From the NCBI RefSeq assembly GCF_009925085.1, contig NZ_JAABNR010000023.1:1-49130 (forward strand): a stretch of DNA of 49,130 nucleotides, read 5' to 3'. Origin of the DNA: Stagnihabitans tardus. Its GTDB lineage: Bacteria; Pseudomonadota; Alphaproteobacteria; Rhodobacterales; Rhodobacteraceae. A program made the translations under genes and the position numbers. The notes beneath the pieces are model-generated. The model worked only from the letters and a program-made list of their open reading frames with translations, had not been told where the DNA came from and did no database searches. Below, piece after piece: positions 1 to 49,130 of the stretch. Position 1 is the first letter of the stretch. Every line of letters starts with the position of its first letter.

Positions 1-150
1 GCAACGGGGCCTGTCGCTGCGCAATCCGCAAAGCTCCGCGCCAGCCCCCGTTGCCCAACCCGCCCAAATGGGTAAAACTGAAACCCGGAGTCTCGCTCAA
101 GTCGGATAGAACTTGGGGGCAACGTCAAGGTCAATCGCTTCTCAGAAGCA
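1..150. other. Left-edge non-coding stretch, possible mobile-element border
   Basis: No gene is visible. Bases 1-9 (GCAACGGGG) and 46-54 (CCCCGTTGC) form an inverted repeat. The region about 75-130 runs directly into the open frame of the DUF6161-like remnant without a start signal, as expected if something had been joined to a truncated gene here. I could not identify an insertion-sequence end with confidence. Confidence 0.25.
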
Positions 151-633
151 GTGAAGAAGGGACTGCTCTTGCGTGGCCCAGTTGAATATTGGGAACAGAA
201 GAAGAAGCGGCACATGAACGCTACTGTTTTGGTAGGCTGCGTCTTCTTGCTCTACTGCACGTCCGGGGTCTGCTCGTTCTTCAGCGAAGTTATTCGTCCA
301 GCAGGCGGCTTGCAGGCCTATATTGAACAGTGGAGCGGAGCCGGACTTGGTGGGCTGGGCATTCTCGCCGGGGTCGCTGCGATGTTCTTGATGCTTGCAC
401 GAGTAATCTATCGGATATTTGCCAGCCAGTTGCACCTTTGGAATGATGCGGCAGAGCGGGTGACCGTCATTAAGACCTACCTAGCGTTAGCAGAGAAAGG
501 TCATGCAAAGGAAGAGTTTCTCGCTGGTCTTATGAACAGGCTCTTTGCCCCAGCATCCGATGGCGTCGTGAAAGACGATCTAGGCTCCGTCGGCCCAATA
601 GATGCTGTGGTCCGTCAGATTACTGGTCGGTAG
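151..633 (+). CDS. Truncated-looking DUF6161-like membrane protein
   Basis: Unknown function. The frame is open from about base 82, with a GTG at 151 as first plausible start. The protein has a basic YWEQKKKRH stretch (residues 13-21), two hydrophobic segments (about 24-44 and 66-88) and a soluble tail with ERVTVIKTYLAL and GVVKDD. From memory the order PVxYWxxK..H, two membrane spans, ER..TYLAL and G(I/V)VKDD matches the C-terminal third of DUF6161 proteins, which are usually much longer, so this is probably a 3' remnant. There is no convincing ribosome-binding site at 151. Base composition is nearer 50 percent G+C than the neighbours, which suggests acquired DNA. The family call is from memory, not from a search. 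Confidence 0.45.
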   Translation: MKKGLLLRGPVEYWEQKKKRHMNATVLVGCVFLLYCTSGVCSFFSEVIRPAGGLQAYIEQWSGAGLGGLGILAGVAAMFLMLARVIYRIFASQLHLWNDAAERVTVIKTYLALAEKGHAKEEFLAGLMNRLFAPASDGVVKDDLGSVGPIDAVVRQITGR

Positions 634-660
634 TTTCACGCTCCCTAGCCGGTGACTGCA

Positions 661-751
661 GACTTCCCCCAAAACCCTAACAAATCCCTAACCCCACACC
701 CCATCCCCCAACGAATACAACCCCTTAGCCCCTCTTGCACGCGTGCAAGAG
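661..751 (-). repeat. Copy 1 of palindrome plus G-rich tail element
   Basis: On the minus strand this reads as a perfect 20-base palindrome (CTCTTGCACGCGTGCAAGAG, 732-751), about 30 variable bases, then a tail with ATGGGGTGTGGGGTTAGGG and TTGTTAGGG. The second copy at 19651-19735 has the same 16-base palindrome core, nearly the same spacing and the same kind of tail. Here the palindrome faces the core gene at 828 and the tail faces the low-G+C gene ending at 633. The tail holds TTAG-N7-TTAG where copy 2 has TTAA-N7-TTAA. Confidence 0.7.
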
Positions 752-827
752 CCCCTTGACTCCGCCGACCAGCCCCCCTTGCACCTCCCCGCCCTTTCGG
801 CGAAAACGCCCCCAAAGGAGCAAGCTC

Positions 828-1154
828 ATGATCACCATCCTCGGCCTCTCGACCTGCGACACGACCAAGCTTGCCCTGAAAACCCTGACCCAAAAAGGCA
901 TCGAGGCCCGCCTGCGCGACATCCGCGCCGAGCCTCTGTCTGACCAGGAAATCGACCGCATCGTGATGGAATTCGGCGACAGGGCGGTGAACAAGCAATC
1001 CACCACCTATCGCAGCTTCTCGGCCTTCCTGCGCGAATCCGAGCCCGAGGCGCAGATCAAGGCCCAAGCCGCCGTGATGAAGCGCCCCGTCATCACCGAC
1101 GGGACCACCTGGACGCTGGGTTGGACCCCGGAGACCGAGGCCCGCTGGTCTTAA
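828..1154 (+). CDS. ArsC/Spx-family thioredoxin-fold protein
   Basis: 108 residues, the usual size of the arsenate reductase ArsC / Spx / YffB family. The N-terminus MITILGLSTCDTTKLA places a single cysteine (C10) where the family has its catalytic cysteine, followed by the Thr-rich turn and helix; KRPVITDG near residue 86 matches the conserved RP(V/L)I turn. The start is set by AAAGGAG seven bases upstream of the ATG. A true arsenate reductase is possible, but no ars genes are near and YffB-like members have no proven arsenate activity, so I give no symbol. Its stop codon overlaps the stop of the convergent cold-shock gene inside TTAA. Confidence 0.85.
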   Translation: MITILGLSTCDTTKLALKTLTQKGIEARLRDIRAEPLSDQEIDRIVMEFGDRAVNKQSTTYRSFSAFLRESEPEAQIKAQAAVMKRPVITDGTTWTLGWTPETEARWS

Positions 1155-1357
1155 AGCAGCTTCAGGTTGCCGGCCGATTGCTTGCCGTCGCGGCCCGACA
1201 TCAGCTCGTAATTGACCTTCTGGTTGTCGTTCAGCCCCTTGAGGCCCGCCCGCTCGACCGCCGAGATATGGACGAAGACATCCTTGCCGCCATCATCGGG
1301 GGCGATGAAGCCGTAGCCCTTGGTGCTGTTGAACCACTTCACGGTGCCATTCGGCAT
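1151..1357 (-). CDS. cspA: Cold-shock domain protein
   Basis: 68 residues forming one cold-shock domain, an OB fold that binds single-stranded RNA and DNA and acts as an RNA chaperone. RNP1 is KGYGFI (13-18) and RNP2 is VFVHIS; the opening GTVKWFN is characteristic. The ribosome-binding site (GGAAGGAGAG before GCGGC-ATG) is very strong. The leader up to the thrS end is about 200 bases, so a long 5' untranslated region is possible, as in many csp genes. cspA is used in the family sense; which paralogue this is cannot be told from the window. Confidence 0.93.
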   Translation of the reverse strand: MPNGTVKWFNSTKGYGFIAPDDGGKDVFVHISAVERAGLKGLNDNQKVNYELMSGRDGKQSAGNLKLL

Positions 1358-1502
1358 GCCGCTCTCCTTCCTCTAGCTTTCCCCCGGCGGAATTGCCCGG
1401 GGCCGTGCGAGCAGACCCATGCCCGTCAGGGAGCCAAAGGGATTTCCGTCGTCACTGGGCGGGATGATGCCAAAGGTTAAACGAAAATCAAGCAGCATTG
1501 AC

Positions 1503-1532
1503 GGGGAAGGGGGCTTTTCCTCCCCCTCCCCG
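1503..1532 (-). terminator. Probable terminator hairpin after thrS
   Basis: On the minus strand a G-rich arm (GGGGAGGGGGAGG) pairs with CCCCCTTCCCC across an AAAAG loop, about 40 bases after the thrS stop. A smaller GGCCCG-GATT-CGGGCC hairpin lies between it and the gene. The T tract that follows is weak. Confidence 0.4.
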
Positions 1533-1570
1533 CCTGCAAAACCTGCAATCCGGCCCGAATCCGGGCCTGA

Positions 1571-3520
1571 TCAGTGCGAGGGCGGCAGCGCGTCGAAGCC
1601 GAAGGCCTTGACCGCCTCGTCGAAACTCACCACCTCGACCCGGTTCTCGCCCAGGCGGCGGACCGAGGCCGTGCGCTCCTCGACCTCCTTCATGCCGATG
1701 GCCAGGATGACCGGAACCTTGCCCAGGGAGTGCTCGCGGACCTTGTAGTTGATCTTCTCGTTCCTGGTATCCGCCTCTGCCCGGACACCGGCGCGCTTCA
1801 AGGCCTCGGTCAACTCCAGCACATAGGCATCGGCATCCGAGACGATGCTTGCCACCACCACCTGGCGCGGGGCCAGCCAGAAGGGGAACTTGCCCGCGTA
1901 GTTCTCGATGAGAATCCCGATGAAGCGTTCAAACGAGCCCAGAACCGCGCGGTGCAGCATCACCGGGTGATGCTTGGCCCCGTCCTCGCCGACATATTCC
2001 GCGCCCAGACGCACCGGAAGGTTGAAATCGCATTGGAAGGTGCCGCATTGCCACTCGCGGCCAATCGCGTCGGTCAGCTTGAAATCCAGCTTCGGGCCGT
2101 AAAACGCCCCGTCGCCCGGGTTGACCTGGTAGGGCAGGCCGAGGCTGGTGATCGCCTTTTCCAGCGCGGCTTCGGCCTTGTCCCAGACCTCGTCCGAGCC
2201 CACCCGCACATCGGGACGGGTCGAGAGCTTGATGTCGAATTTCTGGAAGCCGAGGTCCTTGTAAACGCTGGACAAAAGCGAGATGAAGCCCGCGCATTCG
2301 GCCTCGATCTGGTCTTCGGTGCAGAAGATATGCGCGTCGTCCTGCGTGAAGCCGCGCACCCGCATCAGCCCGTGCATGGAGCCCGAGCTCTCATAGCGGT
2401 GGCAGGAGCCGAACTCGGCCAGCCGCAGCGGCAGGTCGCGGTAGGACTTCAGACCCTGGTTGAAGACCTGCACATGGCAGGGGCAATTCATCGGCTTCAG
2501 CGCGTTGATGCGCTTTTCCTTGGCGCCCTCTTCGTCGACCTCCACGATGAACATGTTCTCGCGGTAAGCCTCCCAGTGGCCGGACTTCTCCCAAAGGACC
2601 CGGTCAACCACTTGCGGCGTCTTGATTTCTTTATATCCCGCGCGGCGGAGCCGCCCGCGCATGTAGTCCTCCAGCGTCCGGTAAACCTGCCAGCCATTCG
2701 GATGCCAGAAGACCATGCCCGGCGCTTCGTCCTGGAGGTGGAAGAGCTCCATCTCGCGGCCAAGCTTGCGGTGGTCGCGCTTGGCGGCCTCTTCCAGCAT
2801 GGTCATATGGGCCTTCAGGTCGTCGCGGTTCTTGAAGGCCAGGCCATAGATGCGCTGCAGCATCGGGCGGGTCGCATCGCCCAGCCAATAGGCCCCTGCC
2901 ACATGGGTCAGCTTGAAGGCATCCGCCGGAACCTGCCCCGTATGAACCAGATGCGGCCCCCGGCAAAGGTCCTGCCAGGCCCCATGCCAATACATCCGCA
3001 GGTCCTCGCCCTCGGGGATGCGGTTGATCAGCTCGACCTTGAAGGGCTCGCCGCGCTCTTCGTAATAGGCGATGGCGCGGGCGCGGTCCCAGACCTCGGT
3101 CTTCACCGGGTCGCGGGCGTTGATGATCTGCTTCATCTTCGCCTCGATGGCGCCCAGGTCTTCGGGCGTGAAGGGTTCGGCGCGGTCGAAGTCATAGAAC
3201 CAGCCGTAATCGCGGACCGGGCCGATGGTGACCTTCACATCCGGCCAGATCTCTTGCACGGCGCGCGCCATGATATGGGCGAGGTCGTGGCGGATCAGCT
3301 CCAGCGCGGGGCCGTCATCCTTCATCGTGTTGATGGATATCCGGGCATCGCCCATGATCGGCCATTGCAGGTCCCAATGCTGGGCATCGACTTGCGCGGA
3401 AATCGCGGCCTTGGCCAGCGAGGGCGCAATCGAGGCCGCCACTTCGGCAGCCGTCACCCCCGGCGCATAGGACCGGATATTGCCATCGGGAAATGTCAGG
3501 GAAATCTGGTGAGCGCTCAT
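1571..3520 (-). CDS. thrS: Threonyl-tRNA synthetase
   Basis: Charges tRNA-Thr with threonine in the cytoplasm. The 649 residues match the usual ~640. Domains in order: N-terminal TGS ([14 protein letters not shown]); editing domain with HDLAH and [10 protein letters not shown], supplying the Zn-like His/Cys set for hydrolysis of Ser-tRNA; class II core with [10 protein letters not shown] and the diagnostic [17 protein letters not shown] stretch followed by TQDDAHIFC; and a C-terminal anticodon-binding domain with [14 protein letters not shown]. The start at 3520 is chosen over a longer frame because GAGGAG lies seven bases upstream of MSAHQ. It is transcribed divergently from the glycosylase-like gene at 3675. 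Confidence 0.97.
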
Positions 3521-3674
3521 GGGCGTTCTCCTCGTCGGTTTGGCGCCTACCAAGCGCCCGGTTGCGGGTATGGTGGCAGCGGTTTGCCAATCCTGCCCCG
3601 TGTCGTCAAGCCCCCCAGTTGGCCCCTTGCCAATCGGGGGGCGGCAGTGTCACCCTTGGGCAAAGGGGACCCCC

Positions 3675-4346
3675 ATGCGCAGCTTTGCCGAAATCCTTGA
3701 AATTGCAGCCTCTCGCCATGGCGGGGCCGAGGCGGTCCTGGCCGATGTGCCGGTCCCGAAGTCGCCCGAGGCCCTGGCCGCGATCCCCGACGACCTTTGG
3801 CTGGCGCAGATGGCCAAGGGCATCTTCCAGGCCGGGATCAGCTGGAAGGTCGTCGACAACAAGTGGGAGGGCATCCGGAGCGCCTTCCACGATTTCCGCC
3901 CGGCCCGCGTGGCGCTGATCGCGGGCGACGAGCTTGACGACCTCCTGGACGACACGCGGGTGATCCGCTCCGGCCCCAAGATCGTGGCGATCCGCGACAA
4001 TGCGGTCTGGATGACCAAGGTGGCGGCCGAGCACGGCTCCTTCGCCGCCCGGATCGCCCATTGGCCGGGGGAGGATTACGGCGGGCTCCTCGCCTGGCTC
4101 GCCAAGGAGGGCGCGCGGCTGGGCGGCAACACCGGCGCCTATGCCCTGCGCGCCATGGGGCGGGACGGCTTCACGCTCTCGGCCGATGTGGTGGCCCGCC
4201 TGGTCGAAGAGGGCGTGATCGACGCCGCACCGAGTTCGTCCCGCGCCTTGAAGGCGGTGCAAGAAGCCTTCAACCAGTGGCGCACCGAAAGCGGCCTGCC
4301 GCTGACGACCATCTCCCGCATCCTGGCAAGAAGCATCGACGCATGA
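3675..4346 (+). CDS. DNA-3-methyladenine glycosylase I-like protein
   Basis: 223 residues of the Tag-type HhH-GPD superfamily, which removes 3-methyladenine and related lesions in base-excision repair. Supporting segments are WLAQMAKGIFQAGISWKVVDNKW, close to the Tag pattern F..G.SW..V..K, and GPKIVAIRDNA. The Zn-binding Cys/His set of E. coli Tag is not visible, so the protein belongs to a diverged branch and its substrate is uncertain. The start follows AAAGGGGA. Its TGA overlaps the ATG of the hydrolase gene (ATGA), which indicates translational coupling. Confidence 0.8.
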   Translation: MRSFAEILEIAASRHGGAEAVLADVPVPKSPEALAAIPDDLWLAQMAKGIFQAGISWKVVDNKWEGIRSAFHDFRPARVALIAGDELDDLLDDTRVIRSGPKIVAIRDNAVWMTKVAAEHGSFAARIAHWPGEDYGGLLAWLAKEGARLGGNTGAYALRAMGRDGFTLSADVVARLVEEGVIDAAPSSSRALKAVQEAFNQWRTESGLPLTTISRILARSIDA

Positions 4347-5056
4347 TCCACAATGGCCGCCGCATCGCCCATCACCAGACTGCAGGGCAGGGGCCCGGCG
4401 TCATCTTCCTGGGCGGCTATCGGTCCGACATGACGGGCACCAAGGCGCTCGCCCTGCAAGCCTGGGCCGAGGCCCGGGGCCGCGCCTTCCTGCGTTTCGA
4501 CTATTCCGGCCATGGGGCGTCAGAGGGCGTCTTCGAGACCCTGGGCATCTCCGACTGGCTCTCGGACGCCAAGGCGGCGCTCAGCCTGACAGAGGGACCC
4601 CAGATCCTGGTGGGCTCTTCCATGGGCGGCTGGCTCTCGCTGCTTTTGGCCCGCGAGGTCCCTGACCGCGTCAAGGCCCTGGTCCTGATCGCCCCGGCGC
4701 CGGATTTCACCCATGACAGCCTCTTGCCCTCGCTGACCCAGGCCGAACGCGAGGCCCTGGGCACGACGGGCGTGATCCACCGCCCTTCCGCCTATGCCGA
4801 CTTTCCCTATATCTTTTCCCGCGCGCTGATCTCGCAGGGGGCCGAGAACCTCGTCCTGCGCGCCCCCCTGGCCCTGCCGCCCACCCGCATCCTGCACGGA
4901 ACGGCGGATGTGGATGTCCCGCAGGACGTGCCCCTTCGCCTTCTGGCCCATGCGACCGGAGACCTGCGCCTGACGCTGGTCAAGGACGCCGACCACCGCT
5001 TCTCCTCGCCCGACTGCCTCGGCCTCATCGAATCCACCGTCGACTCCATGAGCTAA
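4343..5056 (+). CDS. ABHD10-like alpha/beta hydrolase
   Basis: 237-residue alpha/beta hydrolase. The nucleophile elbow is GSSMG (Ser93), the acid is probably Asp189 in HGTADVDVP, and the base is His218 in DADHRF. GGYRSDMTGTKALAL (24-38) and RFDYSGHGASEG (51-62) match the bacterial relatives of mitochondrial ABHD10, a family with thioesterase and depalmitoylase activities in animals; the bacterial substrate is not known. There is no signal peptide, so it is cytoplasmic. It overlaps the glycosylase-like gene by ATGA, and a hairpin follows its stop directly. Confidence 0.85.
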   Translation: MIHNGRRIAHHQTAGQGPGVIFLGGYRSDMTGTKALALQAWAEARGRAFLRFDYSGHGASEGVFETLGISDWLSDAKAALSLTEGPQILVGSSMGGWLSLLLAREVPDRVKALVLIAPAPDFTHDSLLPSLTQAEREALGTTGVIHRPSAYADFPYIFSRALISQGAENLVLRAPLALPPTRILHGTADVDVPQDVPLRLLAHATGDLRLTLVKDADHRFSSPDCLGLIESTVDSMS

Positions 5057-5090
5057 GGGCGCCGCAGCGCCCCTTTCCCTTTCATCTTTT
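5057..5090 (+). terminator. Terminator after ABHD10-like gene
   Basis: GGGCGC-CGCA-GCGCCC (5057-5072) begins on the base after the TAA stop and is followed by a pyrimidine-rich, T-rich run (CTTTCCCTTTCATCTTTT). Confidence 0.6.
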
Positions 5091-5137
5091 CACAAATATC
5101 CCACGGGAGGGGCCGGGAGGGTGTGAAACCCTCCCGG
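5080..5137 (+). repeat. 3'-end repeat, copy A (AT core plus G-rich hairpin)
   Basis: The AT-rich core TTTCATCTTTTCA-CAAATATCCC (5080-5102) is followed by a perfect 10-bp hairpin CCGGGAGGGT-GTGAA-ACCCTCCCGG (5113-5137). It lies between the converging ABHD10-like gene and phaZ. The same core and the same GTGAA-loop hairpin recur at 48008-48092. Confidence 0.75.
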
Positions 5138-5190
5138 GCGGTCCGCAAGACCTCGGAGAGGCTGTCAAGCCCTCAGGCCGCGTTCCGCAA

Positions 5191-6453
5191 TCACGTCGCC
5201 AGGCGAATGGGCTTCACCCTGGGCTCGGAATGGGCGTCGATGAAGCCCAGGACCAGCGGCCGGATGTTCAACCGCCAGCTCTTGCCGGCAAAGATCCCGT
5301 AATGCCCGGCGTCCGGCTCCAGGTGGCTGGTCTTCTTGTCATCGGGCAGGTTCTTGAGCATGTCCAAGGCCGCGACGCATTGGCCGGGGGCGGAGATGTC
5401 GTCCTTCTCGCCCTCGACCGTCATGACCGCCACGCGGGAAATCGCGCCCAGGTCGACATGCTTGCCCGCCACCATGAAGGCGTTCTGCGCAATCTCGCGG
5501 TTCTTGAAGATGCGCTCGACGGTCGAGAGATAGAACTCCGCCGTCATGTCCATCACGGCGAGGTATTCGTCGTAAAAGCGGTTGTGCTGGTCGTGATCGG
5601 CCGCTTCGCCATTCACCACCCGCATGATCTGGTCCTGGAAAGCCTTGGAGTGCCGCTCGGCATTCATCGACATGAAGCCCGCGAGCTGCAAGAGCCCCGG
5701 ATAGACCAGCCGCCCGGCGCCCTTGTATTTGAAGCCCACGCGCTGGATGGCGAGCTGCTCGAGCTGCCCCATGGTCACGCGGCGGCCAAAGTCGGTCACA
5801 TCGGTCGCCGCCGCATCGGGGTCGATCGGCCCGCCGATCAGCGTCAGGCTGCGCGGCTGGGCGTCCGGGTCCTCACCGGCGAGGTAGGCCGTGGCGGCCA
5901 GCGTCAGTGGCGCGGGTTGGCAAATTGCGATCACATGGGTCTCCGGGCCCAAATGTCGCATGAACTCCACCAGGTAAAGCGTGTAATCCTCGATGTCGAA
6001 TTTGCCCTCGGACACCGGGATATCGCGCGCATTATGCCAATCGGTCACATAAACCTCGGCATCCGGCAGAAGGCTGGAGACGGTGGAGCGCAAAAGCGTC
6101 GCGTAATGGCCCGACATCGGCGCCACCAGAAGGATCTTGCGGGCCATGGGCGCGCGGCGGCGGACGGCGAAATGGATCAGGTTGCCGAAGGGCTTTTCCA
6201 CTTCGGTCACCACATCGACCAGGTGATCCTGGCCCTTGGGGCCCACGATCGAGCGGATCCCCCAGTCGGGCTTGGCCACCATGCGCGAGAAGCTGCGCTC
6301 CGCCACTTCGCCCCAGGCCGCCATCATCGGGATCATCGGGTTGGGCGAGAGGGCAAAGGCCGGATAGGAGGCCATGGCGCGCGCCGAGGCGCCGGCCCAT
6401 TCCACCGTGTTGCGGAAGCTTTCCATCCAGTCGTAAGTGGCCATATACTTCAT
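5191..6453 (-). CDS. phaZ: Intracellular PHB depolymerase
   Basis: Mobilises stored polyhydroxybutyrate at the granule surface. The 420 residues and the cysteine nucleophile in AICQPAP (Cys178), with a late His in AGHYGIFAG (His384) and an Asp in EGEKDDISAP, fit the PhaZ1-type intracellular depolymerases, which use Cys-Asp-His and lack a signal peptide. The ATG at 6453 has AAGGA seven bases upstream; a second ATG at 6444 is less well placed. It diverges from phaC across 80 bases that contain a PhaR-type site, so both genes could be controlled from one operator. Confidence 0.95.
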   Translation of the reverse strand: MKYMATYDWMESFRNTVEWAGASARAMASYPAFALSPNPMIPMMAAWGEVAERSFSRMVAKPDWGIRSIVGPKGQDHLVDVVTEVEKPFGNLIHFAVRRRAPMARKILLVAPMSGHYATLLRSTVSSLLPDAEVYVTDWHNARDIPVSEGKFDIEDYTLYLVEFMRHLGPETHVIAICQPAPLTLAATAYLAGEDPDAQPRSLTLIGGPIDPDAAATDVTDFGRRVTMGQLEQLAIQRVGFKYKGAGRLVYPGLLQLAGFMSMNAERHSKAFQDQIMRVVNGEAADHDQHNRFYDEYLAVMDMTAEFYLSTVERIFKNREIAQNAFMVAGKHVDLGAISRVAVMTVEGEKDDISAPGQCVAALDMLKNLPDDKKTSHLEPDAGHYGIFAGKSWRLNIRPLVLGFIDAHSEPRVKPIRLAT

Positions 6454-6499
6454 GGGCGCGTCCTTCTGATCGGGGGGCGCCGGGGGGCGCTTTGCGATG

Positions 6500-6510
6500 C
6501 TGCAAAGCAG
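6500..6510. promoter_or_regulatory. PhaR-type operator between phaZ and phaC
   Basis: CTGCAAAGCAG is an exact CTGC-N3-GCAG, the type of site described for Paracoccus denitrificans PhaR. It lies 23 bases upstream of the phaC ATG and 46 bases upstream of the phaZ ATG. Confidence 0.6.
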
Positions 6511-6533
6511 AATGATAGGGGCGAAAGATTAAC

Positions 6534-8318
6534 ATGACAACCGAAGAACAGGACGCTGCGACCAAAGTCGCGCGGTTGCAGGAAAATCTTTCGCGGGTCG
6601 AAGCGCTCTCAAGCCGCCTCGCCGCAGCCCTGTCGCAGCGCAAACCCCATGATTTGGCGCTGGATGGCCCCAGCCAGGAGGTTTTTCTGAAGGCTGCGGG
6701 GGCTTTCATGGCCGGGATGATGCAAAATCCGGCAAAGTTGATGGAGGCCCAGGTCGGCTACTGGACCAAGTCCCTGAAACAATATGCCGCAGTCCAGGAG
6801 GCCGCGCTGAAGGGAGAACCCGTCGCCGATGCCCCCAAGGACCGCCGATTCAGCAACCCGCTTTGGGAGACCAACCCCGCCTTCGCCTATATCAAGGCGC
6901 AGTATCTCTTGAATGCCGAGGCGATCCAGAACTCCCTGGCCGATCTCGAGGGCCTGTCGGATGACGACCGCAGCCGGGCCGAGTTCTTCACCAAGCAGAT
7001 CGTCGACATGTTCGCGCCGACGAATTTCCTGGGCCTCAATCCCGATGCGATGGAAAAGGCCATGGAGACCGACGGCGCGAGCCTCGTCCAGGGGCTGGAG
7101 AATCTCGTCCGCGACCTGGAGGCCAACCGGGGCGAGGCGCAGGTGACCTTGGCCGACCCCGCGGCCTTTACCGTGGGCGTCAACATCGCCACCACCCCGG
7201 GCGAGGTCGTCTTCCGCAACCGCATGTTCGAGCTGATCCAGTACACGCCCGTCACCGACAAGGTGCACAAGATCCCCCTGCTGATCTTCCCGCCCTGGAT
7301 CAACAAGTTCTACGTCATGGACATGAAGCCCGCCAATTCGCTGATCCGCTGGATCGTCGAACAGGGCTTCACGGTTTTCGTGGTCTCCTGGGTCAACCCC
7401 GACGCCTCTTACGCCGATGTCACGATGGATGACTATATCCGCGAGGGCTTCATGACCGCCATGGCCGAGGTCCGCCGCGCCACGGGCGAGAAGAGGATCA
7501 ACGCGGTCGGCTATTGCATCGCGGGCACGACCCTGGGCCTGACGCTTGCCCATCTGGAGAAGGCGGGGGACAAGACGGTCAACGCGGCGACCTTCTTCAC
7601 CACGCTCACCGATTTCTCGGACCCGGGCGAGGTCGGGGTCTTCCTCGCCAACGATTTCGTGGACGGGATCGAGCGGCAAAGCCTGAAGGACGGCATCCTC
7701 TCGCGCGCCTATATGTCGCGGACCTTCTCCTTCCTGCGGTCGAACGACCTGATCTGGCAGCCCGCCATCAAGCATTACATGATGGGCGAAAAGCCCCCGG
7801 CCTTTGACCTTTTGTTCTGGAACGGCGACGGCACGAACCTGCCCGCCAAGATGGCCATCGAATACCTGCGCGGGCTCTGCCAGGACGACGGCTTTGCGCA
7901 GGGCACCTTCAAGGTCTTTGGCGATCCGGTGAAGCTGTCCGATGTCCGCGTGCCGCTGTGTGCCATTGCCTGCGAGACCGACCACATCGCCCATTGGAAA
8001 GGGTCCTATAACGGCGTCAAGCAGATGGGCGCCAAGGACAAGACCTTTATCCTCAGCCAGTCCGGCCATATCGCGGGGATCATCAACCCGCCCTCCAAGG
8101 GGAAATACGGCCATTACACCAACGAGGGCCCGATGGGCGCCCCGGATGATTGGCGCGCGGGTGCGACCTTCAACCAGGGCTCCTGGTGGCCGCGTTGGCG
8201 CGACTGGCTGGCCGACCGCTCCGGCCCCAAGGTCAAGGCGCGCCAGCCCGGCACGGCCGAGCTGCCCGTCCTTTGCCCCGCGCCCGGGACCTATGTGACG
8301 GCCACGCCCAAGGTCTGA
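6534..8318 (+). CDS. phaC: Class I poly(3-hydroxyalkanoate) synthase
   Basis: Polymerises (R)-3-hydroxyacyl-CoA, mainly 3-hydroxybutyryl-CoA, into storage polyester on granules. The 594 residues match class I synthases. The N-terminal ~200 residues form the usual variable domain. The lipase-like box is GYCIAGT (Cys328), with Asp483 in CETDHIAHWKG and His512 in SQSGHIAGIINPP completing the triad. PPWINKFYVMD, VSWVNPD and LFWNGDGTNLP are other hallmarks. The Shine-Dalgarno sequence is weak, but this ATG opens the conserved frame. It is followed by phaP and phaR on the same strand. Confidence 0.96.
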   Translation: MTTEEQDAATKVARLQENLSRVEALSSRLAAALSQRKPHDLALDGPSQEVFLKAAGAFMAGMMQNPAKLMEAQVGYWTKSLKQYAAVQEAALKGEPVADAPKDRRFSNPLWETNPAFAYIKAQYLLNAEAIQNSLADLEGLSDDDRSRAEFFTKQIVDMFAPTNFLGLNPDAMEKAMETDGASLVQGLENLVRDLEANRGEAQVTLADPAAFTVGVNIATTPGEVVFRNRMFELIQYTPVTDKVHKIPLLIFPPWINKFYVMDMKPANSLIRWIVEQGFTVFVVSWVNPDASYADVTMDDYIREGFMTAMAEVRRATGEKRINAVGYCIAGTTLGLTLAHLEKAGDKTVNAATFFTTLTDFSDPGEVGVFLANDFVDGIERQSLKDGILSRAYMSRTFSFLRSNDLIWQPAIKHYMMGEKPPAFDLLFWNGDGTNLPAKMAIEYLRGLCQDDGFAQGTFKVFGDPVKLSDVRVPLCAIACETDHIAHWKGSYNGVKQMGAKDKTFILSQSGHIAGIINPPSKGKYGHYTNEGPMGAPDDWRAGATFNQGSWWPRWRDWLADRSGPKVKARQPGTAELPVLCPAPGTYVTATPKV

Positions 8319-8373
8319 TCTCAAAGCATACAAGCTATGCGGGAAGAATCATGCCGCGTCGCAGAAACTTCAC

Positions 8374-8402
8374 TTGAAATGCTGCGGTGCAGCATGTATG
8401 TT
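8374..8402 (+). promoter_or_regulatory. phaP promoter with PhaR-type operator in the spacer
   Basis: TTGAAA (8374-8379) and TATGTT (8397-8402) are separated by 17 bases. The spacer carries the palindrome ATGCTGC-GGT-GCAGCAT (8379-8395), which contains CTGC-N3-GCAG. A repressor on this site would cover both the -35 and -10 elements, in keeping with known PhaR repression of phasin genes. Confidence 0.6.
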
Positions 8403-8446
8403 GTCTTTCAGAGAATCCGCGCTGATCCGCAACAGGAGTTTGCAAC

Positions 8447-8899
8447 ATGGCCACCAAGACCCCCGACTTCGCCAAAGGCTTCCAGGACATGATGGCCGCT
8501 TTCCCGGTCGATGCCTCGGCCTTCCAGAACGCCTTCAAGACCCAGGCCGCCTTCGGCGAGAAGCTGACCAAGGTCGCCCTCGAGGCTGCCGAAAAGTCGA
8601 CCGAGATCTCGTCCAAGTGGGCGAAGGACGCCATCGCCAAGCTCTCCGTGGCCGCCAAGGCCAAGGCCGAGCCGGCTGACTACACCAAGGCCGCCACCGA
8701 CTTCGCCTCGGCCGCTGCCGAGATGGCCGCCGAGAACCTGGCCGCCTTCGCCGAAGTGGCGAAGAAGGTCCAGACCGAGACCGTCGAAATCCTGCTGGCT
8801 GCCGGCAAGGAAGCTTCGACCGAAGCCACCGCCGCCGTGAAGAAGGCCACCGAAGAGGTGACCACCGCTGCCAAGAAGGCCGCTGCGGCCGCGAAGTAA
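8447..8899 (+). CDS. phaP: Phasin
   Basis: 150-residue, Ala- and Lys-rich, helix-forming phasin that coats PHB granules and limits their coalescence. It opens with KTPDFAKGFQDMMAAFPVD, has the amphipathic heptad-like middle of phasin_2 proteins and ends in a KKAAAAAK tail like those of phasins and histone-H1-like proteins. An AGGAG precedes the ATG. It sits between phaC and phaR with its own promoter/operator and a strong terminator, so it is probably made as a separate abundant transcript. Confidence 0.93.
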   Translation: MATKTPDFAKGFQDMMAAFPVDASAFQNAFKTQAAFGEKLTKVALEAAEKSTEISSKWAKDAIAKLSVAAKAKAEPADYTKAATDFASAAAEMAAENLAAFAEVAKKVQTETVEILLAAGKEASTEATAAVKKATEEVTTAAKKAAAAAK

Positions 8900-8921
8900 T
8901 TCGCGCTTAACGAGTTTCAGG

Positions 8922-8950
8922 GGGCGGGCCGCAAGCCCGCCCTTTCTTTT
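8922..8950 (+). terminator. phaP terminator
   Basis: A perfect 8-bp stem GGGCGGGC-CGCAA-GCCCGCCC followed by TTTCTTTT, 22 bases after the phaP stop. A textbook intrinsic terminator. Confidence 0.85.
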
Positions 8951-8975
8951 ATTCTGCACCTCGCCTAAGCTTTCT

Positions 8976-8986
8976 CTGCATTGCAA
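8976..8986. promoter_or_regulatory. PhaR-type operator before phaR
   Basis: CTGC-ATT-GCAA has one mismatch from CTGC-N3-GCAG and contains the perfect palindrome TGC-ATT-GCA. It ends 16 bases before the phaR ATG, so it may mediate autoregulation. Confidence 0.45.
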
Positions 8987-9002
8987 TAAAGGGGGGTCCA
9001 CC

Positions 9003-9542
9003 ATGGCTGACGCCGCAAAACCGCTTCTGATCAAGCGTTATGCCAGTCGCAGGCTCTACAACACCGAGACCTCGGACTATGTGACGCTGGAGGATATCTC
9101 GGGCTTCATCCGCTCGGGGCGCGAGGTGCAGATCATCGACCTGAAATCGGGTGAGGATCTGACCCGGACCTATCTCCTGCAGATCGTGGCCGAGCATGAG
9201 GCCAAGGGCGACACTGTCCTGCCGACCAATGTGCTGACCGATATGGTCCGCGCCTATGCGACCAATATGCAGACCGTGATGCCGCAGTTCCTGGCCGCCT
9301 CCTTCGACATGCTGCGCGACAGCCAGTCCAAGGCGCTGGAGAGCCTCTCGGTCCTGCCCAACCCCCTGGCGACCGTCCCGGCCTTCGATGCGATGCGCAA
9401 GCAGCAAGAGGCTTTCCTGAAAACCATGATGGGCGCCTGGCCCGGCATGACCCCGCCCGCCGCCACCGAGGCGCCGGCCGATGACATCGCCGATATCAAG
9501 CGCCAGCTGGACGAGCTGCAGAAGAAGCTCTCCAAGCTTTGA
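9003..9542 (+). CDS. phaR: PHA synthesis repressor
   Basis: 179 residues. The N-terminal ~65 residues (LLIKRYASRRLYNTETSDYVTLEDI, then VQIIDLKSGEDLTRTYLLQI) are the PHB/PHA accumulation regulator DNA-binding domain. The middle holds the second PHB-associated region and the C-terminus ends in a short coiled coil (DIADIKRQLDELQKKLSKL). PhaR senses PHB by binding it; when granules form it leaves the DNA and phasin is expressed. Three candidate operators lie within 3 kb: before phaC, phaP and phaR itself. Confidence 0.95.
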   Translation: MADAAKPLLIKRYASRRLYNTETSDYVTLEDISGFIRSGREVQIIDLKSGEDLTRTYLLQIVAEHEAKGDTVLPTNVLTDMVRAYATNMQTVMPQFLAASFDMLRDSQSKALESLSVLPNPLATVPAFDAMRKQQEAFLKTMMGAWPGMTPPAATEAPADDIADIKRQLDELQKKLSKL

Positions 9543-9543
9543 C

Positions 9544-10488
9544 ATGGGCGACGCGCCCCGCCTGACCCTTTGGGGCATCGAGAGCTTTCTGGCCGTGGCG
9601 GAAGAGGGCGCGATCTCCGCCGCCGCGCGCCGCTTGGGGGTCTCGCCCTCGGCGGTCAGCCAGCAGCTTTCGGGGATCGAGGCGGCGCTGGGGGCGGTCC
9701 TCGTTGACCGCGCCTCGCGCCCCATGGGCCTGACGCCTGCGGGCGCCATGTTCCGCCGTCATGCCCAGGCCATCCTGAACGCCGAGGCCGAGGCGCGGGC
9801 GGACCTCGCGGTCGCCGATCTGTCGCTGTCGATGACGCTGCGGCTCGGGATGATCGAGGATTTCGACGCCGAAGTGACGCCTGCGCTTCTGACGACGCTG
9901 GCGCGCGAGCTGTCGGGCTGCCGGTTTCTCCTGGAGACCGGGGCGAGCCACCGTCTGCTGGATCAGTTGGAATCCCGGGCGCTGGATATGGTGGTGACCG
10001 CCGACCAGGAGGCCCATGAGGAGGGCTGGCGCGAGGTCCATCCCCTGATGGTCGAGCCCTTCGTCGCGGTCTATCCGAAAGCCCGGCGTGAGGGTCTGCC
10101 CTTGATCCAATACACCGCCCGCCACCTGATGGGCCGCCAGATCGCCGCTCACCTCGCGCGGGAGGGTCAGCGCCCGGCGCATCGCTTCGAATTGGACAGC
10201 TATTCCGCCATCCTCGCCATGGTGGCAGGCGGCGAGGGCTGGACGATCCTGACCCCCCTGGCTTTGCACCACGCCGCCCGCTTCCGCGCCGGCGTCGAGG
10301 TCGCGCCGCTGCCCTTCGCCCCCCTGGCGCGGAGCCTGTCGCTCTCGGCGCGCTCGGGGGTCTTGCGCGAGATCCCCGCCCAGGTGGCCGGGCATCTGCG
10401 GCACTTGGTGGCCGAAAAGGTCATCGGGCCAGCCTTGAAGGACTGGCCCTGGATGACGGCCTTGCGGGTGAAAGGCGCGGCGGGATGA
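9544..10488 (+). CDS. LysR-family transcriptional regulator
   Basis: 314 residues. The N-terminal helix-turn-helix is clear (FLAVAEEGAISAAARRLGVSPSAVSQQLSGIEAALGAVLVDR), followed by MGLTPAG and a type-2 periplasmic-binding-like effector domain. The ATG follows the phaR stop by one base, so the two genes are probably cotranscribed. The target is unknown. It is not placed divergently from an operon as classical LysR regulators are; the nearest candidates are the PHB genes upstream and the convergent amine cluster downstream. Confidence 0.9.
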   Translation: MGDAPRLTLWGIESFLAVAEEGAISAAARRLGVSPSAVSQQLSGIEAALGAVLVDRASRPMGLTPAGAMFRRHAQAILNAEAEARADLAVADLSLSMTLRLGMIEDFDAEVTPALLTTLARELSGCRFLLETGASHRLLDQLESRALDMVVTADQEAHEEGWREVHPLMVEPFVAVYPKARREGLPLIQYTARHLMGRQIAAHLAREGQRPAHRFELDSYSAILAMVAGGEGWTILTPLALHHAARFRAGVEVAPLPFAPLARSLSLSARSGVLREIPAQVAGHLRHLVAEKVIGPALKDWPWMTALRVKGAAG

Positions 10489-10546
10489 ATCCCGCCCTAC
10501 GCAGATCGCGCGGCGGGGCCCCAGCGCAGGGCGGAGTTCACCCCGC

Positions 10547-11734
10547 CTATCCCTTCACCGCAAAGGCCGCATCACACAGCGCTCCGGCGATGAAATCCAG
10601 TTCGGCCTCGGTCAGACGGGTGGGCAGGCGCACGTCGCAGGCCCGCATCAGCATGGCGCGGGTCTGGGGCAGCTCGGGCGGCTCACCCAGGAACTGCCAG
10701 TTCCAGAAGGCGCGGGCATTGTCCTCGCTCAGGCCGAAGATCTGCACCGAAATCCCCCGGCGCTTCGATTCGGTCTGGAAGGCGCGGGCCTCGTCGTCGG
10801 ACCAGTCTCCGGCCAGGTTGAACTGGATCGAATCGGGGGCGCGCTGTTCGGGGGGCAGGGCAGGGGGCACGGTCAGGTAATCGGAGCCGTTGAGCCGCTC
10901 TGCCACCCGGTCATGGCCCGCACGGCCCTTGGCGACACGGGTCGCGACCTCGGGCAGTTGCGGCCGGATCACTGCCGCCGAAAGGTTCTGCATCCGCATG
11001 TTGTACAAGGGCAGCTTGTTCTGCCAGGCCATGAAGGAGTTCTGAAGCCCCGGATGTTTCTTCCAATTGTGCTCATAAGCGCCCGACATGATGACGCAGC
11101 GCGCGGCAAGCTCGGGGTCGTCGGTGATCAGGATCCCACCTTCGCCCGCGTTCACCAGCTTGTAGCTTTGGAACGAAAAACAGCCGATCTTGCCGATCGT
11201 CCCGATCTTCCGCCCATGCCATTCGGTGCCGAGCGAATGCGCCGCATCCTCCAGGACGGGCACGCCCTTGGCGTCGCAAAGCGCCATGATCGCATCCATA
11301 TCCGAGGTATGACCGCGCATATGGCTGATCAGGACCGCAGCGGCCTCGGGCAGCTTGGCCGCAAAATCCGCCATATCGACGCGGTAGTTGTCGCCGACCT
11401 CGACCAGGACCGGCACGCAATCGGCATGGACCACGGCCGAAGGCACGGCGGCAAAGGTAAAGGCCGGGATCAGAACCTTGGCGCCCCTCGGCAGGTCCAG
11501 GGCCTTGAGCGACAGAAACAGCGCGGCCGAACAGGAGGACACAGCCAGGGCATAGCGCGAGCCCATGAGCTCTGCGAATTCGCGCTCCAGCTGGGCGACC
11601 GGAGAGCCCTCGAGCGCCGTATAACGGAAGAGGTCGCCCGAGGTCAGCAGGCGCTCGATCTCCTCCCGGGCCTGGGCCGGGATCGGCTCGGCGTCATAGA
11701 CATTGGGGGCGATGATCTGTCCGTCGGGCGCCAT
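10547..11734 (-). CDS. DegT/DnrJ/EryC1/StrS-family aminotransferase
   Basis: 395-residue PLP enzyme of the sugar-aminotransferase fold. The Schiff-base lysine is Lys192 in FSFQSYKLVNAGEGG; LEDAAHSLGTEWHG supplies the Asp that contacts the PLP nitrogen, and AVSSCSAALFLSLKAL the phosphate-binding region. Most relatives aminate nucleotide-sugar keto groups, but no sugar-nucleotide genes are near. Its position downstream of an amine oxidase and two gamma-glutamyl ligases suggests another amino acceptor or donor. A perfect inverted repeat lies just before its start codon. Family certain; substrate unknown. Confidence 0.85.
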   Translation of the reverse strand: MAPDGQIIAPNVYDAEPIPAQAREEIERLLTSGDLFRYTALEGSPVAQLEREFAELMGSRYALAVSSCSAALFLSLKALDLPRGAKVLIPAFTFAAVPSAVVHADCVPVLVEVGDNYRVDMADFAAKLPEAAAVLISHMRGHTSDMDAIMALCDAKGVPVLEDAAHSLGTEWHGRKIGTIGKIGCFSFQSYKLVNAGEGGILITDDPELAARCVIMSGAYEHNWKKHPGLQNSFMAWQNKLPLYNMRMQNLSAAVIRPQLPEVATRVAKGRAGHDRVAERLNGSDYLTVPPALPPEQRAPDSIQFNLAGDWSDDEARAFQTESKRRGISVQIFGLSEDNARAFWNWQFLGEPPELPQTRAMLMRACDVRLPTRLTEAELDFIAGALCDAAFAVKG

Positions 11735-11743
11735 GGTCGCAGC

Positions 11744-11768
11744 TTTCCTGAAAGTCTTCTTCAGGAAA
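11744..11768 (-). promoter_or_regulatory. Inverted repeat over the DegT ribosome-binding site
   Basis: TTTCCTGAA-N7-TTCAGGAAA is a perfect 9-bp inverted repeat ending 9 bases upstream of the DegT ATG. On the minus strand its second arm contains AGGAAA, the only Shine-Dalgarno candidate, so as RNA the hairpin would hide it; as DNA it could be an operator. Confidence 0.45.
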
Positions 11769-11850
11769 TCTTAAACCTCTGATTGGTGACAGGCCAGTGA
11801 CAATTTCCTTCGCCCGCGACAATCCGCGCAAGTTATGGGCGGGAAATGGC

Positions 11851-13134
11851 CTAGACCCCCAACCTGTCGCGCATCCCATACCAGAGCATCGCCATGACCA
11901 GCAGAGGATGCCGCAGGGCCGCCCCGCCCGGGAAGGGCATCTGGGGGATCCCCGCCATCAGGTCGAAACGCTCTTCCTGGCCCGCCACGGCCTCGGCCAT
12001 GATCTTGCCCGCAAGCGTCGCAAAGGCCACGCCGTGCCCGGAATAGCCCGAAGCGCTCAGCATCCCAGGCGCGGGCCGGGTGAAACAGGGCAGGCGGTTG
12101 GTTGTGATGGCCAGCGTGCCGCCCCAGGCATAGTCGATGCGGGCGTCCCTCAGCTGGGGATAGATCTCCAGCATCGGCTTGCGGACGGTCTTCAGGATAT
12201 CGGGGAAGCGATAGCCATAAGACTCGCCCCCGCCAAACAGAAGCCGGTTGTCCTCGGACAGCCGCCAGTAGTTCACGACGAAGCGGGTGTCATAGACGGC
12301 GATGTTTTCCGACAGCACCTTGGCGGCATCCCCAAGGGGTTCCGTTGCCAGGATGAAGTTGTTGATCGGCATGACGCGGGCGGCGACCTTGGGTTGCAGG
12401 TCACCGAGATATCCGTTGCAGGCCAGGAGGATATGCTTGGCCCGCACCGAGCCCTTGGCCGTCGTCACCATACCCTCGGCCAGCCCCGTGACTTCCGAGT
12501 TCTCAAAGAGCATCGCCCCCGCGCCCTGCGCCGCGCGCGCAATCGCCAGCGCGAAGTTCAGCGGGTGGATATGGCCGGCCGAGCGGTCGATGATCCCGCC
12601 CTTGAAGGCCTGCGACCCGATCAGCCCCCGGATCGCGTCCTGGTCCAAGGTCTCGATGGCCTGGTAGCCGTAATCGCGGGAGAGCTTTTCGGCATAGGCA
12701 TGGGCCTCGCGCACCTCGCCCGCATGGTGGCAGGCGACGGCCACGCCGGGCGCATAGTCGAGCCCCGCGTCCTGGCAGATCGCCTTGACCAGGTCCTTGG
12801 CCTCTTCGGCCAGGTCCCACAAAGCCCGGGCCTTGGTCTGGCCGAGCGACTTCTCCAGCCAATCCTGGTCCTGCCTTTGCCCCGAGCCCACCTGGCCGCC
12901 ATTGCGGCCCGAGGCGCCGAAGCCCAGCCGCTGCGCCTCGAGCAGAACCACCCGGTAGCCCCGGCGGCCGAGGTGCAAGGCGGCGGAGAGGCCGGTATAG
13001 CCGCCCCCCACGACGCAGACATCGGCGGCCACATCGCCCTCAAGGCTGGGCAGCGCCGGGAAGGGCACCGCCGTGGCCGCGTAGTAAGAGGGCGGATAAG
13101 CGCCCTGCTTGTCGTTCACATGCAGAAGGTTCAT
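11851..13134 (-). CDS. FAD-dependent amine oxidase (PuuB/OrdL type)
   Basis: 427-residue DAO-type flavoprotein with the Rossmann dinucleotide-binding motif VVGGGYTGLSAALHL (about 41-55), then EAQRLGFGASGRNGGQVGSGQ, characteristic of gamma-glutamylputrescine oxidases and related enzymes. C-terminal ASGYSGHGVAFATLAGK matches the FAD-contacting end. It probably oxidises a gamma-glutamylated amine to the aldehyde with release of ammonia and peroxide. The start at 13134 overlaps the ligase stop as ATGA, showing tight coupling with the gamma-glutamyl ligase. Confidence 0.88.
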   Translation of the reverse strand: MNLLHVNDKQGAYPPSYYAATAVPFPALPSLEGDVAADVCVVGGGYTGLSAALHLGRRGYRVVLLEAQRLGFGASGRNGGQVGSGQRQDQDWLEKSLGQTKARALWDLAEEAKDLVKAICQDAGLDYAPGVAVACHHAGEVREAHAYAEKLSRDYGYQAIETLDQDAIRGLIGSQAFKGGIIDRSAGHIHPLNFALAIARAAQGAGAMLFENSEVTGLAEGMVTTAKGSVRAKHILLACNGYLGDLQPKVAARVMPINNFILATEPLGDAAKVLSENIAVYDTRFVVNYWRLSEDNRLLFGGGESYGYRFPDILKTVRKPMLEIYPQLRDARIDYAWGGTLAITTNRLPCFTRPAPGMLSASGYSGHGVAFATLAGKIMAEAVAGQEERFDLMAGIPQMPFPGGAALRHPLLVMAMLWYGMRDRLGV

Positions 13135-14486
13135 ACGTTCAACAACAGGTGCTGACGCTCCCAAGGCGAGATGACCTGCAGGAACTCTTTGTATTCGTTG
13201 CGTTTGACAGAGTTATAGACCTTGTGGAAATCGGCCCCCAGGATCTCGATCAGGGCCGTGTCCGCCTCGAAAGCGTCCAAGGCGTCGCCCAAGGTCGAGG
13301 GGATCTGGTCCTCGTCGACATAGGCCGAGCCGGTGAATTCGGCCCGCGCGCCCTTTTTCTCCATGAGCCCAAGGTAGCCGCAGGCCAGCGTGGCCGCGAT
13401 GCCAAGGTAAGGGTTGCAATCCATCCCCGGCAGGCGGTTCTCGATCCGCCGCCCGGCCGGGGAGGAGATCGGAATCCGCAGGCCCGTCGTCCGGTTGTCG
13501 CGGCCCCATTCCAGGTTGATCGGCGCGGCGAAGTCCGGGACGTAACGGCGGTAGGAGTTCACATAGGGCGCCAGAAGCGCAATCGCCCCGGTCAGGTGGT
13601 TCTGCATGCCGCCGATGAAGTCGAAGAAGGCGGGGGTCTCCACGCCCTTGGGGCCCGCGAAGATGTTCTTGCCGGATTTCGAATCCACGACCGAGGTGTG
13701 GATATGCATGGCACTCCCCGGCTCTCCGGCAATCGGCTTGGCCATGAAGGTGGCGAAGCAGTCATGCCGCAAGGCCGCCTCGCGGATCAGGCGCTTGAAG
13801 AAGAAGACCTCGTCGGCCAGCTTGATCGGGTCACCATGGGCGAGGTTCAACTCGATCTGCCCCGCGCCGCCCTCTTGCAGGATGCCGTCGATCTCCAACC
13901 CTTGCGCCTCGGCAAAGTCATAGATGTCGTCGATCACCTTGCCATATTCGTCGATGGCCGACAGGCTATAGGCCTGTTTCGCCGCAGCCTTGCGGCCCGA
14001 GCGGCCCATCGGCGCCTCGACCGGCATATTGGGGTCGATGTTGCGGGCGGTCAGGAAGAATTCCATCTCGGGCGCCACGACCGGGGTCCAGCCCTGGTCG
14101 TTGTAGAGCTTGATGATCTTTTTCAACACGTTGCGCGGCGAGAAGGGCACCGGATTGCCCTCCTGGTCCATCGCGTCATGGATCACTTGCAGCGTCACAT
14201 CCGCCGTCCAGGGCGCGGCGGTCGCGGTATCCAGGTCGGGGACCATGACCATGTCCGGCTCGGTGAAGGCGTCGAAGGGATTGTCGGCCCATTCGCCCGT
14301 GATCGTCTGCAGGAAGATCGAGTTCGGCAGGTAATAGTTGGTCTGCTTGGCGAACTTGGGCGCGGGCATGGCCTTGCCCCGCGCGACCCCGGCAATGTCG
14401 CCGATCACGCATTCCACCTCATCCACGCGCCGGTTGCCAATGTAATCACGCGCCGCCTCGGGCAGCTGATCGGTCCACTTGGACAT
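13131..14486 (-). CDS. Glutamine synthetase-family gamma-glutamyl-amine ligase (PuuA-like), first copy
   Basis: 451 residues with the GS catalytic fold: APEMEFFL (metal-binding Glu), GAGQIELNLAHGDP, GSAMHIHTSVVD (the ATP/metal His) and NRTTGLRIP with a downstream RIENRLPG. It lacks the adenylylation-site region of GlnA and has the shorter N-terminus of the PuuA/GlnT group, which ligates glutamate to an amine rather than ammonia. It forms a tight unit with the FAD oxidase (ATGA overlap) and lies 16 bases downstream of the amidotransferase gene. It shares the fold but only modest identity with the second copy at 15254-16603, so the two probably take different amines. Confidence 0.87.
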   Translation of the reverse strand: MSKWTDQLPEAARDYIGNRRVDEVECVIGDIAGVARGKAMPAPKFAKQTNYYLPNSIFLQTITGEWADNPFDAFTEPDMVMVPDLDTATAAPWTADVTLQVIHDAMDQEGNPVPFSPRNVLKKIIKLYNDQGWTPVVAPEMEFFLTARNIDPNMPVEAPMGRSGRKAAAKQAYSLSAIDEYGKVIDDIYDFAEAQGLEIDGILQEGGAGQIELNLAHGDPIKLADEVFFFKRLIREAALRHDCFATFMAKPIAGEPGSAMHIHTSVVDSKSGKNIFAGPKGVETPAFFDFIGGMQNHLTGAIALLAPYVNSYRRYVPDFAAPINLEWGRDNRTTGLRIPISSPAGRRIENRLPGMDCNPYLGIAATLACGYLGLMEKKGARAEFTGSAYVDEDQIPSTLGDALDAFEADTALIEILGADFHKVYNSVKRNEYKEFLQVISPWERQHLLLNV

Positions 14487-14502
14487 GTTAACCTCAGGGG
14501 CC

Positions 14503-15180
14503 TCAGGCCCGTTCCTGTTTGAAGAAGGCCGCGATCTGCCCGGCCATGGTCTGCGTATCGAGAGGCAGCGACAGACGCCCGGTGGCCTCGGCCATCAGCG
14601 CATCGGGCACCAGCCCCTTGCCCCGGGTCTTCATCAGCCCATCGACGAATTCGGAGCGGAATTCGGGATGGGCCTGCACCGTGAGGGCGCGGTCGTCATA
14701 CAAAAGCGCCGCATTGGTGCAGAAATCGTTCGTCGCAATCACCTTGGCAGAGGGCGGGGCGACCGTCACCTGGTCCTGGTGCCAGGCGTTCATCCGCAGG
14801 CTGTGATCGCCGAAATCATACTCGGTCGGGCCCACGGCCCAGCCCTTTGCGTATTTTTCGACCTTGCCGCCCATGGCCTGGGCCACGATCTGGTGGCCAA
14901 AGCAGATGCCCACGACGGGCACCCGCGCCGCAAAGGCCGCGCGGATGAAGTCCTCCAAGGGCGGGATCCAGGGGTGATCCTCGTAGACGCCATGGCGCGA
15001 GCCGGTGATCAGCCAGCCGTCGCAGTCATGGACATCCTTGGGGAAGGCCCCCTCGACGACGCGGAAGGTCTGAAAGGTGAAGCCGTTCCCGTCCAGAAGG
15101 CGGGCGAACATGTCGGGGTAATCGCCCATGTCCTTCAGCGCTTCGGGCGCGAGGCCGGTTTGCAGGATGCCGATTTTCAT
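14503..15180 (-). CDS. Class I glutamine amidotransferase
   Basis: 225 residues with the triad Cys93 (VVGICFGHQIVAQ), His171 and Glu173 (QAHPEF). There is no fused synthase domain, so this is a free-standing GuaA-like GATase. Sitting between two gamma-glutamyl ligase genes, it may hydrolyse a gamma-glutamyl intermediate, the role of PuuD in the E. coli Puu pathway, though PuuD belongs to a different subgroup. The reaction is inferred from context only. Confidence 0.85.
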   Translation of the reverse strand: MKIGILQTGLAPEALKDMGDYPDMFARLLDGNGFTFQTFRVVEGAFPKDVHDCDGWLITGSRHGVYEDHPWIPPLEDFIRAAFAARVPVVGICFGHQIVAQAMGGKVEKYAKGWAVGPTEYDFGDHSLRMNAWHQDQVTVAPPSAKVIATNDFCTNAALLYDDRALTVQAHPEFRSEFVDGLMKTRGKGLVPDALMAEATGRLSLPLDTQTMAGQIAAFFKQERA

Positions 15181-15243
15181 GCGTCGCCTTGGTTTCCTGG
15201 CCCATTTAGCCCGCGCCCCCCGGGTCTGGTCAAGGGGGCACGG

Positions 15244-15256
15244 GATATTTTGATCA
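15244..15256 (-). repeat. Short form of the 3'-end repeat core
   Basis: In the sense of the ligase gene, the stop codon TGA runs into TCAAAATATCCC. Only the AAATATCCC half of the core is present and the flank has no clear G-rich hairpin, so this is a weak member. Confidence 0.3.
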
Positions 15257-16603
15257 AACGGTGTCGAGATAGAGCTCGACCTTTTCGGAATCCGACAGCT
15301 CGTCTAGGTAATGCAGCTCTTGCCGCTTGGTCGAGATCAGGTTCTTGATCAGCTCGGGATGGATGAAGCGCGGCACGATTTCCGACTGTTCCAGCGCCTC
15401 GATGGCGGCCTCCCAATTGGGCGCGATCTGGGGCAGGTCCTCGATCGCATAGGCATTGCCGACGACAGGGCTCGGGGCGTCCATCTCGTGCTCGATCCCG
15501 TCCAGAGCCGCGCCAAGGATCCCCGCCAGCATCAGGTAGGGATTGACGTCGCCGCCCGCGACCCGGTGCTCGATGCGGCGCGCGGCCGGGTTGCCCGCCG
15601 GGATGCGGATGGCCGAGGTGCGGTTCTCATAACCCCAGGAGACGGCGGTGGGGGCGTGCTTGCCCGGCACGAGGCGCTCATAGGAATTCTGGTGCGGCGC
15701 GAAGAGCAGCGTCGAATCATGCATCGCATTCAGGCAGCCCGCGACGGCCTGGCGCAAGAGCGCCGTGCCCTTGGGGCCGCCCGAGTCGAAGACATTGCGC
15801 CCGTCGTTGTCCACCAGCGAGAAGTGAGTGTGCAGGCCCGAGCCGGAATATTCCGGGTAGGGTTTCGCCATGAAGCTCGCCGCAAAGCCGTGGCGCCGCG
15901 CCAGGCCCTTGACCAGCATCTTGAAGAGCCAGGCATCATCGGCGGCGCGCAAGGCGTCGTCGCAATGCATCAGGTTCACTTCGAACTGCCCCAGACCCGT
16001 CTCCGAGGTCGAGGTATCGGCCGGAATGTCCATCGCCTCGCAAGCGTCGTAGAGGTCGGTAAAGAAGGTGTCGAAAGCGTCGAGCGCGCGGATCGACAGG
16101 GTCTCGGCCGCCTTCCGGCGCTTGCCCGAACGCGGCGAGGGGGGGACTTGCAGCGTCTTGCCCGAATCGTCGATCAGGAAGAATTCCAGCTCCATCGCGC
16201 AGACCGGCGTGAGCCCCCGCGCCTTGAAGCGCTGCACGACCGTCGCAAGCGCATGGCGCGGGTCGCCCTCATAGGGCGTGCCGTTCTCGCGGAACATCCA
16301 GATCGGCAGAAGCGCGGTCGGCGCCTCGAGCCAGGGCATCGGCATGAAGCCGCGTTCGGTGGGTTTCAGCACCCCGTCCTGGTCGCCCTGTTCGAAAACC
16401 AGCGGGCTGTCGTCGATATCCTCGCCCCAGATGTCGAGGTTCAGGACCGAGAAGGGGAAGCGCGTCCCATCCTTCACGACCTTGTCTGCAAAACGCGCGG
16501 GAACCCTCTTGCCCCGTGCCTGCCCGTTGAGGTCCGCCGCCGCCACGCGAATGGTCCGGACGTCCGGGTGTTTCCTGAGCCAATCCTTCATCATGTCATT
16601 CAT
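15254..16603 (-). CDS. Glutamine synthetase-family gamma-glutamyl-amine ligase (PuuA-like), second copy
   Basis: 449 residues with GS motifs CAMELEFFLIDD, GLGQFEVNLMHCDD, GSGLHTHFSLVD and NRTSAIRIP followed by RRIEHRVAGGDVNPYL. Like the neighbour it is of the gamma-glutamylpolyamine synthetase type, not housekeeping GlnA. The start is uncertain: the frame is open to 16657, and MNDMMKDW (16603) is preferred because conserved sequence begins there, although no good Shine-Dalgarno sequence precedes it. It heads the minus-strand amine cluster. Its TGA is followed at once by TCAAAATATCCC, a short form of the window's 3'-end repeat. Confidence 0.85.
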   Translation of the reverse strand: MNDMMKDWLRKHPDVRTIRVAAADLNGQARGKRVPARFADKVVKDGTRFPFSVLNLDIWGEDIDDSPLVFEQGDQDGVLKPTERGFMPMPWLEAPTALLPIWMFRENGTPYEGDPRHALATVVQRFKARGLTPVCAMELEFFLIDDSGKTLQVPPSPRSGKRRKAAETLSIRALDAFDTFFTDLYDACEAMDIPADTSTSETGLGQFEVNLMHCDDALRAADDAWLFKMLVKGLARRHGFAASFMAKPYPEYSGSGLHTHFSLVDNDGRNVFDSGGPKGTALLRQAVAGCLNAMHDSTLLFAPHQNSYERLVPGKHAPTAVSWGYENRTSAIRIPAGNPAARRIEHRVAGGDVNPYLMLAGILGAALDGIEHEMDAPSPVVGNAYAIEDLPQIAPNWEAAIEALEQSEIVPRFIHPELIKNLISTKRQELHYLDELSDSEKVELYLDTV

Positions 16604-16770
16604 TCGGAAGGGGCACGATCGCAGCCATGGCTGCCTCGGATCATGCCCTTGATCCATCCCCTTTAGCCGATCCCGGCAGGTGCCTTCGCAGCACCCGCGT
16701 CAATTTGATCAAATTCAGGATGCGGGATTCGGGCGCGTTTGGCAACAAGAATCGGCTGTGGAAAGGTCGC

Positions 16771-16818
16771 CTGGGGGCGCTGCCCCCAGACCCCCGGGAT
16801 ATTTGTGAAAAGATGAAA
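16771..16818 (-). repeat. 3'-end repeat, copy C
   Basis: On the minus strand: TTTCATCTTTTCA-CAAATATCCC, then GGGGGTCTGGGGGC-AGC-GCCCCCAG. It starts four bases after the TAA of the PhnD-like gene. Core and order are the same as at 5080 and 48008; the hairpin is CTGGGGGC-GCT-GCCCCCAG (16771-16789). The rest of the gap 16604-16822 shows nothing else beyond possible promoter sequence for the ligase gene. Confidence 0.75.
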
Positions 16819-16822
16819 GGGC

Positions 16823-17602
16823 TTAGGGGGCGCCGAAATGAGACGGTGCGGGAGGCGTGGGGATGGAAAGATAGGCATCCGCAGAGATTCGCGTGAGGCC
16901 CTTGAGGCAAAGCGTGGCGCGGTCCTCCTGGGAAAGGGCGGCGACGGCCTGTTGCAGGATCGGGAAAAGGCGGTCGGCATCGGCGTCCTTGGCGGCGATC
17001 CAGGGCAGTCCGGGGGTCGGGGTGGTGCGGGCGATCACTTTCAGGCTTGCCGCAAAGGCGTCGTGGCGGGTGATCATCGTCCAGGTCACGACGTCGATGC
17101 CCGCGATCTCGGCGCGGCCCTCGGCCACGGCGCGGGCCGACAGGACATGGCCGCCGGAGCGGAGGGATGGTCGCAGGGTGACGCCCTGCGAGAGCGCATG
17201 GGACATCGGCCCCGCCCAGCCCGATTGCGAGAGGTCCTCGTTGAAGGCAAGGGCCGCGCCGTCAAAGGCCTTGAGGCTGTCGCGCTTGTCGTCCTTGCGC
17301 GCGACATAGACCGAGACATAATGCCCAGGCGGGCAGCCCTCGACGCCGTAATCGGGGGTGGCCAGAAGGGTGACGCGGCCATGGAGCTTGGCGCGGTAGG
17401 GATAGCCGCAGGTCTGGGAGAGGATCAGGTCAGGGCTCTCCCAGGCCGGCCAATAGGATTGGGGCCCCCGGGTGAGGGCTTCGGGCGCGGGCAGCCCTTC
17501 GGCCCTGAGCCCGTCGCGGATCAGAGCCCAAAGCCGGTCATTGGCGGGCTGGACTTCGGCCCGGTCATACATGGCCAGCGAGGCGATCCCCGAGCCTGTC
17601 AC
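16823..17602 (-). CDS. PhnD-like substrate-binding-fold protein without signal peptide
   Basis: 259 residues with the type-2 periplasmic binding fold seen in PhnD/phosphonate-binding proteins (SQTCGYPYRAKL, PPGHYVSVYVARKDD, LAFNEDLSQSGWAGP, RSGGHVLSARAVAEGRAEIAGIDVVTW). The usual N-terminal export signal is missing and no ABC transporter partner is adjacent, so it may be a cytoplasmic sensor or an orphan. It begins with GTG overlapping the upstream gene's TGA (GTGA), indicating coupling with the TerB-like gene. Ligand unknown. Confidence 0.72.
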   Translation of the reverse strand: MTGSGIASLAMYDRAEVQPANDRLWALIRDGLRAEGLPAPEALTRGPQSYWPAWESPDLILSQTCGYPYRAKLHGRVTLLATPDYGVEGCPPGHYVSVYVARKDDKRDSLKAFDGAALAFNEDLSQSGWAGPMSHALSQGVTLRPSLRSGGHVLSARAVAEGRAEIAGIDVVTWTMITRHDAFAASLKVIARTTPTPGLPWIAAKDADADRLFPILQQAVAALSQEDRATLCLKGLTRISADAYLSIPTPPAPSHFGAP

Positions 17603-18027
17603 TGGGCGGCCCTCTGCCGCGCGAGGGCCGAGTCGACATCGTTCAGCCCGAGGAGATTGGCCGCCAGCCGCAGGAGCCGATCCTCTTCGGCATCGCGCTG
17701 CCCATCGGCCAGGGCCACGCGCCAGAGCGCCTCGACCAGCGACTTGCGGTCTTCCAGCGGCACGGCCTCTTTCAGCGCGCGGGTGAAGCGGACCGTGTCG
17801 GGGGCAAGCTGCTCGGCCGTCTCGGCCTCTTGGCGCAGGGCGCGGGCGGCCTCGGGGGCAAGGGCGTAACGGCTGGCGAGGATGCGGTCGATCCGCGCCA
17901 GTTCGGCCGGGGAGGCATGGCCATCGGCCCGCGCCACGCGCACCAAAAGCGCCGCCAGCGCCAGCTGTTCATCGGGGGCCGGAAGCCGGGAGGGGGCGGG
18001 GCCGAAGAGGAGGTCGAGGAAGCTCAT
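17599..18027 (-). CDS. TerB-like (tellurite-resistance fold) protein
   Basis: 142 residues, mostly helical, with the TerB/DjlA-like pattern: LAALLVRVARADGHASPAELARIDRIL and, in the second half, LVEALWRVALADGQRDAEEDRLLRLAANLLGL. The acidic loops (RADGHASPAE, LADGQRDAEE) are the conserved metal-binding-like turns of the family. Function unknown; TerB proteins are linked to stress responses and membranes. Cotranscribed with the PhnD-like gene through a four-base overlap. Confidence 0.78.
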   Translation of the reverse strand: MSFLDLLFGPAPSRLPAPDEQLALAALLVRVARADGHASPAELARIDRILASRYALAPEAARALRQEAETAEQLAPDTVRFTRALKEAVPLEDRKSLVEALWRVALADGQRDAEEDRLLRLAANLLGLNDVDSALARQRAAQ

Positions 18028-18053
18028 CCCCCAAGGATAGGACGCGCGCGGCC

Positions 18054-18842
18054 CTAGCGGAAGAGGGCAGAAAGCCGCTTGGCCTCTTCGTGAAGACCAT
18101 AGGGCGGGTTCACCACGAAAAGCCCCGAGCCCACCATGCGATGGCCGGGGCGGGCCGGGGGGAAGCGGACCTCGTGGGTCAGGGCCTCGGGGAAGGACTT
18201 CTGCAGGCTGCGGATCATCGGCCCATGCGGCGCATCGGTCAGGATCGGATACCAGAGCGCCAGGATGCCGACATTCCAGCGCCGGGCGACCTGGGGCAGG
18301 ATCACCGGAAGCCGATCGTAATCGGTCTTCACCTCGAAGGAGGGGTCGATCAGCATCATCCCCCGGCGCGGGTTGGGCGGGGTCAGCGAGAGCGCCGCCG
18401 CCAGCCCGTCCTCCTTGAGGATGCGGAAGGAGGCATGGTTGGCGGTCCGCAGGGGCTGGATCGCGGCCTCCAGGGCCTGGTGTTCCTGGGGGTGGAGCTC
18501 GCAAAGCCAAAGCCCGTCCTGCGGTCGCATGATCTGCCCCGCGATCAGCGGTGAGCCAGGATAGGCGGCGCGGCCAAAGGCCTTGCGGGTCATCGAGAGG
18601 ACACGGCGGTAGGGGTGACCCTCGGGCAGGCGGGCCTCGAGCCGGGAGATGCCCTGCGCCGCCTCTCCGGTCTTGGTGGCCTCGGGGCCCGCGAGGTCGT
18701 AAAGTCCGCGGCCCGCATGGGTCTCCAGGTAGGTGAAGGCCTTGTCCTTCTGGGTCAGGTAATCCAGCATCCAGGCCAGAAGCGCATGTTTCTGGACATC
18801 GGCGGCATTGCCCGCGTGATAGGCGTGTTGGTAGGACAGCAT
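18054..18842 (-). CDS. rlmJ: 23S rRNA (adenine(2030)-N6)-methyltransferase RlmJ
   Basis: 262 residues. The N-terminus MLSYQHAYHAGNAADVQKH is the diagnostic RlmJ start (family MLSYRHxFHAGNxADVxKH). ETHAGRGLYDL is the SAM-binding motif I, with the inserted helical domain following. The catalytic loop reads IDPSFE where E. coli has DPPY, a Ser for the second Pro and Phe for Tyr. RlmJ modifies A2030 of 23S rRNA. It diverges from the TerC-family gene across 96 bases. Confidence 0.93.
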   Translation of the reverse strand: MLSYQHAYHAGNAADVQKHALLAWMLDYLTQKDKAFTYLETHAGRGLYDLAGPEATKTGEAAQGISRLEARLPEGHPYRRVLSMTRKAFGRAAYPGSPLIAGQIMRPQDGLWLCELHPQEHQALEAAIQPLRTANHASFRILKEDGLAAALSLTPPNPRRGMMLIDPSFEVKTDYDRLPVILPQVARRWNVGILALWYPILTDAPHGPMIRSLQKSFPEALTHEVRFPPARPGHRMVGSGLFVVNPPYGLHEEAKRLSALFR

Positions 18843-18938
18843 GGGCGCGGCATGCGGCGGAATGGGCGCGATTGCAAGGGGCTTGGTTGAACTTGCGGCC
18901 TTTGGCGCTTAGATAGGCGCAAAACCGAAGGGACAGCC

Positions 18939-19619
18939 ATGGAATTCCTGACAGCCGCAATCGCGGAAATCTTCTCACGCGAGGGCTTTGCCGCCCTCAT
19001 GTCCGTGATCGGCATCGACCTGGTCCTGGCGGGCGACAATGCCATCGTCATCGGTCTTGCCGCCGCGGGCCTGCCGAAAGAGCAGCGCGCCAAGGCGATC
19101 CTGGTGGGGATCATCGCGGCCACGATCATGCGCATCGGTTTCGCCGCCGTGACGGTGCAGCTCTTGCAGGTCGTGGGGCTCTTGCTGGCGGGCGGCATCC
19201 TGCTTTTGTGGGTCTGCTGGAAGATGTGGAACGAGCTGCGCCACGACGCGGCCTCGGACAACGCGGCCGAAGAGGCGCTGACGGGGCAGGATCTGAACGC
19301 CGACGGGACCATCGCCGGGGGGGCTCCGCGCAAGACCTTTGCCCAGGCGGCCTTGCAGATCGTGATCGCCGATGTCTCGATGAGCCTGGACAATGTCCTG
19401 GCCGTGGCGGGGGCTGCGAAGGATCACCCTGCGGTCCTGGTCATCGGGCTGGTGCTCTCGATCGCCCTGATGGGCCTCGCGGCCAGCTTCATCGCGCGGC
19501 TTTTGAACAAGCATCGCTGGATCGCCTATGTGGGCCTCGCCATCATCGTCTATGTGGCGGGCAAGATGATCTGGGAGGGCTGGCACGAGGTCCAGCCGGT
19601 GGTCCTGGGGATGCTCTGA
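18939..19619 (+). CDS. TerC-family (YjbE-type) membrane protein
   Basis: 226 residues with about seven membrane segments. The two family signatures are IDLVLAGDNAIVIGLAA (24-40) and VIADVSMSLDNVLAVAGAA, the acidic intramembrane pairs of TerC proteins. The YjbE subgroup is linked to manganese export or metal loading of exported enzymes, but the ion here is not shown. I looked for a yybP-ykoY type leader in the 96-base gap to rlmJ and saw none. Downstream is the second palindrome element and the acquired DUF262 gene. Confidence 0.9.
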   Translation: MEFLTAAIAEIFSREGFAALMSVIGIDLVLAGDNAIVIGLAAAGLPKEQRAKAILVGIIAATIMRIGFAAVTVQLLQVVGLLLAGGILLLWVCWKMWNELRHDAASDNAAEEALTGQDLNADGTIAGGAPRKTFAQAALQIVIADVSMSLDNVLAVAGAAKDHPAVLVIGLVLSIALMGLAASFIARLLNKHRWIAYVGLAIIVYVAGKMIWEGWHEVQPVVLGML

Positions 19620-19650
19620 GGATTTCCAGGTTTGGTAAGCGGAGTCAGGG

Positions 19651-19735
19651 GCCTCTTGCACGCGTGCAAGGGGCCCTATGTCTTTGGAAGGATTGGAGAA
19701 ATGGTGTGGGGGTTAAGGGGTTGTTAAGGAGTTGC
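19651..19735 (+). repeat. Copy 2 of palindrome plus G-rich tail element
   Basis: CTTGCACGCGTGCAAG (19655-19670) lies within a larger imperfect palindrome with flanking GGGCC/GGCCC arms (19649-19676). About 30 bases later comes ATGGTGTGGGGGTTAAGGGG and TTGTTAAGG. It contains TTAA-GGGGTTG-TTAA (19713-19727), which fits the TTAA-N7-TTAA CtrA-binding consensus. The element separates terC from the low-G+C DUF262 gene, with the tail on the acquired side, as in copy 1. The remaining bases to 19826 hold only the likely leader of the DUF262 gene. Confidence 0.7.
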
Positions 19736-19826
19736 AGGGCCAACTTCACAAGCAGTTCGCCGCACTCACTGTTGCGTCTTTGGTCTTCCCCTGCAAATAT
19801 CGCTATCAGCAGAAGGAAGTCACTGA

Positions 19827-21527
19827 ATGCCTCACATTGACACGGGCGCCGCTTACATCGGTTCGATCTTGAGAGACGGAAAGCCTTACTTGGTCCCAAA
19901 GTATCAGCGTGACTACAGCTGGACAAAAGACGAAGTTGAGCAGCTTTGGGAGGACATCACACGGGCACTCAAGGACCAGCAGTCAACTTATTTCATTGGA
20001 TCGATCGTAATCAACGATGGAAACTCATCCGCATATGAGGTCATTGATGGGCAGCAACGGTTGACCACCCTGTCAATCTTGCTTTGCGCCTTGCGAGACC
20101 GAGCTAAAATGAGCTCGAATCCGAAGCTGGCCGAGCGTCTTGAAAGTGATTTCCTTGGAAAGTTCGACTATGGAACTCAAGAGACATCGCCAAAGATTAC
20201 GCTCAATATAAATAATCGGGCGTTCTTCAGCGAAAAGATCATTAACGCCGATGGCGTGGATTCCGTTCGTAGAGAGGCGCAGTCGCGAGCTACGAGCAAG
20301 TCAAATAGACTGTTGGCTGAGAGCTATCTCTACTTTCATGGAGTCATTGAGAGAGAACTTGCCGACGGCGTTGGATTTTCTGACTTCGTCCAGCGGATTG
20401 TTGAGGCACTTGACGATGTTGTCCAAGTCATCCGGATTTCCGTAAAGGACGACTACGACGCCTATATGCTCTTCGAAACATTGAATGATCGCGGATTGGC
20501 GCTTTCAGTAGCGGATCTCTTGAAGAACTATCTCTTTTCGAAGGCGGATGACCGGATAGATGAAGTTCAGGCCAACTGGGCTCTGATGTCTCAGAGGTTG
20601 GACCGAATTGAACTGAAGCGCTTCCTGCGCCACTCTTGGCTTTCTCGACACAACATCGTCCGTGACAAAGAGCTCTTTCAGAGAGTCAAGGAGAAATACA
20701 ATACGAAAAATGGCGTGGTCTCTTTCTCGAAAGAACTGCGCGACACAGCGGAAGGTTATGCTGCCCTAGGTGATCCTCAGTCTGATTTTTGGGCGGACTT
20801 TTTCGAGGAGCCGGAAAGGACAAAAATCAGAGGGTACATCGAAGAGCTAAAGCTTTTCGGTGTCAATCAGTACAATCCCCTGCTCGTGTCGACCCTTGAG
20901 ACGGCGCCATCTAAGTTCCTCTCGGTGCTCCGGATGGTTGTTGCGTTTGCCTTCCGCTACAGCATAATCTTGGGGGCCGGCACCGGAAATATTGAGAAGA
21001 GCTTTACTGCTGCCGCAGTCCATCTGCGCAACAACCAAGGTGCAAGCCTTTCTGATATTTTTTCGAAGTTCAGTTCACTATATCCAAGCGATGCAGACTT
21101 CTCGGCCGCATTCGCACGAAAGTCGGTGGAGCAATCAGCGATGGCCCGCCATATACTCACCAAGATAAACGACAGACTTGAGGAAGATTCTGGCCTGGTG
21201 GTTAATCGGGACGCAAGTGTGGTCAACCTTGAACACGTTCTTCCTCAAAAGTTTGATGTTGCGGACTGGACTGACTTCGGCACGGATGCAGACGCTCTTT
21301 CCGAGTACGTCACACGCATTGGCAACATGACTCTTCTCAAAAGCTCTTTGAATCGCCGCATTTCAAATAAGGGCTTCTCTGAAAAGCTTCCTCATTACAA
21401 GCAGTCCTCTGCCCTAAAGATCTCGGAAGAAATCTTTGATTGTGAAGCTTGGACCGCGAAGTCAGTTGAGACCCGACAACAAAGGCTGGCGAAGATTGCC
21501 TGTCAAATTTGGAGGGTTGATCTGTAG
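19827..21527 (+). CDS. GmrSD-type DUF262/DUF1524 protein, probable type IV restriction enzyme
   Basis: 566 residues. The N-terminal DUF262 (ParB/Srx-like NTPase) has LVPKYQRDYSW (22-32) and the key EVIDGQQRLTTL (DGQQR at 74-78); FETLNDRGLALSVADLLKN is the third conserved segment. The C-terminal DUF1524 nuclease has NLEHVLPQ (His470), then RIGNMTLLKSSLN and SNKGF, an HNH/beta-beta-alpha metal fold. Single-chain DUF262-DUF1524 proteins belong to the GmrSD group, which cleaves DNA carrying modified cytosines and so blocks phages. G+C is about 48 percent by hand count of 60 bases, far below the flanks, with different codon use: horizontal transfer between terC and pyrG. No modification gene accompanies it, as expected for type IV. 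Confidence 0.9.
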   Translation: MPHIDTGAAYIGSILRDGKPYLVPKYQRDYSWTKDEVEQLWEDITRALKDQQSTYFIGSIVINDGNSSAYEVIDGQQRLTTLSILLCALRDRAKMSSNPKLAERLESDFLGKFDYGTQETSPKITLNINNRAFFSEKIINADGVDSVRREAQSRATSKSNRLLAESYLYFHGVIERELADGVGFSDFVQRIVEALDDVVQVIRISVKDDYDAYMLFETLNDRGLALSVADLLKNYLFSKADDRIDEVQANWALMSQRLDRIELKRFLRHSWLSRHNIVRDKELFQRVKEKYNTKNGVVSFSKELRDTAEGYAALGDPQSDFWADFFEEPERTKIRGYIEELKLFGVNQYNPLLVSTLETAPSKFLSVLRMVVAFAFRYSIILGAGTGNIEKSFTAAAVHLRNNQGASLSDIFSKFSSLYPSDADFSAAFARKSVEQSAMARHILTKINDRLEEDSGLVVNRDASVVNLEHVLPQKFDVADWTDFGTDADALSEYVTRIGNMTLLKSSLNRRISNKGFSEKLPHYKQSSALKISEEIFDCEAWTAKSVETRQQRLAKIACQIWRVDL

Positions 21528-21529
21528 GT

Positions 21530-21545
21530 GGGGGGCTAGCCCCCC
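21530..21545. terminator. Palindrome between converging DUF262 gene and pyrG
   Basis: GGGGGGCTAGCCCCCC is a perfect 16-base palindrome that begins two bases after the DUF262 stop and touches the pyrG stop codon. It can form a hairpin on either strand but has no T tract, so its role in termination is uncertain. Confidence 0.4.
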
Positions 21546-23188
21546 TAAACCAACCGCTCCACCTCCTTCGCCGCTCTTACGAAATCCGCAAACAGCGGGT
21601 GCGGGGCGAAGGGTTTGCTTTTCAGCTCGGGGTGGAATTGCACGCCGATGAACCAGGGGTGGTCTTTCACCTCCACGATCTCGGGCAGTTTGCCATCCGG
21701 GCTCATGCCGGAGAAGATCAACCCGCATTGCTCCAGCTTGTCGCGGTACTGGATATCGACCTCGTAGCGGTGGCGGTGGCGTTCCTCGATGGTGGTGGAG
21801 CCATAGACCTCGGCCACGCGGGAGCCCGCTTTCAGGACCGCCGTATAGGCGCCGAGGCGCATCGTGCCGCCCTTGGCGTCATCGGCCTTGCGGCGGACGG
21901 TGTGGTTGCCCTGGACCCATTCCTTCAGGTGGTAAACCACGGGGGTGAAACGCTTTTCCCCCGCCTCGTGGTCGAATTCCTCGGAGCCTGCGTTCTTTAG
22001 GCCCACCAGGTTGCGGGAGGCCTCGATCACGGCCATCTGCATGCCGAGGCAAATCCCCAGGTAGGGGATGCCCTTCTCGCGGGCAAATTGGGCGGCGCGG
22101 ATCTTGCCTTCGGTGCCGCGCTCGCCAAAGCCTCCCGGAACCAGGATGGCGTGGAAATTGCCCAGATGCGCGGCGGGGTCTTCGGTTTCGAAGATCTCGG
22201 CGTTGATCCATTCGGCGCGGACCTTGGTGCGGTTGGCGATGCCGCCATGGGTCAGGGCCTCGGCGATGGATTTGTAGGCGTCTTCCAGCTGGGTGTATTT
22301 GCCGACGATGGCGACGCGGACCTCGCCTTCGGGATGGGTGATGCGGTCCATCACGTCTTCCCAGCGGGTCAGGTTGGGCTTGGGCGCCGGGGTGATGCCG
22401 AAAGCGTCCAGCACGGCCTGGTCGAGGCCCGCGCGGTGATAGGCGAGCGGCGCCTCGTAGATCGTCTTCAGGTCATAGGCCGGGACGACATGCTCTTTGC
22501 GGACGTTGCAGAAGAGGGCGATCTTTTCCAGCTCGCGGTCGGGGATCGGGTGTTCGGAGCGGCAGACCAGCACGTCAGGGGCGAGGCCGATGGACTGGAG
22601 CTCCTTGACCGAGTGCTGGGTGGGCTTGGTTTTGAGTTCGCCCGAGGCCGCGAGGTAGGGCAGGAGCGTCAGGTGCATCAGGATCGACTGGCCGCGCGGG
22701 CGTTCGTGGATGAACTGGCGGATGGACTCGAAGAAGGGCAGGCCCTCGATATCGCCGACCGTGCCGCCGATCTCGCAGAGCATGAAATCGACCTCTTCGT
22801 CGCCGATGCGCAGGAAGTCCTTGATTTCGTTGGTGACGTGGGGGATGACCTGGATGGTCTTGCCGAGGTAATCGCCGCGGCGCTCTTTCTCCAGCACGTT
22901 GGAATAGATCCGGCCCGAGGAGATGGAATCGGTCTGCCGCGCATGAACGCCGGTGAAGCGCTCGTAATGGCCGAGGTCGAGGTCGGTTTCCGCGCCGTCG
23001 TCGGTCACGAAGACCTCGCCATGTTCGAAGGGCGACATGGTGCCGGGGTCGACGTTGAGATAGGGGTCGAGCTTGCGCAGCCGGACGGTATAGCCGCGCG
23101 CCTGCAAGAGCGCACCCAGGGCGGCGGAGGCGAGGCCCTTGCCCAGCGAGGAAACCACACCACCGGTGATGAAGATATAGCGTGCCAT
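21545..23188 (-). CDS. pyrG: CTP synthase
   Basis: 547 residues. Converts UTP to CTP with glutamine as nitrogen donor. The N-terminal synthetase domain begins [20 protein letters not shown] (P-loop) with [40 protein letters not shown]; the C-terminal class I GATase has GICLGMQ (catalytic Cys) and VQFHPE (His, Glu). Length and all core motifs are intact. It is likely cotranscribed with secG 140 bases upstream. Its 3' end meets the acquired DUF262 gene with only a palindrome between. Confidence 0.97.
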
Positions 23189-23328
23189 GGGGGCTCCCGT
23201 TGTCAGGCGATTCGGAACGGGCGGAATCGCAGCACCACGGGAATTAGAGCGTAAGGCCTTTTCAGGAAATACGCAACCGGACCGCTAGATGCAGTTGGAC
23301 CGCCGGGAAAATCAGCAAAGGCTTGTGG

Positions 23329-23688
23329 TCAGTTTTCCGCCTTGGGCGGGGTGGCGGGGGCATCCGCCGGGGGCAGGGCTTGCAGGGGCGAGGGCGTCGC
23401 GGGCAGCTCGGCCGCGGGCTCGGGCAGGGTGCCGCCGATCTGGTCGATGACGGAGGAAGTGGCCGAGTTCGAGGCGGCAAGCAGGGTCAGGGCGATGGAG
23501 GTCGCGATGAAGAGCCCCGCGAGGCCCCAGGTCACCTTGGCCAGCGCGGTCGCGGCCTGACGGCCCGAGACGACACCGCCTCCGCCGCCGCCCATGCCGA
23601 GCCCGCCGCCCTCCGACCGCTGCAACAGCACGAGGACGATCAGCAGAAGCGCGAGGATCAGGTGGATGGCGAGGACGACGTTTTCCAT
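23329..23688 (-). CDS. secG: Preprotein translocase subunit SecG
   Basis: 119 residues. Two membrane segments (about 3-21 and 46-68) flank the conserved LLQRSEGGGLGMGGGGGGVVSGR loop of SecG. SecG is the small helper subunit of the SecYEG channel in the inner membrane. The Pro/Ala-rich C-terminal tail is longer than in E. coli but usual for alphaproteobacteria. ATG at 23688 is preferred over an upstream TTG at 23694. The order secG-pyrG is common in this group. Confidence 0.93.
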   Translation of the reverse strand: MENVVLAIHLILALLLIVLVLLQRSEGGGLGMGGGGGGVVSGRQAATALAKVTWGLAGLFIATSIALTLLAASNSATSSVIDQIGGTLPEPAAELPATPSPLQALPPADAPATPPKAEN

Positions 23689-23757
23689 GGGCAAGGCCTT
23701 GTGCGGTGACGCGCCTATCTAGGCGCAAGGCGGCGGGCACGCAAGGGGGAAGGGGGC

Positions 23758-24129
23758 TCAGGCCGGGTGGCGCGGTCGGAAGCTCCAGAGCCCGAGGGCG
23801 AAGAGCGCGGCATTGGTCATGGGCAGGGCCGCGCTGGGGACCGCGATCGTGCCCTGGACGAGGAGGAGGGCACCGGCGGCGAAGTCTCCGACCTGGATGG
23901 CGGCCATGGTCAGGACCCAGCCAGGGTCGGGCTGGCTGCGGCGGGCCTGGACGAGGAGGCCGAGGCCGAGGACGAGGAACCGCGTGCCGAGCATGGCCAT
24001 GAGATAGGCGGAATCGGCCGGGGGCGGGGTCAGGCCCATCCAGGTGGCAAATTGCACCGGGACGAGCAGGGTCAGCGCGGCCAGGACCAGCTGCGAGATG
24101 GCGATGAGGACGAGAAGCGGTTTCAGCAT
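23758..24129 (-). CDS. Small four-helix membrane protein, unknown function
   Basis: 123 residues with four predicted membrane segments (about 3-21, 38-58, 70-90, 95-115) and a short basic C-terminus (FRPRHPA). I do not recognise the family. The start at MLKPLLV is set by AAGGAG. It is divergent from the HxlR-family regulator at 24256, and the gap holds a perfect inverted repeat, so the regulator probably controls it. Confidence 0.65.
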   Translation of the reverse strand: MLKPLLVLIAISQLVLAALTLLVPVQFATWMGLTPPPADSAYLMAMLGTRFLVLGLGLLVQARRSQPDPGWVLTMAAIQVGDFAAGALLLVQGTIAVPSAALPMTNAALFALGLWSFRPRHPA

Positions 24130-24170
24130 GGGGATCTCCTTTTGAGCTGTGATCCCGAGATGCGGCATGG

Positions 24171-24205
24171 ACTATGGAAAAGGAAGCAGTTACAAAATCC
24201 ATAGT
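24171..24205. promoter_or_regulatory. Candidate HxlR operator
   Basis: ACTATGGA-N19-TCCATAGT is a perfect 8-bp inverted repeat between the divergent membrane-protein gene and the HxlR gene. The repeat lies in the only AT-rich patch nearby, where promoters would be expected. Confidence 0.45.
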
Positions 24206-24255
24206 ATCACTTTCATGCTGCCCCCTGGGGCGGCGCGACCAGGGAGAGGGCCAGG

Positions 24256-24606
24256 ATGGGCGAGGTGCGGCGGGGAAGCGATGCGGGCTGCGCGGAGGAC
24301 TGTCCCGTGGCGCGCGCCCATGGGGTCCTGGGCGGCAAGTGGACGACCCTGATCTTCCGCGACCTCCTGCCCGGGCCGCAGCGCTACAGCGGCCTCATGC
24401 GCTCGCTGGGCGGGATCAGCCCGCGCATGCTGGCCGAAAGGCTGGACATGCTGGAGGAAGCGGGCCTGGTCGAGCGCCGGGTCTATCCGACCAATCCGCC
24501 GACGACCGATTACCGGCTGACCGCGCTTGGCCAGGGCATGGGCCCGGTCATCGCGGCCATGGCGGCCTTCGGGTCCAGCCTGCCACCGGCGACGGGGGAG
24601 GCCTAG
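24256..24606 (+). CDS. HxlR-family winged-helix regulator
   Basis: 116 residues. The opening DCPVARAHGVLGGKWTTLIFRDL is the HxlR signature: a Cys near the N-terminus, often a redox or electrophile sensor, followed by GKW. The wing and recognition helix follow (RYSGLMRSLGGISPRMLAERLDMLEEAGLVERRVYPTNPPTTDYRLTALG). Divergent from the small membrane protein gene, its likely target. Confidence 0.9.
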   Translation: MGEVRRGSDAGCAEDCPVARAHGVLGGKWTTLIFRDLLPGPQRYSGLMRSLGGISPRMLAERLDMLEEAGLVERRVYPTNPPTTDYRLTALGQGMGPVIAAMAAFGSSLPPATGEA

Positions 24607-24928
24607 GCGCCCGCAGGCCGGGGGGCATGGGGGCAAAGCGCACCGAGCCTGAAAGGATATCCCGGGGGGCTCCTCCGAGAGGCGTGGAGCCTGCGATCAC
24701 GCAGCCTCTGCCGCGCTTCCGGCGGGCCCCGATATCCCAAGGCCGCCCCGGGCGGAACGGTGCTTGCGATCCCCCCCTTTCATACTGGCCCAAATATCCC
24801 CGCCGGAGGCCCCGGCTGGCCCCCGGCGCTCTGCCAGGGCCTGACCCACCCCGGCACATTCTCCGCTTTCCCCCGGCAGCCCTTGCCGCTATAGGGTGCA
24901 CGGTTTCACCAAATGCAGGACCGGACGC
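24607..24928. other. Gap before purA with a partial 3'-end repeat
   Basis: No coding frame convinces me here. The stretch contains GGATATCCC (about 24656), GATATCCC (about 24731) and TTTCATACTGGCCCAAATATCCCC (from 24778) followed by G/C-rich inverted sequence; the last is a diverged form of the AT-core repeat in the same orientation as the HxlR gene. The purA promoter must lie in the final ~100 bases but I see no clear consensus. Confidence 0.4.
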
Positions 24929-26221
24929 ATGGCCAACGTGGTTGTCGTGGGCGCCCAATGGGGCGACGAGGGCAAGGGAAAGATCGTCGACTGGCTCTCG
25001 GAGCGCGCCGATGTCATCGCACGCTTCCAGGGCGGGCATAACGCGGGCCATACCCTGGTCATCGACGGCAAGGTCTACAAGCTCTCGCTCCTGCCTTCGG
25101 GCATCGTGCGGGGCGGGAAATTGTCGGTCATCGGCAATGGCGTCGTGCTGGACCCCTGGCACCTGGTCATGGAGATCGAGAAGCTGCGCGGCCAAGGCGT
25201 CGAAATCACGCCGGAAAACCTCATGGTGGCCGAAAACGCCTCGCTGATCCTGCCGATCCATGGCGAGCTGGACCGGGGCCGCGAAAGCCAGAACTCGGTC
25301 GCCAAGATCGGCACCACGGGGCGCGGCATCGGTCCGGCCTATGAAGACAAGGTCGGCCGCCGCGCGATCCGCGTGGCCGACATCTTCGACGAAACCACGC
25401 TGGACGCCCGCATCGGGCGGCTTTTGGCCCATCACAATGCACTTCGCGCGGGTCTGGGGCTGGAGCCGGTCGACCCCGTGGCGCTGAAAGCCGCGATTCT
25501 CGAGATCGCGCCCAAGATCAAGCCCTATGCCGGTCCGGTCTGGAAGGTGCTGACCGATGCGCGGCGCGCGGGCAAGCGGATCCTCTTTGAGGGCGCGCAG
25601 GGTGCGCTTCTGGACATCGACTTCGGGACCTATCCTTTCGTCACCTCCTCGAACACCATCGCGGGGCAGGCGGCGACGGGCACGGGGCTTGGCCCCACGG
25701 CCATCGATTTCGTCCTGGGCATCGTGAAGGCCTATACGACGCGGGTCGGCGAAGGCCCCTTCCCGGCGGAGCTGTTTGACGCCGATGGCGAGCGTCTGGG
25801 CGAGCGCGGCCATGAATTCGGCACCGTGACCGGGCGCAAGCGCCGCTGCGGCTGGTTCGATGCGGTGCTGGTGCGGCAAACCTGCGCGACCTCTGGCGTC
25901 TCGGGGATTGCCCTGACCAAGCTGGACGTTCTGGACGGGTTCAAGACGCTGAAGATCTGCGTGGGCTATGGCCTCGACGGCGTGCGGATGGATTACCTGC
26001 CCACCGCCGCCGACCAACAGGCGCGCTGCACGCCCATCTATGAAGAGATGGAAGGCTGGTCGGAGAATACGGCAGGCGCCCGCTCCTGGGCCGATCTTCC
26101 CGGCGCGGCCATCAAATATGTCCGCCGGATCGAAGAGTTGATCCAGTGCCCGGTCGCGCTGCTCTCCACCTCGCCGGAACGGGACGACACGATCCTCGTG
26201 ACCGATCCCTTCGCCGACTGA
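24929..26221 (+). CDS. purA: Adenylosuccinate synthetase
   Basis: 430 residues. Joins IMP and aspartate with GTP hydrolysis, the first step from IMP to AMP. Motifs: WGDEGKGK (11-18, with catalytic Asp13), GGHNAGHT with His41, [50 protein letters not shown], and the base-specific TKLDVLDG. Start is fixed by family alignment at [15 protein letters not shown]. Its TGA overlaps the ATG of the DUF2842 gene by one base. Confidence 0.97.
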
Positions 26222-26439
26222 TGCGCTACAAGACCAAACGTCGGCTGTCGCTGCTGGTGCTGGTCCTGGGGATTCCGGCCTATATCATCGTGGCCGTCAA
26301 CCTGATCGACCTGTTCGAGAGGCCCTCCTTCTGGGTCGAGCTTCTGGTCTACCTGGGTCTTGGCATCTTGTGGATCATTCCCCTGAAGCCGATCTTCCTG
26401 GGGGTGGGGCAGCCCGACCCGGACGACAAGAAAGATTGA
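26221..26439 (+). CDS. DUF2842 small membrane protein
   Basis: 72 residues with two membrane segments (about 10-30 and 38-58), a basic N-terminus (MRYKTKRR) and an acidic tail (QPDPDDKKD), the normal form of the alphaproteobacterial DUF2842 family. TGATG overlap with purA indicates cotranscription and coupling. Function unknown. Confidence 0.85.
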   Translation: MRYKTKRRLSLLVLVLGIPAYIIVAVNLIDLFERPSFWVELLVYLGLGILWIIPLKPIFLGVGQPDPDDKKD

Positions 26440-26441
26440 AA

Positions 26442-26479
26442 AAGGGAAAGGCCCGGGATGATCCCCGGGCCTTTCCCTT
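26442..26479. terminator. Bidirectional terminator, purA-DUF2842 / Ala-Glu-rich gene
   Basis: A perfect 16-bp stem, AAGGGAAAGGCCCGGG and its complement, with a six-base loop (ATGATC), begins two bases after the DUF2842 stop. The A/T-rich outer arms give a T-rich end on both strands, most clearly on the minus strand (CCCTTTTTC), where the converging gene ends. Confidence 0.85.
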
Positions 26480-26542
26480 GCGGAATGTCGGAAAATGAAA
26501 AGGCGGAGAGGTTGCCCTCTCCGCCGCACTGACACGCCGCAC

Positions 26543-28873
26543 TCAGCTTGCCCGGCGTTTGACCTGGGCCAGCATGGGAGAGGTCTCGGTAAGCGCATAG
26601 GTCCCGGCCTCGGTCTTGGTCAGGCGCCCTTCGCGCAACAGGCGGCCGAAGCCGCGCAGGCCATCCTCGCGCGAGGGTTCGGAGCCTGCGGCGGTCAGTT
26701 GCGCGAAAAGCTCGGGGCGGGTGAAGCCGCCCTCGCCCTTGGTCAGGGTGAGATAGGCGCCGGCCGCCTCGATCAGGTCTTGCAGGCTATGGGCGCCGAG
26801 GCCGTCGGCGAAGTCCTGGAAGCTTTGGCCCGGGCCGTCGGAGAAGACATTGGAGCCCTCGGCGGCGGCCAGTTCGTCCTCTTCGGGGGCGAAGGCGGGG
26901 CGCTGGGCCAGGGCCGCAGCCGTCACCCGGCGCGGGCGGACGGGCTGGACCGCGACCGGAGCCGGGGCGGCGGCGGGCGCCGGGGCCTGGGCGGCGGGCG
27001 CGCGCTGGTCGATGCGCAGCGTGGGCAGAAGCACAAGCGGCGCGGGCTTTTCGGCGGCGGGGCGCATGGCCTGGTCGAGGTCCTGGCGATAGGGGTTCTC
27101 GCGCAGGCTGTCATCGGGCTTGGCGGCGCCCTTGGCGCGGCGTTCGGCCACGGTCGCCAGGACGGCGGCCTTGAGATGGGCGATGGCCGAGCGGCGGCGC
27201 TTGGTCTGGGGCTCTTCGAACTCCGTCGCGGCCTTTTGCAGGAGGCGGTTGACCGAAGCCTCGTCGGTTTCGACGGCGGGCAGGCGGTTGGCCGGGGTCT
27301 CGGGTTGCGGCTCGGTCATGACCGCGCGCAGGGCGGCGGAGGGATCGGCCTCGGGAGCGGTTTCGGGAGCGGTTTCGGGAGCCGCCTGGGCCTCGATGCG
27401 GCGGATCTTGATGACCCGGGCCCGGGCGCGCTGGATCTTTTCGGCGACCTGGGGGGCGGCCTCTTCCAGGGGCGCGGGCTCGGCGCCGAAGATGGCCTCA
27501 GGCGCAGCCTCGGCTTCGGCAGCAACGGCTTCGGGTTCGGTCGGGGCTTCGGGTTCGGCCAGGGCTTCCGGTTCTTCGAAGGCTTCGGGCTCTTCGGCCG
27601 GGGCTTCGGGCTCTTCGAAGGCGTCGGGCTCTTCGGCCGGGGCTTCGACCGCGTCGGACCAGGCTTCGGGTTCCGCGAAGGGGGCTTCGGGGAGCTCTTC
27701 ATCCGCGGCCATCTCGGGCGCGGGCAGGTCTTCGGGCTCGGGAGCGGCGAGGATGGCGGCCAGGGTTGCGCTGGCTTCGATCTCGGCCTGGGCGGCCTCT
27801 TCCGCCTCGGCGAGGGTCTCTTCGACGATCTCGGGCAGGTCGGCTTCCGGCGAGAGCGCCTCGGGCTCGGCCTCGGGCAGGTCCTCGGTCGGTTCGAGGG
27901 TCAGGGCGGCCATGTCGAAGGGCTGGGGCTCGGGCGCGGGCTCTGGGGCGATGCTGTCGCTGTCCAGCGCGCCCGAAAGGGTTTCGCGCAGGGCCGACAA
28001 GAGGGCGTCATCCGCCTCGGCGGCGGCCTCGACCTCGGCTGCCGGGGCCTCGGCTTGCGCGAGTTCGGCTTGCGGGTCGGTGTCTTCGATCTCGGGGGCC
28101 GTGGAAGCGGGAAGCTCTGCGGCCTCGGCCAGGGGGGCCGGAGCGATGAGGTCTTCGGGCTTGGCTTCGGGCGCGGGCGCCGCGTCAAGGAGCGTCGGAG
28201 CGGGGGACGCAGGTTCGGTCGCAGTCTCTGCCACGGGGGCAACCACGGGGGGGGCCACAGGGGCGGGCTCGGGGGCGAGCTCGGGAGCCGAAACGGGCGC
28301 CTCTGCCGGGGCGGCCACAGGGGCGGCCACAGGGGCGGCCATTGGGGCGGTCACTGCGGTGGTGATCTGGGCTCCGGCCTGGGCGGCGCGGAGACGCTGG
28401 AGCCTTTGGGCCGCGCTGGCCATGGCGGCGGCGGCGGCGTCATCGGCCAGCATCCTGGGCGCGGCGGGGGCCGCTGCGGCTTGGGCCTGGCCCATGGTCA
28501 CGGAAACCCGCTCGGCCGGGGTCGGGGCCGGGGTCGGGTCGGCGCTGCGGGCAGGGGCGCTTTGCGGCGGCGCTGCGGCCGCATCGGGGGCCTCCTCCAC
28601 GGGGGGGGCGGCTTCGGCCTCCCTTGCGCGGAGCACCACGCCGTTCTCCTGGATCTTGGCCTCGACCCGGCGCTGGATCTCGCGCTCGGCGATCTTGTGC
28701 AGCATGGCGGCATCGGGCTGCGGCGGCTCGGCCCCGAAGTAACGATCCTCTGCCGCCAGGTCGCGGAAATACTCCGCGATCGCCTTCATCGTGTTGAAGG
28801 GGTCGTCGAAGCCTTCCAGCGTGCAGCTGAAAGTTCCGTAAGAAACCGTTAGAATTTTATGAGCAGCGTTCAT
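26543..28873 (-). CDS. Large Ala/Glu/Pro-rich protein with conserved ends, unknown function
   Basis: 776 residues. Residues 1-75 are well structured (KILTVSYGTFSCTLEGFDDPFNTMKAIAEYFRDLAAEDRYFGAEPP, then AEREIQRRVEAKIQ). About 400 residues of low-complexity Ala/Glu/Pro sequence follow, with short repeats such as AAPVAAPVAAP and EEPEAFEEPEA. A basic patch (KTKRRRSAIAHLKAAVLATVAERR) comes next, and the last ~130 residues look like a folded, winged-helix-like domain (FQDFADGLGAHSLQDLIEAAGAYL ... TRPELFAQL ... GLRGFGRLLREGRLTK). No signal peptide or membrane span. I recall similar proteins as conserved hypotheticals in Rhodobacterales. The ATG at 28873 has AGAAGG upstream. Confidence 0.8.
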   Translation of the reverse strand: MNAAHKILTVSYGTFSCTLEGFDDPFNTMKAIAEYFRDLAAEDRYFGAEPPQPDAAMLHKIAEREIQRRVEAKIQENGVVLRAREAEAAPPVEEAPDAAAAPPQSAPARSADPTPAPTPAERVSVTMGQAQAAAAPAAPRMLADDAAAAAMASAAQRLQRLRAAQAGAQITTAVTAPMAAPVAAPVAAPAEAPVSAPELAPEPAPVAPPVVAPVAETATEPASPAPTLLDAAPAPEAKPEDLIAPAPLAEAAELPASTAPEIEDTDPQAELAQAEAPAAEVEAAAEADDALLSALRETLSGALDSDSIAPEPAPEPQPFDMAALTLEPTEDLPEAEPEALSPEADLPEIVEETLAEAEEAAQAEIEASATLAAILAAPEPEDLPAPEMAADEELPEAPFAEPEAWSDAVEAPAEEPDAFEEPEAPAEEPEAFEEPEALAEPEAPTEPEAVAAEAEAAPEAIFGAEPAPLEEAAPQVAEKIQRARARVIKIRRIEAQAAPETAPETAPEADPSAALRAVMTEPQPETPANRLPAVETDEASVNRLLQKAATEFEEPQTKRRRSAIAHLKAAVLATVAERRAKGAAKPDDSLRENPYRQDLDQAMRPAAEKPAPLVLLPTLRIDQRAPAAQAPAPAAAPAPVAVQPVRPRRVTAAALAQRPAFAPEEDELAAAEGSNVFSDGPGQSFQDFADGLGAHSLQDLIEAAGAYLTLTKGEGGFTRPELFAQLTAAGSEPSREDGLRGFGRLLREGRLTKTEAGTYALTETSPMLAQVKRRAS

Positions 28874-29014
28874 TGTCGCCCGCCTTCTGCCAAACTCGAC
28901 CGGATCACCCTGCGCGGAGGTCTGTTCGAATCCATGGACAAACCGGGGTGATTTGAAGGATTGATTGTGGCCGCCGCACCGGTGGATTGCCGCAATTCGA
29001 AGGACAATATCAGC

Positions 29015-29677
29015 ATGCCCGAGGTCATTGTCCAATCAACTGATGGGGTCACCCTGGCGGGGGGCAGCGCTTTTTCGGCGCGTCTCTTGGCCGAGGCGCG
29101 GGAATTGGCGCCGCGCGTCGTGGCCGCCGATGGCGGGGCGGACCGGCTTTTGGCGCATGGGGTGGAGCCTGAGGCGGTGATGGGCGACCTCGATTCGATC
29201 AGCGATGGCGCAAGGCTGCGGCTGGCGGACAGGGTGCATCACATCGCCGAACAGGTCACGACCGATTTCGATAAGGCTTTACGCTCGATCGCGGCGCCTT
29301 TCGTGGTCGCGGTGGGCTTTGCGGGCCAAAGGCTGGACCATGGGCTCGCGGTCTTGACCTCTCTCCTCGCCCATCCCGAGAAACGCTGCCTGGTGATGAG
29401 CGCCACGGATGTGGTCTTTCTGTGCCCGCCCCGGCTGGAGCTGGCCCTGACCCCCGGCAGCCGGTTTTCGCTTTACCCCCTGGGGGAGGTGCGCTGCCGG
29501 TCAGAGGGGCTGCGCTGGCCGACGGCAGGTTTGGATTTCTCGCCCTGGGGGAGGGTCGGGACCTCGAACGAGGTGGCCGCGCCCCGGGTGCGGCTGGAGG
29601 TCGATCAGGCGCGGATGCTGGTCATATTGCCTCGTCGGGCAGCAGGGGCGGTTGCCCGCGCGTTTCAAGGCGGATGA
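29015..29677 (+). CDS. Thiamine pyrophosphokinase
   Basis: 220 residues. Transfers pyrophosphate from ATP to thiamine to make TPP. Conserved elements: VVAADGGADRLLAHG, VMGDLDSI (metal-binding Asp pair), EQVTTDFDKALRSI and GFAGQRLDHGLAVL (the GxxGxRxDH motif); the C-terminal beta domain binds thiamine. The start follows AAGGA ten bases upstream. Its last 56 bases overlap the end of the convergent transporter gene at 29622. Confidence 0.9.
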   Translation: MPEVIVQSTDGVTLAGGSAFSARLLAEARELAPRVVAADGGADRLLAHGVEPEAVMGDLDSISDGARLRLADRVHHIAEQVTTDFDKALRSIAAPFVVAVGFAGQRLDHGLAVLTSLLAHPEKRCLVMSATDVVFLCPPRLELALTPGSRFSLYPLGEVRCRSEGLRWPTAGLDFSPWGRVGTSNEVAAPRVRLEVDQARMLVILPRRAAGAVARAFQGG

Positions 29678-30536
29678 CGTAGAGGCCGGAGCCCACGATC
29701 ACCGCCATGCCGATCCAGGTATAGGCATTGGGGAAGTCGCCGAAGATCGCATAGCCCAGGAAGACCGCCATCGGCAGTTCCAGGTAATGCAGGGGCGCGA
29801 GGGTGGCGGCGGGGGCATGGCGCATGGCCACGGTCATGCAGAAATGCGAGGCCGCGGCCCAGAAGCCCACGCCAAAGAGCCAGAGCGTGTTGATCGCGTC
29901 GGGCATGACGGGATCAAGCGGGGTCACGCCCGAGCCGTCGAAGGCCCAGAGCACCGGGGCCGCCATGGCGAAACCGGCCAGCGAGGTATGGAGCTGCATC
30001 GAGACGGCATCGACGCGGGTCGACATGGCTTGCGTGGCGAATTCGTAGAAGGAAAAGGCCAGGGCGCAGCCCAGCGGGAAGAGCGCGACCAGGCCATAGG
30101 TCGAAAGCTTGGGCTGGATGACGAGAAGCGCTCCGCCAAAGCCCACGAGCGAGGCCAGGACCTGCTGTTTGCCGATGGGCGTGCCGAAGATCAGGCGGGA
30201 CAGGCCCATGATCATGAAGGGCATGACGAAGACGATGGCGATGGCATCGGCGATGGGCATGAACTGGACCGAGGCCACGAAGCAATAGGTCGACAGGATC
30301 AGGCAGAAGGCGCGGGCGGTGATGAAGAAGAGGTCGCGCCTGGTGCCGCCCCATTTCGGCCGCATCAGGGCGAAGACCGGCAGCATGCAAAGCCCCTGGA
30401 ACAGGAAGCGCGCGGCGGTGATCTGGCCCACCGGAATCGCCTCGGTCGCCAGTTTGGAACAGGCGTCCAGGAGCGGGGCCATGATGCAGAAGGCGACCAT
30501 GAGAAGGGCGCCGCGAAGGGGGGATGGCGTCGACAT
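29622..30536 (-). CDS. EamA/DMT-family transporter
   Basis: 304 residues with ten hydrophobic segments in two EamA repeats (first about 10-140, second 150-295). Segments such as PVGQITAARFLFQGLCMLP and LHYLELPMAVFLGYAIFGDFPNAYTWIGMAVIVGSGLYV are typical of drug/metabolite exporters. Substrate unknown. The ATG at 30536 (MSTPSPLRG) is favoured over the longer frame. The 3' ends of this gene and the thiamine pyrophosphokinase gene overlap by 56 bases on opposite strands. Confidence 0.88.
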   Translation of the reverse strand: MSTPSPLRGALLMVAFCIMAPLLDACSKLATEAIPVGQITAARFLFQGLCMLPVFALMRPKWGGTRRDLFFITARAFCLILSTYCFVASVQFMPIADAIAIVFVMPFMIMGLSRLIFGTPIGKQQVLASLVGFGGALLVIQPKLSTYGLVALFPLGCALAFSFYEFATQAMSTRVDAVSMQLHTSLAGFAMAAPVLWAFDGSGVTPLDPVMPDAINTLWLFGVGFWAAASHFCMTVAMRHAPAATLAPLHYLELPMAVFLGYAIFGDFPNAYTWIGMAVIVGSGLYVIRLETRGQPPLLPDEAI

Positions 30537-30661
30537 GCGGCCTTTTAGCAGGGCGCGCGCGCGGGGGGCTGCCGGAAACCGACGCGGGGGGGCCGAAAAT
30601 CGCGTTTGACCCAAGGGGCGGGGCGGGGGCAGAATGGGGCGTCTTTCAGAAGGTTCGCGTT

Positions 30662-31978
30662 ATGGCCACGATCATCAGCACCAATGTTGCGCAGTCCCTG
30701 TTGATGCCGGGGGATTACCTGCTTTTGACCCAGACCGGCTCGATCACGACGGCGGGCGCCAGCGCCATCGCCTCGCCCTTTGGCGGCGTGCGCATGACCT
30801 TGGCGGGGCTGGTCTGGTCGGACCAGACGGCCATTCAGACCGTGGTCGTCGATGCCCTTTCGGGGCAAAGCAGCTATACGGTCACCACCTCGGGCCAGGT
30901 GATCGGCGACCAGGTGGCCATGCGGCTTCAGGGGCCCTCGGTGGTCAAGAACTATGGGCAGATCCTCGGCGAGGCCGCGGTGCAGATCTGGACCTCTGAC
31001 GTGCAGGACACGAATGTCGCGCTGACCAATATCGGGCGCATCGACGGCGGCTATGCGGCGATCACGGCGCTGGGGGCCAACACCGGGGGGTTCCTGAATG
31101 TGACCAACCGGGGCACGATCTCGGCCTCGGGCTGGGGGGTGCTGGACCAGACGGTGGGGATGACCTGGGTCATCCACAATTACGGTCGGATGGAGGGCGG
31201 CATTTGGCTCGGCGGCAGCAATGACGTGGTGGGCAACAAGGGGACGATCCTGGGCGACATCTACCTGGGCGAGGGCCAGGACGAGATCGACACGCGGGGC
31301 GGGACGATGACCGGGCTGATCTGGTTGGGGGGCGGCGATGATTTTGCCGTCCTGGGTGCCGCGGCGGAGTTCGTGCAGGGCGATGGCGGCTTCGACCTGG
31401 TCAGCTATGAGTATTCCCAGGTCCGGGTGATCTTGAACCTGGCCAATGGGCTGGCCAACCGGGGCGATGCGGCGGGCGACCAGTTTGCGGGGGTCGAGGC
31501 CTTTGCGGGGTCCGATGTCGGGGCGGACCGCATGACCGGGGATGCGGCGGACAACCGGCTGGAGGGGCGGGGCGGCAATGACACGCTGGTGGGTGGCCTC
31601 GGCGCCGATACGCTGGTCGGAGGGCAGGGGCTGGACCTCTTGACCGGCAATGCCGGGGCGGATTGGTTCGTCTTTGGCACGCCTGACGGCAATGTCGACC
31701 GCATCACCGACTTTGCCCGTGGGGTGACGCCGGACCGGATCGTGGTCCAGGCCTTTGACTTCGGCATCTTCGACCTCGCTCCCGGGGCGGTCGCGGCGGG
31801 GGCCTTCATCCTGCGGGCCGACAACCAGGCGCAACAGGCCGACGACCGCTTCATCTTTGACACCACGACCAGCACGCTTTGGGCGGACTTCGACGGCAAT
31901 GGCGCCGAGGTGGCCATCGCCGTCTGCCAGGTTCAGGCCGGCGTCGTGCTGCGGGCCGCCGATCTCTGGCTGATCTAG
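30662..31978 (+). CDS. RTX-type calcium-binding protein, probably secreted by type I system
   Basis: 438 residues. Residues ~90-230 are a run of beta-helix-like turns (NYGQILG, NIGRIDGG, NRGTISASG, NYGRMEGG, NKGTILGDI, RGGTMTGLIWLGGGDD). Residues ~285-340 carry RTX nonapeptides (LEGRGGNDTLVGGLGADTLV, GGQGLDLLTGNAGADWFVFG) that bind Ca2+, and a C-terminal hydrolase-associated RTX domain follows (DRITDFARGVTPDRIVV). There is no N-terminal signal, as expected for type I secretion with a C-terminal signal, but no ABC/MFP secretion genes are here. TTGACC-N18-CAGAAT (30606-30635) upstream is a possible promoter. Its stop overlaps that of sdaA in CTAG. Confidence 0.82.
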   Translation: MATIISTNVAQSLLMPGDYLLLTQTGSITTAGASAIASPFGGVRMTLAGLVWSDQTAIQTVVVDALSGQSSYTVTTSGQVIGDQVAMRLQGPSVVKNYGQILGEAAVQIWTSDVQDTNVALTNIGRIDGGYAAITALGANTGGFLNVTNRGTISASGWGVLDQTVGMTWVIHNYGRMEGGIWLGGSNDVVGNKGTILGDIYLGEGQDEIDTRGGTMTGLIWLGGGDDFAVLGAAAEFVQGDGGFDLVSYEYSQVRVILNLANGLANRGDAAGDQFAGVEAFAGSDVGADRMTGDAADNRLEGRGGNDTLVGGLGADTLVGGQGLDLLTGNAGADWFVFGTPDGNVDRITDFARGVTPDRIVVQAFDFGIFDLAPGAVAAGAFILRADNQAQQADDRFIFDTTTSTLWADFDGNGAEVAIAVCQVQAGVVLRAADLWLI

Positions 31979-33354
31979 CAGTTGGGGACATTGACGGCGA
32001 GGCCGCCCAGGGAGGTCTCTTTATACTTCTCATGCATGTCATGGCCGGTCTGGCGCATGGTCTCGATGCAGGCATCGAGCGAGACCAAATGCTGCCCGTC
32101 GCCGCGCATGGACAGCGAGGCCGCCGAGACCGCCTTGATGGCGCCGAGGCCGTTGCGCTCGATGCAGGGCACCTGCACGAGGCCCTTGACCGGGTCGCAG
32201 GTCATGCCGAGGTGATGCTCCAGCGCGATTTCGGCGGCGTTTTCCACCTGCTCCGGCGTGCCCCCCAGCACCGCCGCGAGGCCAGCGGCAGACATGGCGG
32301 CGGCCGAGCCCACCTCGGCCTGGCAGCCGCATTCCGCCCCCGAGATCGAGGCATTGTGCTTGCACAGCCCGCCGATGGCGGCGGCGGTCAAGAGGAAATC
32401 CGGCACGCGCGAGAGCGAGGCGCCGGGCACATGGTCGAGGTAATAGCGGATCGTCGCGGGCAGGACACCCGCCGCGCCATTGGTCGGCGCGGTCACGACC
32501 TGGCCCCCGGCGGCGTTTTCCTCGTTCACCGCCATGGCGTAAAGCGACATCCAGTCGTTGATCGTATGGGGCGCGGTCATGTTCAGGCCCCGTTCGGCCA
32601 TCAGCGCGTCGTAAATCCCCTTGGCCCGCCTGCGGACCTTCAAGCCCCCGGGCAGGATCCCATCCACTGCCATCCCGCGCGAGATGCAGGCGTTCATGAC
32701 CTCCCACAGCCGGGACAGGCCCTTGTCGATTTCCGCTTTCGTGCGGAATTTCAGCTCGTTCTGCAGTTTCATCTGGGCGATGGAGAGGCCGGAGGCGCGG
32801 GCCATGTCCAGCATCTCGGCCGCCGTTTCGAAAGGATAGGGCACATCGGCGCGGGCCTTGGATTTCGTGCCCCCGGCCTCGGCGAGCTCTCCGGCGGTCA
32901 GGACGAAGCCGCCGCCGATGGAGTAATAGGTCTCCTCCAGGATCACGTCGCCCTGGGCATCGGTGGCCTTGAGGATCATCCCATTGGCATGGCCCGGAAG
33001 CGCCGGGCCATAGTCGAAGGTCAGGTCTTTCTTGGGGTCGAAGCTCAGTTCCGGCAGGCCGGGGGGCTGGATCTTGTGGGTCTCGTGGATGGCGGCCAGC
33101 GTGGCTTCGGCCTTTGCGGCGTCATAGGTCGCGGGCTGGAACCCGGCCAGCCCCAGGATCGTGGCGCGGTCGGTGGCATGGCCCACGCCGGTAAAGGCCA
33201 GCGACCCATGGAGCGAGCCGCGCAACCCCGCCGCATGGAAGGGCGAGGCGCGCAGAAGGTCCAGGAAGCGGGCGGCGGCCACCATGGGCCCCATCGTATG
33301 CGAGGAGGAAGGCCCGACGCCCACCTTGAACATGTCGAAGACGGAAAGGAACAT
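31975..33354 (-). CDS. sdaA: L-serine ammonia-lyase, iron-sulfur type
   Basis: 459 residues, single-chain bacterial form. Converts L-serine to pyruvate and ammonia. [20 protein letters not shown] (4-23) is the hallmark N-terminus. The [4Fe-4S] ligands are probably Cys342 or 344 ([10 protein letters not shown]), Cys386 (GMTCDP) and Cys397 (QVPCIERN). The protein ends in VNVPNC, so the last residue is a Cys; in the Legionella enzyme a C-terminal Cys occupies the cluster's open site as a built-in inhibitor, and the same is plausible here. The glutathione transferase gene lies nine bases upstream on the same strand. Confidence 0.95.
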
Positions 33355-33363
33355 GATGCGGCC

Positions 33364-34008
33364 TCAATAGGGGTCGGAGAGATAGGTGAGCTTCAGCCCC
33401 TCGTCGCGGCAGACTTCCGCCACGGCGGGGTGGAGTTCCAGCGGGGCCAGGAGGGGGCCGAGGTGGGGCAGGTCCTCCAGCGTCAGATGGGCGGCATGGC
33501 CGGGGGGGAAGCCGCCCAGCCAATGGACCAGCATGGCAAGGTAGATGGGCAGGGGCTTGGTTCCCTGCAGCCAGTCGGGCGGGGTCGCGGCCATGGCGTC
33601 CAGCGTGGCGAAATTGGCGCGCAAGAGGCCCGCCGCGCGCGCGGCGACCTCGGGGCCATCGGAGGCCACGCGCTCGGGGTAGAAGACGGACATCAGCGGC
33701 GCGTGCAGGTTGTAGCTGGTGAAGAAAAGCCAGGAGAGGAAGGCGCCGCGCTGGGGGTCGGTGGCGCTGGGGGCAAGGCCGTGGCGCTCGGCGAGGTGAA
33801 GGAAGATCGCGGCGGTCTCGAAGACCGGGCCATCGGGGGTCTCGAGCGCGGGGATCTTCCCCAGGGGTTGCAGGGCGCGGTAGGCGGGGCTGTCGAGGGC
33901 GCCGTTCTCGCGGTCGATGAGGATTTCCGTGAAAGGCGCGCCGATGACGCGCAAGAGGATGCGCAGACCTTGGGAGGCGCTGTCGGGCCAATAGTGCAGG
34001 GTATACAT
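33364..34008 (-). CDS. Glutathione S-transferase family protein
   Basis: 214 residues: N-terminal thioredoxin-like domain (MYTLHYWPDSASQGLRILLRVIGAPF; LGKIPALETPDGPVFETAAIFLHLAER carries the cis-Pro and glutathione gamma-Glu site) and a C-terminal helical domain. The active-site Ser/Tyr is probably within YWPDSAS. Start at 34008 follows an AAGGAG-like site (TTTCCTTTCGC context on the plus strand: GGCTCCTTT). It lies just upstream of sdaA in the same direction. Substrate unknown. Confidence 0.85.
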   Translation of the reverse strand: MYTLHYWPDSASQGLRILLRVIGAPFTEILIDRENGALDSPAYRALQPLGKIPALETPDGPVFETAAIFLHLAERHGLAPSATDPQRGAFLSWLFFTSYNLHAPLMSVFYPERVASDGPEVAARAAGLLRANFATLDAMAATPPDWLQGTKPLPIYLAMLVHWLGGFPPGHAAHLTLEDLPHLGPLLAPLELHPAVAEVCRDEGLKLTYLSDPY

Positions 34009-34185
34009 CGCGGGCTCCTTTCGCGGCAGGATAGGCGGGATTGCGGGGAAGGGGGGCGCAAAACCGACAGAAGGGCGCGGAAAACGAAGGGGCGCGGTTT
34101 TTCTGCAAGTGTTCCGGTTTTGTTTACCCGGGCTTAACCGGGATTCGCGAAGCTGGGTCATCCCGATCCAGAATGGAGAGATGTC

Positions 34186-34725
34186 ATGCGCCTTGCCCCC
34201 CTGATGATGATTTTGCCGCTTGTGATGCCCCTGTCGGCCCGGGCCGAGGGCGGCCTTCCGCCGCGCCTGATGCAGGTGATCAAGGCCGACAGCGCGGCCT
34301 ATTTGCAGGATGTGGCGGCGCTGATCGCGAGCGCCGGCTCGGGCGATGCGATCACCTCGGATCAGCTGGCGGTCTCGATCGCGCTGAAACGGGCAAAGGC
34401 GCGGGTCGCGGTCGTCGCGCCGCTGATGGCGGCGGACCTGAATGGCGATGGGGCTGTGACGCGGGAAGAGATGCTGGGCGCCGCCCAGGCGCTGAAGGCC
34501 GAGGCGCGGGTGCGGCTCGACCGTGATTTCGGGGCGGCCGATGCCGATGGCGATGGTCTGGTGACGGCGGCCGAGATTGCGAGCCGGGCCGAGGAGGCGG
34601 CTCTGTCGGCCTATGGCCCGGCGCGGCTGGCCGAGGTCAAGGTGCTGATGGGTTTCGACGCCGATGCCGATGGAAGGGTCACCCTGGACGAGGTGCGCTC
34701 GGGCGTCCAGGCCCTGGTGTCCTGA
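34186..34725 (+). CDS. Exported EF-hand protein
   Basis: 179 residues. An N-terminal signal peptide (MRLAPLMMILPLVMPLSARA, cleavage after residue 20) indicates a periplasmic location. Three canonical 12-residue EF loops are visible: DLNGDGAVTREE (84-95), DADGDGLVTAAE (119-130) and DADADGRVTLDE (158-169), each with acidic residues at 1, 3, 5 and 12. A fourth, degenerate hand may lie near 50-60 (SGDAITSDQ). Probably a calcium buffer or sensor. Found next to no obvious partner. Confidence 0.85.
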   Translation: MRLAPLMMILPLVMPLSARAEGGLPPRLMQVIKADSAAYLQDVAALIASAGSGDAITSDQLAVSIALKRAKARVAVVAPLMAADLNGDGAVTREEMLGAAQALKAEARVRLDRDFGAADADGDGLVTAAEIASRAEEAALSAYGPARLAEVKVLMGFDADADGRVTLDEVRSGVQALVS

Positions 34726-34845
34726 GCCGCGGCCTGGCCGGTTTCGGCGCAGGCGGCGCGGGTTCCCCCCGAGGGGGGCCAGGTTTTGCGTCGGGGGGCC
34801 TTGATGGTGCGCCCGGCAGCGCCTCCCCCCGGGGTGCCTGCCGGA

Positions 34846-36183
34846 TCAGAAGAAGTCGCTGAGCAGCTTCAGGTTCAGGACGACGATCACCGCCGCGATG
34901 GCCCAGGCGAAGGCGCCAAGCCAGAGGGGGGCCACCAGGTCTCCCATCTTCGAGCGCTGGGTGGTGAAGGCCACCAGCGGCACGACGGCGAAGGAGAGTT
35001 GCATGGACAGGACGACCTGGGTGAGGATCAGGAGCTCTCCCATGCCGTCGGTCCCGTAAAGGATGGTCACCCCTGCCGCCGGCAGGATGGCAAGGGCGCG
35101 GGTGAGGAGCCTGCGGGCCCAGGGCGCGATCCGGAGGTGCAGAAAGCCCTCCATGACCGCCTGGCCCGCCAGGGTCGCCGTGACGGTCGAGTTCAAGCCA
35201 CAGGCCAGAAGGGCCACGGCGAAGAGGACCGGCGCGATGCCCGCGCCCAGAAGGGGCCCGATCAGCCGATGGGCATCGCCGAGGTCCGCGACCTCGGTCT
35301 GGCCATTGGCATGGAAGGCCGAGGCCGCGAGGATCAGGATCGAGGCATTGATCGTCAGGGCGAACATCAGGGCCACGGTCGAATCGATCGTGGCAAAGCG
35401 CAGGGCCTCGCGCTTTTCGGCTGTGGAGTTGCCCCAGGCCCGGGTCTGGACGATGGCCGAGTGCAGATAGAGGTTATGCGGCATGACCGTGGCGCCGAGG
35501 ATGCCCAAGGCCAGGTAGAGCATGTCAGGGTTGGTCAGGATATCGGTCGTGGGCATGAATCCCTTCAGCACGCCGCCCCAATCCGGGTCCGCCAGGACGA
35601 TCTGCGCCAGGAAAGAGACCGCGATGATGCCCAGAAGGGCGATCACGAAGGCCTCGAGCTTGCGGAAGCCGCGCCGTTGCAGCCAGAGGATCAGGAAGAC
35701 ATCGAGCGAGGTGATGATGACGCCCAGTTCCAGCGGGATGCCGAAGAGCAGGTTCAGGCCGATGGCCGTGCCGATGACCTCGGCGATATCGGTGGCGATG
35801 ATGGCGATCTCGGCAGCAAGCCAGAGCGGGAGCCGCGTCCAGCGCGGCAGCCCGTCGCGGCAGGCCTGGGCCAGGTCGCGGCCCGAGGCGATGGCGAGGC
35901 GCGCGCTCAGCGATTGCAGGACGATGGCCATGATATTGGACAAGAGCGCCACGAAAAGCAGCGTATAGCCGAATTTCGACCCCCCCGCGAGCGAGGTCGC
36001 CCAGTTGCCAGGGTCCATATAGCCCACGGCGACCATGTAGCCCGGCCCGAGGAAGGCCAGGAACCTCTGCCAGCGCGTGACGCCCAGCGGGATGGAGCGG
36101 TGGACATCGGCCAGCGCGGCCTCGCCGCGGGGCTGGCTCCAGGCCCGGTCGGTTGCGGGTTCGGGGCGGTCGAAGAGGCTCAT
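34846..36183 (-). CDS. mntH: Nramp-type Mn2+/divalent metal transporter MntH
   Basis: 445 residues and about 11 membrane segments. The metal-binding motifs are DPGN (57-60) in helix 1 and MPHN (234-237) in helix 6, as in MntH/Nramp proteins that import Mn2+ with protons. The start at 36183 (MSLFDRP) is placed just downstream of a promoter-like AT-rich patch that holds a perfect Fur/Mur-like palindrome, so induction under manganese shortage is likely. Confidence 0.95.
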
Positions 36184-36203
36184 GGGCACCAATCTGGTTT
36201 TGC

Positions 36204-36224
36204 AATTGCGAATTAGTCGCAATT
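36204..36224. promoter_or_regulatory. Fur/Mur-like operator upstream of mntH
   Basis: AATTGCGA-ATTAG-TCGCAATT is a perfect 8-bp inverted repeat with a 5-base spacer, starting 21 bases upstream of the mntH ATG, in the only AT-rich stretch of the gap. It resembles Mn-responsive Mur (Fur-family) sites of alphaproteobacteria. Confidence 0.6.
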
Positions 36225-36301
36225 TAAGCTTGGCGCGGTGGGGCCGGATGTCAAGGGGGAAAGCGATGGGGCCGGGAGCCTTGGGACTGACCGCGGAGGG
36301 A

Positions 36302-36545
36302 AGTGGCGCGGGCGTTCCGCCCGCAAGCGCTTGCCTCGCCTCTGGCCTGCGGCCAACCGGCTCCGGGGGAAGGAGGGGCCGTCGGGCGGGCGGCATCGGG
36401 GAGGGGCCCGCTATTCTTGCTGCTGATCAGCGGCATGGGCGGCGGAGTGGCGCGGGCGTCCCGCCCGCAAGCGCTTGCCTCGCCTCTGGCCTGCGGCCAA
36501 CCGGCTTCGGGGGGAGGGGGGGCGGCGTCGGGGAGGGGCCCCCTT
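36302..36545. repeat. Two direct copies of a ~144-bp G+C-rich unit
   Basis: A block beginning AGTGGCGCGGGCG at 36302 recurs at 36446, and about 68 bases match with few differences. Each copy contains a hairpin (GCGGGCG-TTC or TCC-CGCCCGC), the palindrome GCAAGCGCTTGC and CTGGCCTGCGGCCAACCGGC, and is followed by CATCGGGGAGGGGCCC or its variant. The copies occupy most of the 420-base gap between mntH and rpiA; nothing else is seen there apart from the mntH operator and the rpiA leader. Confidence 0.8.
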
Positions 36546-36606
36546 TCCCCATGGCCCCGCGCGTTCCATTTGCTATAAGGCCTCCAGACCCGAAGGAGGC
36601 CCGGAC

Positions 36607-37389
36607 ATGACCAAAGAACTCTCCCCCGCCGACAAGGCGAAATTCGTCGCTGCCAAGCGGGCTTGCGACTATGTGCAGACGGGGATGAAGGTCGGGCTCG
36701 GCACGGGATCGACCGCGGCCTGGATGGTGCGCTGCCTGGGCGAAAGGGTGCGCGAAGAGGGGCTCAAGATCGTGGGCGTGCCCACCTCGACCCGGACGGC
36801 GGAACTGGCGCGGCAGGTGGGGATCCAGGTTGTCTCGCTCGATGAGGCGAAGTGGCTCGACCTGACCATCGACGGGGCGGATGAGTTCGATCCGCAGCTG
36901 GCGCTGATCAAGGGCGGCGGGGCGGCTCTGTTGCAGGAAAAGATCGTGGCCACGGCCAGCGACCAGATGATCGTCATCGCCGATGCGGCCAAGGAGGTCG
37001 CGACGCTCGGCGCCTTCCCCCTGCCGGTCGAGGTCATTCCCTTTGGCTGGCAGACCACCAAGGCGCTGATCGAAGAGACCCTCGTGGCGCTGGATGTGAT
37101 GAACCGCGAGGTCTCGCTTCGGATGAACGGCGACCGGCCGCTGATCACGGATGAAAGCAATTACATCGTCGACCTGCATCTGAAGCGCATCGGCAACCCG
37201 CGCCAGCTTGCCCTGGTCCTGAACCAGATCCCCGGCGTCGTGGAAAACGGGCTCTTCATCGACATCTGCGACGTGGTGGTCATCGGCCATTCCGATGGCC
37301 GCGTCCAGGTGCGCGACATCAACAATGGCACCGACACCGAGGACCGGATCGAGTTCCTGCCCTCGGACAACATCTTCCGGGACCTGTGA
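36607..37389 (+). CDS. rpiA: Ribose-5-phosphate isomerase A
   Basis: 260 residues. Interconverts ribose-5-phosphate and ribulose-5-phosphate. Motifs: KVGLGTGSTAAWMV (phosphate loop), DLTIDGADEFD (catalytic Asp near 89-92) and LIKGGGAALLQEKI (Lys102). The start follows GAAGGAGGC. Its TGA overlaps the gor ATG (TGATG), so the pair is coupled; the isomerase serves the pentose phosphate pathway, which also supplies NADPH to glutathione reductase. Confidence 0.96.
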   Translation: MTKELSPADKAKFVAAKRACDYVQTGMKVGLGTGSTAAWMVRCLGERVREEGLKIVGVPTSTRTAELARQVGIQVVSLDEAKWLDLTIDGADEFDPQLALIKGGGAALLQEKIVATASDQMIVIADAAKEVATLGAFPLPVEVIPFGWQTTKALIEETLVALDVMNREVSLRMNGDRPLITDESNYIVDLHLKRIGNPRQLALVLNQIPGVVENGLFIDICDVVVIGHSDGRVQVRDINNGTDTEDRIEFLPSDNIFRDL

Positions 37390-38732
37390 TGGATTACGAC
37401 CTTTTCGTCATCGGCGGCGGCTCGGGCGGGGTGCGCGCGGCGCGGATCGCCAGTGCGGAGGGCGGGGCCAAGGTGGGCCTGGCCGAGGAAAGCCGCATGG
37501 GCGGGACCTGCGTGATCCGGGGCTGCGTGCCCAAGAAGATCATGGTCAATGCCTCGGCCTTCCCGGGCCAGATCGCGGATGCGGCGGCCTATGGCTGGCA
37601 GGTGACCCAAGGCGGCTTTGACTGGCCGCGCTTTCGTGGCCAGCTGGAGGCCGAGCTCACACGGCTGGAGGGCGCCTATCGCAACACGCTGAAGAATGCG
37701 GGGGTTGTGATCCATGACCAGCGCGCGGTGGTCATCGACCCGCATCGCGTCAGGCTGGCGGATGGGACGGAGGTCTCCGCCCGCCATATCCTGATTGCCA
37801 CCGGAGGCCGCCCCTTCATCCCCGATATCCCCGGGGCAGAGCTGGCCGTCACCTCGAACGAGATGTTCCACCTCGACGCCCTGCCGGGGCGCGCGGTCAT
37901 CATGGGCGGCGGCTATATCGCCTGTGAGTTTGCCTGCATCCTCAATGGCCTCGGCGTGCAGGTCACGCTGATGTGCCGCGCCTCCAACATCCTGCGCGGC
38001 TTTGACGAAGAGGCCCGCGCCCATGTGGCCGCTGGCATGGCCGAGAAGGGCATCACCATCCTGACCGGGACCGAGATTGCCCGCATCGACCCTGGCCTCG
38101 TGACCACCACGGCGGGCGCGACCCATGAAACCGACCTCGTGCTTTACGCCACGGGCCGGGTGCCGAACACCACGGGCCTGGGGCTGGAGGCGCTCGGCGT
38201 CCAGTTTGGCGCCAGGGGGCAGATCCTGGTGGATGCGCATAGCCAAACCTCCGTCCCCTCGATCTTCGCCGTGGGCGATGTCACCGACCGGATCAACCTG
38301 ACCCCGGTGGCGATCCGCGAGGGCCATGCCTTTGCCGATACGATCTTTGGCGGCAAGCCCTGGGTGGCCGATCACGACCTGGTGGCAAGCGCGGTCTTCA
38401 CCCAGCCCGAGATGGGCACGGTGGGCCTGACCGAAGAGGCGGCGAAGGCGCAAGGCGGGGTCGAGGTCTATGTCTCGACCTTCCGTCCCATGAAGACGCT
38501 GTTTGCAGGCCGCCAGGACCGCACCCTGATGAAGCTGATCGTGGCGACTGATACCCGCAGGGTGCTGGGCTGTCATATCGTCGGCCCCGAGGCGGGAGAG
38601 ATGATCCAGTTGGCCGCCGTGGCGATCAAGATGGGCGCGACGAAGGAGGATTTCGACCGCACGGTCGCGGTTCACCCCACGGCAGCGGAAGAATTGGTCA
38701 CGATGCGCAAACCCGCGCGGGTTCACGCTTGA
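37389..38732 (+). CDS. gor: Glutathione-disulfide reductase
   Basis: 447 residues. NADPH-dependent flavoenzyme of the pyridine nucleotide-disulfide family. FAD-binding GGGSGGVRAAR near the N-terminus; redox pair Cys41 and Cys46 in GGTCVIRGCVPKK; NAD(P) motif GGGYIACEFA; and the C-terminal HPTAAEE with the catalytic base His429. The CVIRGCVPKK form is typical of glutathione reductases rather than lipoamide dehydrogenases. ATG at 37389 is preferred to the in-frame GTG at 37386. Confidence 0.94.
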   Translation: MDYDLFVIGGGSGGVRAARIASAEGGAKVGLAEESRMGGTCVIRGCVPKKIMVNASAFPGQIADAAAYGWQVTQGGFDWPRFRGQLEAELTRLEGAYRNTLKNAGVVIHDQRAVVIDPHRVRLADGTEVSARHILIATGGRPFIPDIPGAELAVTSNEMFHLDALPGRAVIMGGGYIACEFACILNGLGVQVTLMCRASNILRGFDEEARAHVAAGMAEKGITILTGTEIARIDPGLVTTTAGATHETDLVLYATGRVPNTTGLGLEALGVQFGARGQILVDAHSQTSVPSIFAVGDVTDRINLTPVAIREGHAFADTIFGGKPWVADHDLVASAVFTQPEMGTVGLTEEAAKAQGGVEVYVSTFRPMKTLFAGRQDRTLMKLIVATDTRRVLGCHIVGPEAGEMIQLAAVAIKMGATKEDFDRTVAVHPTAAEELVTMRKPARVHA

Positions 38733-38784
38733 AATTCGCGCCTGAGTCCCCAGTTTTAGGGCAGGCATAACAAAGAGGTTAAGG

Positions 38785-39894
38785 ATGGCAAACGGAAACG
38801 GCCCCTGGGGCGGCGGTAACGGCCCCGAGGATGACCGCCCGAAGGGCAAACGCGACGAACCCCGCGGGCCCCAAAGCCAGATCCCGGAAATCGACGAGGT
38901 CCTGCGCAAGGGCCAGGAAAAGCTCCGTGTCATCATGGGTGGCGGCGGGGGCGGCAATGGCGGACGCCCGGGCCAGGGCGGTGGCGTGCCGGCCATCACC
39001 CCCATGGGCGCGGCGCTCGGCGCCGTGGGTGCGCTTTTGCTTTACGGCTACATGTGCGCCTATACCGTGCGCCCCGACGAGCAGGGGGTCGAGCTCTTCC
39101 TCGGCAAGGCGACCGAGGTCACCGGCCCGGGCCTGAACTTCGTGGCCTGGCCGCTTGGCACGGCCGAGGTCGTCTCGACCACCCAGCAGCGCACGACCGA
39201 TATCGGCATGGGCGTGCAGGGCCAGGACGACAACGGGCTGATGCTGACGGGCGACCAGAATGTCGTGGATATCGAGTTCCAGGTCGTCTGGACGATCAGC
39301 GATCCGACCAAGTATCTGTTCAAGCTGGACGATCCCGAGGGCACCCTGCGGGCTGCCGCCGAAAGTGCCGTGCGTGACATCGTGGCGCGCAGCCTTCTGG
39401 CCCCGATCCTGGGCGAAGATATCGGCGTGGTCGAAAGCTCGTTGAAGGAAGAGGTCCAGGCGACGCTGGACAGCTATGAAAGCGGCATCGCGGTCGAGCG
39501 CATCGTGCTGCGCAAGCCCGACGTGCCCGAAAGCGTGCGTCCGGCGGTCCAGGCCGTGCAATCGGCCCAGCAAGAGCGCGACCGCCTGCAGAAGGTGGCC
39601 GATGCCGATGCCAACAAGGTTCTCGCGGCCGCGCGCGGCCAGGCGGCCCAGGCCGAGCAGGATGCCCAGGCCTATGCCGCCACGGTGATCAACCAGGCCG
39701 AGGGCGAGGCCAGCCGTTTCAACGCGGTCTATGCCGAATATGCCAAGGCGCCGGAGGTCACGCGCCAGCGCATGTACCTGGAAACCATGGAATCCGTGCT
39801 GGGCGGGGCGCAGAAGGTGATCCTGGAGGGGGGGCAGGCCTTGCCGCTTTTGCCGCTTGACGGGGTCTTGTCGCAGAAGGGGGTCCAGCAATGA
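38785..39894 (+). CDS. hflK: FtsH protease modulator HflK
   Basis: 369 residues. Gly-rich, charged N-terminus (GNGPWGGGNGPEDDRPKG), one membrane span (about 75-95), then the SPFH/band 7 domain in the periplasm (RPDEQGVELFLGKATEVTGPGLNFVAWPLG ... TGDQNVVDIEFQVVW) and a long Ala/Gln-rich helix. HflK and HflC form a large membrane complex around FtsH. The start follows GAGGTTAAGG. It overlaps hflC by ATGA. Confidence 0.96.
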   Translation: MANGNGPWGGGNGPEDDRPKGKRDEPRGPQSQIPEIDEVLRKGQEKLRVIMGGGGGGNGGRPGQGGGVPAITPMGAALGAVGALLLYGYMCAYTVRPDEQGVELFLGKATEVTGPGLNFVAWPLGTAEVVSTTQQRTTDIGMGVQGQDDNGLMLTGDQNVVDIEFQVVWTISDPTKYLFKLDDPEGTLRAAAESAVRDIVARSLLAPILGEDIGVVESSLKEEVQATLDSYESGIAVERIVLRKPDVPESVRPAVQAVQSAQQERDRLQKVADADANKVLAAARGQAAQAEQDAQAYAATVINQAEGEASRFNAVYAEYAKAPEVTRQRMYLETMESVLGGAQKVILEGGQALPLLPLDGVLSQKGVQQ

Positions 39895-40856
39895 AGGCGG
39901 GTCTTGTCATTCCGGCCCTGGTGATCCTGGGCGCGGCGGCGCTGTCCTCGGTCTATGTGGTCGATCAGCGCGAGAAGGTGCTGGTGCAGCAGTTCGGCGA
40001 GGTGGTGCGTGTGGTCGAGGAGCCGGGGCTCTATTTCAAGCTCTCGCTCGTGCAGGACGTGACGCGCTATTCCAACCAGATCCAGGGTCTGGTGACCCCG
40101 CCGCAAGAGATCAACTTCTCGGACCGGCGGCGCCTGGTGGTCGATGCTTTCGCGCGCTGGCGGATCGTCGATGTGCAGAAGTTCCGCGAGGCCGTGGGCC
40201 TGGGCGGGATCGAAAGCGCCGGGGCCTCGCTGGGGCGGATCGTGAACTCCGAGGTGCGCGACGTGCTGGGCGATGTGCCCCTGTCGACCGTGCTGAGCCC
40301 CGAGCGGGTGGCGCTGATGGCCAAGATCCGCGATGCGGCACGGGCCAAGGCTCAGAGCCTGGGGATCGAGGTCATCGACGTGCGCCTGACGCGCACCGAC
40401 CTGCCCGTGCAGAACCTTCAGAACACCTATTCGCGGATGGAGGCCGAGCGGAACCGCGAGGCGACCGACGAGATCGCCCGAGGCAACGAGGCGGCGCAGA
40501 AGATCCGCGCCACGGCCAATCGCCAGGCGGCCGAGATCACCGCGGAGGCCAACAAGAAGGCCGCCATCGTGCGCGGCGAGGCCGATGCAAGGCGCGCGGC
40601 CATCTATGCCGAGGCCTATGGCCAGGACCCCGAGTTCTACGCCTTCTACCGGTCGCTGCAGGCCTATGCGACGGCCTTGCAGGGGGGCAATACCTCTTTC
40701 GTCCTGGCGCCGGAGGGGGATTTCTTCCGCTTCTTCGGGGCCGGCGATGCCTCCGGTTCGGTGGGGGCCGACGGCACGGGCGCCATGGGGGTCGGCACGA
40801 CGGTGAACGGCGGGGCGGGACCCAAGCCGCCCGAGGGCTCGAGCGCGGCGCCGTAA
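39891..40856 (+). CDS. hflC: FtsH protease modulator HflC
   Basis: 321 residues: N-terminal anchor (LVIPALVILGAAALSSVYVVDQREKVLVQQFGE), SPFH domain, the family segment VDAFARWRIVD, then an Arg/Ala-rich helix (ARGNEAAQKIRATANRQAAEITAEANKKAAIVRGEADARRAAIYAEAYG split around 190-240) that pairs with HflK, and FYRSLQAYA. Coupled to hflK by ATGA. A tail of ~45 Gly/Pro-rich residues follows. Downstream come a UUCG-loop terminator and the repeat array. Confidence 0.95.
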   Translation: MKAGLVIPALVILGAAALSSVYVVDQREKVLVQQFGEVVRVVEEPGLYFKLSLVQDVTRYSNQIQGLVTPPQEINFSDRRRLVVDAFARWRIVDVQKFREAVGLGGIESAGASLGRIVNSEVRDVLGDVPLSTVLSPERVALMAKIRDAARAKAQSLGIEVIDVRLTRTDLPVQNLQNTYSRMEAERNREATDEIARGNEAAQKIRATANRQAAEITAEANKKAAIVRGEADARRAAIYAEAYGQDPEFYAFYRSLQAYATALQGGNTSFVLAPEGDFFRFFGAGDASGSVGADGTGAMGVGTTVNGGAGPKPPEGSSAAP

Positions 40857-40878
40857 GGGCTGCGGACCAGGGTTTGAC

Positions 40879-40911
40879 GGGGCCTCTCCTTCGGGAGGGG
40901 CCCCGTTGCTT
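40879..40911 (+). terminator. hflKC terminator with UUCG tetraloop
   Basis: An 11-bp stem (GGGGCCTCTCC with GGAGGGGCCCC, one G-T pair) closed by a C(TTCG)G loop, 22 bases after the hflC stop, followed by CGTTGCTTT. Confidence 0.8.
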
Positions 40912-40936
40912 TGGGGGGCAGGCTGCGGGGAGCCTG

Positions 40937-41277
40937 GCCCTGCCGACTGGAGGGGCGGCGGCAGGGGCCTGGCCTGTGGGCCCTGCCGACTGGGAGCGGG
41001 GGCTCTGCCGACTGGGCCCTTGCCCTTGACAGCCGCCGCTTGGCCCTGCCGACTTGGGGACTTGGGGACTTGGGGACTGGGGACTGGGGTCTGAGGGCTG
41101 AGGGATGGGGCGCCCTCCCGTCCGGGGGGCGGCTGCGGCGCCGTTGCCCGTCTGCCGCTGGCAGTCGGCAGGGACCCGGGCGGGCCTTTCGTCGCCAGGG
41201 TGCAGTCGGCAGGGCCCGACCCCGCAGTCGGCAGGGCCCAGCCATCCGCCCTGGCGCAAGGCGTCAGTCGGCAGCGC
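40937..41277. repeat. Mirrored array of eight GCCCTGCCGACTG motifs
   Basis: Forward copies begin at 40937, 40980, 41002 (one mismatch) and 41043 (last base changed); inverted copies (CAGTCGGCAGGGC) begin at 41162 (last base changed), 41203, 41225 and 41265 (one mismatch). Spacings are 43, 22, 41 forward and, read inward from the right end, 40, 22, 41. The DNA between motifs is not conserved. A run of GACTTGGGG/GACTGGGG units (41051-41090) lies at the centre. No gene is visible in 40857-41449; the last ~150 bases should hold the degP promoter. Confidence 0.85.
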
Positions 41278-41449
41278 CCCCTCCCACCCTCCTCCCGCCC
41301 GCGTGAAACAATTCCCCCCGATCTGTCACAGGGCTTTGACCCTGCGCGATCCGGTTTGCATGGACATGGCCCCATCGCATGACAGATGATGAGCCATCCG
41401 AACAAGGGCGCCACGACAAGGTGCCCGGCACATCGAGAGGAGTTCGAAC

Positions 41450-42988
41450 GTGCAGTCTCTGAATGTGACTCAAACCGCGCCGCAAGCCCTGGCGCAGCCC
41501 CGGCCCCTGGCGCAAGCCCGGCCCCTGGCCCGGCCCCGCGCCGCGCGCCTGCTTGGCGCCCTGACGCTTGGCCTGGCCATGACCGTCAGCCCCCTGGTCC
41601 TTGCCCCCTTCGCGAGCCCCGCCCAGGCCCAGGCCGTGCCGCCCTCCTTCGCCGACCTGGTCGACCAGTTCTCCCCGGCGGTCGTCGACATCACCACCTC
41701 CTCCATCGTCGCGGCCGAAGCGGGTGGCGGCATGCAGGTGCCCCCGGGTTCCCCCTTCGAGAAGTTCTTCAAGGACTTCCAGGGCGACCAGCCGCCGCGC
41801 CAGGAAGAGATGCAGCGCTCCGAGGCGCTGGGTTCGGGCTATATCATCTCGGCCGATGGCTATGTCGTGACCAACAACCATGTGATCGAGGGCGCCGACG
41901 ACATCCAGGTCGAGACCTTTGGCGGCAAGACCTTCACCGCCAAGCTGATCGGGCGCGACCCCAAGACCGATGTGGCGCTGTTGAAGATCGACAGCGAGAC
42001 GCCCTTGCCCTTCGTCTCCTTTGGCGACAGCGACAAGATGCGGGTGGGGGATTGGGTCGTGGCCATGGGCAACCCCTTGGGGCAGGGCTTCTCGGTCTCG
42101 GCGGGCATCGTCTCGGCACGCGGTCGGGAATTGAACGGCACCTATGACGACTTCCTGCAGACCGATGCCGCGATCAACAAGGGCAACTCGGGCGGGCCCT
42201 TGTTCAACGTCGATGGCGAGGTCATCGGCATGAACACCGCCATCCTCTCGCCCTCGGGCGGGTCGATCGGCATCGGCTTTGCCATGGCCTCGAACGTGGT
42301 CACCAAGGTGGTGGACCAGCTGAAGCAATATGGCGAGACGCGGCGCGGCTGGCTGGGCGTGCGCATCCAGGACGTCAGCGAAGATGTCGCCGATGCCATG
42401 GGCCTGGCCGAGGCCAAGGGCGCGCTCGTCACCGATGTGCCCGATGGCCCCGGCAAGGATGCGGGGATCCTGTCGGGCGACGTCATCGTGACCTTCAACG
42501 GCCAGGAGGTGAAGGACAGCAAGGAGCTGGTGCGCCGCGTGGCCGATGCGCCGATCGGCGAGGTCGTTCCTGTCCTGGTCCTGCGCGATGGCAAGCAGGT
42601 GACGCTGGATGTCAAGCTGGGCCGCCGCGAAGAGGCCGAGGGAGAGGCGCAGCCTGCCGCCGACAAGTCCACCAAACCGGCCGAGCCCCAGACCGGCGAG
42701 ATGATGGGCCTGACGCTTCAGGCGATCACCGACGAGATGGTCCAGGACCTCGGGCTCACGCCCGGGGACAGGGGCCTTGTGGTGATGAAGGTCGATGTCG
42801 CCTCCGAGGCCTATACCAAGGGCCTGCGCGAGGGCGATGTGATCATGGAGGCGGGCCAGCAGAAGATCGCGAGCCTCAAGGACCTCGAGGCCAGGGTGGC
42901 CGAAGCCAGGGAAGGCGGGCGCAAGTCGATCCTGCTCCTCGTGCGCACCCAGGGCGACCCGCGCTTCGTGGCGCTGTCGGTCGAGTGA
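41450..42988 (+). CDS. degP: DegP/HtrA-family periplasmic serine protease
   Basis: 512 residues. Long N-terminal export signal (about 1-60, ending ASPAQA), with a repeated Pro/Leu/Ala-Arg segment. Protease triad His144 (VTNNHVIEG), Asp174 (DPKTDVALLKI) and Ser247 (NKGNSGGPLF); two PDZ domains follow (about 285-380 and 405-510). Degrades or refolds damaged envelope proteins. Start is GTG at 41450, set by GAGAGGAG seven bases upstream. Placement after hflKC groups two membrane/periplasmic quality-control systems, but terminator and repeats between suggest separate transcription. Confidence 0.94.
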   Translation: MQSLNVTQTAPQALAQPRPLAQARPLARPRAARLLGALTLGLAMTVSPLVLAPFASPAQAQAVPPSFADLVDQFSPAVVDITTSSIVAAEAGGGMQVPPGSPFEKFFKDFQGDQPPRQEEMQRSEALGSGYIISADGYVVTNNHVIEGADDIQVETFGGKTFTAKLIGRDPKTDVALLKIDSETPLPFVSFGDSDKMRVGDWVVAMGNPLGQGFSVSAGIVSARGRELNGTYDDFLQTDAAINKGNSGGPLFNVDGEVIGMNTAILSPSGGSIGIGFAMASNVVTKVVDQLKQYGETRRGWLGVRIQDVSEDVADAMGLAEAKGALVTDVPDGPGKDAGILSGDVIVTFNGQEVKDSKELVRRVADAPIGEVVPVLVLRDGKQVTLDVKLGRREEAEGEAQPAADKSTKPAEPQTGEMMGLTLQAITDEMVQDLGLTPGDRGLVVMKVDVASEAYTKGLREGDVIMEAGQQKIASLKDLEARVAEAREGGRKSILLLVRTQGDPRFVALSVE

Positions 42989-43006
42989 ACCGGATGAGAT
43001 AGGGGG

Positions 43007-43033
43007 AAGGCGGGCCGCGAGGTCCGCCTTTTT
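43007..43033 (+). terminator. degP terminator
   Basis: AAGGCGGGCC-GCGA-GGTCCGCCTT, a 10-bp stem with one mismatch, followed by TTT; 18 bases after the degP stop. Confidence 0.8.
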
Positions 43034-43045
43034 CGTTGCGCGGAG

Positions 43046-43186
43046 ACCCGGGGTATACCCCGGGCTACGCAGTTCGGCGAGGCCAGCAAAGGGCCCATCC
43101 TCTTTCACATTTGTCGAAACATTCCCGACAGAGGCGCTCTGGTGGCGCTCTGGTGGCGCTTGCGTAGCCCGGGGTATACCCCGGGT
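43046..43186. repeat. Inverted pair of identical 26-bp palindromic units
   Basis: A unit centred on CCCGGGGTATACCCCGGG with the one-sided flank CTACGCA occurs at 43046-43071 and, inverted, at 43161-43186, with no mismatch over 26 bases. The 89 bases between them contain a small tandem repeat (GGTGGCGCTCT twice, about 43137-43160). It fills the gap between degP and the converging lipoprotein gene and resembles REP-like elements. Confidence 0.8.
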
Positions 43187-43195
43187 TCCGCCCCC

Positions 43196-43687
43196 TTATT
43201 GCACCGGCGTCAGCACCAGCCCCAGCATCTGCGCGGCTTTCAGCGACAGGACCGTCGTGTCCAGCCCGTGATCGGCCTGGAAGCGGCGGATCGCGGTCAT
43301 GGTCTCGGGCGAAAGCACCCCGTCCAGCGCGCCGAGGTAATAGCCCCGCGCCCGCAGCGCCCGTTGCAAGGTCAGGATCGTGTCGGGCGTCAACTGGTCA
43401 TAGCAGGGCGTGCGCACCCAGACGGTCCTGGTGTCGCTGACCATGCGCTGGCGGCTTTCGCTTCGATAGCTGCCATCGGCGAGCCTTTGCGTCACGGTCA
43501 CGGTCTCGATCACGGCGGGGATCGTGTCGCGGCCCCAGCAGGCGCCCGCGGGCCCCTCGGGCTGGCGCGCGGCATCGCCGGGAATGGCCTCGGCCGAAAG
43601 GTCCAGGGTCTCGGGCGCCGAGACCGGCACTTGCGCCCCGCAACTGGCCAAAAGCACCAGAAGTGCCGAAATCGTCCTTGCCCGCAT
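43196..43687 (-). CDS. Peptidoglycan-binding-domain lipoprotein
   Basis: 163 residues. Short signal with a lipobox (SALLVLLASC|GAQ) predicts a lipid-anchored protein. The C-terminal ~60 residues are a PG_binding_1 domain (TPDTILTLQRALRARGYYLGALDGVLSPETMTAIRRFQADHGLDTTVLSLKAAQML). The middle (ETVTVTQRLADGSYRSESRQRMV) is unassigned. Probably attached to a membrane and touching the cell wall. Start at MRART is chosen because it opens the signal peptide; a GAGGGG lies close upstream. Confidence 0.82.
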   Translation of the reverse strand: MRARTISALLVLLASCGAQVPVSAPETLDLSAEAIPGDAARQPEGPAGACWGRDTIPAVIETVTVTQRLADGSYRSESRQRMVSDTRTVWVRTPCYDQLTPDTILTLQRALRARGYYLGALDGVLSPETMTAIRRFQADHGLDTTVLSLKAAQMLGLVLTPVQ

Positions 43688-43739
43688 GTGCCCCTCGTTT
43701 TGCGGCATCATAGGCGGGGCGGCGGCACTAGGGAAGCCT

Positions 43740-44147
43740 TCAGGGTTGATCCCCCGCCCGGGCGCCCTCGGGCCTCAGGCGGGCTTCCGGCGCCAGGAGG
43801 TCGTCGAGCAGGGCCGAGCAATCCTCGATCACCTCGGCCACGACATGGACCACCCCGGCCTCGCGCTGCAACCGCCCCGTGACGCGCAAGAGCCGCCCCG
43901 CGATGACGGCCCGGCGGAAGCGCTCATAGATCTTGGCCCAGACCACGACATTGGCGGTGCCGGTCTCGTCCTCCAGCGTCAGGAAGATTACGCCCTTGGC
44001 CGTGCCGGGTCGCTGGCGCACCAGCACGAGCCCCGCCACGACGACACGGGCCCCGCCCGGCGGTTCCACCAGCCGCGCCGCCGGAATGGCCCGGGGCGGG
44101 CGCGGCCAGGTGTTCGGGGCGGGCGTCGGGGTCAGCCAGTCGGACAT
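43740..44147 (-). CDS. Stand-alone OB-fold protein like the C-terminus of DnaE2/ImuC
   Basis: 135 residues. VVVAGLVLVRQRPGTAKGVIFLTLEDETGTANVVVWAKIYERFRR and LLRVTGRLQREAGVVHVVAE are nearly what is found at the end of error-prone DNA polymerase DnaE2 (ImuC), where this OB fold follows the polymerase and HhH domains. Nothing of the polymerase precedes it: about 30 Pro-rich residues lead in, and the next gene is a divergent ferredoxin. It is either a domain that became independent, possibly a single-stranded nucleic acid-binding accessory protein, or a remnant of a deleted imu gene. The frame is intact. Confidence 0.75.
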   Translation of the reverse strand: MSDWLTPTPAPNTWPRPPRAIPAARLVEPPGGARVVVAGLVLVRQRPGTAKGVIFLTLEDETGTANVVVWAKIYERFRRAVIAGRLLRVTGRLQREAGVVHVVAEVIEDCSALLDDLLAPEARLRPEGARAGDQP

Positions 44148-44178
44148 GGGAACGAATATGGAACAGGCGCAGCCCTAA

Positions 44179-44568
<390 letters not shown>

Positions 44569-44574
44569 TCTTTG

Positions 44575-44600
44575 GGGGCCCCGCTCGGGCCCCTTTGTCT
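44575..44600 (+). terminator. Ferredoxin gene terminator
   Basis: GGGGCCC-CGCTC-GGGCCCC, 7-bp stem, followed by TTTGTCTT, six bases after the ferredoxin stop. Confidence 0.75.
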
Positions 44601-44654
44601 TGAAGGCGGGCTTTGGACGGGCTAACAGGGGCGCGACCGTCAAGGGAGCCCGCC

Positions 44655-46220
44655 ATGGCCGAAAAGATCCGCGCTGAGAAGACATATCGGCCCAAGGCCG
44701 AGACGCCCAAGGGCTTCCGCGACTATTTCGGCGCGGAAGTGACCGAGCGCAAGGCGATGCTGGACCGCATCGCCGAGGTCTATCACCGCTATGGCTTTGA
44801 TCCTTTGGAGACTTCTGCGGTGGAAACCGTCGAGGCCCTGGGCAAGTTCCTCCCCGACGTGGACCGCCCGAATGAGGGGGTTTTCGCCTGGCAAGAAGCC
44901 TCTGAAGGTGCGGACGCCGATTGGCTGGCCCTGCGCTATGACCTGACCGCGCCGCTCGCGCGCGTCGCGGCGCAATACCGCAACGACCTGCCCTCGCCCT
45001 ATCGCCGCTATGCGATGGGCCCGGTGTGGCGGAACGAGAAACCCGGCCCGGGGCGGTTCCGGCAGTTCTATCAATGCGACGCGGATACGGTTGGGTCGTC
45101 CTCGGTGGCGGCCGATGCCGAGATCTGTGCCATGCTGTCGGATGCTTTGGAGACCGTGGGGATTCCGCGTGGCGACTATGTGGTGAAGGTGAACAACCGC
45201 AAGGTGCTGAACGGAATTCTTACGTCGGTTACAGGTGGTCTTGAGCGCTACGAAGTCGCCTCAATGACGCCGGAAGAAAGAAAAGAATATCGCGCCCTAG
45301 AGTTGGCGGGCTTGGAAAATGATCCGGCTGTCGATCCGATCATGCGCACTCTCGACAAGTTCGATAAAGTTGGGATCGAGGGTGTGAGAGAGTTGCTGAC
45401 CTACGGAAGAAAGGACGCCTCGGGCGCGTTCATTGATGGCGTCGGACTTTCTAGCGATATGGCCCAAGGATACGTCAACTTCCTAACCGCCAAAGGGTCG
45501 TCAAACGAATCCACTTTGCGCCGGCTTCGCGAGATTCTTGCTCACTCCGCGATTGGTTTGGAGGGGGTGGACGAACTCGAAGAGATGGCCAAACTCCTCG
45601 ACTGTCAGGGCTATGGCCCCGACCGCATAGTCATTGACCCTGGCGTCGTCCGGGGCCTCGGCTACTACACCGGCCCGGTTTACGAGGCCGAGCTGACCTT
45701 CGAAATCCTCGACGAGAAAGGCCGCAAGCGCCAGTTCGGCTCCGTCGCGGGTGGGGGGCGCTATGACGGCCTCGTCAAACGCTTCACCGGCCAGGACGTG
45801 CCTGCGACCGGAGTCTCCATCGGCGTGGACCGCCTCCTCGCAGCCCTCCGCGCCAAGGGCCGCGTCACCGCCGATACCACCGGCCCCGTCGTCGTCACCG
45901 TCATGGACCGCGAGCGGATGGCCGATTACATGGCCATGGTGGGGGACCTCCGCCAGGCCGGCATCCGGGCGGAAGTCTATCTCGGCAATCCCAAGAACTT
46001 TGGCAACCAGTTGAAATATGCCGACAAACGCCAAAGCCCCGTCGCCGTCATCCAGGGCGCGAACGAGGCCGAGAAGGGCACCGTGATCCTCAAGGACCTG
46101 ATCCTCGGCGCCAAGATCGCCGAGGGCGCTTCCTTGGAGGAATGGAAATCCCGCCCCGCCCAGGTCGAAATCCCCGTGGCCTCACTGGTGGCCGAAGTCC
46201 GCAAGATGCTCGCCCCATGA
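44655..46220 (+). CDS. hisS: Histidyl-tRNA synthetase
   Basis: 521 residues. Class II synthetase: motif 1 near [18 protein letters not shown]; motif 2 in [27 protein letters not shown]; HisA/HisB motifs [13 protein letters not shown] and [13 protein letters not shown]-terminal anticodon domain ([20 protein letters not shown]...). It is longer than the ~420 of E. coli but normal for alphaproteobacteria. Residues ~190-315 are encoded by a lower-G+C block (see separate entry). The start at 44655 follows GGGAG. It is followed by hisZ, its paralogue, and hisG. Confidence 0.95.
45221..45600 (+). other. Lower-G+C block inside hisS
   Basis: By hand count, 45241-45600 is about 54 percent G+C, while 45601-45660 is about 67 percent and the 5' part of the gene is similar to that. 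Codons such as AGA, TTA/CTA-type and AAA become frequent only here (for example GAAAGAAAAGAATAT). The encoded segment ([22 protein letters not shown]...) is not what I expect from relatives at this position, although the reading frame is intact. Confidence 0.65.
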
Positions 46221-46251
46221 CCGCGCGCCAAACCGCCCGCCCCGAGGCCTC

Positions 46252-47331
46252 ATGCTGACCAGGCTCGCCATCCGCGCCGAGGCCGAGCGCGCCTTTGCCG
46301 CCTTCCGCGCCACGGGGGCGGCCGAGGTCGAGGCCGATCTGCTCCTGCCCGCCGGAACCCTCCTTGACCTTTACGGCGAGGATATCCGCGCCCAGGCCTA
46401 TGTCACGCATGACCCCGACCGGGGCGAGATGATGCTGCGGCCCGACTTCACCGTCCCCGTGGTCCAGGCCCATATGCTCCACGGCGCCGACCCCGCCCGC
46501 TATTGCTACATGGGCGAGGTCTTCCGGCAAGAGGACGAGGCCCCGCAGACCCTGCAGGTGGGCTATGAGATCTTCGACCGCAGCGCCCCGCAAGAGGCCG
46601 ATGCCGAGGTCTTCGCCCTCTTCCGCGACGCTTTGCAGGGGCTCCCGGTGACCCCGGTGACCGGCGATATCGGCATCCTCATGGCCGCCGTGAAGGGGCT
46701 GGAGACGACCGAGCGCCGCAAATCCGCCCTCCTCCGCCACATCTGGCGGCCCGCCCGCTTTCGCGCGCTGCTCGACCGCTTCTCGGGCCGCGCACCCGTG
46801 GCGCCCGCCCGCGCGGCCCTGCTTCAGCACCTGGCCAGCGGCACCGCCTCCGACCTGATCGCCGCAGCCGGCCCCCTCATCGGCCTGCGCGACGAGGCCG
46901 AGATCGCAGCCCGCGCCGAGGCGCTTCTGGAGGACGCCGCCACCCCGCCGATCCCCGCCATCGCGGCCGCCATGCTCTACGACCTCCTCCAGCTCCAGGC
47001 CCCGGCCCGCGCCGCCCTCTCCCACCTCCAAGCCATCGCCCCGCATCTGCCCGCCATCGCCCCCGCCGTCGCGACCTTTGCCCAAAGGCTCGACGCGCTG
47101 GACCGGCGCGGCGTGGCGACCGAGGCGCTGCCCTTCGAGGCCAGCCTCGGCCGCGCCTCGATGGAATACTACGACGGCTTCGTCTTCTCCTTCCGCCACG
47201 GCACGCAGACAATCGCCACCGGAGGCCGCTATGACGCCCTGACCGAGGTCCTGGGCCGTGGGGCCTCGATCCCGGCGGTCGGCGGCATCCTGCGCCCGCA
47301 TCTGATGGCCGAATTGAGGGGGCCGAAATGA
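46252..47331 (+). CDS. hisZ: ATP phosphoribosyltransferase regulatory subunit HisZ
   Basis: 359 residues. Paralogue of HisS without tRNA charging function; LRPDFTVPVVQAHML, YMGEVFRQEDEAPQTLQVGYEIF and GGRYDALTEVLG follow the class II fold, but the anticodon domain is absent. HisZ activates the short HisG and mediates histidine feedback. The start is 31 bases after hisS; an ATG overlapping the hisS stop gives only a 13-codon frame. It overlaps hisG by ATGA. Confidence 0.92.
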   Translation: MLTRLAIRAEAERAFAAFRATGAAEVEADLLLPAGTLLDLYGEDIRAQAYVTHDPDRGEMMLRPDFTVPVVQAHMLHGADPARYCYMGEVFRQEDEAPQTLQVGYEIFDRSAPQEADAEVFALFRDALQGLPVTPVTGDIGILMAAVKGLETTERRKSALLRHIWRPARFRALLDRFSGRAPVAPARAALLQHLASGTASDLIAAAGPLIGLRDEAEIAARAEALLEDAATPPIPAIAAAMLYDLLQLQAPARAALSHLQAIAPHLPAIAPAVATFAQRLDALDRRGVATEALPFEASLGRASMEYYDGFVFSFRHGTQTIATGGRYDALTEVLGRGASIPAVGGILRPHLMAELRGPK

Positions 47332-48002
47332 TCCGCATCGGCGTGCCGTCCAAGGGGCGGCTGATGGAAAAGACCTTCGACTGGTTTGGGCAGCGCGGGT
47401 TGAAGATGACCCGCACCGGCAACGAGCGCGAATATGCGGGCGCGGTGGAGGGGGCTGACAATGTCTCCCTCGTGCTGCTTTCGGCGGGAGAGATCCCCCG
47501 CGAACTGGCCGCGGGCCGCATCGACCTCGGCGTCACCGGCACCGACCTGGTGCGCGACAAGCTGGCCAATTGGGAGACCAAGGTGAGTGAGGTCGCCCCC
47601 CTGGGTTTCGGCCATGCCGACCTGGTCATCGCCATCCCGGCCTGCTGGATCGACGTGGAAACGCTCGACGACCTGGATGCGGCGGCCAGCGCCTTCCGCC
47701 GCGCCCATGGCCACCGCCTGCGCATCGCCACGAAATACCACCGCCTGGTCCGCGATTTCCTGGCGTCTCATGGCGTGGCCGATTACCAGCTGACCGACAG
47801 CCAGGGCGCCACCGAGGGCACGGTCAAGAACCAGACCGCCGAGGCGATTGCCGATATCACCTCCTCGGGTGAGACTTTGCGGGCCAACCACCTGAAGATC
47901 CTGTCGGACGGGTTGATCCTGCAAAGCCAGGCGACGCTTTACCGCGCCACCCTCTCCCAGGGCCCCGAGATCGACGCTTTGATCAAGCGCATCGGCTTCT
48001 GA
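47328..48002 (+). CDS. hisG: ATP phosphoribosyltransferase, short form
   Basis: 224 residues, the short HisG that lacks the C-terminal regulatory domain and needs HisZ. First step of histidine synthesis (ATP plus PRPP). Motifs: IRIGVPSKGRLMEKT, GRIDLGVTGTDLV and the PRPP loop DSQGATEGTVKNQTAEAIADI. Coupled to hisZ by ATGA. The 3'-end repeat copy B begins five bases after its stop. Confidence 0.95.
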   Translation: MIRIGVPSKGRLMEKTFDWFGQRGLKMTRTGNEREYAGAVEGADNVSLVLLSAGEIPRELAAGRIDLGVTGTDLVRDKLANWETKVSEVAPLGFGHADLVIAIPACWIDVETLDDLDAAASAFRRAHGHRLRIATKYHRLVRDFLASHGVADYQLTDSQGATEGTVKNQTAEAIADITSSGETLRANHLKILSDGLILQSQATLYRATLSQGPEIDALIKRIGF

Positions 48003-48007
48003 TCCCA

Positions 48008-48092
48008 TTCATCTTTTCATAAATATCCCGCTGGGGTCTGGGGAGGGTCGCACCCTCCCCAGCACGGGGGTCCGGGGGTGTGAAACCCCCGG
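48008..48092 (+). repeat. 3'-end repeat, copy B
   Basis: Core TTCATCTTTTCA-TAAATATCCC (48008-48029), hairpin CTGGGGAGGGT-CGC-ACCCTCCCCAG (48038-48062) and hairpin CCGGGGGT-GTGAA-ACCCCCGG (48072-48092). The last has the same GTGAA loop as copy A and touches the stop of the converging transporter gene, for which it could act as a terminator. Confidence 0.8.
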
Positions 48093-48094
48093 GC

Positions 48095-48991
48095 CTATCC
48101 GCGCGCGCGACGGCTGGCCAACATGACACCCACCGCCGCCAGCCCCATGCCCGCCCAGCCGAGCGGCGCCAGGGCCTCTCCCAAAAGCGGCCAGGCGAAA
48201 AGCGCGGCGAGGGGCGGCACGAGGTAGAAGAGCGCCGAGACCCGCGCGACCTCTCCGGCCCGGATCATGGCGAGGAGGAGCGAGATGGCGAGGAGCGAGT
48301 TGCCCAGCACGAGATAGGCCATGACGGCGATGAATTCCCAGTCCCAGGAGATCGGCGCGCTTTCGGTCCAAAGCGCCAGGGGCAGGGTGACGGCGGCGCC
48401 CACGGCATATTGGATCAGGTTGGCGGTGATCGGATGCTGGGTGACGCCGAAGCGCTTTTCGTAAAGCGCGGCGCCGGTCATGCCGAAAAGCGCGATTGCG
48501 GTGCAGATCAGGCCGAAGGGGCCCTGGGTCTTGAGCTCGGCATGGGAGAGGATGACGGTCCCCGCGCCGATCAGCCCCAAGGCGAGCCCCGCCCAGGTGC
48601 GGGGTGAGACGGGTTCTCCGGCAAAGCGCGGGGCGAGGAGGCCCACGAGGATCGGTTGCAGGCAGACCACGATGGCCACGGTGCCCGAGGAGGTGCCGGA
48701 TTTGAAGGCCAGGTAACAAAGGCCGAAATAGACGACCTGGATCAGGAAGCCCGTCACCGCGACATCGAACCCGGCCCGGAAGCTCTTGGGCAGCGGCGGG
48801 CGCAAGATCAGCGCGAGGGGGGCCAGCAGCACCAGCACAAGCGTGTAGCGCAGGGCGAGGATCGTCATGGGCTCGGCATGGGCGATGCCGATCTTGGCGA
48901 TCGGAAAGCCCGCCGACCAGAGGAGCAGGAAAAGCACGGGGGCTGCGGCGAGCCAAAGGGGGCGCTTGGAGGTCATTGCCCCTTTTGTCAT
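48095..48991 (-). CDS. EamA/DMT-family transporter
   Basis: 298 residues from the first ATG, or 293 from a second at 48976; neither has an ideally spaced Shine-Dalgarno sequence (AAAAGGGGCA is two bases from the second). Ten membrane segments in two EamA repeats: FLLLWSAGFPIAKIGIAHAEPMTILALRYTLV opens the first, FGMTGAALYEKRF and NLIQYAVGAAVTLPLAL the second, and YLVPPLAALFAWPLLGEALAPLGWAGMGLAAVGV closes it. An exporter of small metabolites, substrate unknown. It converges on hisG. Confidence 0.88.
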   Translation of the reverse strand: MTKGAMTSKRPLWLAAAPVLFLLLWSAGFPIAKIGIAHAEPMTILALRYTLVLVLLAPLALILRPPLPKSFRAGFDVAVTGFLIQVVYFGLCYLAFKSGTSSGTVAIVVCLQPILVGLLAPRFAGEPVSPRTWAGLALGLIGAGTVILSHAELKTQGPFGLICTAIALFGMTGAALYEKRFGVTQHPITANLIQYAVGAAVTLPLALWTESAPISWDWEFIAVMAYLVLGNSLLAISLLLAMIRAGEVARVSALFYLVPPLAALFAWPLLGEALAPLGWAGMGLAAVGVMLASRRARG

Positions 48992-49041
48992 GGACTTGGA
49001 CGCCCCGTCAGCCTGTTTGCGACACCTTTCGGGCGGGTGGG

Positions 49042-49086
49042 TCCCGGAATTTCCGAAGGGGCAGGGCCCCTGCGGAAATTCCGGGA
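49042..49086. repeat. Long near-perfect inverted repeat upstream of the DMT gene
   Basis: TCCCGGAATTTCCG (49042-49055) pairs with its exact complement (49073-49086), and an inner AGGGGC-AGG-GCCCCT continues the stem after one mismatch. Twenty pairs in 45 bases. It is about 50 bases upstream of the transporter start, in the leader or between genes. Confidence 0.7.
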
Positions 49087-49091
49087 GGACG

Positions 49092-49130
49092 CCGGGGGGG
49101 AGGGCGCTGCCCTCCCCCCCGGACCCCCCT
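49092..49130 (-). repeat. 3'-end repeat, copy D, cut by the window end
   Basis: CCGGGGGGGAGGGC-GCT-GCCCTCCCCCCCGG is a perfect 14-bp hairpin (49092-49122) followed by ACCCCCCT. In copy C the corresponding GCT-loop hairpin is followed by ACCCCCGGG and the AT core, so this appears to be the hairpin half of another copy. Confidence 0.55.

Follow-up and report, generated by a model that had tools for sequence, protein, structure and literature searches.

The two palindromes that border low-G+C genes in the 49,130-nucleotide stretch of Stagnihabitans tardus DNA analysed here (the window) belong to a repeated element of about 75 bp, in which a 16-bp palindrome is followed by an IHF-consensus box and then by a tail, and which is present in a few dozen copies per genome in a number of Rhodobacter relatives. 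We tentatively read this element, at close to but short of an even call, as a gene-end boundary, namely a multi-copy nucleoprotein site of the RIB/BIME-1 kind with a dimer on the palindrome, an IHF bend and a tail contact, beyond which cargo is tolerated.

A palindrome, an IHF-like box and a tail at constant spacing

Both palindromes pointed out by the earlier note were recovered exactly (Table 1), with tails as it had described; the window is otherwise free of the palindrome at up to 3 mismatches, so that 2 were found where 0.35 were expected. Each tail faces a low-G+C stretch, holding a DUF6161 remnant in one case and a GmrSD/DUF262-DUF1524 gene in the other, as had also been proposed. The ArsC-like label given to the neighbour of the 734 copy found no confirmation, as a Pfam search of window positions 828-1151 returned no match at E up to 1e-5, and a search of the window against Rfam gave no match at the gathering score.

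Table 1. Element parts and neighbouring genes in the window.
Feature	Position	Strand	Remark
Palindrome, copy 1, 16 bp, CTTGCACGCGTGCAAG	734..749	-	element read on minus strand
IHF-like box, copy 1, YAANNNNTTGATW read with the element	715..727	-	putative, from match to published consensus; weak, 2 mismatches by eye
Tail, copy 1, GTTAG...TTGTTAG, two half-boxes at 11-bp spacing	677..692	-	
Palindrome, copy 2, 16 bp, CTTGCACGCGTGCAAG	19655..19670	+	extends to 13-pair imperfect stem, 19648-19677
IHF-like box position, copy 2	19677..19689	+	degenerate, 3 mismatches by eye
Tail, copy 2, GTTAAGGGGTTGTTAA	19712..19727	+	
terC, conserved gene on palindrome side	18939..19619	+	
GmrSD-type (DUF262/DUF1524) defence gene	19827..21527	+	low G+C, tail-side cargo
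CTP synthase pyrG, conserved right flank of cargo slot	21545..23188	-	
DUF6161 remnant	151..633	+	model positions 74-213 of 216; low G+C, copy 1 tail-side cargo

A search of the 4.59-Mb genome G000 revealed 18 palindromes (12 exact, 6 with one mismatch), while the reversed pattern used as control in the same genome gave 0 copies. All 18 were located by the palindrome alone, and they share one layout at constant spacing, with a tail of two GTTAR-type boxes at 11-bp distance in 18/18 copies. The sequence of the spacers is randomised between copies, yet spacing and motifs are kept. That the spacer had seemed unconserved is due to the earlier comparison having taken in the two window copies only, as the 18 copies carry there, on the opposite strand, a box that fits the IHF consensus as given in the available part of PMC8942017 (15 of 18 within 2 mismatches, a shift of 1 being allowed; maximum of 3 in 300 shuffles). 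The two window boxes are among the weaker of the 18, and it is from the consensus match, weak in these two copies, that we regard IHF binding at the element as probable. The suggestion that constant spacing reflects protein contacts gains from the 18 copies, whose several conserved boxes are probably protein-contacting.

Among the papers listed by literature searches, no description of this Rhodobacteraceae repeat family was seen. A viral origin was considered and rejected, the exact core-plus-tail pattern, which covers the CACGCGTG core only, being present in 0 viral contigs. The low-scoring copies L054 and L064 were excluded, as were L121, L147, L157, L057 and L063, taken to be chance or coding matches.

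Lineage-specific dialects with symmetric variation

Relatives carry the element with palindromes that are spelled differently and are still symmetric (dialects). The TTGCACGCGTGCAA palindrome occurs in 19, 27 and 31 copies in G000, G002 and G007, and GTCCACATGTGGAC in 71, 29 and 10 copies in G010, G011 and G008 of the same genus, with 0 copies in the controls for either, and the dialects are near-exclusive inside this one genus. The site behind terC is itself spelled differently in different species, and the CACATGTG dialect came to light through a single match in G011 together with the terC site of G010. The second tail box also differs in other lineages.

An IHF-consensus match accompanies the second dialect in a different arrangement. 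In a set of 20 of its copies the best-fitting box lies 12-15 bp farther along and on the opposite strand to that in G000, where the forward strand at one offset gives at most 1 mismatch in 12/20 and at most 2 mismatches in 17/20 copies (shuffle maxima 2 and 3). As the original strand also matches in part (offset 37, 9/20 within 2 mismatches), the apparent inversion of the box is a matter of best fit. These counts on 18 and 20 copies avoid the upward bias of motif counts in the set used for RNA folding below, whose 85 of 113 copies were selected by motif.

Variation within the palindrome is complementary. The inner three bases of each side pair in 48 of 51 matches from a GTDB scan (with a pattern that favours CACGCGTG copies), the remaining 3 being probable chance hits. 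Among 46 hand-chosen copies, 95.6% of the cells in the palindrome flanks are paired versus 66.1% after shuffling, and the three inner variable pairs include a single G-U cell; two of five covariation measures in these copies, double-change pairs and further pair types, did not exceed shuffles. Complementary variation with one G-U cell is as expected for a DNA dyad. Between lineages the palindrome has changed jointly at dozens of sites and the putative IHF site has stayed, rearranged in one dialect. Such dialects are consistent with a nucleoprotein site on the chromosome, bound at the palindrome by a protein that co-evolves with it.

The same single G-U cell speaks against an element that acts as RNA in 3' untranslated regions, in which two mRNA hairpins would stop transcription or stabilise the message. 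The palindrome does often lie right behind stop codons, the 13-pair stem of the 19655 copy was flagged as terminator-like, some spacers fold strongly, and for the spacer taken alone, own halves have a slight folding advantage over swapped ones (z = -1.8; 12 of 300 swaps did equally well). The larger second hairpin, however, gains nothing from its own halves (z = +2.1, in the wrong direction), a U-tract is absent by eye from most of the 85 copies, and the palindrome is near-identical genome-wide, a constraint that a stem in RNA would not impose. RNAalifold on the 85 hand-aligned copies likewise returned the palindrome stem alone, and a second hairpin in the tail as a general feature was discarded, since good single folds exist but half-swapping over the whole stretch showed no own-pair advantage. 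Searching the window for intrinsic terminators (GC-rich stem plus U-tract) flagged copy 2, with a poor T-run, and not copy 1. We therefore consider an RNA role improbable.

Equally improbable in our estimate is a mobile repeat of the REP/BIME kind, whose copies would have been scattered by a hairpin-specific transposase and would now be decaying. Such an origin would suit an extragenic, palindromic, species-specific repeat that often sits just behind genes in tens of copies, and REPs are known insertion targets according to the part of PMC1525189 at hand. Against it, a RAYT/Y1 transposase domain (PF01797) scored over the cut-off in 0 of 16 genomes of the genus, G007 having one match slightly under it, and in 5 of 14 control genomes, so that RAYT-driven spread was rejected. 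Moreover, the randomised spacers with their kept spacing and motifs, together with the change of dialect at the terC site between species, imply that selection rather than recent copying seems to maintain the copies.

Position at the ends of genes

To the position count, 128 copies contributed 113 after merging of identical ones. The palindrome starts between -1 and 21 nt beyond a stop codon in 60/110 copies; the palindrome-side gene is co-directional in 76 of these 110, with no co-directional gene in the other 34. Two further sets have 17/29 and 15/20 copies shortly after a long frame. Inspected by eye, six further genomes of the genus (G007, G012, G010, G015, G011 and G008) carry the element or a variant of it after their terC homologue. 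The shared-neighbour pairs kept were dinB, HI0933-like, terC and similar ones; eight loci that apparently shared one upstream gene turned out on reading to be a chain of unrelated genes and were dropped.

The CtrA box of Alphaproteobacteria is TTAA-N7-TTAA, and CtrA specificity is conserved. As the tail fits this motif in some copies and TTGACTCCGCC-like sequences lie near some, the element could be a promoter or operator for its neighbours with a CtrA-like tail. We hold this to be unlikely, although less so than the RNA and mobile-repeat explanations: divergent genes flank just 9 of the 99 copies with both neighbours called, neither window copy has a promoter-like site, and the second tail box varies between lineages in spite of the conserved CtrA specificity. 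Among the families listed, up to 25 per list, the neighbours are mostly metabolic and have no common function (tail-side proteins 93/95, excluding L065 and L098; palindrome-side 89/95, excluding six doubtful ORFs), and a shared regulon was rejected on the same grounds.

Under the gene-end boundary that we favour, a dimeric DNA-binding protein, of a specificity differing between lineages, would occupy the palindrome, IHF would bend the spacer DNA, and a third contact would be made at the tail, on two half-boxes one helical turn apart, with the bend bringing the palindrome and tail complexes together. The folded complex, often right behind stop codons, would most likely serve as a barrier, for transcription or for topology, where a transcription unit ends, and foreign genes, some of them for defence, may be tolerated and exchanged beyond the tail.

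Cargo on the tail side

DNA below 58% G+C lies on the tail side of 21/102 copies, 3 of which (L120, L128 and L136) belong to a genome whose G+C is lower in general, and on the palindrome side of 0/102. With a threshold set relative to each locus, low-G+C DNA was found at 9/50 element junctions versus 3/369 control junctions. Defence genes are several of the tail-side genes. The claim that the tail faces acquired or defence DNA is thus borne out in part of the lineages: further samples gave low-G+C tail sides in 4/6 copies of G321, but in 0/17 of G129 and 1/20 of G010/G011, and the excess of foreign DNA over comparable junctions is small or lacking in the G129 and G010/G011 samples.

The low-G+C DNA is mostly confined to 2 kb and begins directly after the tail. 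At four sites, homology between relatives stops at +72 to +77, whilst for dinB the break lies at +89 to +96; relatives hold different cargo at the same site. On the right, the cargo ends at or near the next gene's stop codon; in eight cargo-bearing loci, no second copy or attachment partner was found at the right end with up to 4 mismatches, four of the loci having one 4-mismatch match each elsewhere. Three relatives have low-G+C DNA behind terC and no recognisable element, indicating that the element is not required for such DNA there. The idea of an insertion or recombination site keeps the junction enrichment and the five sites at which homology ends at or just past the element, but not a partner at the cargo right end, and the terC cargo occurs without the element. 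By the yardstick of the earlier note, the idea fails if the element is found chiefly between conserved genes that lack variable cargo, which is partly the case; most copies have no low-G+C cargo.

These data bear on a docking site at which a trans-acting recombinase or another integration pathway, helped by IHF, would insert small gene cassettes behind the tail, with the palindrome as core-type dyad and the direct repeats as arm-type sites. The order of dyad, IHF box and direct repeats, the cargo lying beyond the repeats, would suit such a site, as would the short reach of the cargo, the homology breaks, the cargo differing between relatives at one site, the enrichment over other junctions and the 4/6 copies of G321. 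The right border of the cargo, at or near the neighbouring stop codon and without a second palindrome or matching end, argues against it, as do the many cargo-free copies, the samples with 0/17 and 1/20, the element-free terC relatives and, as far as was noticed, the lack of a site-linked recombinase. We judge docking unlikely, if the least so of the alternatives. Somewhat less likely still, on a par with the regulatory reading, are host-maintained docking sites, in which the lineage-specific dimer, IHF and a tail-binding factor would assemble into an intasome-like complex at dozens of chromosomal positions and steer small defence cassettes to one set place after the tail; if true, interchangeable anti-phage genes would be supplied in a dispersed, integron-like manner, with address codes particular to each lineage.

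For the gene-end boundary, cargo would be tolerated beyond the tail because the element stays with its conserved neighbour and the DNA beyond is free. A passive boundary alone leaves the prominence of defence genes in the cargo unexplained and does not account for the rarity or absence of cargo in the G129, G010 and G011 samples. The element offers a simple sequence handle for locating places where acquired genes are exchanged.

Comparison with known systems

Integration at lambda att sites is helped by IHF. With a lambda-type attL/attP arm or an integron attI, the element shares the dyad, direct repeats at helical spacing and, in the case of lambda, the IHF site, but it has no partner site at the far end of the checked cargo, occurs in tens of copies per genome and has no linked integrase that we saw. 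Its tail half-boxes share the 11-bp spacing of the CtrA box; unlike in that box, the second is not kept across lineages, and no role in the cell cycle or in motility is recognisable among the neighbours. REPs with a RAYT are likewise species-specific palindromes behind genes and, in the part of PMC1525189 available, insertion targets, whereas the element has conserved non-palindromic boxes within its 75-bp layout and occurs in far fewer copies and without a RAYT over the cut-off.

The closest likeness is to RIB/BIME-1 of E. coli (BIME-1 as described in the part of PMC2817692 available), which are repeated, extragenic and palindromic, contain an IHF site and lie at transcription-unit ends. An IHF-consensus match at a fixed place is found here too, the place differing between the two dialects, and 60/110, 17/29 and 15/20 copies, hence not all, lie at putative 3' ends of transcription units; in place of two opposed REP units around the IHF site, there is one short dyad and an unrelated tail. 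The element further differs in its unrelated sequence, its lineage-specific dialects, the lack of a RAYT over the cut-off in the genus and the cargo beside it in some lineages. With its dialects, the family presents a natural experiment on the co-evolution of a DNA-binding protein with its sites across the genome. To our knowledge, the function of the E. coli RIBs, IHF-containing extragenic palindromes, is unsettled; should the binding protein of the element be found, the function of such palindromes would become testable by swapping dialects.

Layout of the element and its IHF-like box

To describe the repeat in the genome of Stagnihabitans tardus (G000), we used 12 exact and 6 one-mismatch palindromes (reversed-pattern control, 0), and found that these 18 copies share, with small shifts at most, a common layout: palindrome, ~6 bp, YAAG, 3 bp, TTGA, ~23 bp and then two tail boxes 11 bp apart, the first of GTTAR type. 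A search in which the core CACGCGTG and some tail positions alone were fixed returned 14 places, every one a TTGCACGCGTGCAA copy; the copies found in this genome are thus uniform in their palindrome. The window holds two copies (see table) and no third CTTGCACGCGTGCAAG-like site within three mismatches. Copy 1 has a high-G+C gene without a Pfam name on its palindrome side, and copy 2 lies behind terC with its tail toward a GmrSD-type gene, which is followed by pyrG.

Read on the opposite strand, the spacer box YAANNNNTTGATW gives the IHF consensus WATCAANNNNTTR, taken from PMC8942017. Among the 18 palindrome-selected copies, 15 have this consensus with at most two mismatches at a common offset, give or take one position (maximum of 300 shuffles, 3), and all 18 carry the tail boxes within three mismatches (shuffle maximum, 4), and in a motif-selected aligned set the eight columns directly past the spacer box are 70% A+T. 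From these sequence matches we infer that IHF would bind at the spacer box. At two loci (L124 and L010) the spacer DNA separating the IHF-like box from the tail forms part of a 14-pair hairpin, which is not general in the family.

The box is arranged differently in a second dialect, that is, a lineage-specific spelling of the still symmetric palindrome. Twenty copies with the CACATGTG spelling (G011, 10 of 29; G010, 10 of 71) have the IHF consensus at offset 34 of the forward strand, within one mismatch in 12 and within two in 17 (shuffle maxima 2 and 3), versus the reverse strand at offset 22 in G000, where 7/18 and 12/18 copies match within one and two mismatches at that single offset. Since the core CAA-N4-TTG is symmetric in itself and the reverse consensus partly matches the CACATGTG copies at offset 37 (3/20 within one, 9/20 within two mismatches), the orientation of the box rests on the side that holds the AT; by either measure it lies 12-15 bp farther from the palindrome than in G000. 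The twenty loci were picked without using the box, and the consensus, judged by sequence, therefore recurs independently in this dialect. Tail boxes were within three mismatches in 18/20 copies, whose orientation had used both motifs; the tail had served to orient the loci, and one (L292) is probably turned the wrong way.

A second recurrent motif flanks both window copies (see table); GGCGGAGTCA-like sequences also lie close to the element, on either side, at L005, L007, L008, L015, L017 and L018. Despite the resemblance of this motif to a promoter -35 region, promoter scans of both window copies found nothing.

Features of the window, of the terC site in related genomes, and of tail-side genes with a clear PADLOC or Pfam match
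Feature	Genome or locus	Position	Strand	Remark
Palindrome CTTGCACGCGTGCAAG, copy 1	window	734-749	minus	exact match
Palindrome CTTGCACGCGTGCAAG, copy 2	window	19655-19670	plus	exact match
Motif GGCGGAGTCA or near it (TGACTCCGCC on other strand)	window	757-767; 19638-19650
DUF6161 remnant, low-G+C	window	151-633		Pfam; tail side of copy 1
GmrSD-type gene, low-G+C	window	19827-21527		tail side of copy 2
Element + GmrSD	window	behind terC
12-bp terC-pyrG gap	G004			element absent
terC straight into pyrG end	G003			as in G004
Element + 447 bp high-G+C DNA	G012	behind terC
Element variants + low-G+C DNA	G011, G015	behind terC
Variant or damaged element, then insertion-sequence-like DNA (by eye)	G010 (L212), G002 (L211)			starts inside or directly behind element copy at the terC-pyrG junction
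Low-G+C DNA	G001, G013, G014	behind terC		no recognisable element
Differing DNA	G005, G009	behind terC		element not seen by eye
GmrSD/HEC-06	window copy	tail side		clear match
Type II methyltransferases	L005; L095 and L084 (same site, two genomes)	tail side		clear match
AbiLi/AriA-like ATPase	L122	tail side		clear match
AIPR/AbiU	L113	tail side		clear match
Mrr	L140	tail side		clear match

Palindrome dialects and distribution

GTDB contigs were scanned for exact matches to core and tail, with the core CACGCGTG fixed and four bases free on either side; of the 51 stretches obtained, 48 are titled Rhodobacteraceae or its genera, Rhodobacterales, or unclassified Alphaproteobacteria. The titles of the remaining three (L121, L147, L157) name other groups; their flanks lack symmetry, and they are likely chance matches. 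The free bases vary between genera (ATTG/CAAT, TGTC/GACA, GTCG/CGAC, TGCC/GGCA), with the inner three complementary in 48/48 and the outermost pair less often so (34 of all 51 stretches). When pairs were counted in 46 chosen copies, 95.6% of cells were paired versus 66.1% in shuffles, 80 cells were doubly changed versus 25.8, and the three varying inner pairs held a single G-U cell, while two further measures on these copies showed no excess over shuffles; the pairing excess, the double changes and the lone G-U cell point to a DNA dyad.

Within the genus of G000, dialects are unevenly distributed: TTGCACGCGTGCAA occurs 19 times in G000, 27 in G002 and 31 in G007, and at most once in every other of the 61 genomes searched; GTCCACATGTGGAC occurs 71 times in G010, 29 in G011, 10 in G008, 2 in G006 and once in G002 (0 in the other 11 of 16 genus genomes); and GTAACACGCGTGTTAC is confined to G012, with 4 copies. 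Reversed controls gave 0. Because the spellings behind terC, recognised by eye, differ among G000, G007, G012, G010, G015, G011 and G008, the dialect has switched in situ at this orthologous site. Pararhodobacter SW119 carries several dialects in one genome (TGTG, TGCG, TGCT, TGTC and GGTC flanks; L114, L116, L119, L127, L130, L135, L148, L151, L159, L160), some with the tail GTTAACCGCAATGAAAC or close to it, which could reflect paralogous binding proteins.

A structure-aware model applied to a draw of 295 family genomes matched at least 32, many by a single weak match, and at least 16 with five or more; match counts in focused searches were up to 46 for G321, 30 for G104 (several tails deviate, by eye), 18 for G277 and 40 for G129. 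Matches in G139 and G213 (six loci each), G323 and G168 (one each) may be false, since a scripted check found no palindrome of the element's type there. By simple ORF calling, the palindrome-side gene is co-directional in 76 of 110 deduplicated copies with such a neighbour called, and in 60 of these 76 the distance from stop codon to palindrome start is -1 to 21 nt; divergent genes flank 9 of the 99 copies for which both neighbours were called. In two further sets, 17/29 and 15/20 copies follow a frame of at least 100 codons by no more than 25 nt.

Tail-side cargo

Low-G+C DNA is concentrated beyond the tail: of 102 deduplicated copies whose flanks were long enough, 21 have less than 58% G+C in the 800 bp adjoining the tail, and none does in the 800 bp on the palindrome side. 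The dip lies mostly in the first 2 kb, where successive 500-bp bins below 55% number 17/106, 7/55, 5/45 and 7/44, followed by 1/41 and then 0 or 1 per bin; the first palindrome-side kilobase has 0/110 and 0/67, with a few low bins more distant. A low-G+C first gene follows 9/50 element junctions versus 3/369 control gene junctions at the same loci (convergent junctions alone, 3/22 versus 0/60), and low G+C was found at 12/51 elements versus 7/225 windows behind other genes' 3' ends.

Several tail-side genes match defence-type families (see table), and the low-G+C tail-side genes of L127, L069, L018, L155, L083 and L020 had no PADLOC or Pfam match. On the palindrome side, metabolic families predominate among the 25 of 46 and 25 of 110 families listed, with single PADLOC matches there, chiefly helicase-type. 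The window's DUF6161 gene is apparently truncated at its start, its match covering model positions 74-213 of 216 only. Another repeat, TAGGGTGCGTG with CACGCACC close by, lies directly behind the element at L069 and between terC and pyrG at L209 (G001), in both genomes at the edge of low-G+C DNA, and is possibly another repeat family tied to cargo.

Low tail sides numbered 0/17 in G129 (~40 copies, 20 fetched, those with enough flank), 1/20 in G010/G011 (<58% G+C; palindrome sides 0/20) and 4/26 in a mixed independent set including G129 (palindrome sides 0/26), all four from G321, where 4/6 copies are low. Cargo is therefore a feature of some lineages and copies, which argues against a general hotspot.

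We compared borders between relatives sharing the palindrome-side gene, counting from the palindrome start. Homology stops at +72 to +77 at four sites (L091/L071, L095/L084, L122/L149, L155/L161); the dinB site has its stop at +89 to +96. In pairs with sufficiently long flanks homology returns at the next conserved gene, the cargo in between being different. Other pairs lose homology sooner, within the element in L103/L081 (+36) and in L015 against two relatives (+14 and +31), and before the palindrome in L007 against two relatives and in copy 2 of the window (W19655) against L053 (-76). Many sites lack a cargo difference, as homology runs unbroken through and past the element in seven G002/G007 pairs, L096/L078 and L119/L138. 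Where seen, the right border lies at or near the neighbouring stop codon and has no second element; across eight cargo loci, allowing up to four mismatches, four loci had a single 4-mismatch match apiece, none at the cargo's right end. Cargo is best explained by tolerance beyond the end of a conserved gene; its directed docking at the element is a less likely reading, with no attachment partner found so far.

Comparison with known systems

A nucleoprotein site maintained by the host would explain why spacing is constant, why dialects change in place, why the palindromes show Watson-Crick symmetry and why the IHF box is retained yet can shift its position. In E. coli RIB/BIME-1, as described in PMC2817692, IHF is bound between two REPs. 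The element differs in having no two inverted REPs, and, since these are absent and no RAYT over the cut-off was found in 16 genus genomes, we do not class it as a RIB/BIME-1 member. It is nevertheless alike in sitting behind stop codons and in its IHF-like box, a sequence match, and by analogy it probably works like RIB/BIME-1.
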